Of a stretch of 64,000 nucleotides of DNA, positions 1 to 64,000 are shown piece after piece. The stretch spans positions 6,771,614 to 6,835,613 of the forward strand of contig NZ_AP018290.1 of the NCBI RefSeq assembly GCF_002368415.1, given 5' to 3'. This DNA comes from Calothrix sp. NIES-4105 (GTDB lineage Bacteria > Cyanobacteriota > Cyanobacteriia > Cyanobacteriales > Nostocaceae). The notes beneath the pieces were generated by a model that made no database searches, had not been told where the DNA came from, and worked only from the letters and a program-made list of their open reading frames with translations. The stretch's first letter is position 1; every line of letters begins with the position of its first letter. The position numbers and the translations under genes are program-made.

Positions 1-811
1 GTTCTTTAAAGGCGCCTTTTTCTTGTTTGAAGTTAAATAAATCTAATTGAACAGCATTTTTGTTTGATAAGTCTGATAAAATTTGTGATAGTTTTTTGTG
101 TATTGCGTCTTTGAAGAGTAATATTTCCCCTTTACAAAATCCCTTTTTGCCTCTCGAACGACTTGAACGAGAATCCCAGCGTAAATATTGACCATCTTTG
201 CGGGTATAGCTAATATCCTCAAGAATACAAAACGCTGCAAACAGTAAAATGTTACGTATATAAATATCTTGAATTTGTTTATTGCAGTAAGATATATAAC
301 CTACTAGTTCTACTTCTTGAGACTCTAGAAAGGCGCCACTGGTAATTGCTAGATGATTAAATGCGTACTGCTGGTCATAATAATCAGAAAAGTTTATTGT
401 TTTAATTTGGTTAATAATCAAACTTAATGCTTCTATATTTATTGCTCGTGCATTGATTTTTGCTTCTATGGCAAAAACACCAACGGGTAAAAGCTCAATT
501 CCTATAGTTTGCCAGTTTAAATCACTTACTGTAAATAATGATGTTCCGACTCCTGCAAAAGGGTCAAGTAAGGCGCCTGGTTTTGGTTTTAAAGTTTCAA
601 TTAGGTATGTAACGAGCTTTTCTGAAAACCCCTCTCGATATTTGAACCAAGAAAACTGAGTTTCTTTGTTAGCTTGAAAACTTACTAAAGTTCTATCTAA
701 ACAAGGGTTGTGAATAATTTTAGACTTGAATTTATTGTAAAGGGCGCCTCTTTGAGTATTAGAAGTTATTAATTGTGAGTCGCTTTTCTCTAAGATACTA
801 TTTTTATCCAT
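1..811 (-). CDS. DNA methyltransferase-like protein, 3' end outside window
   Basis: Reading leftwards from an ATG at 809-811 the frame stays open for 270 codons to the window edge, so the C-terminus is missing. Around residues 94-102 it has the motif DPFAGVGTS, which matches the S-adenosylmethionine binding motif I (DPFxGxGT) of N4-cytosine/N6-adenine DNA methyltransferases, followed by an IGIEL-type segment as expected for the next strand. The catalytic (D/S/N)PP(Y/F) motif is not in the visible part; with motif I first it would lie beyond the edge. A segment near residues 206-216 (KDGQYLRWDS) resembles similar methylases as I remember them. Target site unknown. It is the only candidate DNA-modifying enzyme in the window and so is relevant to the odd palindrome statistics. 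A short competing frame at 43-240 on the same strand is rejected. Confidence 0.62.
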   Translation of the reverse strand, partial: MDKNSILEKSDSQLITSNTQRGALYNKFKSKIIHNPCLDRTLVSFQANKETQFSWFKYREGFSEKLVTYLIETLKPKPGALLDPFAGVGTSLFTVSDLNWQTIGIELLPVGVFAIEAKINARAINIEALSLIINQIKTINFSDYYDQQYAFNHLAITSGAFLESQEVELVGYISYCNKQIQDIYIRNILLFAAFCILEDISYTRKDGQYLRWDSRSSRSRGKKGFCKGEILLFKDAIHKKLSQILSDLSNKNAVQLDLFNFKQEKGAFKE

Positions 812-911
812 TATTTAAAAACCTTATCAGTGCTGCTTCATAATAAATTTAGCATCTATCTAGCTTGTAAAATACTAAACAGGTGTTTGAAATTATTAGA
901 GATAATATCCA

Positions 912-1488
912 ATGAATCTACAAGTCGAATATAAAGATTATACAATTCAAGAATATTTAGAGTTTGAGGTTAACTCACCAGAACGACATGAGTATATTAA
1001 TGGCAAAATTATACTTAGGAGTGCTAATACACCTAATCATAACCAGATTGCTGGTAATGAAAGCTACTGCTCTCAATTTTGCTGTCAGGCGCCAATCTTA
1101 CCAAGTTTTCATCGTAGATCAAAGGTTATGGATTCCAAAAAAGTGTATTTATGCTTATCCAGATGTGATGGTAGTTCAAGGCGACTTACAAATGCAAGAA
1201 GGGCACCGGGATACAATAACCAATCCGTTAGTAATTGCTGAAGTTTTATCAAAATCTACTAAAAGTTATGATAAAGATGATAAGTTCGCTGCATATCGGA
1301 CTATTCCGACTTTTAAAGAATATATTTTAATCGACTAATACCAAGTACATGTCGAGCAATATTTTAAAACCGATGATAAGCGTTGGACTTTTACCGAGTA
1401 CGATGATTTGAATGAAACGCTTTGTTTAAATTCGATGGCTTTTGAAATAGCTTTGGCTGATGTTTATGACAAAATTCAGTTTGAATAG
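912..1488 (+). pseudogene. Uma2-family (DUF820) nuclease-like gene, broken
   Basis: The first frame begins at ATG 912 and reads as the start of a Uma2 protein (HEYINGKI near residue 31). After NQIAGN, near 1055-1062, homology continues in the next frame (ALNFAVRRQSYQVF), implying a small indel. That frame carries PDVMV and EVLSKST, the acidic residues of the PD-(D/E)xK-like fold, then meets TAA at 1336-1338 directly after YILID. Beyond it the same frame continues with family-like sequence (YQVHVEQYFKT) to TAG at 1486-1488. A CAA to TAA change would explain the stop. At least two lesions make a functional product unlikely. Uma2 genes are multicopy in filamentous cyanobacteria; another copy lies at 49374. 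Confidence 0.8.
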
Positions 1489-1530
1489 AAAGATTTAAGC
1501 CCAAAAATAGTTTAAACCCAAAAATAGTAT

Positions 1531-1547
1531 GGTGGGCAGTGCCCACC
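1531..1547. repeat. Dispersed palindrome, GTGGGCA-TGCCCAC family
   Basis: A perfect inverted repeat of the form GGTGGGCAGTGCCCACC, followed by CTACA. Near-identical copies occur at 23173, 57673, 57718 and 62724, with a half copy near 23354. All are intergenic, mostly just past a stop codon, like REP elements. Confidence 0.8.
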
Positions 1548-1560
1548 CTACAAATATCAA

Positions 1561-1627
1561 TTATCCGTTACATCCGTTTATAATCCGTTGCCATCTCTTC
1601 TCTGTGTCTCTGTGTCTCTGTGGTAAA
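1561..1627. repeat. Two dispersed repeats in tandem (ATCCGTTACATCC and CTCTGTGTCTCTGTGG)
   Basis: Positions 1561-1590 (ATCCGTTACATCC ... ATCCGTTGCC) are repeated in inverted orientation at 39741-39770 with one mismatch. Positions 1594-1627 (repeated TCTCTGTG units ending in TGTGGTAAA) recur at 23244, 26894 and 50971. Function unknown. Confidence 0.75.
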
Positions 1628-1676
1628 AAAATATATTGAATGCACATCTGAGACAGATGTGCTACAACTGGGGGGA

Positions 1677-2525
1677 TCACAATTTCCGAATTCCTTTTTC
1701 TATCCCCTCACAAACTCCCGTCAAAAAATCCAAATCCAAAGTATCAATAGTATCACTCGGCTTATGGTAATGAGGATTTCGCATATTAGCGGTATCGGTA
1801 ATCATTATCGCCGGATAACCTGCATCCCAAAATGGCGCATGGTCGCTGCGTCTCGTATCCCGCACAATTAAACCACGATTGGGTACTGGTAGCCATTGAC
1901 TTGGTACACCAACATTACGAATACTGCGGCTGAGAGATATTAAATCACGTAATGTTCGCCAGTTACCAATTAACGCGATAAAGTCACCTTTATTCGGATA
2001 AATTTTCTCTAATGGAGATGGGTACGACTGCGAGTTAGGTGTTTTTACACAGTACCCTAGCATCTCTAGCGATATCATTAATCTCAAAGGTTGCTTTTCT
2101 TCTTTGAGTTTTGCCGCGTAGCTGGTGCTTCCATGTAAGCCATATTCTTCCATGTCAAATGCTATGAGTCGCAAAGGATATTTAGCAGGTTTAGCAGTGA
2201 ACATCCGCGCGAGTTCGAGTAATACTGCTACACCCGTCGCGTTATCATCGGCGCCTGGGGAACCTAGTACAGCATCATAATGGGCGCCGATTAAAATTGG
2301 TGGCAAGCTAGCCTTTTCATACTCCACCTGACAAGGTAAATTCAATATGATATTGCTACAGTTTTTACTACTAACTTTGAAGGTGTGGATTTCCACACTT
2401 CCCCATTGGGAAAATGAAGTTTGAATGTACTGTTGGACAAAGAAATGTCCACCCGATGCTATATATGGGTCGCGGTCGCGAACAATTTGATTCAGATGAG
2501 TTTGCAATTGCGTCTTTAGGTTCAC
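1677..2525 (-). CDS. M28-family zinc metallopeptidase
   Basis: 282 residues. The metal-binding pattern of M28 aminopeptidases is visible: GAHYD (His82, Asp84), GADDNATG (Asp93), MEE (Glu126-127), an acidic residue in SLEMLG (Glu154) and a C-terminal NPHYHKPSD histidine. These residues normally bind two zinc ions and activate the attacking water to release N-terminal amino acids from peptides. No signal peptide or membrane segment is seen, so it is probably cytoplasmic. The start is GTG (2525); no internal methionine lies near the N-terminus and no strong Shine-Dalgarno sequence is visible, so the exact start is uncertain. It is divergent from dnaK. Substrate is unknown. Confidence 0.85.
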   Translation of the reverse strand: MNLKTQLQTHLNQIVRDRDPYIASGGHFFVQQYIQTSFSQWGSVEIHTFKVSSKNCSNIILNLPCQVEYEKASLPPILIGAHYDAVLGSPGADDNATGVAVLLELARMFTAKPAKYPLRLIAFDMEEYGLHGSTSYAAKLKEEKQPLRLMISLEMLGYCVKTPNSQSYPSPLEKIYPNKGDFIALIGNWRTLRDLISLSRSIRNVGVPSQWLPVPNRGLIVRDTRRSDHAPFWDAGYPAIMITDTANMRNPHYHKPSDTIDTLDLDFLTGVCEGIEKGIRKL

Positions 2526-2672
2526 GGAGTTAGAGGAGGGAAGAAGGGAAACAAAGGGGTGTGTATCACAAGCAGCCTTGATTCTTCATTTTTTCAAGTG
2601 CAAGATACAATAAATCAAGCATCAGAAGCTAAAAAATAGTTTTATTAAGACACATTAGGAGAACAGTAACGC

Positions 2673-4925
2673 ATGGGCAAGGTAGTCGGCATTGACCTGG
2701 GTACAACCAACTCAGTAGTTGCTGTCATGGAGGGTGGCAAGCCGGTGGTGATTGCCAATGCTGAAGGAACGCGCACAACACCCTCCGTTGTCGGCTTTAG
2801 CAAAGACGGTGAACGAGTTGTTGGACAAATGGCACGGCGCCAAACCGTTCTTAACCCTCAAAATACATATTTCGCAGTTAAGCGTTTTATTGGACGTAAG
2901 TATTCTGAGCTTAGTCCCGAATCGAAGCGCATTCCTTATACCATTCGCAAAGACGAAGTTGGTAATATCAAAATTGTATGCCCCAGGTTGAGTAAAGATT
3001 TCTCTCCCGAAGAAATTTCGGCGATGATTCTCAAGAAGTTGGCAGACGATGCTAGTCGCTATCTGGGAGAAAAAGTAACTGGGGCAGTTATTACAGTTCC
3101 TGCTTATTTTAACGATTCGCAGCGCCAAGCTACGCGCGATGCTGGCAGAATTGCGGGTTTGGACGTTTTAAGAATTCTTAATGAGCCAACTGCTGCATCT
3201 TTGGCTTACGGTTTAGATAAGGGAAATAATGAGACTATCCTTGTCTTTGACTTGGGTGGTGGTACTTTTGATGTCTCGGTGCTGGAAGTTGGAGATGGTG
3301 TTTTTGAAGTCAAGTCTACTAGTGGAGATACCCAGCTAGGTGGTAATGATTTTGACAAAAAAATAGTTGATTGGCTGGCAGCGAAATTTGAAGAAGAACA
3401 TGGTGTAGATTTGCGGCGCAGTGACCGCCAAGCTTTACAGCGTTTACTCGAAGGTGCCGAGAAAGCCAAGATTGAACTTTCTGCAGTTAGTGTTACTGAT
3501 ATTAATTTACCTTTCATCACTGCTACAGAAGATGGGCCTCAGCATATTGAAACGCGGTTAACTCGCTCGGAATTTGAAGGTTTATGTGAAGATTTGTTAA
3601 TGCGAGTGCGAACGCCAGTTAAACGCGCGCTTCGAGATGCTGGCTTACGTCCTGATGATATCGACGAAGTGGTATTAGTAGGTGGAAGTACGCGAATGCC
3701 AATGGTAAAAAGGTTAGTTGAAGATTTAATTGGCATCGAAGCAAACGAAAATGTTAATCCAGATGAAGTTGTGGCTGTAGGCGCCGCAATTCAAGCTGGT
3801 ATTATTGGCGGTGAACTCAAGGATGTTTTATTACTCGATGTCACACCACTATCGATAGGGTTGGAAACAATAGGTGGTGTTGCTAAGAAATTAATTCCCC
3901 GCAATACTACAATTCCTGTTCGTCGCTCGGATATTTTCTCAACCTCAGAAAATAACCAAAATACTGTGGAAGTTCACGTAGTTCAAGGTGAACGGGAAAT
4001 GGCGGTGGATAATAAGTCCCTTGGTCGTTTCAAGCTTTATGGTATACCTCCAGCACCGCGCGGGATTCCACAAATACAAGTATCTTTTGATATAGACGCT
4101 AACGGGATATTACAGGTAACAGCCCTCGACCGTACAACCGGACGCGAGCAAAGTATAACTATTCAAGGCGCCTCGACATTAAGCGACTCGGAAATTACCC
4201 AAGCAATTCGCGATGCTGAAAAATTTGCCGAAACTGACCGTCAACGTAAAGAAAAAGTTGAAAAGCGCACTCGTGCCGAAGCTTTGATTTTACAGGCAGA
4301 ACGTCAACTGCGAGAAGTCGCTTTAGACTTTGGTATGCAGTTTGCCCGCAGTCGGCGCCAGCGTATTGATAACATATGTCGTGAACTGCGCGAATCTTTA
4401 CAAGCTAACGACGACCGAGGCATCGACCAATCTTACGCCGACCTCCAAGATGCATTGTCTGAATTAAATCGCGAAGTACGTCAGTACTATGCGGATGATG
4501 AAGATGATGATTTGTTCGGAACCATTCGCGACATCTTCACAGGTGGCGATAAAGACGACCGAGATAATCGCGATTATGGTAGCAGAGACTACGGTCGCGA
4601 CTCTAACCGTGATTATGGTAGTAGAGACTATGGTCGCGACTCGAATCGTGATTATGGTCGCGACTCGAATCGTGATTATGGTCGAGACTCGAATCGTGAT
4701 TATGGTCGAGACTCTAACCGTGATTATGGTCGGGACTCGAATCGTGATTATGGTCGGGACTCAAATCGTGATTATGATTCTTCTAGTGGAAGAAATTCTG
4801 ATAGAGATTCGAGGAATGATTACGACCGGGGAGGGCGTTCGGAATTTGGCAAACCTCCAGAACCACGTCGCTCTGGTCCAAGCTATCGAGATAATTGGGA
4901 TGATGACGATGACGATTGGCTGTAA
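2673..4925 (+). CDS. dnaK: Hsp70 chaperone, DnaK3-like with repetitive tail
   Basis: 750 residues. The N-terminal ATPase domain has GIDLGTTNS (residues 6-14), [10 protein letters not shown] and [10 protein letters not shown]; the substrate-binding domain follows from about 390 ([11 protein letters not shown]), then a helical lid. The length and the end of the lid ([13 protein letters not shown]) fit cyanobacterial DnaK3, known for a C-terminal extension and thylakoid association. From about residue 633 the tail is low-complexity: seven RDSN units mostly in an RDYGRDSN octad, then a D/R-rich stretch ending DDDDDWL. It refolds or holds client proteins using ATP, with a J-protein partner. A DnaJ gene lies 274 bp downstream on the same strand, supporting a dnaK-dnaJ pair. 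The start is supported by a nearby GGAG. Assignment as DnaK3 rather than DnaK1/2 is inference. Confidence 0.93.
4572..4776 (+). repeat. 24-bp minisatellite inside the dnaK tail
   Basis: In-frame repeats of a 24-bp unit encode the octad DYGRDSNR; two earlier units carry an extra DYGSR. Copies differ mainly at synonymous positions (CGA/CGC/CGG, AAT/AAC). Copy number is likely to vary between strains. Confidence 0.9.
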
Positions 4926-4937
4926 TTATAGAGTAAT

Positions 4938-4953
4938 GGCGGGTTTTCCCGCC
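4938..4953 (+). terminator. Hairpin after dnaK
   Basis: GGCGGG-TTTT-CCCGCC, a perfect 6-bp GC stem 13 bp past the dnaK stop, followed only by TTT, so termination may be partial. Confidence 0.6.
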
Positions 4954-5199
4954 TTTACGTTATATTATCTATTTGCTACTCGTTAAGTATGTAGTAATTT
5001 AATGCTACATAATAAATTCGATGGGTAAGAACACAACTTAATACGGAATTCAACGCGCGTGACTAGTAATGGTAAGTGAATCAACAGATACGCTTAGGCA
5101 GAATGTGATAGAACTGGTAAAACTTTATAATCTCTATTTATTAGTCTGATTATTGCTCTAAATAGAACAATCGCTTAGAAATTAGCTAGACACCTAATT

Positions 5200-6189
5200 A
5201 TGCCACTCAATTTGCAGAATTTTCGAGATTACTACGAAATTTTAGGAGTATCCAAAGATGCCTCTTATGACGATATTCGGAAAGCTTATCGGAAATTAGC
5301 GCTTCAGTATCATCCTGACCGTAACCAAGGTAATGCTGAAGCCGCAGAAAAATTTAAAGATATTAATGAAGCTAAAGAAGTTCTTTTAGACGAAACTCGG
5401 CGCGCGCAATACGATGAATATAGTCGCCATTGGAAGCAACAAGGTTTTACAAGCAAAACTCCTAAAGGCGCCTCTTGGGGTGGGAATAAGAATAATCGCA
5501 GTAACGGCACTGTAGACCCTGGTCAATATAGTAGTTTTGATGAGTTTATCAACCAAGTTATTGGTGTTGGCACGACTAGTAAAGAAAGAACGCCTTCTAA
5601 CGGCTATGCAAATGGTAACGCCGACCCATTCCGCAATACAAGGAGCAAAGTTTCTTACAGCGCGAAGGAACGACCACAGCGTCGTGACATCGAAGCGCGT
5701 CTAACTATTCCGCTTACTAAAGCTTATCAAGGTGGTTTAGAACGAATTCGTCTCGAAGATGGACGCTCCTTGGAAGTCAATATGCCTTCTGGTATGGTGA
5801 CAGGTCAAACGATTCGATTACGTGACCAGGGTATAAACGGTGGTGATTTGTACTTAAAAATTACTGTTGAGCCAAATTCACAGTTCAAACTCGAAGGTTT
5901 AAATATACTGTGCCAAGTTCCCGTTACCCCAAGTGAAGCTGTGCTAGGTGGACAAATTGAAGCACCAACGCTAGATGGCCCTGTCAAAATGTCAATACCA
6001 AGTGGAGTACGTTCGGGTCAAAGATTTCGTTTAGCGAATAAGGGATATCCAAACGAAGCTGGTAAGCGTGGCGACCAACTTGTCGAAATTCAGATTGTGA
6101 CTCCTAGAACTATCAGTGACCAAGAACGCGAACTTTACGAAAAGATAAGGCAAATTGAGACATTTAAACCGCGCGCTGATTTGCTTTAG
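5200..6189 (+). CDS. dnaJ: DnaJ/CbpA-type co-chaperone without zinc finger
   Basis: 329 residues. The J domain occupies residues 9-75 (YYEILGV, HPD in YHPDRN) and stimulates Hsp70 ATP hydrolysis. A G/N-rich linker follows (about 85-145), then two C-terminal beta-sandwich substrate-binding domains (about 160-320; [25 protein letters not shown]). The CxxCxGxG zinc-finger repeats are absent, so it is a class B (CbpA-like) J-protein. It lies downstream of the DnaK3-like gene in the order known from other cyanobacteria and is presumably its partner. ATG start within a short AT-rich leader. Confidence 0.9.
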
Positions 6190-6310
6190 TATTATGCTCG
6201 AACCACGTAAATTAAATGCTGGATTGCCACCACTCGATTAGATGGCTTTAAAATAGTAAAAAGCTTACTAGTAGCTTATAAATCGTTTATAAGATTTTAG
6301 TGGTGGGGAA

Positions 6311-6838
6311 ATGCAACAGAGCAGCGAACCAACTTATTACGAATTGCTAGGACTGCATCCAAGTGCGTCAGTGATTGATATTCGACACGCATATCGAGAA
6401 CTCAGCTTCTTATACCATCCAGATACAACTCAATTACCTGAGAAAGTCGCAACCGCAAAATTTCGGGAAATCAATGAAGCTTATGCTACCCTTAGCAGTC
6501 CAGAACGGCGGTTAAACTACGACTTTAAAATTGGCTATTCGCGTTTTGGGGTAATTCAGGCGCCTCCCGATTTAAATCGTCCTGCTTCTCGTTCTTATGA
6601 TTGGAGCAAATCAGCTTATCTTGACGCTACCGACCGTCCGCTCTCTGGTGGTGAGCTTTTCGCACTATTTATTCTAGGACTTACCTTTGTGGGATGCTTG
6701 TTACTTGTTGCTGTTGTTGGTTTAATGCGCGGCGATAGTGCTTTCGTTCCAATTAGTCAACAACCAGTTTCTATTGAACAGCGACTGACCAAATTACCTC
6801 CAATCACAAAACCCAATACATTAAATAGCGGTTTATAA
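6311..6838 (+). CDS. Membrane-anchored J-domain protein
   Basis: 175 residues. An N-terminal J domain (residues 8-70; YYELLGLHPSAS, HPD in LYHPDTT, FREINEAYATLSSPERR) is followed by a linker and one hydrophobic segment at about 116-138. The C-terminal tail is short. No substrate-binding domain is present, so it probably recruits a DnaK to a membrane, presumably cytoplasmic or thylakoid. GGTGGGG lies just upstream of the ATG. Third chaperone gene in a row on this strand. The exact client is unknown. Confidence 0.85.
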   Translation: MQQSSEPTYYELLGLHPSASVIDIRHAYRELSFLYHPDTTQLPEKVATAKFREINEAYATLSSPERRLNYDFKIGYSRFGVIQAPPDLNRPASRSYDWSKSAYLDATDRPLSGGELFALFILGLTFVGCLLLVAVVGLMRGDSAFVPISQQPVSIEQRLTKLPPITKPNTLNSGL

Positions 6839-6936
6839 GCGAAAAAAGATAAAATTTGTAATATTAACGTAGTCATTATCTTCTGATGCCTGTAGTTATT
6901 ACTTATAGGTATTTTTATCCCTTCGTAACATAACTT

Positions 6937-7209
6937 ATGTCTCATCTTTCTCCTGACACACCTTTATACAGCCATCCCCTGCCAGAAATTGAACAATGGC
7001 TGCGCGACCAAGGTTGTGAGCAAGACAACCAAGAACTACATTGCTGGCGCCTAGAAAAAACAAACTGGAACGCCCAATTATGGCTTGATGTCGAACAAAT
7101 TACAGTTCGATACATCCAAGCCGGAGAAAACGGGCAAGATATTCAGCGGTCGTTTAAATACTCGCTTTCTCGTCAAGATGTTGAACAAGCAGTATTTGCA
7201 GGACCCTAA
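6937..7209 (+). CDS. Small conserved cyanobacterial protein, probably DUF3143
   Basis: 90 residues, no signal peptide or membrane segment. The sequence (LPEIEQWLRDQGCEQD, CWRLEKTNWNAQLWLDVEQI, FKYSLSRQDVEQAVFAGP) matches my memory of DUF3143, a family found next to J-domain genes in cyanobacteria. It lies 98 bp downstream of the membrane J-protein and may be co-transcribed. Function unknown. Confidence 0.7.
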   Translation: MSHLSPDTPLYSHPLPEIEQWLRDQGCEQDNQELHCWRLEKTNWNAQLWLDVEQITVRYIQAGENGQDIQRSFKYSLSRQDVEQAVFAGP

Positions 7210-7218
7210 AGAAGTTAT

Positions 7219-7294
7219 GAGTAGAAAGTGCTGAGTGCTGAGTAATAATTTTCAATTTCCTACTCAGCACGACTCACTCAGTACTCAGCACTCT
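7219..7294. repeat. Heptanucleotide (TGCTGAG) inverted repeat
   Basis: AGTGCTGAGTGCTGAG on the left and CTCAGCAC...CTCAGCACTC on the right can form one long hairpin between two convergent genes. It belongs to the heptamer family also at 8991, 18113, 24953, 54127 and 61465, and could act as a bidirectional terminator. Confidence 0.8.
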
Positions 7295-8042
7295 AGGCTT
7301 TTCCAAACCGTCGCTCACGCTGTTGAAAACTTAACAACGCGCGGTGAAATTCATCGCTATTGAAATCGGGCCAAAGCGCATTTGTAATATATATTTCAGT
7401 GTAAGCAATTTGCCATAGCAGAAAATTGCTAATTCTCATTTCCCCGCTTGTGCGTATTAATAAGTCAGGGTCGCCAATGCCAGCTGTATAAAGATGACTC
7501 TCAAAAATTGACTCGTCAATTTCATCAGGTTTGAGCAAACCTTGCTCGACTTTTTGAGCAATTGCACGACAAGCTGATAATATCTCTTGCCTACCACTAT
7601 AATTAGTAGCAATGGTAAATTTGATACCGCGATTGTTCCGCGTTTCCTCCATTGCATGACTAATTTGCTCTTGCAAGGCATTGGGAAGTGCATTTAAATT
7701 ACCAGCAAACTTAATTCGTACACTCTCTTTCATCATCTCGCGCAACTCAGTACGCAAAACTACCTGAAATAAAGTCATTAAAAAATCAACTTCTTCCTGG
7801 GGTCGTTTCCAGTTTTCAGTTGAAAAAGCATACGCAGTTAACGCTTCTATTCCCCAATCATTACAGGTACGTAGTAATTGCTTGAGCGACTCAACCCCGC
7901 GTTTGTGACCCATGATACGGGGTAGTCCTCGCTGCCTAGCCCACCGACCATTGCCATCACAAATTACTGCAACGTGTTTTGGCAATAATTCGCGTTTCAA
8001 GTCAGAGGGTAAAACTCGCAGTTCTGTTTGTTGTGCTGTCAT
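7293..8042 (-). CDS. uppS: Undecaprenyl diphosphate synthase (cis-prenyltransferase)
   Basis: 249 residues, typical for the family. It extends farnesyl diphosphate with isopentenyl diphosphate in cis to make the C55 carrier lipid of cell-wall synthesis. Signature blocks: [13 protein letters not shown] with catalytic Asp29, [21 protein letters not shown], and [19 protein letters not shown] near the C-terminus. The ATG overlaps the stop of the upstream cdaA gene by four bases (ATGA, 8039-8042), indicating translational coupling. This cdaA-uppS order is common in cyanobacteria. Confidence 0.95.
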
Positions 8043-8959
8043 TTTTTATCCCGAGGAGCGGTCGATGGTAATCCGAGTAATCGTGAAACTACAAAGAGTG
8101 TCTTGCTACGAATTTTTCGCCCCAAACTTAGTAAACCAGGTGCAACTGCTTCCCGGTCAATAGTAGGTGACAGTTTCTCTTCTAGCAAATCTTTTAACTT
8201 CGCGATTGTTAATGGTCTATTTAGGGTTCCCCTTTCTGCCAAAGAAATTGAACCTGTCTCTTCCGATACAACTACACAAATACAATTTTCGACCCGCTCA
8301 GTGATACCCATCGCCGCCCGGTGGCGTGTGCCTAACTGGCGCGAGGCTGTGCGTCCCGATAGCGGTAAGATTATACCCGATGCGAGAATCCGAGAGCCAC
8401 GTACTAATGTAGCACCATCGTGTAAAAGTGTTTTGGGCTGAAAAATTGTTTGGATTAGTTCTTTAGAAACTTCAGCATTCAACCTAACTCCGGGTACAGA
8501 AAAATCTCGTTCGTCAATCGGACCCGTTGTTTCTATTATTAGTAGCGCTCCAATCCGATTTTTCGACAGTTCTTTAACAGCTTCGATAATTTCATCAATC
8601 GTGCTGTCTGACTTGGGAAGGGCAAGAGTTGAAGGCTGAAATAGCTTCTTAAACTCTCCTCGTCCCAATAACTCTAAAAATCTACGAAACTCAGATTGAA
8701 GTCCAACAGCCATTGCTACTGCACAGCCAATCACTAACTTTTCCAATACAAAATTTAGCAGTTCGAGCCTCCACTGCTGCGACAAAGCTGAAGCTAGCAT
8801 CAAGATGACAAATCCTAGCACCATCCGCAGCGTTCGCCGCTCGTTAATTAGAACCAGCATCATATAAGTCAGCGCCAGTACTAACGAAATATCCAGAGTC
8901 TTCAGTAGCAAGGACTGCGACCATCCCGCTATCAGCCATTGCTTCCACCAATCTCTCAT
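8039..8959 (-). CDS. cdaA: Diadenylate cyclase (c-di-AMP synthase)
   Basis: 306 residues. Hydrophobic segments in residues 17-90 form the membrane anchor; the DisA_N cyclase domain follows with the nucleotide-binding DGA (181-183) and RHR (212-214, [10 protein letters not shown]). It condenses two ATP into c-di-AMP, a messenger tied to osmotic, potassium and cell-wall control. The length is slightly above the usual CdaA because of a C-terminal tail (about 270-306). First gene of the cdaA-uppS pair with an ATGA overlap. Confidence 0.95.
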
Positions 8960-8990
8960 GACATCTGGAATGTACTACTCTAATCAAGTT

Positions 8991-9178
8991 AAAAGTGCTG
9001 ACTGCTGAGTATGGAGTTAAAAGTGCTGAGTGCTGAGTGCTGAGTGAGGAGTGCAAAATGCGTGCCTTCCAACTCATAACTTCCAACTCATAACTTCCAA
9101 CTCATAACTCCTAACTCATAACTCCTAACTTCCAACTCAGCACTCAGCACTCAGCACTCAGCACTTTCTACTCAGCAC
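8991..9178. repeat. Heptanucleotide repeat array with inverted arms
   Basis: The left arm holds AGTGCTGAGTGCTGAG, the centre repeats TAACTTCCAACTCA-like units, and the right arm holds CTCAGCACTCAGCAC four times. The right end runs into lysA and supplies its last codons (AGT GCT GAG TAG read on the minus strand). Confidence 0.85.
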
Positions 9179-10580
9179 TATTTTTGAGTCTTTCTGGTAA
9201 ACAATCTTGTCGAATTAAATCTTGATATGTTTCGCGTTGCAAAATAATATTTGCTTCACCGTTCGATACTAAGACCGCTGCTGGACGAGGCAGGCGATTA
9301 TAGTTCGATGCCATACTGTAATTGTAAGCACCCGTTGCCATTACTACCAAAATATCTCCTGGTTGAGTTTTTGGTAACACGGCATTCTTGATTAGAATAT
9401 CTCCTGATTCACAATGCTTTCCGGCAACTGTTATAGTTTCACTACACTCCGCCGACATTTTGTTCGCGACGACCGCGCGGTAAACTGATTGATAAGTAAT
9501 TGGACGAGGATTATCTGACATACCACCGTCAACTGCTATGTAGTTACGGATACCTGGAATTTGTTTTGATGAACCAATAGTATACGCTGTGATACAAGAT
9601 GTGGCAATTAAAGAACGTCCTGGTTCAGATAGTAGTTTGGGTAAAGGTAAAGAAAGTTTCTCACACGCGGATTGAATTACCTCGCAAATTGGTTTTACCC
9701 ACTCCTCAATACTTGGTGGGTCATCAGACTCTGTATATTTAGTTCCTAAACCACCACCAACATTTAATTCTTTTATAGATAAACCATAACTAGCTGCTTG
9801 CTCTAACCACTGCACCATTACCGCTGCTAAGTCACGATGTGGTTGACGTTCAAAGATTTGTGAACCAATGTGAGCATGAACTCCAATGCAGTTAAGCGCG
9901 CGTTGCTTACTGACATACGCAAATACTTCCCCAAGTTGGTTGGGGTCAAAGCCAAATTTACTGTCTAAATGCCCTGTACGAATATATTCGTGAGTGTGAC
10001 ACTCGATACCTGGTGTTAACCGCAGCATTATTCGTACTGGTTCCGAGGTAGTGGTTGGCGCGATTTCAACCAGTGTTTCTAGCTCATACCAGTTATCGAC
10101 GACAATAGTAATGCCTGACTCTATAGCAAAAATAAGCTCTTGGCGTGATTTATTATTTCCATGAAGATAAATCTTGTTAGGGTCTACGCCTACAGTCAAT
10201 GCTGTGTATAATTCTCCACCCGATACTACGTCAATACCTAAACCTTCAGCATGAACTATAGCGCAAACTGCCATTAAACTCCATGCTTTAGAAGCGTATA
10301 ATACCTGTGAGCAGCCCTTATAATAACGTTGGAAACTATCGCGATACTGGCGGCAAGCTGTACGCAAGGTTTCTTCGTCTACTATGTATAAAGGTGAGCC
10401 AAATTGCTGAACCAGATTTTTAACATCACAACCTCCAATTTCAAGATGGTCATGATTATTTACCTTCGCTGTAATCGGTAACAGAGATTGATTTGGAGAA
10501 ATATCAATGTTATTTTTTGTAACAATCGGTAAATATTTACTACCAGAATCTTGAACCCCAGCTGGATGTGTCGATACCAT
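9168..10580 (-). CDS. lysA: Diaminopimelate decarboxylase
   Basis: 470 residues from the chosen ATG (10578-10580). PLP enzyme of fold type III that decarboxylates meso-diaminopimelate to lysine. Visible: the PLP lysine in VLYASKAWS, the HAHIGSQI segment, the phosphate-binding GGGLGTKY, EPGRS, and the catalytic cysteine in CESGDIL. The frame continues 24 codons further upstream to 10652, but the family begins at MVSTHPAGVQ as I remember it, so the shorter start was taken. The C-terminus (KNSAE) is encoded by a heptamer repeat, so the natural end may have been replaced. Confidence 0.93.
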   Translation of the reverse strand: MVSTHPAGVQDSGSKYLPIVTKNNIDISPNQSLLPITAKVNNHDHLEIGGCDVKNLVQQFGSPLYIVDEETLRTACRQYRDSFQRYYKGCSQVLYASKAWSLMAVCAIVHAEGLGIDVVSGGELYTALTVGVDPNKIYLHGNNKSRQELIFAIESGITIVVDNWYELETLVEIAPTTTSEPVRIMLRLTPGIECHTHEYIRTGHLDSKFGFDPNQLGEVFAYVSKQRALNCIGVHAHIGSQIFERQPHRDLAAVMVQWLEQAASYGLSIKELNVGGGLGTKYTESDDPPSIEEWVKPICEVIQSACEKLSLPLPKLLSEPGRSLIATSCITAYTIGSSKQIPGIRNYIAVDGGMSDNPRPITYQSVYRAVVANKMSAECSETITVAGKHCESGDILIKNAVLPKTQPGDILVVMATGAYNYSMASNYNRLPRPAAVLVSNGEANIILQRETYQDLIRQDCLPERLKNSAE

Positions 10581-10737
10581 AACTTTGGAAAGTTGTCCTT
10601 TTTTAATTAACGCGGATGTAAGAAGCAGTTTGCTTTTAAGAACGTGAACCACTCCTTCTCTAAATTATTAAACTTTTGTAAATGAGTAAATATTCCCACC
10701 TCTAGTTTATAGATGGGATGCGCCATTACCAATAAGC

Positions 10738-11289
10738 GTGAACACATTAGATTTAGAAATCCAATCATTGACACATAAGCACTTGAGTGCTTTACTTCAA
10801 CTTGACCAAGCTTGTTTTGGCGGATTATGGACACTTGATGCGTATGAGCGAGAGTTAGATAGCCCGAACACCTTTCTGCTTGGTTCAATTAACCCGAATT
10901 CCTTAGATTTATCAGGAATGGGTTGTTTTTGGTCAATTTTGGATGAAGCGCACATCACTATTTTGGCGGTTCATCCTCAATATCAAAACCAAGGATTGGG
11001 ACAAGCTTTGTTATTTTCGCTTCTTAAGACAGCTTACGAACAAGGTTTAGAGCGAGCTACTCTCGAAGTACGTCCCTCGAATGTAGGCGCTATTACTTTA
11101 TATCAAAAATTTGGTTTTAAAACAGCAGGGCGACGGCGCCGATATTACAAAGACAACGATGAAGATGCCTTAATTTTATGGCTTGGTGATATTCAAACCC
11201 CACAATTCAACCGTACTCTTGATGTTTGGCTCGATACCATAAAAACGCGGCTTTATAAATCTGGTTGGAACTTGACATTTCCTAAATGA
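10738..11289 (+). CDS. rimI: GNAT acetyltransferase, RimI-like
   Basis: 183 residues, GTG start at 10738. The GNAT fold is visible: ITILAVHPQYQNQGLGQALL (acetyl-CoA binding V/I-x-x-x-Q-x-x-G-x-G/A), LEVRPSNVGAITLYQKFGF and RRRYYKDNDEDALIL. These match RimI, which acetylates the N-terminal alanine of ribosomal protein S18; the WTLDAYERELDSP start also fits. Divergent from lysA, leaving 157 bp with no obvious operator. A role on other proteins cannot be excluded. Confidence 0.85.
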   Translation: MNTLDLEIQSLTHKHLSALLQLDQACFGGLWTLDAYERELDSPNTFLLGSINPNSLDLSGMGCFWSILDEAHITILAVHPQYQNQGLGQALLFSLLKTAYEQGLERATLEVRPSNVGAITLYQKFGFKTAGRRRRYYKDNDEDALILWLGDIQTPQFNRTLDVWLDTIKTRLYKSGWNLTFPK

Positions 11290-11714
11290 TGTGCATTACA
11301 TGTTTAATAATTCATTAAGTGTCAAAAATATTAAGCTTAACGTTTATTTAATAAATCTTTATTTTTAGTGGGTGAAAATAAATTTTTAGAAAATGTAATC
11401 TTAGTAGCATAAAAATTGCTGTTCAAAGTTCAGATTAGACTTGACGCTCGATGAATAAAATGTTAAATAATTTCACTTGGGGGTGTATTGACTTATCTCA
11501 ACAAAAAGTCCGGCGTAAGCCGAAATCAGCCCTACAAAAGCATCTTAAGGTTAATTAGCTCAGTATAGATAGTCAACACAGTAAGAAAAGTTTCAACGTG
11601 GAACTTGTAAACCCACCACGTCGGTTTCGGATGTCTACACCTTTATACAGGCACCCGACCATTTTGGCTGTGCTAAAATCAGCGTACCGGCACGACGCAG
11701 GTGATGGGAAAAAT
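11290..11714. other. Gene-free leader between rimI and clpC
   Basis: 425 bp. No convincing gene. The frame of clpC stays open back to 11598 but the extension (rich in R, P and H) is not part of the ClpC family, so this is read as a long 5' untranslated leader or promoter region. A CGGCGTAAGCCG inverted repeat lies near 11510. Confidence 0.5.
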
Positions 11715-14195
11715 ATGTTTGAACGCTTCACAGAAAAAGCCATTAAGGTGATAATGCTTGCTCAAGAAGAGGCTCGCCGTCTTGGGCACAATTTCGTCGG
11801 TACCGAGCAGATCCTCCTGGGTCTAATTGGCGAAGGTACCGGAGTGGCCGCTAAAGTACTGAAATCTATGGGTGTCAACTTAAAGGACGCCCGGATTGAA
11901 GTCGAAAAAATCATTGGTCGGGGTTCGGGCTTTGTGGCTGTGGAAATTCCGTTTACTCCACGCGCAAAACGAGTCTTAGAACTCTCCTTAGAAGAGGCTC
12001 GCCAGTTGGGGCACAACTATATTGGCACCGAGCATCTGTTGTTGGGCTTAATCCGCGAAGGGGAAGGTGTAGCAGCTAGAGTTCTAGAAAACCTCGGTGT
12101 TGATTTATCAAAAGTCCGCACTCAAGTTATTCGCATGTTGGGCGAAACGGCTGAGGTGACACAAGGTGGACCATCGAGTCGCACAAAGACCCCAACGTTG
12201 GATGAATTTGGCTCGAATTTGACCCAAATGGCAACTGACGGCAAACTCGACCCAGTAGTAGGACGCGCCAAAGAAATCGAACGGGTAATTCAGATTCTTG
12301 GTCGTCGGACTAAGAATAACCCTGTACTAATTGGTGAGCCAGGGGTAGGTAAAACTGCTATTGCTGAAGGTCTAGCAACACGGATTGCGACTAAAGATGT
12401 ACCTGACATTTTAGAAGATAAACGTGTAGTCACTCTTGATATTGGTTTGCTCGTAGCAGGAACCAAATATCGAGGTGAATTTGAAGAACGCTTGAAGAAA
12501 ATCATGGATGAGATTCGACAAGCGGGAAATGTAATTTTAGTAATCGACGAGGTTCACACCTTAATTGGTGCTGGTGCAGCTGAAGGCGCCATCGACGCAG
12601 CAAATATCCTTAAGCCAGCTTTAGCGCGCGGAGAATTGCAGTGTATCGGTGCTACAACCCTTGATGAGTACCGTAAACACATCGAGCGTGATGCAGCCCT
12701 AGAGCGTCGCTTCCAGCCAGTAATGGTAGGCGAACCATCGGTAGATGAAACCATTGAAATTTTATATGGTTTACGCGACCGCTACGAGCAACACCACAAG
12801 CTGAAAATCTCTGATGAAGCTTTGGTAGCAGCAGCGAAGTTATCTGACCGTTATATATCTGACCGTTATTTACCCGATAAAGCTATCGACTTAATCGATG
12901 AAGCTGGTTCGCGGGTACGTTTAATTAATTCTCAGCTTCCTCCCGCAGCTAAAGAACTTGATAAAGAACTACGTCAAATTTTGAAAGAAAAAGATGATGC
13001 AGTACGTAGTCAAGACTTCGACCGTGCAGGTGAGTTGCGCGACCGGGAAATGGAAATCAAAGCCGAAATTCGCGCCATTGCTCAAAGCAAAGCAAGTGGT
13101 ACAAAAACCGAAGGTGGCGATGAACCCGTTGTTACCGAAGAGGACATTGCTCATATTGTGGCATCTTGGACGGGTGTACCAGTCAACAAGCTTACTGAGT
13201 CAGAATCTGAGAAGCTGTTGCACATGGAAGACACCTTACACCAGCGTCTTATCGGTCAGGAAGACGCAGTTAAAGCTGTATCGCGAGCAATTCGACGCGC
13301 GCGTGTTGGTTTAAAGAACCCCAACCGACCAATTGCTAGCTTTGTCTTCTCAGGTCCTACTGGTGTTGGTAAAACCGAGTTAGCTAAGTCATTAGCTTCA
13401 TATTTCTTCGGTTCTGAAGAAGCAATGATTCGTCTTGACATGTCCGAGTACATGGAACGTCACACCGTTTCTAAACTCATTGGTTCGCCTCCAGGTTACG
13501 TAGGATACAACGAAGGTGGACAGTTAACCGAAGCAGTACGCCGTAGACCTTACACTGTGGTACTTTTCGACGAAATCGAAAAAGCTCACCCCGATGTATT
13601 TAATATGCTGCTGCAAATCCTTGAAGACGGGCGCCTTACCGATGCGAAAGGACGTACTGTAGACTTCAAGAACACCTTATTAATTTTGACCTCGAACATT
13701 GGTTCTAAGGTAATTGAAAAAGGTGGTGGTGGTATTGGTTTCGAGTTTGCCGAAGATGCAAGCGAGTCACAGTACAACCGTATTAAGTTCTTGGTGAACG
13801 AAGAACTTAAGAACTACTTCCGTCCAGAGTTCCTCAACCGACTCGACGAAATTATTGTATTCCGTCAGTTGAACAAGCAGGAAGTTACCGAAATCGCCGA
13901 AATCATGCTCAAAGAAGTCTTCGGGCGCCTGGGAGAAAAAGGCATTTCGATGGAAGTCACCGACCGCTTCAAAGACCGACTTATTCAAGAAGGTTACAAT
14001 CCCAGCTACGGTGCAAGACCTTTACGTCGCGCGATTATGCGCTTGTTAGAGGATAGCCTTGCTGAGGAAATTCTCTCCGGTCGCATTAAAGATGGTGATG
14101 TTGCCGTCATTGATGTCGATGAAAACAACAACGTCGTCGTTCGTCCTGGTGAACGTCGCGAACTGTTGGCACCAGGAGCAGGTGTAGAAGCATAA
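11715..14195 (+). CDS. clpC: Clp protease ATPase subunit ClpC
   Basis: 826 residues from [12 protein letters not shown]. Two N-terminal Clp_N repeats (residues about 1-150), AAA domain 1 with Walker [10 protein letters not shown] and [10 protein letters not shown], a middle UVR motif ([16 protein letters not shown]), AAA domain 2 with Walker [10 protein letters not shown] and LFDEIEKAH, and a ClpB-D2 small domain. It unfolds proteins for ClpP and is essential in cyanobacteria. An upstream in-frame ATG at 11598 would add 39 residues not found in the family. Followed by a good terminator. Confidence 0.96.
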
Positions 14196-14219
14196 ACACT
14201 CATAAAAAACGTAGTACAC

Positions 14220-14254
14220 GTAGCATAGGTTTATAGCCTGTGCTACATTTTTTT
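14220..14254 (+). terminator. Terminator of clpC
   Basis: GTAGCATAGG and GCCTGTGCTAC pair around a TTTATA loop and are followed by a run of seven T. The stem resembles the dispersed GCACAGG-CCTGTGC palindromes seen elsewhere in the window. Confidence 0.85.
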
Positions 14255-14311
14255 GTAAGTCAAGCTTGCAACCGAAGTAATGGTAACAATATTAAACTGC
14301 ACCATTGATAT

Positions 14312-14629
14312 TTAATTGTCGCCTCTTTCAAGTCGCGCGAGGATACGACGGTTTTCGGTCTGTAGTCCTAGAACAGACGATTGCATTTCGCGCATGTCTT
14401 CTCTAATTTCCCTTATTTCCGTGGCATGGGTTGTAACCACGTTAGTTAGTGTTGTAACAGAATTCACCAATACATTAACAGCATTTGTTAACACAGCGGT
14501 AGTTTGTCGTAACTCCGCTGTGGACTGACGTAACTCCGCGTTAACTATGACTTGGTTATCAAGTTGCTGAGAAACGCGCTCCAGCGTTGCCTCGATCCTA
14601 TCTAGCCTATCAGGTTGAGATTCGCTCAT
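14312..14629 (-). CDS. Small coiled-coil protein, function unknown
   Basis: 105 residues from ATG 14629, chosen because a strong AGGAGG lies seven bases upstream (14635-14640 region read on the minus strand); a longer reading would add 17 residues. The sequence is almost entirely heptad-like (RLDRIEATLERVSQQL, VNVLVNSVTTLTNVV, EIREIREDMREMQ), predicting a long coiled coil. No catalytic motif. Such proteins are common in filamentous cyanobacteria. Divergent from the gene at 14860 with a shared control region. Confidence 0.7.
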   Translation of the reverse strand: MSESQPDRLDRIEATLERVSQQLDNQVIVNAELRQSTAELRQTTAVLTNAVNVLVNSVTTLTNVVTTHATEIREIREDMREMQSSVLGLQTENRRILARLERGDN

Positions 14630-14749
14630 TTTTTTACCTCCTAATTTATTTTGATACCTACAAAAACTGTAGGAAACCAAGAAGACTACACTTTCTGTTG
14701 AGTTTTTATGAATTTAGCAGGCAAAGGGCGACTTCATAAATCTAATCTA

Positions 14750-14830
14750 AAAATTAATCTAGATTTTGTCAAGATTATTTCTAGATATTATAGTTCGTAT
14801 ATAATCTTTACAGATATCAATCTAGATAAA
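14750..14830. promoter_or_regulatory. Candidate operator with three TCTAGAT boxes
   Basis: AATCTAGATT (near 14756), TTCTAGATAT (near 14779) and AATCTAGATA (near 14819) lie in the AT-rich space between two divergent genes, one of which begins with a ribbon-helix-helix-like segment. The spacing of about 22 and 40 bp is close to whole helical turns. Autoregulation is inference. Confidence 0.4.
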
Positions 14831-14859
14831 AAATATATTGTATAGAGAGCAAGCCAAGT

Positions 14860-15270
14860 ATGTCCGCAAGCAAACAAACTGAAGCGCCAGCGCGAACTGC
14901 CCAGCTAAGTATCAAAATTGATGCCCAGCTTTACGACAAATATAAAACAAAGCTAAAAAAGTATGGAATCTCGATTACAGAAGATATAGAAAATCACATG
15001 AGAGACTATGTAGGGGAGATGATTATCCAGAATAACATCGTTGACATCATTAAAGTAGTCAAAGATGTAGAGGAGTTAAAGCAAGCTATGGGAGAGTTAA
15101 GTCCTGGCTGGCAGCAGAGAGTGAGTATCTCAAACGCCGACTACGAGGAAGTTAAGTCTGGACTGGTAATAGAGAATGAACATCTTAAACGTCAGCTAAA
15201 AGCAATGACATCTCAGCTTGAAAACTTAGTACAAACAATGAAAAATTTACCTCCTATCAACAGGGAGTGA
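14860..15270 (+). CDS. Hypothetical protein with N-terminal RHH-like segment and coiled coil
   Basis: 136 residues. Residues 13-50 (TAQLSIKIDAQLYDKYKTKL...ITEDIENHM) have the strand-helix-helix look of CopG/Arc-type DNA-binding proteins. The C-terminal third (ENEHLKRQLKAMTSQLENLV) is a coiled coil. No partner toxin is adjacent on the same strand. The upstream space holds repeated TCTAGAT boxes. Identity beyond this is unknown. Confidence 0.6.
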   Translation: MSASKQTEAPARTAQLSIKIDAQLYDKYKTKLKKYGISITEDIENHMRDYVGEMIIQNNIVDIIKVVKDVEELKQAMGELSPGWQQRVSISNADYEEVKSGLVIENEHLKRQLKAMTSQLENLVQTMKNLPPINRE

Positions 15271-15459
15271 AACGTTAAAAACTTAGACTTATGTGTTGCT
15301 TGTAATGACGTATTTAACTATTTGGGCATTAAGTTAGTCAAATTATGTAATACTAAAACTTTAGAATAATAGTTCCAAAATCTTAATTTTATAATTTTAA
15401 TTTTTTAACGATAGATAAATCACTACTTATTTATTTGTATTGAATATTCCCAGGCACCA

Positions 15460-15640
15460 ATTCAAGAAAAACTAATATAGTAAAGATGATTTGCCAATCC
15501 GCTTCTTCCCAACAATGTTAACGCGCTCTTGGTTGCATACCACTCATTCGGCTTATTAATCCCACTAATTCCTCTTCTCGACCGATAAATTTCCGTGAAT
15601 TATGCAATTTGGCGCCTGCTACAAAAGGATTGGGAGGAGG
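15460..15640 (-). pseudogene. Relic of a STAND/AAA-type ATPase
   Basis: Read leftwards from 15640 the sequence encodes PPNPFVAGAKLHN, then FIGREEELVGLI, a typical FGRExEL entry to a P-loop NTPase. A frame disturbance occurs near 15520, and the next frame reads NIVGKKRIGKSS (15488-15519), a Walker A of the NIVGxRRIGKTS type, followed by LLY and a stop. Only about 60 codons remain and they are frameshifted, so this is a fragment of a gene related to the multicopy cyanobacterial signalling ATPases. Confidence 0.7.
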
Positions 15641-15849
15641 CGTATTTTATTGAAGTAATGATTTATACTTAATATAAAAAAACAATATTTAAATGTAGGT
15701 AAAAACACATTATAACAGTTTTATATACTTCACAAAAATATAAATAAATAGTAAACAAGAAGTTTTATAATATTTTTGAATTCTGAAAGTGCAAAAAATC
15801 ATATTCAACTGAAAAGTCAGGAATTTTAATAAAATAAAATCTATGGAAT

Positions 15850-15880
15850 TATAAATATACGCGGCGCAGGTATATTTATA
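15850..15880. other. Perfect 11-bp hairpin upstream of lepB
   Basis: TATAAATATAC and GTATATTTATA pair exactly around a GC-rich 9-base loop (GCGGCGCAG). No T-run follows. It could be a protein-binding palindrome or leader structure of lepB. Confidence 0.55.
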
Positions 15881-15949
15881 TATAATCAACGTTGAAGCTG
15901 TAAAGCGCCATCCATGTCTGAAAATGTATAACTGGGTTTAATTATCGAT

Positions 15950-16549
15950 ATGACCTCTCAAGAAAGCGCTCAAGAAAGCGATGTCAAACAAAATTCAGCT
16001 TCATCCCAAGTATGGCGAAACGCGCGCGAAAATATATTTTTAGTTGCGATTGCCCTGATTTTAGCCTTTTTAATTCGCACGTATATTGCAGAACCCCGCT
16101 ATATACCCTCAGATTCAATGGTACCGACATTACATCAGGGTGATAGATTAGTAGTTGAAAAAGTATCTTACCATCTTCATCCGCCACAATTCGGCGATAT
16201 TGTTGTTTTTACACCACCACCAGAACTACAGCGACGTGGGTATCAAAAAGACCAAGCTTTTATCAAACGTATTATTGGTCAACCAGGTGACTCGATTCAA
16301 GTTACCAAAGATAAAGTTTATGTTAACGGTACACCACTGCAAGAAAATTACCTCAAAGATAATTACATCCAGCAAGACCCAAGACAGCTTTTTAACCGAA
16401 CTCAAGTTCCACCTAACGAGTTTTTCGTCATGGGAGATAACCGCAATGACAGTAACGACTCACGCTATTGGGGATTTTTACCCAGTAAAAACGTTATTGG
16501 TCGCGCGGTATTTAGGTTTTTCCCTTTCAACCGCATCGGCTTAGTTTAA
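15950..16549 (+). CDS. lepB: Signal peptidase I
   Basis: 199 residues. One membrane segment (about residues 26-46), then the catalytic serine in PSDSMVPTLHQGD, the general-base lysine in FIKRIIGQPGD, and the conserved box MGDNRNDSNDSRYWG. Type I signal peptidases cut exported precursors after the A-x-A motif on the outer face of the cytoplasmic or thylakoid membrane. The single N-terminal anchor and the length are typical for cyanobacteria, which usually carry two copies. Confidence 0.94.
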   Translation: MTSQESAQESDVKQNSASSQVWRNARENIFLVAIALILAFLIRTYIAEPRYIPSDSMVPTLHQGDRLVVEKVSYHLHPPQFGDIVVFTPPPELQRRGYQKDQAFIKRIIGQPGDSIQVTKDKVYVNGTPLQENYLKDNYIQQDPRQLFNRTQVPPNEFFVMGDNRNDSNDSRYWGFLPSKNVIGRAVFRFFPFNRIGLV

Positions 16550-16569
16550 CCTTTTGTGGTTATTAAAAC

Positions 16570-16597
16570 TCTTGTGGAGCGGCTGTCCCCAGCCGCC
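16570..16597. repeat. Dispersed palindrome (CTTGTGGA...) after lepB
   Basis: CTTGTGGAGCGGCTGTCC, then CCAGCCGCC; the GCGGCT/AGCCGC arms pair. Same family as 49131, 50804, 62179 and, more distantly, 43736; each is just 3' of a gene or pseudogene or between genes. Confidence 0.75.
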
Positions 16598-16602
16598 CAA
16601 TA

Positions 16603-17145
16603 CTAAAACTTCAAGTAATACATCAACTGTGCCAAAACCTCACCTGGTAAATTCAGGCGCCTCTGAAAGTCAACGATATCACGATACAAGCCACCATTCA
16701 ACCTATTTTCTACGACTGCTTGCGCCAAAGACAACTCAATAAATGGAACTTTCGCTAACGCTTCTATCGTTGCCGTGTTTGCATTAATTTGCTTAGTAGA
16801 AATTTCTAATTCGCCTTCGTCGTAATAACTAAAATCAAGTATTACCTTTAATGCTTCCAAACGCGCGGGAGATATACTCAAAGCCGCTGCAATATCTTCT
16901 ATACAGTAATATTTAACACCAGAACGTGATAATTCTGCTAGTGTACGTGCTTGATGAATCGAAAATCCTGGTAGTCTCAACCAATCGTCTACTGTTGCTT
17001 GGTTTGCATCAATCCGAATACCAAGTTGTGCCGCTACAACAAGTTCTTCTACTGACTGCATTCGGTAGTAAGGGTTACTAAGTATTTGGTTTCGTAGTTT
17101 TTGCAGTCTGGAATTAAAAGAAAATGGCAGACGATTGGAGTTCAT
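16603..17145 (-). CDS. Helix-hairpin-helix protein (ComEA-like repeats)
   Basis: 180 residues without signal peptide. Two or three helix-hairpin-helix units are visible: IDANQATVDDWLRLPGFS (about 51-68), YYCIEDIAAALSIS, and INANTATIEALAKVPFIE (about 120-137) with the INxA...L..(L/V)P pattern of ComEA. Such domains bind DNA without sequence specificity; unlike ComEA no membrane anchor is present. The direct role is unknown. It faces lepB convergently. Confidence 0.75.
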   Translation of the reverse strand: MNSNRLPFSFNSRLQKLRNQILSNPYYRMQSVEELVVAAQLGIRIDANQATVDDWLRLPGFSIHQARTLAELSRSGVKYYCIEDIAAALSISPARLEALKVILDFSYYDEGELEISTKQINANTATIEALAKVPFIELSLAQAVVENRLNGGLYRDIVDFQRRLNLPGEVLAQLMYYLKF

Positions 17146-17168
17146 AAAACCATTAGTTTTAAATATCT

Positions 17169-17540
17169 TTAAATATGCTCAAGTAGCTGGCGCCGCTTTT
17201 GTTCAAATTCATACTCAGTAATCAAACCATCTTGACGCAGTGACTCAAGTTCACGCATTGCGGAAGCGATACTACTAACCTGTTGACCTGCTGCTTGTGA
17301 AATTTTGGCTGATTTACCTAAGTTAAAATTACGGTCGAAAGTATCTTCATCCTGAGCTAAAAACCAAACCCCCTCAATTGCACTAGCAACTTTTGGTATT
17401 GGTGTCCAAGAAAGAAGCACGTATATAACACCCCACAAAGGTTGTCCCAGGTAAAATTTGTGCAGTCCTGAAACAGTCAGCGTTCCAGAAAAAGCTAATA
17501 CAGCCGCGAGACTCCGGTTTTTATGCTGATTTTTAAACAT
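17169..17540 (-). CDS. TM2 plus SHOCT domain protein
   Basis: 123 residues. The N-terminal part has two hydrophobic segments with the TM2 signature (LHKFYLGQPLWGVIYVLL). The C-terminal 25 residues (LESLRQDGLITEYEFEQKRR) form a SHOCT motif, a short element that often mediates oligomerisation. The function of this domain combination is unknown; the protein probably sits in the cytoplasmic membrane. It lies 23 bp upstream of the HhH gene on the same strand, so co-transcription is likely. Confidence 0.8.
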   Translation of the reverse strand: MFKNQHKNRSLAAVLAFSGTLTVSGLHKFYLGQPLWGVIYVLLSWTPIPKVASAIEGVWFLAQDEDTFDRNFNLGKSAKISQAAGQQVSSIASAMRELESLRQDGLITEYEFEQKRRQLLEHI

Positions 17541-17780
17541 AATCTTAATTAATAAGCTTTTTGCAGTTCCTAGTTAAGAATGTAATATTAACAAAAAGAT
17601 ATAATATATTGTAGAAAGTTTTAAGCGTAAAATTTAATGTCAAGTGTTGAAATCGCGGTAACAAACCGTACAAGAAGTGTAGCTTATCAGATTATCAGCT
17701 TAGACTAAAATGAAATTATAGAGGCAAAAGCTATAGAAAAGTTGCTGAGAGTTATGACTCAGCTATAAATTGGGAGCAAC

Positions 17781-18104
17781 ATGGGATTCTTTGACTCTGA
17801 CATAATTCAACAAGAAGCAAAACTGCTATTCGATGACTACCAAGCTTTGATAAAACTTGGTAACAGTTACGGTAAATTTGACCGTGAAGGCAAAAAGATG
17901 TTCATCGAACAAATGGAAGCGATGATGGAGCGCTATCGAATTTTTATGAAGCGCTTCGAGCTATCCGAAGACTTTATGGCACAAATGACAATGGAACAGC
18001 TTAAGACCCAGCTTGGTCAGTTTGGCGTCACTCCCCAACAGATGTTCGACCAAATGAACATGACCTTGCAGCGTATGAAAGCAGAATTAGAAAAACAAAA
18101 ATGA
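17781..18104 (+). CDS. DUF1825 family protein
   Basis: 107 residues, all-helical, rich in Met and Gln (EQMEAMMERYRIFMKRFELS, QMFDQMNMTLQRMKAELE). The start MGFFDSDIIQQEAKLLFDDYQ and the length match DUF1825, a family essentially confined to cyanobacteria and of unknown function. No membrane segment. GGGAGC precedes the ATG. Confidence 0.85.
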   Translation: MGFFDSDIIQQEAKLLFDDYQALIKLGNSYGKFDREGKKMFIEQMEAMMERYRIFMKRFELSEDFMAQMTMEQLKTQLGQFGVTPQQMFDQMNMTLQRMKAELEKQK

Positions 18105-18112
18105 ATAAGAGT

Positions 18113-18296
18113 TGAGAGTGCTGAGTGCTGAGTGCTGAGTGCTGAGTGCTGAGTTCTGAGTTCTGAGTGCTGAGTGCTGAGTGCTGAGTTGTAAGAATAA
18201 GATTAATAGTTTAATAGTGATTTCTAACTTCTAACTCCTAACTTTTAACTTCTACCTCCTAACTTTTAACTCAGCACTCAGCACTCAGCACTTTAC
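18113..18296. repeat. Heptanucleotide repeat array between convergent genes
   Basis: About eight GAGTGCT/GAGTTCT-type heptamers (18116-18190), a middle rich in CTAACTT units, then three CTCAGCA heptamers to 18292. The arms are complementary. The right end reaches the stop codon of the PBP gene. Confidence 0.85.
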
Positions 18297-20215
18297 TCTG
18301 ATTTTGGACGTGGGAATTGTGATGGTGACTTAAAGTTTTCAGCTGGTACATTTTTGAGCGCGCGTTGCATAAAGTCGGCCCAGATTGGCGTTACCATTGT
18401 ACCACCTGTTGCACCACTAGCCAGTTGTCGGTTATCGTCTCGACCTACCCAAACTGCTGTTGTTAACTGCGGTACAGTTCCTACAAACCAAATATCTTTT
18501 TCTGAAGATGTTGTACCAGTTTTACCTGCTGCTGGGCGCCCAATAGCGGCATTTTTACCTGTACCCTCAGTAATTACCGAACGCATTACGTCAATAATTG
18601 ACGCACTTGCCCAAGGGTCAAGAACTAACTGTGGTTTCGGGGTATTATCAAGCATGACATTCCCGCTACTATCGGTAACACGCATAATAACGGTTGACGG
18701 AGATTGCCAACCGTAGTTCGCGAAAGTAGCGTAAGCACTAGCCATTTCTAATGGTGTTACACCTATAGCACCTAATGGAAGCGAAGTTACAGGTTCCATT
18801 GGACTCATAATTCCCAAGGTACGAGAAGTTTCAACGACTTTATTCATACCTATCGTTTTACCAATCTTAATAACTGGAATGTTACGCGACTGTGCTAAAG
18901 CAGTACGAATTGACATTGCACCACTGAAACCACCATCGTAGTTTCTGGGATAGTACCAACCATCACCATCACGATAGCTAACTGGAGCATCTATTACTGT
19001 TGAGGAAGGTGAATATTTACCAGTTGCAAAAGCTGCGTAGTAAACAAATGGCTTAAACGAAGAACCTGGTTGGCGTAAAGCTTGTGTCGCGCGGTTAAAT
19101 TCACTCGTTTTCGCATCGACACCACCCACAAGTGCTTTAATAAAGTGTGTTCTGGGGTCTATTGCCACTAATGCCATCTGGTTTTTGTATAAACCTTGAC
19201 CTAGAAGCCGTCCGTGCCACTTGCTGACGGTTTCTTCCGCCATTTGTTGAAATTCAGAATCAACGGTAGTTTGGACGCGCATTCCACCTTTTAACAGTGA
19301 TTCGCGACCAAATTTTTTGGCTAATTCTGCTGATACTGCGTTTGTAATATAAGGTAATGCGCTGCCTTGGAACGAACGGATTTTTCCTAGTTTAATTTTT
19401 TCATTTACTGCTTGGTCGTGTTCGGCTTGTGTTATCCAACCCAAGGTAAGCATACGTCCTAATACGATTTCTTGCTGTTCCTTGGCTTTTTTCATCGAAG
19501 CGAATGGACTGTATTGTTCTGGCGCCTGAATTAAAGCAGCCATCATCGCCGATTCTGCTATAGTCAAATTCTCGGCAGCTTTGTTAAAGTAGCTGCGTGC
19601 GGCAGTTTGGACACCATAGTTGTTGTGACCCCAATATACCTGGTTAAGGTACATTTCCAAAATTTGGTCTTTGGAGAGAATTTGTTCTAACCGAATCGCA
19701 AGTACTGCTTCTGCAATTTTACGGGTAAATTCTCGACGGCGCGATAGGAATAAGTTCTTTACCAACTGCATCGTAATGGTAGAACCACCCTCACGGACGC
19801 TTCCACCATTCAAGTTTGTGACTAAAGCACGTCCTACACCTTTGGGGTTAATACCGTGGTGAAAATAAAAGTCGCTATCTTCGCTTGCGAGTACCGCGCG
19901 TTTAAGATTTGGTGAAATGCGGTCAAGTGGTACAACTTCGCGGTTTGCTTCCCCGTGGATACTCGCCAGGAGTTTACCCTTAACATCATAGACGTAAGTG
20001 GTTTCAGAGGGGAAAAAATTGCGTAGCTGTCTGACATCGGGGAGATTGCGGAAGCTAATTGCTAATCCCACCAGCCCTCCGGCAACAATCGAACTCGTCA
20101 GCATGGTAATGGCAAGTAAGGTGCCGCCAGTTACCTGACCAACTCCCTTTATAAACTCAAAACCAGATGCAGTCTGACCTCGGGGGTTTTTATCTTCAAA
20201 AGTCCTAGACGACAC
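18293..20215 (-). CDS. Class A penicillin-binding protein (glycosyltransferase/transpeptidase)
   Basis: 640 residues, GTG start. A membrane anchor lies at about residues 27-52. The GT51 transglycosylase domain follows (SEDSDFYFHHGINPKG with catalytic Glu, GGSTITMQLVKN, RKIAEAVLAIRLEQ), then the transpeptidase domain with SSFK (active serine in RQPGSSFKPF), SRN and KTGTT. It polymerises and cross-links peptidoglycan outside the cytoplasmic membrane. It resembles the PBP1A group; cyanobacteria have several, so no symbol is given. It is divergent from tyrS. Confidence 0.93.
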   Translation of the reverse strand: MSSRTFEDKNPRGQTASGFEFIKGVGQVTGGTLLAITMLTSSIVAGGLVGLAISFRNLPDVRQLRNFFPSETTYVYDVKGKLLASIHGEANREVVPLDRISPNLKRAVLASEDSDFYFHHGINPKGVGRALVTNLNGGSVREGGSTITMQLVKNLFLSRRREFTRKIAEAVLAIRLEQILSKDQILEMYLNQVYWGHNNYGVQTAARSYFNKAAENLTIAESAMMAALIQAPEQYSPFASMKKAKEQQEIVLGRMLTLGWITQAEHDQAVNEKIKLGKIRSFQGSALPYITNAVSAELAKKFGRESLLKGGMRVQTTVDSEFQQMAEETVSKWHGRLLGQGLYKNQMALVAIDPRTHFIKALVGGVDAKTSEFNRATQALRQPGSSFKPFVYYAAFATGKYSPSSTVIDAPVSYRDGDGWYYPRNYDGGFSGAMSIRTALAQSRNIPVIKIGKTIGMNKVVETSRTLGIMSPMEPVTSLPLGAIGVTPLEMASAYATFANYGWQSPSTVIMRVTDSSGNVMLDNTPKPQLVLDPWASASIIDVMRSVITEGTGKNAAIGRPAAGKTGTTSSEKDIWFVGTVPQLTTAVWVGRDDNRQLASGATGGTMVTPIWADFMQRALKNVPAENFKSPSQFPRPKSE

Positions 20216-20417
20216 AGGATTTCACTTCCTCACTTGTATATATAAGTATATTTTCAAAAGTCGAGCAAACCGATTGATATTTTGGGTTGATTTTTTGTAA
20301 TTATATTAGTTTGGCTCCAAAACTTGCGCGTTAAATTTGTATAGACTGTAATTAACCCGACTAAAAGAAGTGCAAAGTATAACTAATCAGTCTTTTCTAT
20401 CTACTCAACCTCCTAGT

Positions 20418-21611
20418 ATGGCGCATAATTTTTCTTGGTTGCGTCGTGGTACTGTAGAAATTTTCCCACAAGCTACCGATAAGGCAAGCGAAACTGAAAA
20501 TCTTGAATATTTGTTAACAAATATTAACCGTCCTCTACGAGTAAAGTTAGGTATTGACCCTACTGGCACAGATATACATCTAGGTCATAGCATACCTGTG
20601 CGAAAATTACGAGCTTTTCAAGATGCAGGACACACGGCAGTTTTGATTATTGGTGATTTTACTGCCCGCATCGGCGATCCTACGGGAAAATCTGATGTCA
20701 GGCGCCAATTAACCCAAGAAGAAGTGCTTGAAAATGCAAAAAGTTATCTTGACTCTTTACGTCCTATTTTAGATTTTGATACGCCTAACCGTCTAGAAAT
20801 CCGTTATAACTCGGAATGGCTAGCCAAGCTAGATTTAGTCAAAATTTTAGAGTTGCTTTCTACAATGACTGTAGGACAAATGCTTGAGAAAGAAGGATTT
20901 GATATACGGTTTAAAGCACAGAATCCTATTTTCCTTCATGAGTTCCTGTATCCCTTAATGCAAGGTTATGACTCTGTTGCCGTTGAGGCAGATGTTGAGT
21001 TAGGTGGTACTGACCAAAAATTTAACATCGCAGTTGGACGTGATTTACAGCGGCACTTTGGTCAGAAGCCTCAGTTTGGTTTATTAATGCCAATTTTGAT
21101 TGGCACTGATGGCATACAAAAAATGTCTAAGTCTCTGAATAATTACATAGGTTTATCAGAGCATCCGAACAACAAATACCAAAAGCTACAAGCTACACCT
21201 GATAATTTGCTAAAGCAATATTTTGAACTTTTAACAAATTTATCTTTGGAGAACTTACCAGAAGGCGCGCGTGATAAGCAAAAACTCCTAGCATGGGAAG
21301 TAGTCAAACAGTACCACGGTGAAGTAGCTGCTGCTGAAGCCGAAAAAGCAGCTTCCTCAGCGGGTCAAGAAGGAGATATTCCTGAATTTTCTTTATCTGA
21401 AGTTGTATTCCCAGCTAGGTTAGCTTCTATTTTGAACCTTAGTGGTTTATGTAAAAGCGGTGGAGAAGGCAAACGAAAAATTCAGGAAGGTGGAGTGAAG
21501 TTAGACGGAGAGAAGGTTACTGACCCCGAAATGACTTATCAAAATCTTGATGAATTACAAGGGAAAGTTTTACAGTTAGGAAAGAAAAACTTTATTCGTC
21601 TAATTCCTTGA
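20418..21611 (+). CDS. tyrS: Tyrosyl-tRNA synthetase
   Basis: 397 residues from ATG 20418 ([11 protein letters not shown]); a GTG at 20370 would add 16 residues unlike the family. Class I synthetase signatures: HLGHS (HIGH box) and KMSKS (in [10 protein letters not shown]), the tyrosine pocket with [21 protein letters not shown], and a C-terminal S4 RNA-binding domain ([17 protein letters not shown]). It charges tRNA-Tyr. The sequence looks like the TyrRZ-type bacterial group with the long [11 protein letters not shown] box. Confidence 0.94.
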
Positions 21612-21621
21612 TGTAGAGATA

Positions 21622-21846
21622 CGATATCTTGCTCCGGGCGGGTTTACGATATATGCTCGTTACGTTTTAGGATATTTGTTAACCCGCTGCGCGCTCGAAC
21701 ATCTTGCTCCGGGCGGGTTTACGAGATATGCTCGTTACGTTTTAGGATATTTGTTAACCCGCTGCGCGCTCGAATATCTTGCTCCGGGCGGGTTTACGAG
21801 ATATGCTCGTTACGTTTTAGGATATTTGTTAACCCGCCCCTACGAG
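21622..21846 (+). repeat. Three tandem 75-bp repeats before pyrF
   Basis: CTTGCTCCGGGCGGGTTTAC starts at 21628, 21703 and 21778, exactly 75 bp apart, and the copies are nearly identical. Since 75 is divisible by three, the repeats remain open in the pyrF frame from an ATG at 21676, predicting repeated [14 protein letters not shown]; this is probably a by-product. The last unit ends in CCCCTACGAG just before pyrF. Confidence 0.92.
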
Positions 21847-21852
21847 ATCCTA

Positions 21853-22563
21853 ATGTCCAACAAAATAATCGTGCCCTTGGATGTGGCGACAATTGATGAT
21901 GCTGTCGCACTTGTTGACAAATTACCACGTGTTACCTTTTGGAAAGTTGGGTTAGAACTTTTCACAAGTACTGGGCCGCAAATTCTCGAAATTTTAAAAT
22001 CTCGCCAAAAACGAGTTTTCCTCGATTTGAAATTCCATGATATTCCTAACACTGTTGCAGGCGCCTGTCGTGCTGCTGGACGTTATGGAGTAGATTTACT
22101 GACTGTTCATGCTACAAATGGACGTGATGCACTTTTGCGGGCAACCGAAGCTGTAAAAGAAGGCGCCGCTCAATCTGGTGTTGAACCACCTAAATTAATT
22201 GCTATTACTTTACTTACAAGCATTTCCTCGCGTCAATTAGCTTTTGACCTGCGAATACCCCTAGAACTGCCTGAATATGCTCTACAAATGGCATTAATGG
22301 CAAAAGAAGCTGGCTTAGACGGTGCCGTGTGTTCACCTCAAGAAGTGGCACAACTACGCACTACATGTGGTGATAATTTTCTGCTAGTATGTCCTGGTGT
22401 TCGTCCGGATTGGGCAGAAAAAGGCGACCAACAACGCACTTTTACTCCCAAAAAAGCATTTCAAGCTGGAGCAAGTTTCCTTGTCATCGGTCGTCCCATC
22501 ACCGCCGCCAAGGAACCTGCGCTAGCCTGGAAGATGATATGTGATGAAGTGGCAATTTTATGA
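21853..22563 (+). CDS. pyrF: Orotidine 5'-phosphate decarboxylase
   Basis: 236 residues from ATG 21853 ([11 protein letters not shown]), chosen because upstream codons lie in tandem repeats. The catalytic DxKxxD array is in [22 protein letters not shown] and the phosphate-binding VIGRPIT follow. Catalyses the last step of UMP synthesis. Its stop overlaps the start of the next gene (ATGA, 22560-22563). Confidence 0.95.
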
Positions 22564-23156
22564 AGTTTACGGTCAAGAAAAATTATGGCTTGTGCTTCGT
22601 ATGCGGATTGTGGCTATTTGTATCGAATTTGTCATTGCCTGTTTGGGGTTTGAACAAAAACGAGAGCTTGTGTCGAGAGCAAAGTCTAGAATTAATTACT
22701 ATTGACCTGCTACAGGATTTACCTAGCTACGCAAATCGTGCTGGTCAACGTGCTAGGCGCCTCACTCGCAGAGGCGATACATTTAGCTATATGCTTAGTG
22801 CTGGCAGACCTGAGTTTAAACCTTTGCCACTAAATCCTAATGTTACAAGTGACAATACAACAAAAACTCTTTCTTCTGGTGTTGAACAAATATTTTTTAC
22901 AACGTTAGAGCGACAGTATGTAGCGAAGCAAGCTGTAGAGTTACAAGAATTTCACTGGCTGCTACTAACAAAAACTAGCGGTGGTTGGCGCAAAGTCATG
23001 ATGTTTACTCAAATAGGTTCATTTCCAGTAAGTAAAGTTATTAGTCCACCGCGCGATAGTAGTAATGGTGTAATTGCACAAGGTGTTGATGCTTGGTTAC
23101 GTGACTGTCAAGCTGGAAGCGTTCGTGTGCGAAAAATCAAGAAACTAAGTTTATAA
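22560..23156 (+). CDS. Exported protein of unknown function
   Basis: 198 residues. A hydrophobic N-terminus (about residues 8-30, [20 protein letters not shown]) looks like a signal peptide. The mature part contains [23 protein letters not shown] and a C-terminal [11 protein letters not shown], with two cysteines that could pair. It is translationally coupled to pyrF by a 4-base overlap. I do not recognise the family; similar proteins downstream of pyrF are, to my memory, seen in other Nostocales. Confidence 0.7.
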
Positions 23157-23172
23157 GTAAGTACTTTCGTAT

Positions 23173-23376
23173 GGTGGGCAATGCCCACCTAGTCGTGTCA
23201 AGGTGAGTATAAATCCTAGTATTATGACGATAAAACTCTACTTTCTCTCTGCGCTCTCTGTGACTCTGTGGTAAAAAATAATATGTATATTTCACCACAG
23301 AGGACACTGAGACAAATACGGATTTTGCCAACAATATTTTATTTACCTTGACAGGGCTAGCAATGCCCACCCTACT
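23173..23376. repeat. Cluster of dispersed repeats
   Basis: GGTGGGCAATGCCCACC (23173-23189), a CTCTGTG...CTCTGTGGTAAA element (23244-23276), and a half palindrome GCAATGCCCACCCTAC (from about 23360). No gene is present between 23157 and 23393. Confidence 0.75.
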
Positions 23377-23393
23377 ATCATAGATTTTAACGA

Positions 23394-23624
23394 TTAACCT
23401 TTAATAGTTTGAATCGTATAAGCATCCATCGCATAAGCAGGAATGCGTTCGCTGTAGTCAACATCTCGGCCAGTAATGCTATAAGCCAATTTATCAAAGC
23501 TTTCAGAATTCCAATTGCGCTCATGAATTGGTTTACGTTGCTCACCAATGAAATAAGCCAAGCCTCCGATCAACGAAGCTGCAACCCAACCCACTACAAA
23601 CAATGAAATTAATACAGTCATCAT
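23394..23624 (-). CDS. Small single-span membrane protein
   Basis: 76 residues. A membrane helix at about residues 3-26 is followed by a soluble tail (EQRKPIHERNWNSESFDKL, DVDYSERIPAYAMDAYT). AGGAGC lies upstream of the ATG. The shape and location near petCA suggest a thylakoid protein; a Psb35-like photosystem II assembly factor is a possibility from memory only. A strong terminator for petA separates it from petA, so it has its own transcript. Confidence 0.7.
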   Translation of the reverse strand: MMTVLISLFVVGWVAASLIGGLAYFIGEQRKPIHERNWNSESFDKLAYSITGRDVDYSERIPAYAMDAYTIQTIKG

Positions 23625-23758
23625 AACGCTTTAGCTCCTAATTAAAATTTATTAACTTATGTAAAGTAATGTAACGGATTATTTACATTAGTTGCAAGTG
23701 TGATGATGGTGTGCTGTCGCGAATATAAGGTACGGTATACCGAACAACAAGATTTCAG

Positions 23759-23786
23759 AAAAAAAAGACAGGCTTGATAACCTGTC
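23759..23786 (-). terminator. Terminator of the petC-petA operon
   Basis: On the minus strand GACAGG-TTATCAAG-CCTGTC is followed by eight T (A-run 23759-23766), a textbook intrinsic terminator 40 bp past the petA stop. Confidence 0.92.
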
Positions 23787-23825
23787 TAAACTTAGGATAT
23801 TTAAGATGTTTGATTTGACCAAGAT

Positions 23826-24827
23826 TTAGAAGTTCATTTCTGCAGCTTGGACTTTTTCTACTTGCTTCTTCTTCAGAACCAGCATTACTTGCGCGAGCAT
23901 GGTTAAAGAAACAAATCCAACTAACCAGCCAATACGACTAGCGTCTTGAAGTACAATTTCGGTATCTTTTTGACCGAAACCACCAACGTTGGGGTTATTG
24001 GTGAGCGCGTCACCAGCTTTTACAGTTTGCCCTTCCGATACAATAAACTCAGGACCAGCAGGAACTAGTTCTGTAACTGTTTTCCCTTCTTCGCTTTGTA
24101 TATCAACCGCATACTTGACGTTACCGTCTTCGTCTTCTTGCTTGGTTATTTTGCTAACCGTACCAGCAGCAGAAGCGGTGTATTGATTATTGTTGCTCTT
24201 TTCACCTGTGGGGTAAACTTGTCCACGTCCACGATTGGCGCCTAAGTGAACCGAGTATTTACCAAACTGGACACTCTTGTCGTTTCTTGGGTCGGGAGAA
24301 AGAACGGGGAATACGATTTCTTGATATTGTTCTCCTGGTAAGGGTCCTACCAAAACAACATTCTCTTTATCTTCGCGGTAAGGTTGGTAATATACACCGT
24401 TGAGTTTTTCCTTCAATTCTTCAGGAATACGCTCTTCAGGTGCAATTTTAAAACCATCAGGAAGCATTAATACGGCGCCAACGTTCAAGCCGACTTTGGA
24501 ACCATCTGCACCAACCTGCTGTACGTTAGTATCGTAGGGGATTTTAACAACTGCTTCAAATACAGTGTCAGGCAATACAGCTTGAGGAACTTCAACTTCG
24601 GCTGGTTTTGCAGCTAAGTGACAGTTCGCGCAAACAATCCGTCCGGTCGGTTCACGAGGGGTTTCTGGGTAGGTCTGCTGCGCCCAGAAAGGGTATGCAG
24701 CAGCGGTTTGGGGTAATGCGATATCGCTGCTGAAGATAATTGCCACAGCTGCTATCACAACGAGCAATGATTTTGTCATTACTCTAAAAACGGTATGTAA
24801 CCGCATTGTTGTGCAAGTTTTACTCAT
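23826..24827 (-). CDS. petA: Cytochrome f
   Basis: 333 residues. The leader has a hydrophobic stretch and ends before YPFWAQQ, whose tyrosine amino group is the axial haem ligand after cleavage. CANCH binds the c-type haem, and a C-terminal membrane helix is followed by the stromal tail [15 protein letters not shown]. It carries electrons from the Rieske centre to plastocyanin or cytochrome c6 in the b6f complex. Second gene after petC, 160 bp downstream; the gap holds only a heptamer-repeat fragment and a leader. Confidence 0.97.
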
Positions 24828-24952
24828 CTCAATAAGGACAAGGGTTGTTTAAACAGTAAGTTATTTATCAATAGCCATCAGTTCAAGCGCTTGAACGTTG
24901 ACTATATGTAAGCGCTAAACACTTCAAGTCCTTGATACTGAACACTTTAATA

Positions 24953-24986
24953 TACTCAGCACTCAGCACTTTTATCTCAGCACTCA
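24953..24986. repeat. Heptanucleotide repeat fragment between petC and petA
   Basis: CTCAGCACTCAGCAC and CTCAGCACTC copies of the heptamer family, located 3' of petC and within the presumed petC-petA transcript. Confidence 0.7.
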
Positions 24987-24987
24987 A

Positions 24988-25527
24988 TTAAGCCCACCAA
25001 GGTTCTTCGCCAGTGCGGAAGTCAGTTTCTGTCCAAGAGGTAAGAACTATTTTGTCATCTTGTGTGGCGGCATGGCTTAGTGCCAAAGACCTTGGCGCCG
25101 GACCACGAACTACTTTACCAGTTGCATCATACTGCGAACCGTGACAAGGGCACTTAAATTTGTTTTCTGCGGCGTTCCAAGGTACAACGCATCCCAAGTG
25201 GGTACAAACTGCGTTAATACCATAATCGGTAATCGCTTCCTTGCTATCAACAACAATATATGTAGGGTCGCCCTTAAGTCCTTGAACAAGAACGCGGTCG
25301 CCTACATTGTGGCTGTCAAGAAACTTAGTGACGCTAACATCATTACCCAATTCGTCTTTTGCTGTTGCGCCACCGCCACTACCACCGCTTGCAGGTGGAA
25401 TAAAATAATTGACGACGGGATATAACGCTCCAAGCGCTACTCCTGTCACAGTTCCGAACGTTAGAAGGTTCATGAACTGGCGCCGCCCCATATCGGGCAC
25501 ATCCATTGATTCAGAAAATTGAGACAT
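24988..25527 (-). CDS. petC: Rieske iron-sulfur protein of cytochrome b6f
   Basis: 179 residues. An N-terminal twin-arginine-like start ([14 protein letters not shown]) and membrane helix precede a glycine-rich hinge (SGGSGGG). The 2Fe-2S ligands are in CTHLGC and CPCHGS. It receives electrons from plastoquinol. The RR motif fits Tat-dependent insertion; tatC is 2.2 kb away. It is divergent from a DUF3067 gene. Confidence 0.97.
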
Positions 25528-25816
25528 AATCTGAGCGTTAAGAGTTTATTTTGTTAACAATCATCGACTAGAGTTCTAATATTTCTTGAGACTCTTGTCT
25601 ATCATCTAGATGCCAAAACCCAATAAAGGTAACATGTCAGCACGAACAAGAGGATATCCCTTCGGATGCGCGCTTCCGCCCTGCTGAATTATCTCCGTTC
25701 TAGAGATGATTCCAGCATCTTTTATGGTAGCATTACATTTCTTTATATTCTTATCATACTTGAGTTACGTAAATTAACATCATCACAAATTGTAAAATTA
25801 TGGTGGGGGTAAATCT

Positions 25817-26128
25817 ATGACAGGACAAGAACTGCGTCAAATGTTAATCGATAAGTGGGGATACTCATACGATGTGCAATTTCGCCGTACTCAGGGTAAA
25901 ATATTCATTCAAATTATGTGGAAGTACGCAGAACAAGTTTCTTTCCCGCTGAGTGAAGGGGAGTATCAAGCGCATTTAGATGATGTCGCGAATTATTTAA
26001 ATGCTATGGGTGGAACGTCCCAAGTCCAAGCGTTTATTGTACAAACGCGCGAAAAACCACGTTTAGGTAAAGCTGTAAGTATACCACTTGATTTAGGTGA
26101 ACGCGCGGCTGAGTGGTTAGTTGAATAG
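25817..26128 (+). CDS. DUF3067 family protein
   Basis: 103 residues (MTGQELRQMLIDKWGYSYDVQ, FIQIMWKYAEQVSFPL, QAFIVQTREKPRLGKAVSIPL). This matches DUF3067, conserved in cyanobacteria and chloroplasts and frequently divergent from petC. No membrane segment. The context suggests a photosynthesis-related role, which is inference. A GGTGGGGG lies upstream of the ATG. Confidence 0.85.
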   Translation: MTGQELRQMLIDKWGYSYDVQFRRTQGKIFIQIMWKYAEQVSFPLSEGEYQAHLDDVANYLNAMGGTSQVQAFIVQTREKPRLGKAVSIPLDLGERAAEWLVE

Positions 26129-26193
26129 CTTTATGTCGTAGATAGAATTATTTTTATAGTATCTATAAATATATTAAAAATAATAAAAAATTG

Positions 26194-26229
26194 TAGGTTG
26201 GGTGGAGCGCAAGTGGAACCCAACTTCAA
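26194..26229. repeat. GTTGGGT...ACCCAAC dispersed palindrome
   Basis: GGTTGGGTGGAGCGCAAG, then TGGAACCCAAC. The GTTGGGT/ACCCAAC arms pair; this is a repeat type I know from many cyanobacterial intergenic regions. Confidence 0.65.
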
Positions 26230-26230
26230 G

Positions 26231-26411
26231 GAAGAGACGCGGAGACTGGGGGACGCTCTTACGCGGGGATATCTCAGATGGGGATTGAACCCCAACGCTC
26301 GTTAGACAACAAGAGCGAAATTGGGGTTGAGCGACATGAAGGGGCTGCCGCCCCGGACGCGGGACGTAGATACTCTCCGCGTAAGAGCGTCTCTACGCCC
26401 CGCGTCTCTTC
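26231..26411. mobile_element. MITE-like long inverted repeat element
   Basis: GAAGAGACGCGG (26231-26242) is complementary to CCGCGTCTCTTC (26400-26411), and GACGCTCTTACGCGG (26252-26266) to CCGCGTAAGAGCGTC (26377-26391). Inner hairpins include GGGGATTGAACCCC and GGGGCTGCCGCCCC. It has no transposase, so it is a non-coding palindromic element; no target duplication could be defined. Apparent short frames across it are not genes. Confidence 0.6.
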
Positions 26412-26443
26412 GATGAAGCAAGCAACAATAGACGCGCGATTAA

Positions 26444-26614
26444 CGCGCGTATTTACAGCTGAGGCGGTTATGCGAAGATTTATATAACGCTTCGCAAGTA
26501 GCCTCAGACAACAATGATTTTGATGATGCAATATTTCTACAAAGTCAAGCGGATAAACTATTTGAAGAAGCTATTAACCTCGAATATATAATCGCCGAAC
26601 AGGAGGAACAGTGA
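26444..26614 (+). pseudogene. 3' remnant of a small gene
   Basis: After a TAA at 26441-26443 a 56-codon frame reads DLYNASQVASDNNDFDDAIF, then FLQSQADKLFEEAINLE, ending at TGA 26612-26614. It has gene-like composition but no ATG, GTG or TTG at its 5' side. The stop overlaps the GTG of the following gene by one codon register (GTGA). Likely a gene whose 5' end was replaced by the palindromic repeats just upstream. Within it CTGAGGC/GCCTCAG and TGCGAAG/CTTCGCA also form a nested hairpin (26459-26507). Confidence 0.4.
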
Positions 26615-26808
26615 AAACTTTAGAACAGTTAAAAGCGCGCGCCAAAGAACTTGCCAAACAAGCAGCTGATTACAGTCGGCAAGCAAACGAAGTTCATGCT
26701 ACAGACCGTGAACAAGGTAAAATATTGATGCGTCAAGCATACGAAGCCAGCAAACGCTGTCAAGTTGTAATTGGTGAAATACTTCGTCAAGAAAAAACAA
26801 CTGTTTAG
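26611..26808 (+). CDS. Small helical protein, function unknown
   Basis: 65 residues, GTG start with GGAGGA just upstream. Composition is strongly helical (LEQLKARAKELAKQAADYSR, MRQAYEASKRCQVVIGE). No signal or membrane segment. Overlaps the stop of the remnant frame before it, so the two were probably an operon. Confidence 0.6.
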   Translation: MKTLEQLKARAKELAKQAADYSRQANEVHATDREQGKILMRQAYEASKRCQVVIGEILRQEKTTV

Positions 26809-26893
26809 TTAAGCTAAAGCCCTATTATGTGTGGCGCCTCGTCCTCGAACTTAACTGAGGGGGTAGGTGCCGTGGCTGCAAATTTCTCGTTCC

Positions 26894-26945
26894 TCTATTC
26901 TCTGTGTACAAGCGCAATTAATTGCGCCTGTACTGTCTCTGTGGT
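26894..26945. repeat. CTCTGTG repeat interrupted by a nested palindrome
   Basis: TTCTCTGTGT and TGTCTCTGTGGTAAAGAGAA flank a near-perfect 28-bp palindrome at 26906-26933 whose core is GCGCAATTAATTGCGC. The other copies of this repeat (1594, 50971) lack the insert. Confidence 0.65.
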
Positions 26946-26972
26946 AAAGAGAATTAGATGCACTGTTACATA

Positions 26973-27419
26973 CTAAAACTGCTTGAATAAAACAGTATTT
27001 TTATGTTCTCGAAATCCTAATTTTTGATAAAAATTATATGCTCGGTTATTTCCCTTATTAGTTTCAAGGCAAAAAGCAACAGCTTTATTTTTAAACTCAT
27101 TCGACAGAAATTCAAAAAACTTTCCGCCAATACCTTGTCCTCTGTATTCTCTTTTAATAAATAATTCGTCAATATTAAGTATCTCGCCGCCGAATTCATT
27201 ACTCCAGAAGTAGATTAAAATTGAATAACCAATCAAATTTCCTTGATTTTCAAAAATATAAATACATCCTCGATTCGGTTCATCAGTAAGTTTACTAACT
27301 GTATTAGCAATTTTAACTGCTGACATTGACTCGCCCTTAATCTCTTCGGTATAAAGAGCAAGCGTCATGGCTTCAAAGGCTGTATAATCAGAAGATTCAT
27401 ATAACCGAAAGGTTGCCAT
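26973..27419 (-). CDS. GNAT-family acetyltransferase
   Basis: 148 residues. The acetyl-CoA site is in FIKREYRGQGIGGKFFEFL (Q/RxxGxG/A), and the C-terminal NRAYNFYQKLGF is the usual closing motif. The substrate is unknown; it resembles stand-alone GNAT enzymes of the aminoglycoside/small-amine type more than TacT toxins. It starts 8 bp after a disrupted CopG-type antitoxin gene on the same strand, so a toxin-antitoxin role was considered but is not supported by the sequence type. Confidence 0.82.
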   Translation of the reverse strand: MATFRLYESSDYTAFEAMTLALYTEEIKGESMSAVKIANTVSKLTDEPNRGCIYIFENQGNLIGYSILIYFWSNEFGGEILNIDELFIKREYRGQGIGGKFFEFLSNEFKNKAVAFCLETNKGNNRAYNFYQKLGFREHKNTVLFKQF

Positions 27420-27427
27420 TTTTTCAA

Positions 27428-27700
27428 CTACGCTGCGTTACTAAACGTTTCTCTCAAGACTATATTTACCAATTGGCTAACGCCAACACCCTTCTGTTGA
27501 GCTTTTTCGTATAAAACATGCAACAAATCTTCATCAATTTCAACTTCATAGCGTCGTCAAAGTAGACTTGCTTCTACTGGTACTGTTTCAAAATCTTCTA
27601 AATAATCTGTGGTGTCGTGAGTGTCCCAGAATTCTCCTGCTTCTTCATAGCTTGCAAATTCTTCGGGTATTGGTTCAATAAATTTACGCTTGTCGTTCAT
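27428..27700 (-). pseudogene. CopG-type antitoxin gene with an in-frame stop
   Basis: ATG 27700; the frame reads FASYEEAGEFWDTHDTTDYL, the hallmark of the CopG-antitoxin family, up to codon 47, then TGA (27557-27559), then continues in the same frame with RRYEVEIDEDLLHVLYEKA and VGVSQLVNIVLRE to TAG 27428. Removing the stop gives a normal-length 90-residue antitoxin, so a CGA to TGA change is the simplest explanation. No toxin of the usual BrnT type was found next to it. Confidence 0.75.
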
Positions 27701-27757
27701 AATTATTAAAAGTATAGCATAACTAGGATACAGTACCCAACAAGCTTATTCAGCTGA

Positions 27758-28543
27758 TTATTTGCCTATTAACTTCACAACACCGATACCGCCGAAGTAT
27801 AAGACTAATACGGCTCCTGCTAACAAGCTTTGGGTTAATGGGTCGGTTGATGGTGTAAGAACGGCGCCTAAAACTACTGCTCCCATTATCACCGCGCGCC
27901 ATCCTGAGAGCATTTGTGCGGATGAGACTATATTTAATGCTCCCAGCAGCATTTGAATGATTGGAATTTGAAATGCTAAACCGACGCTAAATAAGAGTAG
28001 TAATACAAACTCGAAATATTTTTCGATTGACCAAGCTTGTTCGACGACATCGGCGCCGTAGTTGATAAAAAAGTTTAAAGCTGCTGGAATTAATAATAAG
28101 TAAGCAAACACTAAGCCGCCAACGAATAGTATACTTGAACCAAAGACTACGGGTGCAAGCAAGCGGCGTTCTCGACGGGTGAGTCCGGGAAGGACGAAGC
28201 GAACAATTTGATAAAGGATGAAGGGACTAGCGATGAGTAGACCGCTGTACCCAGCGACTTTGAGTGAGACAAAGAAGAATTCTCCAGGCGCCAGTTGTAG
28301 AAATTTGATTCCTTTGGCTGGAACTTCGAGGAGCTTGACTAAAGGTTTAACACCTAAAAAACAGCCAAATGCTGATACTACAACAGCTATTAGCGAGTAA
28401 AATATTCGTCGTCTTAGTTCTTCGAGATGGTCGAATAGCGACATCTCGACTTCTCCAGGTAGCTCTAAATCAGGGTCATTAGAGTTATCGTACCCTTTAA
28501 GGTCAATATCAGGTGTAGTTATTGCGTCTTCTCTTGTAGTCAT
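27758..28543 (-). CDS. tatC: Sec-independent protein translocase TatC
   Basis: 261 residues with six membrane helices. The N-terminal cytosolic motif [18 protein letters not shown] is diagnostic; the first periplasmic loop has [18 protein letters not shown] and the next [10 protein letters not shown]. TatC recognises twin-arginine signal peptides, such as that of the Rieske protein, in the cytoplasmic and thylakoid membrane. Confidence 0.95.
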
Positions 28544-28875
28544 GAGTCACTGGTGTGAGTAGTCGTAATACGTTGGCTTCGTTAACTATTGTATCTTCGG
28601 TGCCTATGCGCTCACGCTTCATAAGAAAGTTTTTTGTGCGTTCCCTTGGTTTTCATCCGGTTTTGCTGGGGTTTTACGTGAATAAATTAAGTAGAAAGCC
28701 GAATTGTAACAATTCACATTCATAATTTGTAACAGTTTGTAGTTTATAATTCTGCGCCTGGAACTGAATTTTTGTATATTGAGTCAATCACAAGACATAC
28801 GATGCTCAGTTCTTTTTTTTACACTTATCTGAATTGCATCTACCAGCATTTTACTTTATATTGCTGGGGTTTTTT
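28544..28875. other. Intergenic region, nothing recognised
   Basis: 332 bp between the divergent tatC and a small secreted-protein gene. No repeat family member or clear promoter could be identified. Confidence 0.5.
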
Positions 28876-29094
28876 ATGAGTCGAATCGCAATTCTCGGAA
28901 TTATGATATTACCTGCTTTTTTATGGCACGTAAGTAGAAGTGTTGCCGGCGGAACACCTGTATCAAACCTAGGTGTCCCAAAAACAGCAATTGCTACATA
29001 TTTAAATAGTAAGTTAGAGTCAACATCGTATTTAATTGCAGCGCGCGACGAAAAAATACAAGATTGTATTCGTTTAGGAAACTGCAAAGATTGA
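28876..29094 (+). CDS. Small exported protein, unknown
   Basis: 72 residues from ATG 28876 (a TTG 42 bases upstream would lengthen it). A hydrophobic stretch (residues 3-18, RIAILGIMILPAFLW) looks like a signal peptide, with VAGGTP a possible cleavage zone. The mature part ends IQDCIRLGNCKD with two cysteines seven residues apart. Family not recognised. Followed by a perfect 10-bp AT hairpin (29130-29153). Confidence 0.55.
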   Translation: MSRIAILGIMILPAFLWHVSRSVAGGTPVSNLGVPKTAIATYLNSKLESTSYLIAARDEKIQDCIRLGNCKD

Positions 29095-29757
29095 TACACA
29101 ATTAGTTTGACCCTAAGTTTAACATTACTTAAATACTTTTATTAAAGTATTTAGTTAGAACTGAGTAATCGTTTGTTTTTACTTTTGTATAAATAATTAT
29201 ACTTCATTACTTATTTTAATTAAGTCCAGTTAGACTGCTTAGTATAAATAGTATTCTATTTTACAAATAAAACAATATTTTTGTACTATAAAACAAATTT
29301 GTTTAAATTCCAAATTTTGGGATATAGTTTTGATTTTTATATATCTGAATATTCTAATTTTTTAAGTTTGTGCTGTTCAATATTGTAATTATATAGACGT
29401 TTAAGTAAGGGAGAACTAAAATATTTTAATAATACACTGTAAAATTTAATAATTATCAATGATGCATTGTAACGGCAAACTCCAGATTTGTCTAGTTTTG
29501 CGTAGCTAAATAATTAAAATAATAGCACATGTACCTATTAACTAATAAATCAAAATTAAATTCATTTGTAAAGTGTTTTAATTAAAATTCCGAAAATTAA
29601 TATTTTGAGTTTGAAGTTGTTTTTTAATTGGATGCATTAAAGCTAATTATTAGAACATAAAAGTTTGAAGCTTATATTTTTAACTTTTTTGATGTTAGCT
29701 ACGAACAATTAGCTATTCTACTATCGTGATTTATCAACAAATACATGTTTATTGGTT
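29095..29757. other. Long AT-rich intergenic region before the ATPase operon
   Basis: 663 bp, very A/T-rich. Only TAAATACTTT/AAAGTATTTA (29130-29153), an inverted repeat, was recognised. The rest may be promoter and leader of the large ATPase operon. Confidence 0.6.
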
Positions 29758-31098
29758 ATGGTCTTAGATTTAGAAAAATTTTTCCAAGCGTGCAATCCTA
29801 GCAGACCGCTAATGACGGAAAATGCTGTAGACCGAAATTATTACATTGATTTTGCACAAGTTCGGGGTGGCAAAATTATTGAAGCTTTAGGACGGACTAT
29901 TACTCGGATTTCGCCAAATATTCCCACCTGTCAATTATTTACAGGTCATATTGGTTGCGGCAAATCTACCGAGTTGTTACGACTTAAGGCAGAGTTGGAA
30001 CAAGCTGGTTTCCACGTCGTCTACTTTGAATCCACGCAGGTTTTAGATGTAGTGGATTTGGATGTGACTGATATTCTGATTGCAATTGCAGGTCAAGTTA
30101 GCGAAAGTCTCGAAGCTATTAATATTCGGCTCAAACCCGGATATTTTAACAAGCTGTTTGGAGAAATCATTAATTTTTTGCAGACTCCGCTTGATTTGGA
30201 AGTGCAAGGTGAATTATCGGTGGGTATTGCCAAAATAACCGCCAAAACCAAGGAAAGTCCAAATTTACGGCGCCGACTACGCGATTATTTAGAACCCCGT
30301 ACTGAGAATATCTTACAGTCGATTAACCAGGAACTTTTAGCACGCGCGATTACTGAGTTAAAGTCAAAAGGTAAAAAAGGACTTGTAGTTATTGTCGATA
30401 ACCTCGACCGAGTAGATATCCGACCTTTACCTTCAGGACGTTCTTTACCTGAACACTTGTTTATCGACCGTGGTGAACAACTTCGTAAGCTCAACTGTCA
30501 CCTTGTTTACACGATTCCTTTAGCACTGACTTTCTCGAACGATAGCGTTCACCTTCAGCAGCGCTTGGGAGGTGGTGTTGCTCCTCAAGTGTTGCCGATG
30601 ATACCTGTAAGACAACGTACAGGAGAAATCAATAGTACTGGATTATCGTTAATGCGGCAAATGGTATTAGCGCGCGCTTTCCCTAATGTTTCTGTTATTG
30701 ATAGACTGTCTTTAATAACAGAAATATTCGATAGCCAAGAAACACTTGATAGATTGTGTCTCATTAGTGGCGGTCACGTTCGAGATTTACTTGGACTGTT
30801 GTTCGTGTGTGTACGTGAACAAGACCCACCTTTCGACCGTGACTGTGTAGAAATGGTTATTCGGCGCCATCGTGATTTCCGTGCAAATCCGATTGACTCG
30901 GAGGAATGGGATTTGATATTCCAAGTAGTCAAAGAACAAAAAGTTAAGGGTGACATAGAATACCACACCTTGTTACGTAGTTTATTTGTCTTCGAGTACC
31001 GAGATAGCGAGGGTGCATGGTTCGCTGTCAATCCAGTTTTAGCAGAAACGCAAAAATTTAAGTTATGGTTGGACGCCCATCTTACTCAGAAAATGTAA
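29758..31098 (+). CDS. P-loop ATPase, first gene of a WD40/STAND operon
   Basis: 446 residues from ATG 29758 (a TTG two codons upstream is less likely). Walker A is GHIGCGKST (residues 62-70), Walker B is LVVIVDNLDRV (about 208-218), so it is an AAA/KAP-like NTPase. There is no membrane segment or known effector domain; the C-terminal half (ISGGHVRDLLGLL, FRANPIDSEEW) is helical and looks like a winged-helix region. Its last 34 bases overlap the start of the next, 1699-residue gene in another frame, so the two are translationally coupled and presumably act together. Function unknown; signalling or defence is inference. Confidence 0.75.
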   Translation: MVLDLEKFFQACNPSRPLMTENAVDRNYYIDFAQVRGGKIIEALGRTITRISPNIPTCQLFTGHIGCGKSTELLRLKAELEQAGFHVVYFESTQVLDVVDLDVTDILIAIAGQVSESLEAINIRLKPGYFNKLFGEIINFLQTPLDLEVQGELSVGIAKITAKTKESPNLRRRLRDYLEPRTENILQSINQELLARAITELKSKGKKGLVVIVDNLDRVDIRPLPSGRSLPEHLFIDRGEQLRKLNCHLVYTIPLALTFSNDSVHLQQRLGGGVAPQVLPMIPVRQRTGEINSTGLSLMRQMVLARAFPNVSVIDRLSLITEIFDSQETLDRLCLISGGHVRDLLGLLFVCVREQDPPFDRDCVEMVIRRHRDFRANPIDSEEWDLIFQVVKEQKVKGDIEYHTLLRSLFVFEYRDSEGAWFAVNPVLAETQKFKLWLDAHLTQKM

Positions 31099-34000
31099 TA
31101 GCAGCGAATGAGCGCGCTGTTAATAGTTTGCTTCGTGCAATCACGTTTTCGCAGGGACAGTTTTCGCTCTGTTTGGTGGGTTGCAACTATAATGTTTTGC
31201 GTCAACAGATGCTGCGGTGCCTGGAAGAAAAAATAGGTTCAGGGTACCGAATTCAAAAGGTAACGTTAAAAAGCAATGCAATTAGTTTATATTCGACGAT
31301 TCACGCCGAACTTGGAAGCTCTCAACCATCAGCCTTGATGATTTTGGGCTTAGAGTCGGTAGAAGAACTCGATGATTTACTGCGAACCATCAACCACATT
31401 CGCGATGAATTTCGTAAACGCCATCCTTTTCCGATGGTGTTTTGGGTTAACGACGAACTGCTGCGAAAACTGCGGCGGTTCGCACCAGATTTTACCAGTT
31501 GGGCAGCAACTCCCATTCGCTTCGAGATGACAACCGAGGAGTTGCGAAATTTTCTGCTCTCAAAAACTAATTCACTGTTTGCCAAGATTTTAGATATTAA
31601 TGGTGTTCCAGAAGGTGAGCATCCTCACACTACGCTTGGACAAGTTTGGGACTACAGCAGCTATGAATTTCGCTGTAGTATTAAAGAATTACAGCATCGC
31701 GGTATTGAACTAGAACCGGAACTCGATGCTTCAGTTCAATTTATTGCTGGGTTAGATTATTACGCTAGCAACCGCATTGACTTAGCTATTGAATATTTTC
31801 AAGATAGTTTAAAGTTTTGGCTTTCTTCCCCAACTCAGACAGCCCGGATAGCATTTCCTACTTTCCCTCCTATTCCTCCTTCGCCATTTTTGCTTCGCCA
31901 AGGAGTCCTACTTTTCTATTTAGGTCTGAGTTATTACCGTTTGGCTGAACGGGTACATGTTGAACACCAAGAACGTTGGCAAGAGGCTAAGTCTTATTTG
32001 CAACAATGTCTTAATGTTTTTGAAATAGCTGGGCGCCCAGATTTAATGGCTCAAATTATTGGACTTTTGGGCGATGTTTTGCAACACCTGAAATTATGGG
32101 ATGAGTTACAACAGCTTGCACTTAAGTCACAAAACTTACATCATGATTATGGTACTCATTTTCAACTAGCTTGTGATTCTGGGTTTTTAGCACAAGTTGG
32201 CGTTGCGAAGGAAAATTGGGATGTTGCAAGTAAACAAGCGCGCGTAGCACTATTACGGCTTGATGAAGCAAAGAAAAATAATTATTCGCATCCAAATTCA
32301 TTTCCTTTGTTAAAAGAGCAAATCTATCGTTTAACTTTAGCAAAAGCATTATTACATCTAGGTGAGCAAAAAACTGCAAGAGAACAAATAGAATTAGCAA
32401 GTAAAGACTTGGAGAGTGCGTTAGAAAACAGTGATTTTCGGTATGAAGTCTATAAATATATCCGCTCCCTAAGATGGTTACGCACGCTGTATTTTGAGTT
32501 AGGACGCTATCTCGAAGCTTTTACGATACGACAAAAGCGCCGTTCGGTTGAACAACAATATGGGTTACGCGCGTTTATTGGGGCAGGTCGGTTAAAACCG
32601 CAGCGTCATGCGACTACTCCTATAGCTAATTCTCCGGCACCGAGTGGTAGTGTTGCCTTAGAAATTATCGCTTCTGGACGGCAACGCGATGTGCTTTCTT
32701 TGATTGCCAGAATTAGCCGTCCCGACCAAAAATTAACAGTTATACATGGGCCTTCAGGAGTTGGTAAAAGTTCGACTGTGACAGCAGGGTTAGTGCCTGC
32801 GCTGCAACAGCGGGCAATTGGCGACCAAATTGCTATACCTGTAGTTTTACAAGTATATACAGATTGGGTACAAGAATTAGGGGAAGCCTTGAGAAATGCA
32901 ATTGCTTCCACAAAACCTGTTACGATTCGTAAAGCTGCTCTTGAAGAAGATATACTGCCTCCTGCTACACCAATTACAATTGATGGAGTTTTAGAACTGT
33001 TACAGCAGAATGCTCAAAATCATATTATTACTGTTTTAATTTTCGACCAAGTAGAAGAGTTTTTTTCTGGTTGTAGTAATTTGAGTCAGCTTTCTGTATT
33101 CGATAAGTTCTTATGCGACTGCATGAATGTAGCATTTGTAAAGGTAATTTTGAGCTTACGCGAAGATTATTTACATAAATTATTAGAGTTTAAATATCTC
33201 GAAAAAATTGCACCAATCAACGAAAATATTTTAGATAAAAGTATTCGATATCAATTAAAGAACTTTTCGTGCGCTGATGCTTCATCGGTTATTCGTGATT
33301 TGACGCAGCGCTCGCAATATCATCTAGAACCCGAATTAATTGATGCTTTGGTTGATGATTTATCGGCAGAGTTGGGAGAAGTGCGACCAATTGAACTACA
33401 AGTTGTTGGCGCCCAACTTCAAGATGAGCGAATTATTACACTTGCTAAATATCAGCAGTTTCGTCCTAATAAATTAATTGAAAGATATTTGGGAGAATTA
33501 ATACGTGACTGTGGCAAAGAAAACGAACGTGCAGCACTATTAGTATTATATTTATTGACTGACGAGAATAAAAAGCGTCCTTTTAAAACTCGTGCCGAAT
33601 TGGCGATAGAACTTGAAGAATTAGAAGATGTCAAAAAATTAGAGTTAATTTTAGAAATATTAGTGCGTTCAGGATTGGTGATATTGTATCCTGATGTTCC
33701 TGAAAGGTATCAGTTAATTCATGATTACCTTGTTGATTTAATTCGCACTCTCCAACAAGCTGAACTTAGTTTGCAAGAACAAGTTAGACAACTGCGCGCG
33801 CAAGTTGTTAGCAACGAACTTGAAATTTCTCGTTTAAACAGCGCGCTTCGCCATGATAAACAAGGTAAAATTCAAGCAGAACATCAAGTTGCAGGTTCTG
33901 ATTTATTAAGCGAATTAAAAGAACTGCGAAAGCGTGATGAATCTGGTCGTGTAGAACGCGAACGTTTGCTTTCAGAAATTGAACAGCAAAAACTACAAGC

Positions 34001-36164
34001 AGAACTTATTGAAACTGAAAAGCTGCGTACAAGTCAGGCAAAAACGAATCGTTTACTCAAAAACGCGCTTTTTGCTTCCGTTTTTGGCATCTTGTTACTA
34101 ATGGGTTCTATCTGGACTGCTTTTTCTCAAGCAAATAAAGCTTTTGTTAGCGCTAGTGTTGCAGCAAGTGCATCGAGTGAAGCTTTATTTTCTTTGGGTA
34201 AAGATATTGATGCTTTACGCGAAGGATTGCGCGCGGGTAGAAAAATTGAAAGTGCATTATTTTTACCCGATACTCAAACACAGCAACTTGTAAGAACAGC
34301 ACTAAATCAAGCAACTTACGGAATGCGGGTACGAGAAGTTAATCGTTTAGAAGGACATCTTGCAGATGTTAATAGCGTTGTATTTAGTCCTAATGGTAGT
34401 TTAATTGCTTCTGCGAGTAGAGATGGAATGGTTCGACTTTGGCAAGCGAATGGTAAAAAAATACGTGTTTTAAAAGGACATAGTAAGCGCGTTAATAGTG
34501 TAGCGTTTAGCCCTTCGGGTACGATGCTAGTTTCTGGAAGCTCAGATAAAACCGTCAAATTATGGACTATTGACGGTAAGCTTTTACGAACGTTAACACA
34601 TGATGCGGTAGTAAATAGTGTTGCATTTAGTCCTGATGGAAAAACTATTGCATCGGGAGGCGCCGATGATATAGTTAAATTGTGGAATAAAGAAGGAAAA
34701 GCACTTGCGAGTTTGAGGGGGCACACTTTACCCATTACAAGTTTAGCGATTGCGCCTGATGGTAGTATAATTGCTTCGGCTTCTAGCGATAAAACAATCA
34801 AGCTGTGGAGTCGTGATGGTAAACTGTTGCAAACTCTTGTAGGACATGACGATACAGTACTTGCCGTAGCGTGGGCGCCGAATAGTAATATGTTGGCATC
34901 AACAGGTTGGGATAAGACTGTTAAGTTGTGGAGTCGCGATGGAAAGCTACTTAATTCCATACCTGCACATAAACAAGTAATAATGAGTGTTGCTTTTAGT
35001 CCAGATGGAAAAACTCTTGCTTCAGCCTCTTGGGATAAAACGGTAAAACTTTGGAATCTTAACGCTAAGAGTCAAAAACTTATAGAGCAACCGATAGAAA
35101 TATTAAAAGGTCATAATGGCTGGGTAACTAGCGTCAATTTTAGCAGCGATGGACAAACGTTAGCTTCTGCAAGTAGTGATACAAATATTAAACTTTGGCG
35201 TTGGAAGTACTTACCGTTAAAAAGTATTCAAGCGCACAGTAAGGATGTCACAATGTTAAGCTATTCTCACCAAGGTGATATTTTTGCCTCATCGAGTAAA
35301 GATGGCACTGTGAAAATATGGAGTCTTGACGGTAAATTACAGCATACTTTACCTGGACACAAAGATGCATGGGATATCAGCTTTAGTCAGAATGGTCAGA
35401 CTATTGCTTCGGCTTCTAGCGATAATACGGTAAAGTTATGGAGTCGTAATGGAAAATTGCTTAAAACTTTAGAAGGACATCTTGATTCAGTATTGAGTGT
35501 TGATTGGGCGCCGGATGGAGAAATATTAGCGTCGGCCAGCAAAGATAATACAGTCAGATTATGGAGTAAGCAGGGTAAGCTATTAACCAAGTTAATAAGG
35601 CATAATGATGCTGTCAACTGGGTAAGTTTTAGTCCAAACGGTAAATATATAGCTTCGGCAAGCGATGATAATACTGTCAAAATATCAGATACTGATGGAA
35701 AATTAATTAAGACGATTACGGCTCATAACCGTCCAGTTTATGCTGTAGTATGGTCAAAGGATAATACATTAGCTACGGCAAGTCTTGACAGTACAGTTAA
35801 ATTGTGGGATAAAAATTGGAATTTAATTGGTACTCTCAACGGTGAAGGTGAAGGTTTTACAAGTGTTAGCTTTAGTCCTGACGGTCAGACTATTGCGACA
35901 ATGAGTGAAGATAAAATAAAGCTGTGGAATCGAAAGTCTGAATTAGAGTTAGTTATAAATGCTGAAGACTATATATTCACAACTGTAAGCTTTACTCCTG
36001 ATAGTAAAACCTTAATAACAGGTAATAGTAAAGGGAAAGTGGTTTTCCGTAATTTAGCAGATACTCACACTGATAAATTAATGGAAAAGGGATGTTTATT
36101 ACTGCGAGACTACTTACAGAATAATACTAAAGTCTCTAAGAATGACCGTAATTTATGTCCCTAA
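31065..36164 (+). CDS. Giant TPR, STAND NTPase and WD40 protein
   Basis: 1699 residues. In order: an N-terminal domain (about 15-200) whose nucleotide loop lacks a Walker A (CNYNVLRQQ); TPR-like helices (about 215-500); a novel-STAND NTPase with GPSGVGKSS (562-570) and Walker B VLIFDQVEEFF (about 655-665); winged-helix and coiled-coil parts; one membrane helix (about 1000-1022); and 14 WD40 repeats (about 1095-1665), enough for two seven-bladed propellers, many ending LWSRDG or LWNxxG. The C-terminal cap GCLLLRDYL...NLCP resembles that of the 45397 protein. STAND proteins are ligand-triggered switches in which the repeats sense and the NTPase oligomerises. No toxic effector domain is visible, so the coupled upstream ATPase may provide output. 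Confidence 0.85.
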   Translation: MVGRPSYSENVIAANERAVNSLLRAITFSQGQFSLCLVGCNYNVLRQQMLRCLEEKIGSGYRIQKVTLKSNAISLYSTIHAELGSSQPSALMILGLESVEELDDLLRTINHIRDEFRKRHPFPMVFWVNDELLRKLRRFAPDFTSWAATPIRFEMTTEELRNFLLSKTNSLFAKILDINGVPEGEHPHTTLGQVWDYSSYEFRCSIKELQHRGIELEPELDASVQFIAGLDYYASNRIDLAIEYFQDSLKFWLSSPTQTARIAFPTFPPIPPSPFLLRQGVLLFYLGLSYYRLAERVHVEHQERWQEAKSYLQQCLNVFEIAGRPDLMAQIIGLLGDVLQHLKLWDELQQLALKSQNLHHDYGTHFQLACDSGFLAQVGVAKENWDVASKQARVALLRLDEAKKNNYSHPNSFPLLKEQIYRLTLAKALLHLGEQKTAREQIELASKDLESALENSDFRYEVYKYIRSLRWLRTLYFELGRYLEAFTIRQKRRSVEQQYGLRAFIGAGRLKPQRHATTPIANSPAPSGSVALEIIASGRQRDVLSLIARISRPDQKLTVIHGPSGVGKSSTVTAGLVPALQQRAIGDQIAIPVVLQVYTDWVQELGEALRNAIASTKPVTIRKAALEEDILPPATPITIDGVLELLQQNAQNHIITVLIFDQVEEFFSGCSNLSQLSVFDKFLCDCMNVAFVKVILSLREDYLHKLLEFKYLEKIAPINENILDKSIRYQLKNFSCADASSVIRDLTQRSQYHLEPELIDALVDDLSAELGEVRPIELQVVGAQLQDERIITLAKYQQFRPNKLIERYLGELIRDCGKENERAALLVLYLLTDENKKRPFKTRAELAIELEELEDVKKLELILEILVRSGLVILYPDVPERYQLIHDYLVDLIRTLQQAELSLQEQVRQLRAQVVSNELEISRLNSALRHDKQGKIQAEHQVAGSDLLSELKELRKRDESGRVERERLLSEIEQQKLQAELIETEKLRTSQAKTNRLLKNALFASVFGILLLMGSIWTAFSQANKAFVSASVAASASSEALFSLGKDIDALREGLRAGRKIESALFLPDTQTQQLVRTALNQATYGMRVREVNRLEGHLADVNSVVFSPNGSLIASASRDGMVRLWQANGKKIRVLKGHSKRVNSVAFSPSGTMLVSGSSDKTVKLWTIDGKLLRTLTHDAVVNSVAFSPDGKTIASGGADDIVKLWNKEGKALASLRGHTLPITSLAIAPDGSIIASASSDKTIKLWSRDGKLLQTLVGHDDTVLAVAWAPNSNMLASTGWDKTVKLWSRDGKLLNSIPAHKQVIMSVAFSPDGKTLASASWDKTVKLWNLNAKSQKLIEQPIEILKGHNGWVTSVNFSSDGQTLASASSDTNIKLWRWKYLPLKSIQAHSKDVTMLSYSHQGDIFASSSKDGTVKIWSLDGKLQHTLPGHKDAWDISFSQNGQTIASASSDNTVKLWSRNGKLLKTLEGHLDSVLSVDWAPDGEILASASKDNTVRLWSKQGKLLTKLIRHNDAVNWVSFSPNGKYIASASDDNTVKISDTDGKLIKTITAHNRPVYAVVWSKDNTLATASLDSTVKLWDKNWNLIGTLNGEGEGFTSVSFSPDGQTIATMSEDKIKLWNRKSELELVINAEDYIFTTVSFTPDSKTLITGNSKGKVVFRNLADTHTDKLMEKGCLLLRDYLQNNTKVSKNDRNLCP

Positions 36165-36209
36165 TCTTTCCGATGTTGATTTAATGTTGAGTTCCGTTTC
36201 TCTACCAAC

Positions 36210-37682
36210 CTACTTTTTAATATTATCGTTACTACCAGGAACTTCAATCCAAAACTCAGTCCCCTCAACTGGTAAACTTCTATACTTTAATTTACCTTTA
36301 TGTTTTTGGACTATGATTTGATAACTAATTGATAATCCTAACCCAGTACCTTTTCCTACTGGTTTTGTTGTGAAAAAGGGGTCAAAAATGCTCTTGTTGA
36401 TTTCTTCTTTAATCCCAATCCCATTATCAGCTATTCTAACTACTAAAGAATTATTCTGAGTAATTTCAGTTTTGATACGAATTTTACCAACTTTCAATTT
36501 CGACAGTTTTTGTGGCGATTTATGGATATTATCCCATTCAATTTGATAAGTGCTGATTAATTCTTCTATAGCGTCAATTGCATTAGATAATATATTCATA
36601 AACACTTGATTGAGCGGCGCCGGATAACACTCAAAGCAAGGGATTTGACCGTAATCTCGAATTATTTGAATTTCCGGACGTGTTTTTGTTGCCTTAAGAC
36701 GATGCTTTAATATTAATAGTGTGTTATCGATTCCTTCGTGTATATCCACAAATTTTTTATCACCCTCATCCAACCGCGAAAAGTTGCGTAAAGAGGAAAC
36801 AATTTGTTGAATACGCTCAGTACCTATTTCCATCGAAGATATAATTTTGGGCAAGTCTTCAATTAGGAATTCTATATCAGTTAACTCGGTTTGATGCTGA
36901 ATTTCTGAATTTGGATTTGGATAATGTGACTGATAAAGGGATAATAAATTAAGTAAGTCTTGAACGTAATTTTTGACGTGACTCAGATTTGCTTCGATAA
37001 AGTTAACAGGATTATTTATTTCATGAGCTACACCTGCAACTACCTGACCCAAACTAGACATTTTTTCACTTTGAACTAGTTGAACTTGAGTTTGACGTAA
37101 CTTTTTGAGAGTTTGGTTCAACTCATCATTAGTGCTGCGTAAAGTTTGCTCGACTTGTTCGCGCGCTTTAATATTATTTTTTAACTGAGCTAAGTTAATT
37201 CGTAATTCCAACTGGCTAATAACTTGACGACTTAAAGCTTGTAAAGCAGTAATTTGCTCTTTCGTTACATCCCTTGGTACCACATCAATGGTACATAAGC
37301 TACCAAGAGCATAACCATCTGGTGTAACTAAGGGGGCGCCGAGATAAAATCGAATATTTGGTTCGGATACAACCAAGGAGTTAGTGGCAAATCGTTCGTC
37401 TTCTAAGGCATTTGGTACTATCAATACTGATTCCGCTTGACATATAGTATAAGCACAAAATGCTAATTCTCTAGGGGTTTGAGATACCTCTAAACCAACT
37501 TTTGACTTAAACCACTGCCGATTAGCATCCACCAAGCTAATTAAGGCGATGGGAGTGCCGCAAATATAGGCAGCCAAAGTTGTCAAGTCATCAAATGCTT
37601 GCTCAGAGACAGTATCCAGAATTTGGTATCGCTGGAGGGCTTTTAGTCTTTGGGCTTCATCAGCAGGTATTGGTGGTTTCAT
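36210..37682 (-). CDS. GAF-domain sensor histidine kinase, orphan
   Basis: 490 residues, no membrane segment. A GAF domain (about 20-165; QRYQILDTVSEQAFDDLT, GSLCTIDVVPR), a coiled coil, a HisKA H-box (VAHEINNPVNFI, phospho-acceptor His near 219) and an HATPase_c with N box NILSNAIDAIEE, G1 ADNGIGI and G2 GTGLGLS. The NNPVNF type is common among cyanobacterial kinases. No response regulator gene is adjacent. The GAF sequence lacks an obvious bilin cysteine, so it is unlikely to be a phytochrome. Confidence 0.92.
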   Translation of the reverse strand: MKPPIPADEAQRLKALQRYQILDTVSEQAFDDLTTLAAYICGTPIALISLVDANRQWFKSKVGLEVSQTPRELAFCAYTICQAESVLIVPNALEDERFATNSLVVSEPNIRFYLGAPLVTPDGYALGSLCTIDVVPRDVTKEQITALQALSRQVISQLELRINLAQLKNNIKAREQVEQTLRSTNDELNQTLKKLRQTQVQLVQSEKMSSLGQVVAGVAHEINNPVNFIEANLSHVKNYVQDLLNLLSLYQSHYPNPNSEIQHQTELTDIEFLIEDLPKIISSMEIGTERIQQIVSSLRNFSRLDEGDKKFVDIHEGIDNTLLILKHRLKATKTRPEIQIIRDYGQIPCFECYPAPLNQVFMNILSNAIDAIEELISTYQIEWDNIHKSPQKLSKLKVGKIRIKTEITQNNSLVVRIADNGIGIKEEINKSIFDPFFTTKPVGKGTGLGLSISYQIIVQKHKGKLKYRSLPVEGTEFWIEVPGSNDNIKK

Positions 37683-37827
37683 CTAGATTTATTACAGGCT
37701 CTGTTGTACCAGCATAGATTTTTACTGATGTCACAGAGCTTACTCTCATCCATTGAAAGGAGGAAAGCGCAAAAACACTTAAATTGATTCCAATTCCAAA
37801 TACAATGCCTCCGCCAATTTTCGTAGA

Positions 37828-37935
37828 GACGCGATTAAATCGCGTCTTTACAAAACACGTTGCGTCTTTACAAAACACATTGCGTCTTTACAAAACACGT
37901 TGCATCTTTATAAAACAGGTTGCGTTTTTACATAA
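37828..37935. repeat. 20-bp tandem repeat preceded by a palindrome
   Basis: AGACGCGATTAAATCGCGTCT-type palindrome (near 37828-37847) runs into five units of TGCGTCTTTACAAAACACGT spaced exactly 20 bp (37841, 37861, 37881, 37901, 37921), the last two degenerate. Confidence 0.85.
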
Positions 37936-37965
37936 ATTGGGTCTTTGTCTGAAATAAGGTAAAAA

Positions 37966-38292
37966 TTACATGCGTGATAAAGCAGTTACCTTTTTGAGCT
38001 TTTCTTTCTCCAACCCTTCTAATTCATCAAGATGCAGCCAACCTTCTTTGAGTAATCTGGCGAAAACAAAGATGAGAACTGAATATTTGTAATCATATTT
38101 GCCATCAATATCATGCCTTCTTGCACTTAAGTAATCATGCAATACCCAAATTTCATCAAGCTGGGTGATTGTCGCAGCTTGTTGATGAACTTGCTCAATT
38201 AAAGCACTTATTTCTCGTTCATAAGCTTTATCGAAGGCTGCTTTAGCTACCTCCTGCTCTGTCTTAGACCATTGAATATCTGTCGCTTGCAT
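37966..38292 (-). CDS. frp: Fluorescence recovery protein
   Basis: 108 residues, helical. The core QLDEIWVLHDYLSARRHDID matches FRP; Trp49, His52, Asp53 and Arg59 align with the residues W50, H53, D54 and R60 known in Synechocystis to bind OCP. FRP detaches red OCP from phycobilisomes and speeds its return to the inactive orange form. It lies 272 bp downstream of ocp on the same strand; a strong terminator between them means that frp probably has its own promoter. Confidence 0.93.
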   Translation of the reverse strand: MQATDIQWSKTEQEVAKAAFDKAYEREISALIEQVHQQAATITQLDEIWVLHDYLSARRHDIDGKYDYKYSVLIFVFARLLKEGWLHLDELEGLEKEKLKKVTALSRM

Positions 38293-38503
38293 TGTTGAAT
38301 TTTATTTCAAATATTTGTGTTAAGTAAATTCCTTTCGTTAATATCATGTCTTTGCTTATACTTATTCATTGTTAACTCAGGAAAATTTTAGCAACCACAA
38401 GATTTGCGATTACTTACATTAGCTCTAAATCAAAAATTGATTAAGTAGTTAAAAAAACGTGATATTACTTATATTATCAGATTATAACCTTTGATACAAA
38501 CAA

Positions 38504-38530
38504 AAAGGAGCGTTTGAATAACGCTCCTTT
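38504..38530 (-). terminator. Terminator of ocp
   Basis: On the minus strand AAAGGAGCGTT and AACGCTCCTTT form an 11-bp perfect stem with a 5-base loop, followed by TTGTTTG, 35 bp past the ocp stop. Confidence 0.85.
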
Positions 38531-38564
38531 CATCATCTAAAATTTAATGCCACGTGAAATCTAT

Positions 38565-39524
38565 CTATCGAGCCAAATTTAATAACTCTTTAGGAGAAGC
38601 CAGCAAATCAATTGCCACAAAGAAAATCTTACCATTGGGATTTAACAAAAATCTCCAAGCCATATTCATTCCGACAGCGGCGCCAAACCAAGGAGTTTGC
38701 ACTTTACCAGTGACTTTTATTTGGGTATAGCCATCTTCAGCAGGTTCAACAATTCCTCGCTCTGGAAGTAAGTTGAGGTTTTGACAGTCTTCACGGAAGA
38801 AGCGTAATACAGCTTCTTTTCCAACAATTGGTCTTTGGAAAGGAGGTTGTAAAGCACCGTCTGGCTCAAATAACTCGATTAGCGCATCAAAGTCATTTGC
38901 ATTCATGTTGTTCATATAGTTCAACACGGTTGGATTATCAATACCTTCAATATTGACTTTAACTCGTTGTGATAGTTCTTTAGCAACAACAACAGGTTCA
39001 GAAACGCGCTCATAATTACCCATTTTGTTAGGGTCATATCCCATATCAACTACGAAATTCCGCAACACTGTAATTTGTTGCCCAGGTTCCAAATTTCTAA
39101 TTGCTTGCAACACCGCACTCGCGTTAGCAGAAAGCTGATAACCTTTTGGAATTGGCGCCACAATTCCTTCATCCATCCATTTTCCAAGCTGATACCAAAA
39201 ACCTAACTTAATATTTGCAGACCAGGTACCATAGGTTCGACAAATAGGTGTATCAGCACCGTTTGTCAAATCGCACATTACTTGTGCTTGCTCGCGAAAG
39301 TCCATTTGGCGGATTTGATTCATGGTCGCTTCAGCAAACTGCATGTTAGCGGCGCCGGGAGCTGCAATAGTAATAGTTTTACCCATTTCTAGATAAGCAA
39401 ACCAAATCAAAGCCAGTTGGTCTTCTGCACTTAACTGGGCAAATCTCGCAATCGTTGCTGGCACTGCATCAGCAGATAGTGTGTTAGGAAATATACTACG
39501 GGCTGAATCAATGGTAAATGGCAT
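38565..39524 (-). CDS. ocp: Orange carotenoid protein (OCP)
   Basis: 319 residues: an N-terminal helical carotenoid domain (about 15-165), a linker and an NTF2-like C-terminal domain (about 195-319). The carotenoid contacts Tyr44 and Trp110 are present, Tyr203 and Trp290 align with Tyr201 and Trp288, and Arg155 is conserved. The acidic partner of Arg155 (Glu244 in Synechocystis) is Asp246 here by hand alignment. Blue-green light converts the protein to its red form, which quenches phycobilisomes as heat. It needs a ketocarotenoid; a crtW gene is 16 kb away. OCP1 is likely because frp follows. Confidence 0.96.
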   Translation of the reverse strand: MPFTIDSARSIFPNTLSADAVPATIARFAQLSAEDQLALIWFAYLEMGKTITIAAPGAANMQFAEATMNQIRQMDFREQAQVMCDLTNGADTPICRTYGTWSANIKLGFWYQLGKWMDEGIVAPIPKGYQLSANASAVLQAIRNLEPGQQITVLRNFVVDMGYDPNKMGNYERVSEPVVVAKELSQRVKVNIEGIDNPTVLNYMNNMNANDFDALIELFEPDGALQPPFQRPIVGKEAVLRFFREDCQNLNLLPERGIVEPAEDGYTQIKVTGKVQTPWFGAAVGMNMAWRFLLNPNGKIFFVAIDLLASPKELLNLAR

Positions 39525-39916
39525 AGCAGAGTTTTCCTTAACAAATTTACTAGTGGTAAAAAGCTTAAGCTAGAAACTTTTGGGGATGAAATTGTATCGC
39601 CCACTACTTAAGTTATCACAATAAAGTTAATAAAGGTACATAAAACTTTACAAATTTTGATGTTAATTTCTTATCTGAGTCATTAAAACAAAAATTCTTT
39701 CTATTTACTGAAAATATCTCGAAATGTGATATAGACCATCGGCAACGGATTACAAACGGATGTAACGGATAATTTATTCGCTACAATCAGCCAAAAGATT
39801 TTAAGGTTGGCTTCGCATAACGCAAGAAAATAAAAGAGTATTGGCGCCGCTCAAACATGCAAAAAGCGCCCCTCAATGAGGGACGCTTTTGCATTAGTTA
39901 TTTAGTTTTTTAGCTA
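39525..39916. other. Intergenic region between psbA and ocp
   Basis: 392 bp. It contains the dispersed repeat at 39741-39770 (inverted copy of 1561-1590) and the psbA terminator at 39857-39894. The rest is AT-rich and holds the ocp leader; no confident promoter was assigned. Confidence 0.6.
39857..39894 (-). terminator. Terminator of psbA
   Basis: ATGCAAAAAGCG and CGCTTTTGCAT plus CCCCTCA/TGAGGG form a long stem; it lies 23 bp past the psbA stop and has a T-rich 3' arm. Confidence 0.85.
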
Positions 39917-41110
<1,194 letters not shown>

Positions 41111-41258
41111 TTATCAAATATATAAATTTTGCTTATATAAATTAGGTTGATAAGAGCCTCAACCCTTATAACCATAGAACTTTGTACCAATTCCATGATT
41201 TATTTATCATAGGCACAGAGCAGCAACGGTGCCGACTCCCATATATAAGGAGGTAATC

Positions 41259-41291
41259 ATGTCCCAAACACCTGTAAAAATGACAAAATAA
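41259..41291 (+). CDS. Ten-codon micro-ORF behind a perfect Shine-Dalgarno
   Basis: ATAAGGAGGTAATC precedes ATG 41259; the frame reads MSQTPVKMTK and stops at TAA 41289. The ribosome-binding site is the strongest seen in the window. It may be a tiny peptide, a leader, or the surviving 5' end of a lost gene. It faces the HNH/membrane gene convergently. No known peptide is recognised. Confidence 0.35.
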   Translation: MSQTPVKMTK

Positions 41292-41328
41292 CAAAATAAA
41301 TGATATGAAGCGCTAGGATGATTGAAGA

Positions 41329-42306
41329 TTAATAAAAACTTAGTTTCTTATATTCGTTTGCTGCTTCTTCTCCAAATCCTCCAGCTTCAATATGGCGAAT
41401 GATTGACTGCACAATAGGTACAGCAATGCTCATTCCAAATAAAGCATTAAATCCAGCAACTACGATAGGCGCCGATAATAGTGCAGTGAGTTCGGGAATT
41501 AGTGCTATGACAAGCACGAAAATTAAAAAGAAAACAGGAGCTGCAATACCTGTCTTAATAACTTCTTGGATAATTAAATCTTTATACTGCTCAACTGTAA
41601 TGTCTCCGCGATGCAAATCCAACGAGTAAGATATGGCAACAACTATTGCTTGAGTTAACATCGCGGCGCCAGTTGCTGTAATGCCAAGTTTGGCTATAGT
41701 AGCTGAATTCCTGAGTATTGAGTCAACTGCATTGTAAACGCGAATATAAGCCTGCTCACCCGGTGTCATTATATTGGCGCCACGACGGATATTATTGGTG
41801 CCTATTTCCCAAACTATATTATCGGCGCCATTACTGCCTCCCTTGGAGTGAGGATGAATATGGCTACCATGTTTGTCAGATAGGAATTGGCGAATGTCTC
41901 TTTCGGAGGCGCCTAACTTTGATGTACCTGGTATTTTGTTAAATAATTTCATTACATCCGCATCGCTTCTGGGAACTTCCCCAACCCTGACACCTGCTCT
42001 ATATTTCAACCTGTTAGCAATTCTGGGCATTTCAGCTAATAATTGCTGTGCTGTTTGGGGTAAGTCTTTGAGGGCGGCGCCAATAACTACACTTGATGTC
42101 GCGAATGCAACAGTTGTGGAAGCGGTGTTACTTATAGATTTTCCAGCGTTTTGAATTGCTTCGATACCTGGTTGGACTGTATTCGAGACTGACGCTATTG
42201 CTCCTGCAGTTGTATTCTCAACAGCAACCTTAATTTCATTCGCGGCGCCTGAAACACTGTTAATAGCATCCGCAGTACTTTTTTTAACTTTATTTATAAA
42301 TTCCAT
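41329..42306 (-). CDS. HNH-like nuclease motif joined to membrane helices
   Basis: 325 residues. The first 75 are Ala/Ser/Thr/Val-rich and amphipathic (ANEIKVAVENTTAGAIASVS). Residues 146-172 (KHGSHIHPHSKGGSNGADN, then IVW) match an HNH/His-Me finger core: paired histidines, a GGS turn and Asn163. Three hydrophobic segments follow at about 205-228, 252-270 and 275-300. There is no signal peptide. HNH domains cut nucleic acid with a metal ion; here attached to the membrane, the role is unknown. It lies next to an HTH-AAA ATPase on the same strand (106 bp gap) and could be its effector, which is inference. Confidence 0.6.
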   Translation of the reverse strand: MEFINKVKKSTADAINSVSGAANEIKVAVENTTAGAIASVSNTVQPGIEAIQNAGKSISNTASTTVAFATSSVVIGAALKDLPQTAQQLLAEMPRIANRLKYRAGVRVGEVPRSDADVMKLFNKIPGTSKLGASERDIRQFLSDKHGSHIHPHSKGGSNGADNIVWEIGTNNIRRGANIMTPGEQAYIRVYNAVDSILRNSATIAKLGITATGAAMLTQAIVVAISYSLDLHRGDITVEQYKDLIIQEVIKTGIAAPVFFLIFVLVIALIPELTALLSAPIVVAGFNALFGMSIAVPIVQSIIRHIEAGGFGEEAANEYKKLSFY

Positions 42307-42411
42307 TTTTATACTGCCAAGTTTTGATTATCAGTAATGTTTACAGCTTGGCATTACAATATCCGGTTTGTCTAGATTATAGGTATATATAGTTACATAA
42401 TTATTCTTTAG

Positions 42412-43695
42412 TCACTGAACAGCTGAAAAATATAGACGGTGCAACTTACATAAGGGCGCCACTTCATCTTCTTGCATTTGTATTAATCCAAGACTATGTA
42501 GCTTGAATTTGATAAAACTAGGTAATTTGACGTAGTTGGATGCAGTTGCGACTGCTTTCATCGCCGCTAATAATTCTGGCTGTTGGGTGAGAATAAGTAG
42601 TTGGCGCCGTAAATAGTCTTTATAAATTCCAGAATCACTCGCTGCTGTTTGTAGTACTTGCGGTAAGTCAACATCACCGTGCGTTATATAATAAAGGGCA
42701 AGGCGAACCAAAAAGGGGTGTCCTCCTACCATTTCCATTAACTGTTTTACCTCTACATCACTCCATTTAAGCTGATGGCGCCTTGTTAACTCTAATATCT
42801 GTTCAAGGGTAAATTCTGGTAACTCGATTGGTAAACCCACATTAAAAGGAGATTGGTTAATATCCAAAGGTACGTAAACTTCGGTTGAGTGAACAATTAT
42901 CAACCGTAATTTTTTCCAAATATCTCGACGTTTAGCTTCTTCATGCAGCGCGCGTAATAGCCCAAAAAAGTCTCGATAGATATCTGGATATTCAAAAACC
43001 CTATCAACTTCATCTAAACCTAGAGTCAACGGTTTATCGAGCGTAGGTAGCAAGTACTCTTCAAAATAAGCCTTGCAAGCCATGTTACTACCTAAGATAC
43101 CAGCTAAATCCCAGTAATTATCTAGCTGATTTGGGATATTTACCGTTTTGGCAACACTTGCACAGAACCAACGCAGGAATTTATCAGCACTAGTAAAAAT
43201 TTGTTGTGAAGCAAGTTGAAAATCTAAAGTTACAGCATAACTACCATGAGATTGAGATTCATTAAGGATTCTTGCCATTAAGGACGTTTTACCCATTTGT
43301 CTAGGCGCCTTAATACGAATTAATGAACCAAGCTTTTTAATTTCTTCATAGCAACGTGTTTCAATTGGCGGACGATTAATATAATAAGGAGAATTTAACT
43401 CAACTTGACCCTCTGGAAGCTCTAATTGATAAGGTATATTTTGCTGTGAGGGTAAAACAACAGATTCATTTTCATTTGAAAGATTAGCGACATCCTGCCA
43501 TTCGAGTCCCAGCGTGCGGCAAATTTCAGTAAAGTTTAAAAAATCCACAGGTCTACCATTAAGGAAACTGCTTACTGTAGATTGAGAGATTTGTAAACTT
43601 TCCGCTAAATCACTTTGACGAACATAACCATTACGCGGTAACGCTGATTTTACCTGTGATATGCACTCTGGACGTACTCGAATTGAACGTGGCAT
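42412..43695 (-). CDS. HTH plus AAA-like (AAA_35) ATPase
   Basis: 427 residues. An N-terminal Cro/XRE-type helix-turn-helix (about 20-70; RQSDLAESLQISQSTVSSFL) is fused to an AAA_35-type ATPase: Walker [13 protein letters not shown] (about 129-140), Walker B PLTLGLDEVDRVF (about 205-217), and the family block PFNVGLPIELPEFT. A winged-helix-like C-terminus follows (GGHPFLVRLALYYI). This group is multicopy in filamentous cyanobacteria with unknown function; the ATPase is the same kind as that in the 45397 protein. It is divergent from the TacAT-like pair. Confidence 0.85.
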   Translation of the reverse strand: MPRSIRVRPECISQVKSALPRNGYVRQSDLAESLQISQSTVSSFLNGRPVDFLNFTEICRTLGLEWQDVANLSNENESVVLPSQQNIPYQLELPEGQVELNSPYYINRPPIETRCYEEIKKLGSLIRIKAPRQMGKTSLMARILNESQSHGSYAVTLDFQLASQQIFTSADKFLRWFCASVAKTVNIPNQLDNYWDLAGILGSNMACKAYFEEYLLPTLDKPLTLGLDEVDRVFEYPDIYRDFFGLLRALHEEAKRRDIWKKLRLIIVHSTEVYVPLDINQSPFNVGLPIELPEFTLEQILELTRRHQLKWSDVEVKQLMEMVGGHPFLVRLALYYITHGDVDLPQVLQTAASDSGIYKDYLRRQLLILTQQPELLAAMKAVATASNYVKLPSFIKFKLHSLGLIQMQEDEVAPLCKLHRLYFSAVQ

Positions 43696-43735
43696 CTTAG
43701 GCGCCGATGTTTATTTACTTAGATATGGTATCAAT

Positions 43736-43760
43736 GGACAGGCGGGACGCCTATCCTACA
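43736..43760. repeat. Dispersed palindrome copy between divergent genes
   Basis: GGACAGGCGGGACGCCTATC, then CTACA; related to the GGCxGGxxTGCC elements at 50804 and 62179. Confidence 0.55.
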
Positions 43761-43833
43761 AAATAAATTACATTGTCGTGACATTGTGTGTATAATAGAT
43801 TGATATAGGTAGATACCAGGTAAAATCAGTAAA

Positions 43834-44112
43834 ATGCAAAGTCAATCAGAATCCAAGTCCGAAAGAATCGACATTCGTACAAGTCCTGCAGTCAAGAACT
43901 TGTTGCAGCAGGCAGCATCAGCATCCCACAAAAATGTCAGCGAGTTTTTGCTAGAACATGGCTTAATAGCCGCATCAGAAGCATTGACAAATCGCGTTTT
44001 ATTTGTGTTAGACGATGAAAAATGGCAAGCTTTTCAAGAAGCGTTAGACCGTCCCACACAAGAAAAGCCCAATCTAAGACGCCTTTTGACAGAACCAAGT
44101 GTGTTTGAATAA
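43834..44112 (+). CDS. DUF1778-type antitoxin (TacA-like)
   Basis: 92 residues. A ribbon-helix-helix N-terminus (SERIDIRTSPAVKNLLQQAA, then HKNVSEFLLEHGL) and an acidic/amphipathic C-terminus (FVLDDEKWQAFQEALDRP) match the DUF1778 antitoxins that pair with GNAT toxins. The C-terminal segment normally blocks the acetyltransferase and the N-terminus represses the operon. The toxin gene follows 14 bp downstream. Confidence 0.9.
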   Translation: MQSQSESKSERIDIRTSPAVKNLLQQAASASHKNVSEFLLEHGLIAASEALTNRVLFVLDDEKWQAFQEALDRPTQEKPNLRRLLTEPSVFE

Positions 44113-44126
44113 GTGATTTTTGCTTT

Positions 44127-44621
44127 GTGCTTAGAATAGAAAAATTATCAAATACTCATAATATCGATGATTTTGACTGTGGAAGTGCAGATTTAAACCG
44201 CTTTTTACAGCGTTATGCTTTGCAAAGCATACAGTCAAATAGTGCCCAAACCTATGTAGCTTGTTTAGATGAAGGTGTAATAGGTTTTTACAGTTTAGCT
44301 GTTGGCTCTGTTATGCATGATGAGGCGCCGACTCGTGTAACTAAAGGGCTAGCAAAACATCCTATACCAGTAATGATTTTGGCTCGTTTGGCAGTATCCA
44401 CCAGAGAACAAGGAAAAGGAATAGGTAAAGGATTGTTGAAAGATGCATTAAAGCGTACATATCAAGCTGCTGATATTGCAGGAATAAGGGCATTACTTGT
44501 TCACGCCAAAGATGATGAAGCGCGCGCGTGGTATGAAAAGTTTGATTTTGAAGCAAGTCCAACCGACCCATTACATCTTTTTTTATTAATGAAGGACATC
44601 AAGAAAATATTACAATCTTAA
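44127..44621 (+). CDS. GNAT toxin (TacT-like)
   Basis: 164 residues, GTG start at 44127. Characteristic features: DDFDCGSADLNRFLQRYA, acetyl-CoA loop STREQGKGIGKGLLKDAL, HAKDDEARAWYEKFDF. Known relatives acetylate the amino group of charged tRNAs and stop translation. It is paired with the DUF1778 antitoxin immediately upstream, so this is a type II toxin-antitoxin module with both genes apparently intact. Confidence 0.9.
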   Translation: MLRIEKLSNTHNIDDFDCGSADLNRFLQRYALQSIQSNSAQTYVACLDEGVIGFYSLAVGSVMHDEAPTRVTKGLAKHPIPVMILARLAVSTREQGKGIGKGLLKDALKRTYQAADIAGIRALLVHAKDDEARAWYEKFDFEASPTDPLHLFLLMKDIKKILQS

Positions 44622-44668
44622 TAGCTACTCGTTCCCACATAACAAACCACCCACAATATAGAAACTGT

Positions 44669-44890
44669 ATGACTATCGAACAAGCGATTCTCGAAAACTT
44701 ACGCGAACTACCTCCAGAGAAACAGCAAGAAGTACTACATTTTGTTCAGTCTCTCACAAATAAAACCTCTCTCACAAATCGTCGTAGTATAAAAGGGCTT
44801 TGTGCGGATTTGGGAGTCCACTTGACAAAAGAAGATATTGACGAAGCACGCCGGGAAATGTGGGGAAAGTTTTCTAGAGAGGACTTTTGA
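44669..44890 (+). CDS. DUF2281/VapB-like antitoxin
   Basis: 73 residues. The beginning TIEQAILENLRELPPEKQQE, then VLHFVQSL, is typical of DUF2281 antitoxins. The C-terminal part (DIDEARREMWGKF) is the segment expected to bind the toxin. Its stop overlaps the ATG of the PIN toxin (TGATG). Confidence 0.88.
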   Translation: MTIEQAILENLRELPPEKQQEVLHFVQSLTNKTSLTNRRSIKGLCADLGVHLTKEDIDEARREMWGKFSREDF

Positions 44891-45294
44891 TGAAGGCTGT
44901 TGTTGTAGATACTCACACGATTGTTTGGTATCTAATAGAACCAGAACAACTATCTGAAAATGCTATCCAAGCTTTAGACCAAGCAGTTAATACTGGTCAA
45001 TTTATTTATGTGTCAGCCATATCAATTGTAGAGATTTGTTATTTGGTAGAAAGGTACAGGTTGCCCGAACTTGTCCTGCAACGCCTGCTTGAGGTGAGTG
45101 ATACTTCTGAACAAATAATTATAACGCAGCCATTAAATCGAATAATTGCCGAAACCCTTCCACAGATTTCTCGCGATATAGTACCAGATATGCCAGATCG
45201 AATTATTGCCGCAACAGCTTTGCATCTTGGTGTACCTTTGATAACATGCGATGAAAAAATTCGGGCGCTTACAAATATTGAAACGCTTTGGTAA
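44890..45294 (+). CDS. PIN-domain toxin (VapC-like)
   Basis: 134 residues from ATG 44890, which overlaps the antitoxin stop. PIN acidic residues are visible: VVDTHTIVWYL (Asp), ISIVEICYLVE (Glu), MPDRIIAATAL (Asp), TCDEKIRAL (Asp). VapC toxins cleave tRNA or rRNA. Together with the DUF2281 gene it forms a complete type II toxin-antitoxin pair, directly behind the TacAT-like pair. Confidence 0.92.
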   Translation: MKAVVVDTHTIVWYLIEPEQLSENAIQALDQAVNTGQFIYVSAISIVEICYLVERYRLPELVLQRLLEVSDTSEQIIITQPLNRIIAETLPQISRDIVPDMPDRIIAATALHLGVPLITCDEKIRALTNIETLW

Positions 45295-45396
45295 CAGTAA
45301 CAACTCAATACCAACTCGATAGCAACTCGATATTCTCCACTCTGAACTCAGGCGCCGCTGCACTTTAATGTATATAGTTCACCAAGAGAACGGCTC

Positions 45397-48300
45397 ATGG
45401 TTAGTGACTATATATATAAAGTTGGCGGTAGTTTATCAGAAGAGGCGCCTAGTTACGTAGTGCGTCAAGCAGATAATGACCTGTATGAGGGACTTAAGCG
45501 AGGAGAATTTTGTTATGTTTTTAACTCTCGGCAAATGGGAAAAACCAGCTTACTTCTGCGCGCGATGCGAAAGCTGGAAGCTAGTGGTGTTTCTTGTACA
45601 ACAATAGATGTTTCAGGACGGGGTAGTTTAGATATTCAACCTGAGCAGTGGTATGCAGGTATTGTTTATACTTTGGTTGCTAATTTTGAAATTGCCAACT
45701 CCAGCGAGTTTATGCGTACTTGGTGGAAAGAGCTTTCAATGATACCACCTGTACAGCGTTTTGGTGAGTTTATCGAATCTGTACTGCTAACTCAAGTCAA
45801 GAACAACATAGTTATATTTATTGATGAGATAGATAGTATTCTGAGTTTGCAGTTCAAAAGCGATGATTTTTTTGCTTTGATTAGAAGTTGCTATGAGAAG
45901 CGCAGTTTTAACTCTGAGTATAAGCGTTTAACTTTTGCTTTGGTAGGTGTTGCAACTCCAAGTGATTTAATTGCCGATAAAACACGCACACCTTTTAATA
46001 TTGGTCAAGCTATTCAGCTTAGTGGTTTTAAAATTAATGAAGTTGAACCTTTAGCAAAAGGGTTATCAAATATATTTGCTAATTCGGAAGAAGTGCTTAA
46101 GCTTGTTTTGCAATGGACTTCTGGGCAACCTTTTTTGACGCAAAAGGTTTGTAATTTGCTTGTGCAGTCGGCGCCTACACAAACAGCTTCATCTATATAT
46201 ATAGAAGATTTAATTCAAGAAAAAATAATTACTAACTGGGAATCATGCGACGAACCACCGCATCTCAAAACAATACGAGATAGAATAACCTCTCGCGAAC
46301 AACGCAGTGGATTATTACTAGGATTATATCAAAGTATTTTACGTAATGGCATCGTGCCAATTGATGATAGTCCAGAACAAATCGAATTACGCTTATCTGG
46401 ATTAGTTGTTGAAGAATCTGGATATTTAAAGGTTTACAACAAAATTTACGCTTCAGTATTTAATTTACATTGGGTAGAAAAGATGCTAGAAAATTTACGT
46501 CCTTATTCAGAAGTATTTGCAGCATGGTTAGCTTCTAACTATCAAGATGAATCACGCTTGCTAAGAGGTCAAGCATTACAAGATGCACTTACATGGGCAA
46601 ATGGCAAAAATTTGAGTAATGATGATTATAGATTTTTATCAGCAAGTCAAGAATTAGAGAAACAAGAATTTGAAAATGCATTAGCTGTCAAAGAAGAAGA
46701 AAGTCGAATTTTAGCCGAAGCAAATGATACGTTATACACTGCACAACGTAAAGCAAGAAAACAAATACGTATAGGCGCCTCTGTACTAACTATATCTTTG
46801 ATTGGCACAGCAATAGCTGGCTTCATGTCATTCAAAGCAACTCAACACGCGCGATATGTTCAAGAAGTTAGTACATTAGAACAAGCAAGTGTAGACACAT
46901 TACGCCAGTTTGAAAATAATCAAATTGAACCCTTGATGTCAGCTATAGAAACTGGTCAAAAGTTTAAAGAACTTATAGGTAATAAAAACTCAATTCATTA
47001 CCCTACAACAACTCCAATTCTTGCTTTGCAAACAATAGTTGATAAAATTAGTGAACGCACTCAATTAACCGGACATAAAGACTACGTTAATGATATCAAC
47101 TGGAGCAAAGACGGTAAATATATAGTTACAGCTTCCTCTGACAAGACTGTTCGCGTATGGGATGTAACAGGTAAATTGCTCAGAGACTTTCAAGCGCATG
47201 ATGATTCTGTGATGACTGCTAGCTTTAGTCCAGACGGAAAGTACATAGTTACCACTTCTCCAGATAAAACTGCTAAAATTTGGAACTTTGAAGGTAAATT
47301 AATAGCAGTAATGCCACAGCAAGGAACTTATATTGCTGCTAAATGGAGTTCAGATGGAAAACGTTTACTGACAACCTCACATGACCCTGACTCAAATGTT
47401 AGCGATAAAAGCGCGGCTGTTTGGGATATATCCGGCAAATTATTAGTAAAATTACCTCATCAAGGTAACGTAACAGATACTGATTTTAGCCCTGACGGTA
47501 AACTTGTTTATACTACCTCGTTGGATAAAAATCTACGTATTTGGGATTCATCATCAGGTCAGTTATTACAAACATTTAATTTACCTGAAGTTGCTAGAAG
47601 CGTAACCTGGAGTCCAAACGGCAAGTATTTGCTCACGGCATTTAACAATACTGTTAATTTATTAAATACGAAAGGCGAACAGGTTGAACAAATAAAACTT
47701 GATAGCGATGCGAGGATAGATAGTGTAATTTTTAGTCCAGATAGTCAGCGCACTGTAATAACATATACTGACACTGAAAAGCAAAGTCTGAAAATTTGGG
47801 ACATATCAGGGAAAAAGTTGACACCGATAAATACAGGTAGCTTATCGGAACCAGTTTTTAGTCCAGACAGTAAATATATAGCTACGAATAATTCAAAGAA
47901 TATAAGTATATGGGATACATCAGGTAAATTACAAACTGAACTCAATAATTATCAAGCGGGTATTGGTAAGATTCGGTGGAGTCCTAACGGTAGGTTTTTA
48001 ATTAGTACAAATGGGAAAAATGCACATATTTGGGATTTATCAAATCAATCTCCAGTAACTATTAAAACTCAAAATAGATTACCTGAAGTTAATTGGAGTC
48101 CTGATAGCACTCTTATTTATCTTGCTAAGGATGGCAATAATATTCATATCTTAGATAGTTTAGGCAAACGGTTAACGACATTGAAAGGACATACAGAACC
48201 CGTTATTACAGCAAGATTTGGTGTAGGCAGAAACATGATAATTTCTACTTCACGTGATAAAACCACTCGTATATGGGATACATCTGGTAAAACTATAGCC

Positions 48301-49122
48301 GTATTACCTAATTTTAACACTCCATCTTTTATTCAGATTAGTGCAGATAAAAAATATATTGTCGCTTCTCCTGACGATGACAGTAATAACCTTTACATAT
48401 GGGATATAAATGGTAAGTTCCTTACTAAGTTACCAAAAGGAGATTACTGGACAGCAGCATTATACGGCAACTACATCATAAAAAATCCTTCCAATCGTAG
48501 TGACAATATCGTTCGTGTATTGAATTTACAAGGTCAAGAAATAGCCAAACTTAAAGGACATACACAACCTATTCTAAATATAAGTATTAGCCCTGATGGA
48601 CAACACATTGCCACAGGTTCCTATGATAACACTGCCCGTATTTGGGATTTAACAGGAAAACAATTAGCAATATTGCAAGGACACCAAAATACTGTAAGCG
48701 GCGCCCAATTTAGTCCCGATGGAAAACTTATTGTTACTGCTTCTGCCGACACGACAGCGCGCGTTTGGGATATTTCGGGCAAATTATTATTTGAACTTCC
48801 AAATCAAGACTATGTTTCCAGTGCCCAATTTACCAAAGATGGTAAATATATTATCACAAGCGCTGCTAACAAAGTTCGAGTTTGGGATTTATCTGGTAGA
48901 CAGATAGCTGAATATCAACATGAAGAAAAAAGTATTGCTTCAGCAATACCTAGCCCAGATGGCAAAAAAATCATGACAATAACTTTATTTGATAATCGTC
49001 TTCGTGTTTGGCGCCTAGATAACCTAGATAACCTAATCACCAGAGGTTGCGACTGGCTGAAAGATTATCTTGCTACTCATCCTCAAGCAAGCCAAAGACT
49101 AAAAATGTGCAAACCAAAATAG
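45397..49122 (+). CDS. AAA_35 ATPase with WD40 propellers
   Basis: 1241 residues. The AAA-like domain has Walker [12 protein letters not shown] (about 44-54) and Walker [13 protein letters not shown] (about 138-149) and the block [14 protein letters not shown] winged-helix part and a coiled coil (about 420-450) lead to one membrane helix (about 452-475), then about 16 WD40 repeats (about 554-1208), most ending (I/V)WDxSG. The C-terminal cap [10 protein letters not shown]...LKMC is like that of the 31065 protein. Likely an ATP-dependent membrane-tethered sensor. It lies behind two toxin-antitoxin pairs; no effector enzyme is visible. Function unknown. Confidence 0.85.
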
Positions 49123-49130
49123 TTATAGCT

Positions 49131-49156
49131 CTTGTGGAACAGGTGTCCTCACCTGT
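49131..49156. repeat. CTTGTGGAACAGG palindrome after the AAA-WD40 gene
   Basis: CTTGTGGAACAGGTGTCCTC, then ACCTGT; ACAGGTG/CACCTGT arms pair. Located 9 bp past the stop. Confidence 0.75.
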
Positions 49157-49373
49157 CCCTCCCTTTCATAATTCCAAACCCAACATCCAACCTCTCAATC
49201 TCTACAATAGAAACACAGAACAACTCAAGTAATTCGAGCATCCTCGTAACAAACGCGAAAGTAACACTAAAGTTCAAGTTAATAATTTTGAACTAAACTG
49301 CTAAAAACGTGAAACTTTAAACTTTTGCGAGATAATAACAAACATATGTACTCCGAAGGAGGCAGGTAAACAA

Positions 49374-50195
49374 ATGTCACCAGAAACCGCCGTAACTGAA
49401 GAAAATTTAGAGGTTTTGGAAGAATCTGTGGACTGGCAACCACCGATGCCACCCACGGATTTGATATTCGACGACGGGGAACCCTTGGAAAGCAATCGCC
49501 ATCGCATCGCCATGAACACTTTGATTAGGTCATTGTTACAGGTTTGGGCTGACCGCAATGATTTTTTCGCAGGGGGTAATATGTTTGTTTATTACAGTAA
49601 TACACAAGCAATGAATAAAGACTTTAGAGGTCCCGATTTCTTTGTGACACTCGATATTGACGGAACAAAAGAACGTCAAGGTTGGGTAGTGTGGCAAGAA
49701 AACGGGCGCTATCCAGATGTAATTGTTGAGTTGCTATCGGAAAGCACAGCAAAAGTTGATAAAGGTGTTAAGAAAGAACTTTACGAAAAAGTCTTTCGTA
49801 CACGTAACTACTTTATTTATGACCCGTTTGACATTAACTCACTTCAAGGGTGGCGTTTAAATGACTCTCTGAAGTATGAACCAATTCCTCCTGATACTCG
49901 AGGTTGGCTATGGAGCCAAACTTTAGGGCTATGGTTGGGTATACACCAAGGCACTATTGACCGAGAAACTGCTGACTGGCTGCGGTTTTTTGATGAAGCT
50001 GGTAATTTAGTGCTTTTACCAGAAGAAGCCGAAAAACAGCGCGCGGATGCTGAAACCCAAAGAGCAGAAGTTGAAGCTCAAAGGGCTGAGGCTGAAGCTC
50101 AAAGGGCAGAAGTTGAAGCTCAAAGGGCAGAGGCTGAACGTCAGCGCGCGGAACGTCTTGCTGCAAGATTACGAGAGCTTGGAGAAGACGTTTAA
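49374..50195 (+). CDS. Uma2-family protein with heptad-repeat tail
   Basis: 273 residues. Uma2 (PD-(D/E)xK-like) core with GPDFFVTLDI (Asp), PDVIVELLSESTAKVDKG (Glu) and YEKVFRTRNYFIYDP. The tail (about 220-265) is repeats of EAQRAEA/EAQRAEV, encoded by a 21-bp tandem unit around 50060-50150, predicting an alpha-helical coiled coil. AGGAGGC lies upstream of ATG 49374. Uma2 nuclease activity is not demonstrated for most members. It ends at a strong terminator. Confidence 0.85.
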   Translation: MSPETAVTEENLEVLEESVDWQPPMPPTDLIFDDGEPLESNRHRIAMNTLIRSLLQVWADRNDFFAGGNMFVYYSNTQAMNKDFRGPDFFVTLDIDGTKERQGWVVWQENGRYPDVIVELLSESTAKVDKGVKKELYEKVFRTRNYFIYDPFDINSLQGWRLNDSLKYEPIPPDTRGWLWSQTLGLWLGIHQGTIDRETADWLRFFDEAGNLVLLPEEAEKQRADAETQRAEVEAQRAEAEAQRAEVEAQRAEAERQRAERLAARLRELGEDV

Positions 50196-50198
50196 TTT

Positions 50199-50267
50199 AA
50201 CGTGAGTTTGACAAGCCTCTCGACTTGATAGGGGAGAGGTTAGAAGCTCGGTCAAACTCACGTTTTT
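50199..50267 (+). terminator. Long-stem terminator after the Uma2 gene
   Basis: AACGTGAGTTTGAC (50199-50212) pairs with GTCAAACTCACGTT (50251-50264) and is followed by TTT. A second hairpin (CCTCTC/GAGAGG) lies in its loop. Confidence 0.85.
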
Positions 50268-50382
50268 ACGTTATTTACTGATGACATCTATATAGAAACG
50301 TTCACATAATGAGTATAAAGCATTACTAAATATTCTCATTGTGTTCAAAAACTTTAAAACTAAAATCTTAATTCTGAAATAG

Positions 50383-50788
50383 GTCAAAAATGTTGCTGCT
50401 CTTATATTAAGCTCTTACTTATTATTAATATATCCAGTAGCTACGAAAGCACAACAATTAAACAAAATACCACTTTCATCACTTATTCAACAATTGAAAG
50501 ACCCACAGAAAGGATTAGAAGCAATAGATAAATTAACACAACTTGGAAAACAAGAACGATAACAATAAGCAATATGCTGCTTTTATTCTCAATGACATAG
50601 CCAAAGAATATGAGAGTATTGCATCGGAGCTATCTCAGACCGAATTAGAGCAAAGTATTTATTATTTAAATACTAGTTTTGGAATCTTGCAAAATTCAAA
50701 ACAATGGTTTCCTTCAGAGATAATTGCTTCTGTTCGAGATTGTATCAATGCTTTGAATCATGAGCGGTTTATTCGCAATTATTATTAA
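50383..50788 (+). pseudogene. Start-less, frameshifted gene for a small secreted protein
   Basis: From 50383 a frame reads VKNVAALILSSYLLLIYPVA, TKAQQ (a signal-peptide-like segment with an AxA-like site), then LIQQLKDPQKGLEAIDKLTQ up to TAA near 50560. No usable start codon lies between the preceding TAG and the hydrophobic core. Another frame, open from TTG 50543, continues with YAAFILNDIAKEYESIASEL and SIYYLNTSFGILQNS to 50788. The two halves fit one HEAT-like secreted protein interrupted by an indel around 50545-50560. Confidence 0.45.
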
Positions 50789-51110
50789 TATATATATTTA
50801 TATAACAGGCAGGGATGCCTATTCCACAAGAGGGTAAAATTACTATCATTAAGATTAATTAAATTATTTTACATTACTACATTTTTACTACATAAATGTT
50901 ACATTAGACCTATCTTTGGTTTAATACGTGGTTTATGTGATTAATTTTGGGGAGTAGGCACCTATTTTAACCTCTCTCTGTGTCTCTGTGTCTCTGTGGT
51001 AAAGAGAATTACATAACTGCACAGGCATTCCGGTCTATGCTACGAAACGTATCAAATTTAATGAGAGTCATAAATATCCAGTAAATATCCAATTTTTGGA
51101 GGTTGAGCCG
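50789..51110. other. Intergenic region with two dispersed repeats
   Basis: 322 bp. It contains AACAGGCAGGGATGCCTATT, then CCACAAG (50804-50830, inverted copy of the CTTGTGGAA family) and the CTCTGTG repeat (50971-51012). A GGAGG before the VIT gene is at 51099-51103. Confidence 0.75.
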
Positions 51111-53420
51111 ATGCCTCGTAATATAGTAAATCCTGGTAGTCGCACTTATGGTGGACTCTTTGCAAAAGGTAGTGAGCAACTATTTCCACTTAAGCATACA
51201 GAAGTAGGCGCCACAATTACTGGAAATGTCGCGCGTGTCGAGGTGACACAAAGTTTTGAAAATCCTTTTACAAAACATGCCGAAGCAGTTTATGTGTTTC
51301 CATTGCCGGATGAGTCGGCAGTGGATGAGATGGAGATTAGAATCGGTGAGAAGATAATTAAGGGAAGTATTAAAAAGCGCGCGGAAGCACAGGAAATTTA
51401 CGAGAAGGCGAAGAAAGAGGGGCGCACTGCGGGGTTGTTGGAGCAGGAACGGGATAATATTTTTACTCAGTCTTTGGCTAATATTTTGCCGGGTGAACAA
51501 ATTGATGTCACGATTCGTTATACAGATAGTTTGAAGTTTGATGCTGGAAGTTATGAGTTTGTTTTTCCGATGGTGGTGGGACCTAGGTATATTCCGGGTG
51601 AGTTGATCCCCCCAACCCCCCTTGATAAGGGGGGCGAAGAGAATGGAATTATTGATACTGATTTAGTGCCTGATGCTTCGCGAATTAGTCCACCTGTGAT
51701 TCCACCTGGGATGCGTTCTGGACATGATATAAATCTGACTGTGCAACTTGACGGGGGTGTAGTTGTTACTGAGATTAAATCACCTTCGCATCAGTTAGAA
51801 ATAGAACATATTGACCAAATTGCACTGATAAAGTTGGGTGTTGAAGATACTATTCCTAATAAGGATTTTATTTTACGGTATCAAGTTGCTCAGAATGAGA
51901 CGCAATCGACTGTGTTAACTCAAGCTGATGAACGTGGGGGGCATTTTGCTGTTTACCTAATTCCGGCTTTGGAGTATCAACCAAGTCAAATCGTTCCTAA
52001 AGATGTTGTATTTTTAGTAGATACATCCGGTTCACAGTCCGGCGCCCCATTACAGCAGTGTCAGGAGTTGATGCGACGCTTTATTAATGGGTTGAACCCA
52101 CAGGACAGTTTTGCTATTCTCGATTTTTCAGATAAAGTAAGGCAATTATCGCAGGCACCACTGTCAAATACTCACGAAAACCGCCAAAAAGCAATTAATT
52201 ATATCAATAAGCTGGAGGCTGGTGGCGCCACGGAAATGCTTGGTGGAATTAAAAAAGCTGTTAATTTCCCGGCGCCTGCTGGTCGATTAAGAACTGTGGT
52301 TTTATTGAGTGATGGATATATTGGTAATGAAAATGAGATTCTTGCAGAAGTCCAAAGTACACTTCAACCAGGAAACCGTTTATATAGCTTTGGTGCAGGT
52401 AGTTCGGTAAATCGTTTTTTACTCAACCGCATTGCGGAAATTGGACGGGGTGTTTCATATATTATTCGCTACGATGAAACAACGGATGAAGTGACAAAAA
52501 AATTCTTCCGTCAAATAAATAATCCCGTATTGACGAATATCCAAATTAGCTGGGAAGGAGAAGGAGAAGCACCTCTAATTTATCCAGCCCAACCACCTGA
52601 TTTATTCGCTGAACAACCGCTAGTTTTATTTGGACGCAAACAAGATTCTGCAAATGGACATATTTGTATCCGTGGAAATACTGTTAATAGTGATTATGAA
52701 AAAGTATTTCCAGTAAACTTTGCATCGGGTAACGCTGCTGTTGCACAACTATGGGCGCGCGCTCGTATCAAGTCACTAACGAATGAAATGTTCGCATATG
52801 AAACGACAGCAAAAGTTGAAGCAGTAACAGATATAGCCTTAACTTATCAATTATTATCTCAGTACACAGCGTTCGTTGCTGTCAGCGAAGAAGTCAGAGT
52901 AAACCCAAATGGAGAGTCGGTAAAAGTGGAGGTACCTGTAGAAATACCCCAAGGTGTTAACTACGAAACTGCTGTTGGTTCATCTCAAAGAGCCATTTTT
53001 GGTGAAATGGCAAGGGGAATTACTGCATACTCTCTCGCTGCTGCGCCGTCTCCATCTTCAGTTGATATGCCTGATTTTCTAAGAAGGCGCCCTGCTGCAA
53101 AAGCATCAAGTCCAGCTTACACAGCCCACGAAACACAAATCAATCCTCAAATAAAAGTTATTAGCATCACAGGTTTAGAAGACGCTGTAACTCACGAACT
53201 CACGAACTACTTGGAAAGCCAAAATATACCAGAAGGTTACAATGGTCAAGTAGTCATAGAATTGCAGCTAAATAAAGGTCGTATTCAACAGGTGAGCTTT
53301 GATGAAGATGCCTCTACTTTAAAAGCTGTCAAGATTTTAGCAGCCATTCGGCGCCTGCTTGTTTCATGGAGAACATCACAACCAGTCACAGCAACCGCTC
53401 GCATAACTCTTGATATCTAA
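51111..53420 (+). CDS. VIT and von Willebrand A domain protein
   Basis: 769 residues from ATG 51111, chosen because TTGGAGG is 7-9 bases upstream. A VIT domain (about 30-160; VEVTQSFENPF, AVYVFPLPDESAVDEMEIRI) is followed by a vWA domain (about 295-460) with MIDAS motif DTSGS and a LLSDGYIG. A C-terminal helical region ends RLLVSWRTSQPVTATARITLD. No signal peptide is seen. This arrangement resembles inter-alpha-trypsin inhibitor heavy-chain-like bacterial proteins of unknown function. Around 51605-51642 a C-run repeat encodes an in-frame insertion (IPPTPLDKGG). Confidence 0.88.
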   Translation: MPRNIVNPGSRTYGGLFAKGSEQLFPLKHTEVGATITGNVARVEVTQSFENPFTKHAEAVYVFPLPDESAVDEMEIRIGEKIIKGSIKKRAEAQEIYEKAKKEGRTAGLLEQERDNIFTQSLANILPGEQIDVTIRYTDSLKFDAGSYEFVFPMVVGPRYIPGELIPPTPLDKGGEENGIIDTDLVPDASRISPPVIPPGMRSGHDINLTVQLDGGVVVTEIKSPSHQLEIEHIDQIALIKLGVEDTIPNKDFILRYQVAQNETQSTVLTQADERGGHFAVYLIPALEYQPSQIVPKDVVFLVDTSGSQSGAPLQQCQELMRRFINGLNPQDSFAILDFSDKVRQLSQAPLSNTHENRQKAINYINKLEAGGATEMLGGIKKAVNFPAPAGRLRTVVLLSDGYIGNENEILAEVQSTLQPGNRLYSFGAGSSVNRFLLNRIAEIGRGVSYIIRYDETTDEVTKKFFRQINNPVLTNIQISWEGEGEAPLIYPAQPPDLFAEQPLVLFGRKQDSANGHICIRGNTVNSDYEKVFPVNFASGNAAVAQLWARARIKSLTNEMFAYETTAKVEAVTDIALTYQLLSQYTAFVAVSEEVRVNPNGESVKVEVPVEIPQGVNYETAVGSSQRAIFGEMARGITAYSLAAAPSPSSVDMPDFLRRRPAAKASSPAYTAHETQINPQIKVISITGLEDAVTHELTNYLESQNIPEGYNGQVVIELQLNKGRIQQVSFDEDASTLKAVKILAAIRRLLVSWRTSQPVTATARITLDI

Positions 53421-53436
53421 AAACCGACTAATCGTA

Positions 53437-53457
53437 GCACAGGTGTCTTGCCTGTGC
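53437..53457. repeat. GCACAGG-CCTGTGC palindrome after the VIT/vWA gene
   Basis: GCACAGGTGTCTTGCCTGTG plus C, a 7-bp perfect stem 17 bp past the stop; similar arms to the clpC terminator. Confidence 0.7.
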
Positions 53458-53588
53458 AGTATTCAAGTAATATATTTTCTTGAAAAGATACATTTTATAC
53501 TCAATATCACGTGAAATTCGCTTTTACTTGTTTTATAAAAAATAGATAATAAAAAGAGGATTAACTTCTAATTCCACTGCTCGCGCCT

Positions 53589-53646
53589 GTGCGTGACGCT
53601 ACTAGAAACTCGTGCTTTGTTTAGAATCTTTTGTAGCGTCACGCAC
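53589..53646. repeat. 14-bp perfect inverted repeat upstream of the SRPBCC gene
   Basis: GTGCGTGACGCTAC (53589-53602) pairs with GTAGCGTCACGCAC (53633-53646) over a 30-base spacer. It lies 28 bp before the SRPBCC start and could be a regulatory hairpin or a mobile repeat. Confidence 0.7.
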
Positions 53647-53674
53647 CCTACTCCTAACTTATTTTCATTGCTCA

Positions 53675-54124
53675 ATGTTGCAATTTAAGTATTCTTCCGT
53701 TATTGAGGCGCCTGTCGAAGTCGTTTGGCGATTTCATGAACGTCCGGATGTTCTTCAGTTACTGACTCCACCTTGGCAACCAATTCAAGTTGTCCGTCGT
53801 GAAGGTGGTTTGGGTGTTGGTGCCATTACAGAGTTCCGAATGTTTTTGGGATTGTTACCTTTGACTTGGTTGGCACGGCATACTGAGTATGAAAAGTACC
53901 GATTTTTTACTGATGAACAGCTTTCGGGACCGTTTGAGTTTTGGCAGCACCGACATTTGTTTGATACTGAAAGTAATAGAACTAGATTGACTGATGCTAT
54001 CTCGTTTTCTATGCCTGGTGGTGAAACTGTTGAATTTTTAAGTGGTTGGTTGATACAAGCTCAACTTGATGCTATGTTTCGCTATCGTCATGAAATAACT
54101 AAACGAGAATGCGAATCTCACTAA
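53675..54124 (+). CDS. SRPBCC (START-like) family protein
   Basis: 149 residues from ATG 53675; an upstream in-frame start at 53612 would run across the inverted repeat and is not favoured. The beginning FKYSSVIEAPVEVVWRFHER and WLARHTEYEKYRFFTDEQLS belong to the polyketide-cyclase/SRPBCC fold that binds hydrophobic ligands. No membrane segment. Ligand unknown. Confidence 0.8.
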   Translation: MLQFKYSSVIEAPVEVVWRFHERPDVLQLLTPPWQPIQVVRREGGLGVGAITEFRMFLGLLPLTWLARHTEYEKYRFFTDEQLSGPFEFWQHRHLFDTESNRTRLTDAISFSMPGGETVEFLSGWLIQAQLDAMFRYRHEITKRECESH

Positions 54125-54126
54125 GT

Positions 54127-54290
54127 AGAAAGTGCTGAGTGCTGAGTGCTGAGTGGCTAACGAAAAAATTACATATTATTTTCCTTTTTGAAGTGCTTCC
54201 TTAATGAGTGCGCGAGTGCTGAGTTCTAAGCGCAAGGTTTTAACTTCTAACTCCTAACTTCTCAGCACTCAGCACTCAGCACTTTCCACT
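54127..54290. repeat. Heptanucleotide repeat array between convergent genes
   Basis: GTGCTGAGTGCTGAGTGCTG (54131 onward) and CTCAGCACTCAGCACTCAGC (54262 onward) face each other; a degenerate GTGCTGAGTT lies between. Confidence 0.8.
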
Positions 54291-54293
54291 CAT

Positions 54294-55115
54294 TTATTTG
54301 TCTTTATTTTTGAGGGCTTGGCGTGAAACCCATTGCATTAAAGCTGGAAATAAACGGTACATGGTTTGCGAGAAGTTGGCAGAACCCACCATTACTTCCG
54401 ATTTTTGGTTGCTTACTGCGTCCCAAATTGCTTCCGCTACATCTTTTGGTTTTTCGATAACTGGAGCGTTTGTAACTTGACCTAGCTGTTCACGACGTTT
54501 CCGCGCGTCTTCTTCGTCCTTTCCACGAAAAATTGCTCGCTCTAGAAAACTACTGGCAATTACGTTTGGATAAATACCGCAAACCTGAATACCTTTTGGT
54601 TTAAGTTCTGCTTGCAGTGCCTCGGTTAAACCTGTTACAGCAAATTTACTGGTGCAGTACGCAGCTAGATAAGGTGTAGGTACTTTTCCCCCTATAGAAC
54701 TAATATTAACTATTGTTCCAGTTTCGCGTTCGAGGAAATGTGGTAACAGTGCGTTTATTGTATGAATATATCCCCACAAATTCGTATCGATAACTGTATG
54801 CCAGTCATCTAATGAAAAATTTTCAACTGTTCCAGTTGCAAATATTCCCGCATTATTCACCAGTACGTCAATATTGCCAAAATGCTGTAATGCTTTTTCT
54901 ACAAGTGTTTTGACTTGCTCTGAGTCGCGAACATCGCAAACTACTGTCAAAACATCGTTGTCGCGACCAAGATTTTTTATTTCTTGTGCTACTGTCTGTA
55001 GGTTCTCATCTGACCGTGCGGCAAGTGCTAAGTTGTATCCTTTGCGCGCGAACAAAAGCGCAGTTTGCTTACCTATCCCTTGCGAGGCGCCTGTGATTAG
55101 TATTGTTGGAGCCAT
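54294..55115 (-). CDS. Short-chain dehydrogenase/reductase
   Basis: 273 residues. Rossmann motif TGASQGIG (residues 8-15), AARSD (NADP-like), NNAG, catalytic Ser in NISSIGG, and Tyr-x-x-x-Lys in YCTSKFA. The extended C-terminus ends TMYRLFPALMQWVS. The substrate is unknown; the classical SDR fold supports NAD(P)-dependent alcohol or ketone oxidoreduction. Confidence 0.9.
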   Translation of the reverse strand: MAPTILITGASQGIGKQTALLFARKGYNLALAARSDENLQTVAQEIKNLGRDNDVLTVVCDVRDSEQVKTLVEKALQHFGNIDVLVNNAGIFATGTVENFSLDDWHTVIDTNLWGYIHTINALLPHFLERETGTIVNISSIGGKVPTPYLAAYCTSKFAVTGLTEALQAELKPKGIQVCGIYPNVIASSFLERAIFRGKDEEDARKRREQLGQVTNAPVIEKPKDVAEAIWDAVSNQKSEVMVGSANFSQTMYRLFPALMQWVSRQALKNKDK

Positions 55116-55494
55116 AATTGTTTTTCTAAAAGCACATCTACCTTTATAAGTTTGGTAAACAAGCTTATAGAAACCTTCTTACTAAAGTTAGAACTATAGT
55201 TGTTTGACTAAGTTTTGCGAAGCTATACATATTTATATTAAATATATATGATATTTTTAATACTTATTTAAGTCATATACACCTACGTGATACTGTATTG
55301 TTGTGCAAGCGTTTACATGGGTTGGAGATAAAAAGTATTTACTTGGTAAATCAGCTTTAAGAATGACAGAACTATATCCAAAAGTTACAGATTTATGCTT
55401 TTATTTAGAATAAATCTTGGGACTACAGACAGATAGTTAAATTTTAGTAAATACTTAGTATAAAGGTAAATTACTCAATAATTCTAGTCGATCA
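55116..55494. other. Intergenic region before crtW
   Basis: 379 bp. A+T-rich; the only candidate coding segment is the 36-residue frame at 55303-55413. No repeat family member seen. Confidence 0.5.
55303..55413 (+). CDS. Possible small ORF or gene fragment (36 aa)
   Basis: GTG 55303 opens a frame reading VGDKKYLLGKSALRMTELYP, then KVTDLCFYLE to TAA. It has gene-like composition but no recognised family and no clear ribosome-binding site, so it may be a fragment. Confidence 0.2.
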   Translation: MQAFTWVGDKKYLLGKSALRMTELYPKVTDLCFYLE

Positions 55495-56304
55495 ATGCTA
55501 CAAAAATCAATCGTGTACCCGTCACAGATGTATTTTGAAGACAGTATACATCCTTACCGGGGAATATTTACAGCTATTATAATTATCGCCGCATGGGCGG
55601 TTGGCTTAATTTTATTAATGAATGTAAATGTTAGAGAAACTAATATAATTGCTTTAGTTACTGCTGTGTTGTGGCAAACGTTTTGTTATACCGGACTTTT
55701 TATTACTGCACATGACGCAATGCATGGGACAGTTACTCCGTATAATATTAAATTAAATCATTATATTGGCTCACTATGTTTATTTTTATATGGCGGCTTA
55801 TCATACAAAACACTGTTAAAAAAACACTGGCAACACCATCAACACCCTGCTACACAAGATGACCCAGATTTTCACGATGGAGAAAACAAAAATCTGATTG
55901 CTTGGTATTTACATTTCATGAAAGGGTATTGGAGTTGGAAGCAAATTATCATTATAATGGTTGTTTATAATTCACTAGCTTACCTTTTTCATATATCCCA
56001 AGTGAATTTAAATTTGTTTTGGGTAGTACCTTCATTGTTAAGTTCGTTACAATTATTTTATTTCGGTACTTTTGAACCTCATAATGAACCGACTACTGGA
56101 TACACAACAAAGCATCATACTCGTACAATCTCCCGCCCTGTTTGGTTATCTTTTATAACTTGCTATCATTTCGGATATCATGAGGAACATCATCAGTACC
56201 CTAATGTTCCTTGGTGGCAGTTACCTACAGTTCATCAACAAGCTGACTTACGGCAATTTTCGGACGTAGACAAAGATAAGCAAGAGGTCCAAAAAGTGGC
56301 GTGA
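55495..56304 (+). CDS. crtW: Beta-carotene ketolase (CrtW-type)
   Basis: 269 residues with hydrophobic membrane segments. The histidine clusters of the membrane di-iron desaturase/hydroxylase superfamily are HDAMHG, HWQHHQHP and HEEHHQYPNVPW, the last being a CrtW hallmark. It adds keto groups to carotenoid beta-rings to make echinenone or canthaxanthin, the pigments needed by OCP. The end overlaps the 3' end of the next, convergent gene by 80 bp. Confidence 0.9.
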   Translation: MLQKSIVYPSQMYFEDSIHPYRGIFTAIIIIAAWAVGLILLMNVNVRETNIIALVTAVLWQTFCYTGLFITAHDAMHGTVTPYNIKLNHYIGSLCLFLYGGLSYKTLLKKHWQHHQHPATQDDPDFHDGENKNLIAWYLHFMKGYWSWKQIIIIMVVYNSLAYLFHISQVNLNLFWVVPSLLSSLQLFYFGTFEPHNEPTTGYTTKHHTRTISRPVWLSFITCYHFGYHEEHHQYPNVPWWQLPTVHQQADLRQFSDVDKDKQEVQKVA

Positions 56305-56890
56305 GCGCAATAAATAAGTAAAGTTGTCCCATTTGCTCTTTGTTCCAGTTACGACGCGCGATGTCATCATCAAGAATACTAGTTGGGAACAACAAGTAAA
56401 ATAAACACAAAGCAAGACTCATTCCGTGAATAAATTTATCCGTCACGAACTGGTCAATGAAATTATCCCAGTTGCCTAAGAAAGCGTAAGCAACCAAACC
56501 AACGGTTGTAATTGTTAGAGAGTAAGCAAAAGCCCGCGAGTCGAGAAACTTTAAAAATTTATCTTTCTCACCACTAAAGCTTTGATTCGATTCGCGTAAT
56601 GCCAAATATGGTATTAATCCTATAACACCCGACGCTACCGAAGCAATGGCAAAAGGATAAAACCGTATTGATTGCATTCGACCGTCAAAGAATAACAGAC
56701 TACTATATATAAGTAGCCAAATCCCAACAAGAGCAAATAATGACAGAATAACGGGGTTTACCTGCGTCCATTGAAGCGTAAGTATATTTATCAGCAATTT
56801 GATGGTCGCTTCTAGATGCAGTGGTGGAGCAAGAAATATTACATAAACAATAAATCCTGCCCAAAGTAACCACAATGCATTCCGATTCAT
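56225..56890 (-). CDS. Multi-span membrane protein, copy A
   Basis: 221 residues with about six hydrophobic segments and no recognised motif. It aligns along its length with the neighbour at 56921 (LWLLWAGFIVYVIFLAPP versus FWLIWLGFTTYAFIFAPP; YLALRESN versus YIALREPN; LDSRA versus LDSRI), so the two are tandem paralogs. Probably a cyanobacterial membrane family of unknown function. Its last 80 bp overlap the crtW 3' end. Confidence 0.7.
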   Translation of the reverse strand: MNRNALWLLWAGFIVYVIFLAPPLHLEATIKLLINILTLQWTQVNPVILSLFALVGIWLLIYSSLLFFDGRMQSIRFYPFAIASVASGVIGLIPYLALRESNQSFSGEKDKFLKFLDSRAFAYSLTITTVGLVAYAFLGNWDNFIDQFVTDKFIHGMSLALCLFYLLFPTSILDDDIARRNWNKEQMGQLYLFIALTPLFGPLAYLCLRPKIAVSQLVDEL

Positions 56891-56920
56891 AATATTCCTG
56901 ATTTTCTTGATTTCTTAATT

Positions 56921-57601
56921 TTAAGTTGTAGCTGGTTTTTGTTGAGGATTAATACTGTTACTTATTTCTGGTAAAGGTTTTCTAACGCACAAGTATATCA
57001 AGGCACCGAATAGCGGTACTAATGCGACTAACCAAAATAGTGCTTTATTGTCCACCATTCCCCGACGTGCCATATCGTCTCCAACCAAACTGGAGGGCAA
57101 CAAGCACAGCAAGCAAAAGTCTAAGCTCATGACATGGATAAAGCGACTAGTTTGCCATTGCTGTACAAAATTACTCCAGTTTCCTTGGCTAATGCCATAA
57201 AATATTAAAATAATTGCGCCAACTGATAATAAAATTGCCGTGATGCGGGAATCCAATATTTTAATGAAGGTATTTTTTTGACCTATAAATTCAGGGTTGG
57301 GTTCACGTAGGGCAATATAAGGTAATAAAGCAAAGGCGCCGACTCCAAATGAAAATGTTGAAAATGGCCAAGCGGGAGTTTTTTGTCCTCTACCATCAAT
57401 AAATACTAAACAAGCATATATCATGGGTAGCACTCCCATGATATTAAATAAGGCAACTACCAAAGGATTGATTCCTTGCCATTGACCTGTTGATAGATTT
57501 TTTATCAGTTCAAGTGTGTCAGGTTGGTCAGGAGGTGCGAATATAAAGGCGTAGGTGGTAAATCCTAGCCAGATTAACCAAAATGTTATTTTTCTCAGCA
57601 T
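56921..57601 (-). CDS. Multi-span membrane protein, copy B
   Basis: 226 residues from ATG 57601 (MLRKITFWLIWLGF); the frame is open 27 codons further upstream but that part lacks hydrophobicity and copy A has no equivalent. About six hydrophobic segments. Paralog of the 56225 protein, 30 bp away, so an operon from a tandem duplication. C-terminal tail is polar (NSINPQQKPATT). Function unknown. Confidence 0.72.
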   Translation of the reverse strand: MLRKITFWLIWLGFTTYAFIFAPPDQPDTLELIKNLSTGQWQGINPLVVALFNIMGVLPMIYACLVFIDGRGQKTPAWPFSTFSFGVGAFALLPYIALREPNPEFIGQKNTFIKILDSRITAILLSVGAIILIFYGISQGNWSNFVQQWQTSRFIHVMSLDFCLLCLLPSSLVGDDMARRGMVDNKALFWLVALVPLFGALIYLCVRKPLPEISNSINPQQKPATT

Positions 57602-57672
57602 ATTTATAGATATTACTTGCTGGCAAAAATACAATTTTCTATCTGAAGTGATATTTTTTATTCTTAATCGTA

Positions 57673-57735
57673 GGGTGGGCACTGCCCACCTTACACTTCA
57701 ACTAATGGCTTCGCTGAGGGTGGGCACTGCCCACC
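57673..57735. repeat. Two tandem copies of the GTGGGCA-TGCCCAC palindrome
   Basis: GGGTGGGCACTGCCCACC begins at 57673 and again at 57718, 45 bp apart, each followed by TTACA and an AACTAATGGCTTC stretch; the second copy runs up to the hrcA stop, where the same AACTAATGGCTTC forms the last codons. Confidence 0.85.
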
Positions 57736-57742
57736 TTACATT

Positions 57743-58822
57743 TTAACTAATGGCTTCACTAAGATATTCGGAGGCAGCAGTTACTACTGCAATGGCATTT
57801 TCGTAATCTAGCCGTGTTGGTCCAAGTACTCCTATACTTCCTACAGGTACAGAACCGCGCCGATATGTCGATGATATTAGTGTACACCCACGTATTGGTT
57901 CTAAAGGATTTTCGGCGCCGATACGAATTGTGATTTTTGGTTTGCCTGGTTCTTCTGACCCGTCGGGTTCCTCAAAAATTAGGTGCCATAGTTGCTCTTG
58001 TTCTTCTTCTAAAAGCTGAATAATCGTTTGTACTTGCTGTAACTGCGAAAACTCAGGTTGACGCAAAACCTCAGAAACTCCACGCACCATGATTTGTGTA
58101 CGTTCAGAGGCTACTTTGCGATGGTTTAATTCTAAAAGCGATGTTTTTAAGTATTCACCGTAGTGATGAAATTCGCGATCAAGTTGCGTCCAGTCCAGGT
58201 TTGCTAGTTCCAATAAGCTTTTACCACGCAAGTGACTGTTCAAGAAGTTAGAAACTATTTGCAACTCACGGTCTATTAACTCCGCGTCGCGTTTATTTCC
58301 ATCTGGTGCAGGTGGTATATCTAGTAAAGTTGAATGTGTTTCATACCCCTCTGTAACTACTATTAACATTACCTTCCCGGCTTCGATTTGCACCAGCTGC
58401 AAGTGACGTAACACGGCACCACCATTTTGTGGCATCGTGATTAATGTTATGCAACCGCTCAAAGTAGCAAGAATTTGCCCTGCACCATGCAATAGCGCTT
58501 CTAAACTCCAATCTTCCCATTTCAAACGTGTAGAGAGCGCTTGTTCAACCTGTAAAGTAATTGCTTCACTTGGCACCGTTAAATTGTTTACATAAATTCG
58601 ATACCCAGAATCTGAAGGTACTCTACCTGCTGAGGTATGCGGTTGATATAGCAACCCAGCTTTTTCTAACACGCCCATTACATTCCGAATTGTCGCAGAG
58701 CTAACACCAAGGTTAAACTCTTCTAGCAGGGCTTTTGAACCAACTGGCTCGGCTGTGGCAATATAATGTCGCACCGTTGCCCAAAGTATATGCTGTTGTC
58801 GATTTGTTAATTGAACTGGCAT
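57743..58822 (-). CDS. hrcA: Heat-shock repressor HrcA
   Basis: 359 residues. An N-terminal winged helix-turn-helix (residues 5-75; [43 protein letters not shown]) and the C-terminal inserted domain ([34 protein letters not shown]). HrcA binds CIRCE (TTAGCACTC-N9-GAGTGCTAA) to repress groESL and related genes. No CIRCE copy was found in the window, including upstream of dnaK and dnaJ. The last codons overlap a duplicated repeat sequence, so the native end may have changed. Confidence 0.94.
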
Positions 58823-59353
58823 AGGATGTGTTTACTGAAGGCAAATTTTAATTAAAAGTTTTAAAAATTAAATTAATCTGACAATACTTTCAGGTACGTA
58901 AAATCTAAAATACTAATCAAAAGATTAATATTTCATTAAGAAAGATACCAAATCTATCTGCTATTTTTAATAAAAGTCAAAATAATGTTACATTTGTATA
59001 TAGTAATTAAGTTTTAATTTGATAAATAGGTATTCCATAATACTTCAGGCTGGCAGCAGTTGTTAAGTACTACTAGATACATTAGCTTTACAGCTTCTTG
59101 CATCTAATCTATATGGGTAGATGAATAAATGACTATCTACTGAAAGTAAGGTTTTTTTACTTACCGTTATTCAGTTGTGTAAAATTAGACATGATTGGTT
59201 TATATACTATATATAATTTCATAAGTAGTTACAAAACGCTGTATTGTTAAATACTAAAATACTCGTCAATTTCAAGTTGATGCCTCAGTAAAAACACCCT
59301 TGTGTGGCGGCTGATAGTTAAAACAAGAACAAGTGTTGGTATATATACAATCT
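58823..59353. other. Long AT-rich intergenic region, nothing recognised
   Basis: 531 bp between hrcA and the rhodanese gene (hrcA promoter side on the left). No coding frame, palindrome family or terminator was recognised. Confidence 0.5.
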
Positions 59354-59707
59354 TTAGTATTGAGGAATAGAAGGGTCAACTAAGCTAGAATAAGCTGCTA
59401 TTCCACCTGTAATATTTTTAACATTCGTGAAGCCTTGATTTACAAGCCATTGGCACATTTGAGCGGAACGAACGCCATGATGGCATAGTACTAGAGTTTC
59501 TATATCGCTCTCAAAGCGCGCGTGGATTTGAGATTCCCAAGCTGCGAATTCACTCAAAGGGAGGTTGACAAAACCGTCTATGTTAGCAATTTCAATTTCT
59601 TGTGGTTCGCGAACATCAATAAGCTGAATTTTGTCGGCGCCTTTGGACAACCGCTCTTGTAATTGTTCAACGGTAACTTGGGAGAAGGGTGACGGATATT
59701 GTGGCAT
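59354..59707 (-). CDS. Rhodanese-domain protein
   Basis: 117 residues, a single rhodanese domain. IQLIDVREPQE is the N-terminal signature, and the active-site loop is CHHGVRS with the catalytic cysteine near residue 75; GGIAAYS closes the domain. Single-domain rhodaneses transfer sulfane sulfur; the acceptor is unknown. Confidence 0.9.
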   Translation of the reverse strand: MPQYPSPFSQVTVEQLQERLSKGADKIQLIDVREPQEIEIANIDGFVNLPLSEFAAWESQIHARFESDIETLVLCHHGVRSAQMCQWLVNQGFTNVKNITGGIAAYSSLVDPSIPQY

Positions 59708-59813
59708 TTTACTACTTAATTTTTTATTAACAATTATATTTCTTATCTTACCGCTTTCCCCTTGACCCTTTCCCCTTTACCCTAAGAGTTGTTGGCAGTG
59801 GATTATAGAATAT

Positions 59814-61454
59814 ATGACGAAATCATTCATTCGTCTTTTTGCAGCAAGCTTGGTTATGCTGCTCCTTAGTATTACAAGCTGTGCAGAAGCATTGGCAGCA
59901 AGTCCGTTTGGTAAGGAAAATCTAATAGAATCTAACTCGGCAATATTTGTGTCAAAGCAGGCGCCTGTGATGATATCTATATTGAATCCAGAACGGTTAC
60001 AGTCGTTAGATAAGCCTGGATACTCGTTTCTTAAGGCAGATTTTTTTAAGAATTCTGGTTTTAATTTTCGTGAAGACGTTCAACCTTGGCTTGGAAACGA
60101 AGTTACACTTGCCGTCACTAGTTTAGACTTTGACCGTGACCCTGATAATGGTAAGTTACCTGGATATTTGCTTGCTATGGCGACTAAATCACCAGAAAAA
60201 AGCCGTGAGTTTGTCCAGCTATTTTTCTCAAAACGGGTTTTGGCAGGCGCCGAATTAAGTGTGGAAGAGTTTGCAGGTATAAAAGTTATCTCTGATGCGC
60301 CGAATAATAAAGCAACGCTTGCTGGTGCAGTAGTTGGTGATAAGTATGTTTTGTTTGCAAACGACCCGAAAGTATTGCGTGAAGCTATAAATAATGCTCA
60401 AGCACCCGATTTAAGTTTAACTTCAGTGAAGAAATATGAAGATATTAAACAAGTATCACAAAAATCGCTTGGTGTGGCATTTTTTAATCTTCCAATCGTG
60501 GCAGAATGGCTTGGTTTGAAGCTACCTATACAAAACTTTGATGAGCAATCTGTAGCACTGTTGCCAGTTTCAAAAGGTTTACTTGCTCAAACAGTAGCAT
60601 TATCGACTCAAGAAATGTTGGCGCCATTAGAGTCATTGTCGAAACCTGTAGATGCACTTAAATATATTCCAGCAAACGTTGGTATTGCAGTTGGGAGTAC
60701 AGATTTAAGTAATTTATCTGACAGCAATTTAGCGATGTTTTGGCAGCAACTAAAAAGTGTGTTGTCACCCCAAGGAGAAACGAATGCAGGAATTAATCTG
60801 AATTTTAGTAATTTTGTGCAGCAAGACGCAGAAGCTCAAAAACTTTCGAGCATAGACTTATCAAAAGATATCTTCAATTGGGTACAGGGTGAATATGCTA
60901 TTGGCTTGATATCATCTGGACAATCACCTGAATGGATTTTTGTTACAGAAAAGGCGCCTTCTACACAAGAGGGTATAGCAAACCTCGATTCAATCGCAGC
61001 TAAAAACGGGTTAAGTGTTACTGAGTTCAGCTTGTTTGACAAACCAATTGTAGCTTGGACACAGTTAAAAGCAACAGATGCGAATAAGAGTGGTAAACCG
61101 TCTTTTAGTATTGAAGCAAAAGCTTATGGAGTACATACGACTTTAGATAACTACGAAATTTTCACTTCATCCTTAGAGACTATGTACGAAGTCCTCACAA
61201 TCAAGGATAATGCATTATTAGAAAACCGCAATTTTAAGAATAGTATTGCAGCGCTTCCTGAATCAAACGCTGGTTACGTCTACATTAATTGGGTAACTAG
61301 TCAGGGTATTCTAGAGCGACAGATACCTATACTCAAGCTGCTTAAACTAGTCGCTAAACCTTTCTTTACCAATTTGCGCTCTTTGACCATCACTAACTAC
61401 GGTAGTGATACTAACTCACTCAAAGGTGATGTGTTTTTTCAACTTGAAGAATAA
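59814..61454 (+). CDS. DUF3352 lipoprotein candidate
   Basis: 546 residues. The N-terminus has a lipobox ITSC with the candidate lipid cysteine at 23. The body (DVQPWLGNEVTLAV, VLFANDPKVLREAINNA, IFNWVQGEYAIGLI) matches DUF3352, a cyanobacterial family of unknown function. It is followed by a heptamer repeat. Confidence 0.82.
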   Translation: MTKSFIRLFAASLVMLLLSITSCAEALAASPFGKENLIESNSAIFVSKQAPVMISILNPERLQSLDKPGYSFLKADFFKNSGFNFREDVQPWLGNEVTLAVTSLDFDRDPDNGKLPGYLLAMATKSPEKSREFVQLFFSKRVLAGAELSVEEFAGIKVISDAPNNKATLAGAVVGDKYVLFANDPKVLREAINNAQAPDLSLTSVKKYEDIKQVSQKSLGVAFFNLPIVAEWLGLKLPIQNFDEQSVALLPVSKGLLAQTVALSTQEMLAPLESLSKPVDALKYIPANVGIAVGSTDLSNLSDSNLAMFWQQLKSVLSPQGETNAGINLNFSNFVQQDAEAQKLSSIDLSKDIFNWVQGEYAIGLISSGQSPEWIFVTEKAPSTQEGIANLDSIAAKNGLSVTEFSLFDKPIVAWTQLKATDANKSGKPSFSIEAKAYGVHTTLDNYEIFTSSLETMYEVLTIKDNALLENRNFKNSIAALPESNAGYVYINWVTSQGILERQIPILKLLKLVAKPFFTNLRSLTITNYGSDTNSLKGDVFFQLEE

Positions 61455-61464
61455 AAGAAGAGTT

Positions 61465-61535
61465 GAAAGTGCTGAGTGCGCTCGTGCTGAGTAACGGTAA
61501 GAAAATACTCAGCACTCATTACTCAGAACTTTTCA
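61465..61535. repeat. Heptanucleotide hairpin after DUF3352
   Basis: AAAGTGCTGAGTGCGCTCGT, then GCTGAGTA, opposed to ATACTCAGCACTCATTACTC; a hairpin like the other heptamer copies. Confidence 0.75.
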
Positions 61536-61643
61536 CTTCGTTATTGTGTCAGATTATTCTCTGTCACATCCCCTAAGTTCTTCAATGTTGTTTTCAGTTA
61601 TTATATGTATATAACTTTACTCACATACCGTTGAAGGGCTGCT

Positions 61644-62174
61644 ATGAACAAACGTCAATCTCGACTATTACCAGCCTTGCGATTCAACCAATCCCATTGG
61701 CGGAATGCTTGGTCAAAAGGCGGATGGCTTTTGGGTATACTTACGGGCATTATCTCGGTTCCAGTACTGGCTGATACAGCAAACTTCGGTACAGTTAGTT
61801 TGGCACCAGGTTTTGATACTGCCACTAGTTTAGTATCAGGGTATACAGGTGGTTCTTATTCGCTATCCGCTATTACCAACCGCGATGTCAACAACAAAGT
61901 TTGTATTGGGTTTGCTGACCCAACACCCGACCATATTATAGTTTTGCAAAAAAATTTTTCTAATTTAAGAATTGCTGTAGATAGTAGTGGTTCTGATACT
62001 ACGCTTTTAGTTCAGGCGCCAGATGGAAAAATTTACTGTGGTGATGACACTGGTAGACTTAAAGATGCCAGCGTTACACTAAGTCAATGGCAAGAAGGAA
62101 GTTATAAAGTCTGGGTGGGGGTTTTTAACCCTGGTGTCAAAATAAATTACACTTTATCAGTACAGCAACCTTAA
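61644..62174 (+). CDS. Secreted protein with a PPC-like beta domain
   Basis: 176 residues. A signal peptide is likely (GGWLLGILTGIISVPVLA, about residues 26-43). The mature part has LRIAVDSSGSDTTLLVQAP, DGKIYCGDD and WQEGSYKVWVGVFNPG, resembling pre-peptidase C-terminal-like beta sandwiches; two cysteines may pair. Function unknown. Confidence 0.7.
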   Translation: MNKRQSRLLPALRFNQSHWRNAWSKGGWLLGILTGIISVPVLADTANFGTVSLAPGFDTATSLVSGYTGGSYSLSAITNRDVNNKVCIGFADPTPDHIIVLQKNFSNLRIAVDSSGSDTTLLVQAPDGKIYCGDDTGRLKDASVTLSQWQEGSYKVWVGVFNPGVKINYTLSVQQP

Positions 62175-62178
62175 TTTT

Positions 62179-62207
62179 CTTGTGGAACGGGCATCCTTGC
62201 CCGTCTC
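62179..62207. repeat. CTTGTGGAACGGG palindrome copy
   Basis: CTTGTGGAACGGGCATCC, then TTGCCCGTC; the ACGGGCA/TGCCCGT arms pair, 5 bp past the stop. Confidence 0.75.
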
Positions 62208-62209
62208 AA

Positions 62210-62599
62210 TTACGTTTTTGAATGTAGTTCTTGTAACCTTACTTTCGCGTCTTTGTAACTGTCTTCTTCACCTCTATCTTGAAATAATTGGGCTGCTTTC
62301 TCAAAGTCACTTATAGCCTCAGTAACTTTTCCCAAATCGGTAAGCACTAATCCCCGATTATAGTAAGCTGAAGCGTATTCAGGATTTATTTCAATTGCTT
62401 TCGTATAGTCTTTAATAGCATCTTGCATAGAACCACGTTCGATATTCGCATTACCTCGGTAGTTATAAGCAGATGCGTTATCTGGTTTTAATGCAATTGC
62501 TTTGTTAAAGTCAGAGAAGGCGCCTATAATATCATTGTTTTTCAAGCGAAAGTTACCCCAATGAATATAAGTATCGGGAAACTTGTCATCGAGTAACAC
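62210..62599 (-). CDS. TPR protein, probably shortened at the N-terminus
   Basis: 129 residues. Three TPR units are visible (GAFSDFNKAIALKPDNASAY, DAIKDYTKAIEINPEYASAY, EAISDFEKAAQLFQDRGEE). A stop lies two codons before the GTG used as start, and the N-terminus begins in mid-repeat with no signal peptide, so the gene may be a truncated copy of a longer secreted TPR protein. Partner unknown. Confidence 0.65.
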   Translation of the reverse strand: MLLDDKFPDTYIHWGNFRLKNNDIIGAFSDFNKAIALKPDNASAYNYRGNANIERGSMQDAIKDYTKAIEINPEYASAYYNRGLVLTDLGKVTEAISDFEKAAQLFQDRGEEDSYKDAKVRLQELHSKT

Positions 62600-62924
62600 T
62601 AATCAAATGTAAATATTTGAGTGTATTAAAACAGACATTATAATTAATTTGTTTTAAAATATTTAAAATTATGAAATATACGATTAAAAAAATTAAATTA
62701 TATACTCTTTAAATATCACGTAAGGTGGGCACTGCCCACCCTACAGATGCTAAAGTGATTAATGACACAATCGGAAGCGAGTTTTTACTTAAATGACGTG
62801 AATAAAATAATTTTAATGTTTTTTATGAACAATTGTGGTGGTTCAGGAGCGGAGAAGCCACAATATAAGAACAAGCTTTCATATATTAAGGTCTTAGCTT
62901 GACATACAGGAGTCTGTAAAAAAA
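62600..62924. other. Intergenic region before putA with a palindrome copy
   Basis: 325 bp. GGTGGGCACTGCCCACC lies at 62724-62740; CAGGAGTCTG lies just before the putA start. The rest is AT-rich. Confidence 0.65.
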
Positions 62925-64000
62925 GTGGTTTTACAAGCAGAAACAAGCACTTACGAAGCTAAAACTCAAGAGATTGCTCAAAAGCTTCTCGCAGCTACCC
63001 AAGAAAATCGTTCGTTTTTGGCAAATCTCCGCGACCAGATGCGCTGGGATGATAAATTGCTAGCTTGGGCAATGAGTAACCCCGGTTTACGGGTGCAGCT
63101 ATTTCGTTTTATTGATACTTTACCCGCGTTACATGATAAATCTGAGATTGCCGCGCATTTACAGGAATACCTTGGTGATGAGTCGGTAGAACTACCTGCT
63201 GCGCTTAAAGGGATGTTAAACTTTGCCAATCCTAATTCGGCGCCAGGTCAGTTGGCAGCAAGTACAGTTATAACTGCCACAGAAACATTAGCGCATAAGT
63301 ATATTTCTGGTGAAAACATTAAGCAAGTGTTAAAAACTATTGAACGCTTGCGTAAGGATAAAATGGCTTTCACGGTAGATTTACTTGGTGAAGCTGTTAT
63401 TACCGAAACTGAAGCTCAATCGTATCTTGAGCGCTATATCGATTTGATGCAGCAGTTAACCGAAGCGTCTAAGAGTTGGAGTAAAGTCCCATTAATTGAC
63501 GAAGCTGATGGAGTATCAATACCCCAGGTACAAGTTTCAGTCAAGTTAACAGCATTTTACTCGCAGTTTGACCCATTGGATGCTACGGGCAGTGAAGAAA
63601 AGGTAAGTTCGCGCGTTAGAACTTTATTACGACGTGCAGGAGAACTTGGCGCCTCTGTTCACTTCGACATGGAGCAGTACGCTTATAAGGATATTACTTT
63701 TATTATCCTCAAAAAGATTTTGATGGAAGAGGAGTTTCGCTCCCGAACTGATGTTGGGATGACGGTTCAAGCTTATCTCCGTTCGGGTGAGCAAGACACG
63801 CGCGATTTAATCGCTTGGGCAAAACAGCGAGGATATCCGGTTACAATTCGTCTAGTTAAAGGCGCTTATTGGGATCAAGAAACAATAAAGTCAATGCAAA
63901 AGCATTGGCAGCAACCAGTTTACAACGATAAAGCCGCAACCGATGCTAACTTTGAGGCTATAACTCAGTTGTTGCTGGAAAATCATCAATATATATATGC
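62925..64000 (+). CDS. putA: Proline dehydrogenase/P5C dehydrogenase, 5' part
   Basis: The frame opens at GTG 62925 behind AGGAG and runs through the window edge (358 codons visible). The visible part is a proline dehydrogenase (FAD, TIM-barrel) domain: LLGEAVITETEAQSYLERYI, QVSVKLTAFYSQFDP, HFDMEQYAYKD and IRLVKGAYWDQE. It oxidises proline to pyrroline-5-carboxylate; in PutA a C-terminal aldehyde dehydrogenase then makes glutamate. The C-terminal domain is outside the window, so bifunctionality is inferred from cyanobacterial relatives. Confidence 0.9.
   Translation, partial: MVLQAETSTYEAKTQEIAQKLLAATQENRSFLANLRDQMRWDDKLLAWAMSNPGLRVQLFRFIDTLPALHDKSEIAAHLQEYLGDESVELPAALKGMLNFANPNSAPGQLAASTVITATETLAHKYISGENIKQVLKTIERLRKDKMAFTVDLLGEAVITETEAQSYLERYIDLMQQLTEASKSWSKVPLIDEADGVSIPQVQVSVKLTAFYSQFDPLDATGSEEKVSSRVRTLLRRAGELGASVHFDMEQYAYKDITFIILKKILMEEEFRSRTDVGMTVQAYLRSGEQDTRDLIAWAKQRGYPVTIRLVKGAYWDQETIKSMQKHWQQPVYNDKAATDANFEAITQLLLENHQYIY

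What the first reader, a model, noticed from the sequence alone, without database searches (positions are those of the whole stretch)
1..64000. GGCGCC is massively over-represented and may replace HIP1
Reading the whole window I count about 85 copies of GGCGCC, while about four would be expected at about 40% GC if bases were independent. Copies lie in all three codon frames (Gly-Ala GGC GCC, Arg in xGG CGC Cxx, Ala-Pro in GCG CCx) and also in intergenic DNA, so codon use does not explain them. GCGCGC/CGCGCG runs also look frequent. Many cyanobacteria carry the palindrome HIP1 (GCGATCGC) at such density; here it was not seen. A HIP-like system built on another core is inferred.
Basis: partly seen in the sequence, partly recalled or inferred. 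Interest (0 to 1): 0.85.

Follow-up and report, generated by a model that had tools for sequence, protein, structure and literature searches.

The report
Genome-wide GGCGCC palindrome replaces HIP1
One six-letter palindrome, GGCGCC, is written thousands of times too often into the genomes of one genus of filamentous cyanobacteria in place of the motif their relatives use, and it is probably kept there by DNA methylation with directional repair or by selection; the motif was first reported in a sister strain in 2015, but comparing the whole genus makes its cause testable.

Summary
The count is right: 87 GGCGCC in the window against 3.8-15.8 expected by null model; 18,131 in the 12.04 Mb genome; HIP1 only 125. 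It is the alternate HIP that Elhai (2015) described in Calothrix PCC 7103, a congener, so the kind is known. New here: (1) all 7 held genomes of the genus carry it and none of 210 other family genomes does. (2) It fills 39-56% of coding positions that could spell it synonymously; HIP1 fills 72-76% in two HIP1 genera. (3) Sites are retained at homologous positions well above expectation. (4) Relative to expectation the central C (GG-C-GCC) changes about three times more than the other wobble bases in close pairs, an excess gone at 85% identity: a footprint of 5-methylcytosine with restoration. (5) All 7 carry a solitary 5mC methyltransferase of the BsaHI/HindVP (GRCGYC) lineage; beside a HindVP gene elsewhere, GGCGCC is nearly erased. 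(6) Occupancy does not rise away from other sites, against the published 1-kb set-point. Against: polarised loss rates equal controls, and protection is weak in comparisons with the most distant species. Biased repair or selection is open. No methylation data were available.

The parts
1..64000 (.). 87 copies of the palindrome GGCGCC spread over the window, about one per 740 bp, in all three codon frames and in intergenic DNA
41468..42782 (.). densest cluster: 10 GGCGCC sites (first at 41468, last starting at 42777) in two adjacent minus-strand genes, one without a Pfam hit and one AAA_35
7052..11134 (.). longest GGCGCC-free stretch of the window (4.1 kb, over undecaprenyl-diphosphate-synthase-, DAC- and decarboxylase-type genes); no GATC in the same gap

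Best explanation
GGCGCC is the genus's highly iterated palindrome, in place of HIP1. Shown: it is genus-wide, retained at homologous sites above expectation, fills about half of the coding positions that can spell it synonymously, and coexists in all 7 genomes with a solitary 5mC methyltransferase whose homologues often sit beside HindVP-type genes. Inferred: this enzyme, left over from a restriction-modification system whose nuclease gene was lost, methylates the central C (GG-m5C-GCC). Methylated C deaminates often to T, giving GGTGCC/GGCACC, and a methylation-dependent directional process restores C and protects the other bases. Over time this writes GGCGCC wherever the protein code allows, up to a limit set by coding capacity. 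Whether the directional step is biased mismatch repair or gene conversion, or selection for a function of the sites, is not settled. HIP1 was probably lost when GATC became strongly depleted.
For: Clade: 7 of 7 genus genomes 7,475-20,380 copies; of 210 other family genomes the maximum is 1,053 (G133, whose reversed control is 1,270). Site retention against context- and codon-matched expectation: 0.83/0.66, 0.86/0.61, 0.77/0.31, 0.60/0.20 at about 94-95, 92-93, 85 and 81% identity. Per-base O/E of substitution inside sites, ingroup pairs: wobble C6 0.25, G2 0.29, C5 0.18, G1 0.19; wobble C3 0.73, G4 0.57; nonsynonymous C3 1.41 and 2.00; at 85% identity the wobble excess at C3/G4 is gone (0.35, 0.37 against 0.26-0.35). 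Polarised: C3>T 15 vs C6>T 3 of 198 (p 0.006); G4>A 13 vs G1>A 4 of 118 (p 0.04); nonsynonymous transitions 7 of 564 at C3/G4 vs 3 of 1196 elsewhere (p 0.015). The only polarised gains seen, 3, came from GGTGCC/GGCACC. Gly-Ala pairs: GGC GCC 1115 (expected 31.6), GGT GCC 117 (134). Methyltransferase in 7 of 7, HindVP in 0 of 7; the six HindVP-bearing genomes of 60 have 3-88 GGCGCC. M.BsaHI was shown to methylate the central C of GRCGYC (PMC2413257); RIMS-seq lists GRCGYC as the 5mC motif of H. influenzae Rd (PMC8565308, one passage). Occupancy 39-56% vs 0-0.4% in two HIP1 genera.
Against: No methylation data; target assigned by homology. Polarised loss of GGCGCC (108 of 948, 0.114) is not below that of all other G/C-only words (200 of 1784, 0.112) or xGCGCx words (86 of 852, 0.101); I think this control is biased towards slow positions, but it does not show protection. 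Against G001 (81% identity, 77-112 sites) wobble C3 mismatch is 0.35, not levelled off, and frame-2 sites show no protection (O/E 0.91-1.93). The solitary enzyme is not sufficient: G027 has it without HindVP and has 277 GGCGCC, and four loci of homologues without HindVP lie in genomes with 144-277. The genus has other 5mC methyltransferases (17 PF00145 matches in G000), and one further set (about 370 aa) is also in 7 of 7. No Vsr in 7 of 7, so the repair enzyme is unidentified. Polarised losses outnumber gains 54 to 3, which I read as parallel regain misleading parsimony, but a real recent decline is not excluded. The loss factor predicted under pure selection from occupancy (0.06) is lower than the 0.18-0.29 observed. 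HindVP itself and a Crocosphaera relative showed no nuclease activity in vitro (PMC2413257), so the family name does not prove an active nuclease.
Confidence: 0.55

Rival explanations
1. The sites are kept by selection for a function (recombination, nucleoid structure, a methylated binding signal); methylation only adds mutability at the central C.
For: Wobble bases at all motif positions change below expectation in close pairs, and sites are retained at 81-85% identity. Gly-Ala occupancy corresponds to a selection-like coefficient of about 4.2. Conservation of HIP1 sites was taken as evidence of selection by Xu et al. 2018 (recalled; not found in the library).
Against: Occupancy does not rise far from other sites. 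Wobble C3 mismatch hardly grows between the close pairs and 85% identity (0.105 to 0.130) while its expectation grows from 0.144 to 0.366, as expected of restoration; against G001 it is 0.35.
Confidence: 0.33
2. Elhai's G-meC-directed mismatch-repair ratchet: biased repair makes GGCGCC from GRCGYC-like near misses until about one site per 1000 nt is reached, then stops.
For: GGCGTC/GACGCC and GACGTC are depleted (O/E 0.41, 0.16), though restriction in the past would do the same; density is about 1.5 per kb; the central C fits the methylated base he required.
Against: Occupancy is the same 200-499 bp (879 of 1441) and 500-999 bp (369 of 609) from the next site and lower beyond 1 kb (65 of 141), the opposite of a set-point, although acquired islands lower the last figure; HIP1 is flat too. 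The alternate HIP is clade-wide, not sporadic. No conversion from a position-2 near miss was seen in the polarised data, but GACGCC had n of only 2. A MutH-type nickase was not searched for.
Confidence: 0.15
3. Codon usage, base composition or dispersed repeats explain the excess.
For: 40 of 87 window sites are Gly-Ala GGC GCC.
Against: GGC is 12% of Gly codons (before G-starting non-Ala codons) and GCC 11% of Ala codons (not after Gly), yet GGC GCC is 49% of Gly-Ala pairs. The three frames are about equally filled (49, 47, 55%), and sites lie at homologous positions of aligned genes.
Confidence: 0.01

Closest known systems
GGCGCC alternate HIP of Calothrix PCC 7103 (and D253), Elhai 2015, PMC4390886
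   Same: Same motif, same loss of HIP1, GATC and CGATCG depletion, GRCGYC-type methyltransferase present; PCC 7103 is G004 of this genus.
   Different: Here genus-wide in 7 genomes, with site retention, occupancy, a mutation footprint at the central C and a candidate solitary enzyme; his points on sporadic occurrence, a second enzyme copy as trigger and a 1-kb set-point are not supported.
HIP1 (GCGATCGC)
   Same: GC-rich palindrome, about 1 per kb, all frames, most or half of synonymous-capable positions filled (HIP1 72-76%, GGCGCC 39-56%); copies 10-19 bp apart are scarce in both by occupancy, though for HIP1 not significantly in the within-gene shuffle.
   Different: Different core and presumed methyltransferase. 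HIP1-capable peptides are 4.1-4.5 per 1000 codons in two HIP1 genera vs 1.6-2.4 here, while GGCGCC-capable ones differ little. GGCGCC shows a within-gene spacing deficit at 20-59 bp that HIP1 does not.
BsaHI / HindVP restriction-modification systems (GRCGYC)
   Same: Homologous methyltransferase with the same residues around the TL motif; HindVP-family gene beside homologues in other cyanobacteria.
   Different: No HindVP gene in 7 of 7 genus genomes; sites enriched instead of erased.
Vsr very-short-patch repair beside Dcm in E. coli
   Same: Works like it if T opposite G is turned back to C in a 5mC target, enriching the methylated word (recalled).
   Different: No Vsr gene in 7 of 7; wobble bases other than the methylated one are held too.

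Membership tests
HIP class (highly iterated palindrome, sensu Elhai 2015) | palindrome over-represented far beyond composition and Markov expectation, genome-wide | tested here: met
   18,131 copies; pooled O/E 34 with the motif masked, second order
HIP class (highly iterated palindrome, sensu Elhai 2015) | found where HIP1 is low or absent | tested here: met
   HIP1 31-163 per genome in 7 of 7
HIP class (highly iterated palindrome, sensu Elhai 2015) | a methyltransferase able to modify it is encoded | tested here: met
   by homology only: 7 of 7
HIP class (highly iterated palindrome, sensu Elhai 2015) | the sites are actually methylated | not testable with these tools
   no long-read or bisulfite data; indirect footprint
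HIP1 proper | core GCGATCGC at high density | tested here: not met
   0 in window, 125 in 12.04 Mb
GRCGYC 5mC methyltransferase (BsaHI/HindVP lineage) | 5mC methyltransferase fold and catalytic motifs | tested here: met
   PF00145 1.2e-65; PPCQ and ENV motifs
GRCGYC 5mC methyltransferase (BsaHI/HindVP lineage) | target-recognition residues shared with enzymes beside a HindVP gene | tested here: met
   alignment of 25 sequences: Arg-Arg-(Ala/Gly) upstream of TI/TV in 22 of 25 and Asn-Arg-Pro downstream in 25 of 25; the published motif figure itself was not seen
GRCGYC 5mC methyltransferase (BsaHI/HindVP lineage) | methylates the central C | tested here: inconclusive
   mutation footprint at C3/G4 agrees with M.BsaHI biochemistry
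HindVP restriction-modification system | cognate nuclease PF09519 | tested here: not met
   0 of 7 genus genomes
Vsr short-patch repair | Vsr nuclease PF03852 | tested here: not met
   0 of 7
Chi-like or uptake signal | dependence of recombination or uptake on the site | not tested
   needs experiment

The most novel reading that the evidence does not exclude
HIP motifs are the product of a solitary restriction-type 5mC methyltransferase coupled to an undescribed, Vsr-independent directional repair: the methylated C mutates often and is put back, other bases of the word are held, and the word spreads to synonymous positions until coding capacity, not a 1-kb set-point, stops it. Losing the nuclease of a GRCGYC system turns its target from a forbidden into a compulsory word.
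Probability: 0.3. Interest if true: 0.8.

Novelty: new member of a known kind. Interest (0 to 1): 0.52.

Why it matters
Why cyanobacteria repeat one palindrome about once per kilobase has been open since HIP1 was described in 1995. A whole genus that swapped the word while keeping the behaviour separates what belongs to the word from what belongs to the mechanism, gives a candidate methylated base and a candidate enzyme, and yields numbers (occupancy, behaviour of the central C, distance independence) that any model must meet. PCC 7102, 7103 and 7716 are named strains, so the tests are practical.

Tried and rejected
Rejected: composition or codon bias; a Vsr-based copy of E. coli short-patch repair (0 of 7); a large proteome drive by GGCGCC. 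In one search the figures made GGCGCC-capable positions look twice as dense in the genus as in HIP1 genera; that was an artefact (positions in a genome piece without any copy were dropped), corrected.

Rejected: regular 1-kb spacing. Variance/mean of counts per 5 kb is 1.47, 0.93, 2.21 and 0.70 in G000, G002, G004 and G006, and occupancy is not higher far from other sites. The apparent exclusion at 60-199 bp is not kept when labels are shuffled within genes in G000, G002 and G004; it remains only in G001 (14 against 21.6).

Weak points: ORFs were called by a simple longest-ORF rule; alignments cover mostly conserved coding DNA; pairs among 7 genomes are not independent; the HIP1 comparison rests on two genera (G032, G035). 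Rows dropped: alignment blocks under 300 bases (under 500) or under 72% identity (75%), and words with gaps or N. HindVP frames are not all whole: in G026 the match holds two stops and in G025 it is in two pieces.

Full report
Observation. The window holds 87 GGCGCC and no GCGATCGC. The genome (12,037,678 bases, 8 contigs) holds 18,131 GGCGCC, against 7 for the reversed word CCGCGG, and 125 GCGATCGC against 75 for its reversed word. In 1.75 Mb pooled from seven genomes of the genus, GGCGCC occurs 5,380 times (both strands) against 156 expected from a second-order model built with the motif masked, the highest O/E of the 64 palindromic hexamers; next is CGCGCG at 4.7. The host is a cyanobacterium (psbA in the window; apocytochrome f).

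Distribution. In 60 relatives, 7 of 7 genomes of the genus have 7,475-20,380 copies (1.15-1.71 per kb by the listed sizes); the largest count outside is 2,493 in G043. In 217 family genomes, 7 of 7 genus members and 0 of 210 others exceed 1,053. HIP1 counts are 31-163 in the genus. PCC 7103 is the strain in which Elhai (PMC4390886, parts 1-6 of 8 read) reported GGCGCC as an alternate HIP. So the phenomenon is not new, but his statement that exceptional HIPs occur sporadically, not in clades, does not hold for this one. Of the papers listed by my searches only his treats this motif as a HIP; subscription papers are mostly not held.

Coding capacity. At coding positions where synonymous choice alone could spell GGCGCC, the word is present in 494/968, 150/385, 618/1146, 121/216, 533/1107, 133/268 and 182/368 (G000 to G006), against 2/495 and 0/485 in two HIP1 genera. 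HIP1 fills 164/215 and 171/238 of its own capable positions in those genera and 0-3% here. HIP1-capable peptides are 4.1-4.5 per 1000 codons in the HIP1 genera and 1.6-2.4 here; GGCGCC-capable ones are 9.1-9.4 and 9.5-10.5. GGCGCC has therefore been written mostly by synonymous change; the Gly-Ala dipeptide is slightly commoner here (2289 against 2148 expected; 547 against 621 in the HIP1 genera), and the gene sets compared are not orthologous. In Gly-Ala pairs GGC GCC is 1115 of 2289 where 31.6 are expected from codon use elsewhere.

Conservation. Homologous GGCGCC sites are retained at 0.83, 0.86, 0.77 and 0.60 where 0.66, 0.61, 0.31 and 0.20 are expected from trinucleotide and codon-position rates, at about 94-95, 92-93, 85 and 81% identity (counts there take both directions and both strands, so n is inflated). 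Controls: in close pairs AGCGCT (0.90/0.72, 0.76/0.67) and TCGCGA (0.86/0.74, 0.78/0.68) are also somewhat above expectation. At 85% GGCGCC is at 2.5 times expectation, the 17 other words at 0.76-1.76. At 81% it is at 3.1, but GGCGGC, CGCGCG and GCGGCG reach 2.6, 2.4 and 2.2, so the contrast is weak there. GGTGCC is short-lived: retained 0.35-0.38 where 0.64-0.69 is expected in the close pairs. A result against protection: in the polarised count, where the ancestral word is the one shared by G000 and all other aligned ingroup species, GGCGCC is lost at 108 of 948, no less than other G/C-only words (200 of 1784) or xGCGCx words (86 of 852). That control is conditioned on words unchanged between G000 and the ingroup, which favours slow positions for ordinary words more than for GGCGCC, but I did not correct for it.

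Footprint of the methylated base. In close pairs the other wobble bases change at 0.18-0.29 of expectation, the central C and its partner G at 0.57-0.73 when at a wobble position and 0.59-2.00 when not (other non-wobble bases 0.24-0.77); at 85% identity the wobble values converge (0.26-0.37), the non-wobble ones at C3/G4 stay high (0.77-2.49). Against G001 frame 2 shows no protection at all (O/E 0.91-1.93, 77 sites), while in frames 0 and 1 the wobble bases are still slow (C6 0.52, G2 0.20, C5 0.19, C3 0.74). With polarity from G000, C3>T outnumbers C6>T 15 to 3 of 198 and G4>A outnumbers G1>A 13 to 4 of 118; of 54 losses 35 are to GGTGCC/GGCACC and all 3 gains come from there. Frame-0 C3 mismatch goes from 104 of 988 (0.105) to 70 of 539 (0.130) while its expectation goes from 0.144 to 0.366; C6 goes from 0.054 to 0.121. 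Against G001 C3 mismatch is 39 of 112 (0.35), so it is not level there. The ratio GGT GCC: GGC GCC is 117: 1115. I read this as a fast flip between m5C and T with strong return to C within the closer species, weaker in or towards G001, which also has the lowest occupancy (0.39). Selection with a more mutable central base would give a similar picture.

Enzyme. Of the 5mC methyltransferases of the genus, two ortholog sets occur in 7 of 7. One (L071:6799-7794, minus strand; 80-90% identical to G000 in the other six) has no nuclease-like neighbour and lies between a GHL10/SLH gene and a RuBisCO-like gene; the same two neighbours flank it in six genomes. In G006 the complete copy is elsewhere, and fragments of another lie at two contig ends. 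Among 13 loci of homologues in other cyanobacteria, a gene of one cluster precedes the methyltransferase in nine, seven of them of 290-366 aa and two short (199 and 170 aa), and is missing in four; the three of these genes that I scanned are HindVP family, PF09519. HindVP is found in 6 of 60 relatives and 0 of 7 genus members; the six have 4, 3, 6, 12, 88 and 11 GGCGCC. The seven loci with the longer gene lie in genomes with 1-28 GGCGCC, the two short ones 166 and 45, the four without it 259, 277, 144 and 263. G027, with a homologue and no HindVP, has 277 and may be one of those four. Low counts also occur without HindVP, so other systems erase the word too. [quoted passage not shown] RIMS-seq lists GRCGYC for H. 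influenzae Rd (PMC8565308, one passage). Elhai wrote that no methylation site was known for this specificity; that 2008 paper had shown one. The other 7-of-7 set (370-398 aa) has unknown specificity and remains a candidate.

Tests of the published model. Occupancy of capable positions by distance to the next copy: 0 of 33 at 6-9 bp, 12 of 116 at 10-19, 175 of 489 at 20-59, 213 of 486 at 60-99, 515 of 942 at 100-199, 879 of 1441 at 200-499, 369 of 609 at 500-999, 65 of 141 at 1000-1999, 3 of 96 beyond. HIP1 is 42 of 56 at 20-59 and 0.70-0.83 from there to 2 kb. A set-point of one site per kb predicts a rise with distance; islands of acquired DNA can lower the last bins. Shuffling within genes keeps the deficit at 10-19 bp (6 observed, 21.5 expected over G000, G002, G004) and 20-59 bp (70 against 105); HIP1 shows none at 20-59 (22 against 20.8). 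Hairpin avoidance could explain the closest range. G001 and G003 have a single enzyme of this family at E 1e-60 and still the motif, so a second copy is not needed. Vsr is absent in 7 of 7.

Loss of HIP1. GATC O/E is 0.18 and CGATCG 0.25 in the pooled genus DNA, though a D12-type (Dam-like) methyltransferase of 351-355 aa is in 7 of 7; its specificity was not tested. This fits Elhai's order of events: GATC depletion first, replacement second. The largest GGCGCC-free island in the 400 kb of G000 examined has 18 GATC in 10.4 kb (1.73 per kb against 0.60) and 2 HIP1, as expected of recently acquired DNA.

Verdict. Real and strong; known in kind since 2015, but better resolved here: clade-wide, retained by site, apparently limited by coding capacity, with a probable methylated base and a probable enzyme. 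The directional step is inferred, and repair versus selection is undecided.

Noticed in passing
genus pool, all palindromic hexamers: Extreme depletion of many palindromes: GTGCAC 0 of 481 expected, TTCGAA 8 of 1313, GTCGAC 2 of 301, CCGCGG 6 of 194, CCATGG 8 of 423, TGCGCA 18 of 928 (both strands).
   Followed up: no
window 8986-9180 and 18105-18294: Stretches rich in heptamer tandem repeats (AGTGCTG, ACTCAGC, GAGTGCT) that match many places in G000 and G002, mostly over 100-200 bp: a dispersed repeat family.
   Followed up: partly
G000:C1 near 6884213 (10.4 kb), 6683991, 6852561: GGCGCC-free islands; two of these three have raised GATC: absence of GGCGCC could serve as a clock for recent acquisition.
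   Followed up: partly
G000 smaller contigs C2 and C3 (L025, L032, L038): 27 GGCGCC in 13.4 kb of these plasmid-size contigs, so the process is not confined to the large contig.
   Followed up: partly
window, CGCGCG and GCGCGC: CGCGCG O/E 4.7 and GCGCGC 2.4 in the genus pool, without the site retention of GGCGCC in close relatives.
   Followed up: partly
G028 (same family), G042, G053, G055: Low HIP1 (535, 134, 206, 673) and no GGCGCC excess like the genus's: possible further alternate HIPs.
   Followed up: no
window 21626-21837: 75-bp tandem repeat, 2.8 copies, at the 5' end of the orotidine decarboxylase ORF; the protein match starts only at residue 63.
   Followed up: no
L072:9481-11457, L073:5673: A second, 658-aa methyltransferase lies close to the solitary one in PCC 7102 and PCC 7103; its ortholog set occurs in 5 of 7 genus genomes.
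   Followed up: no
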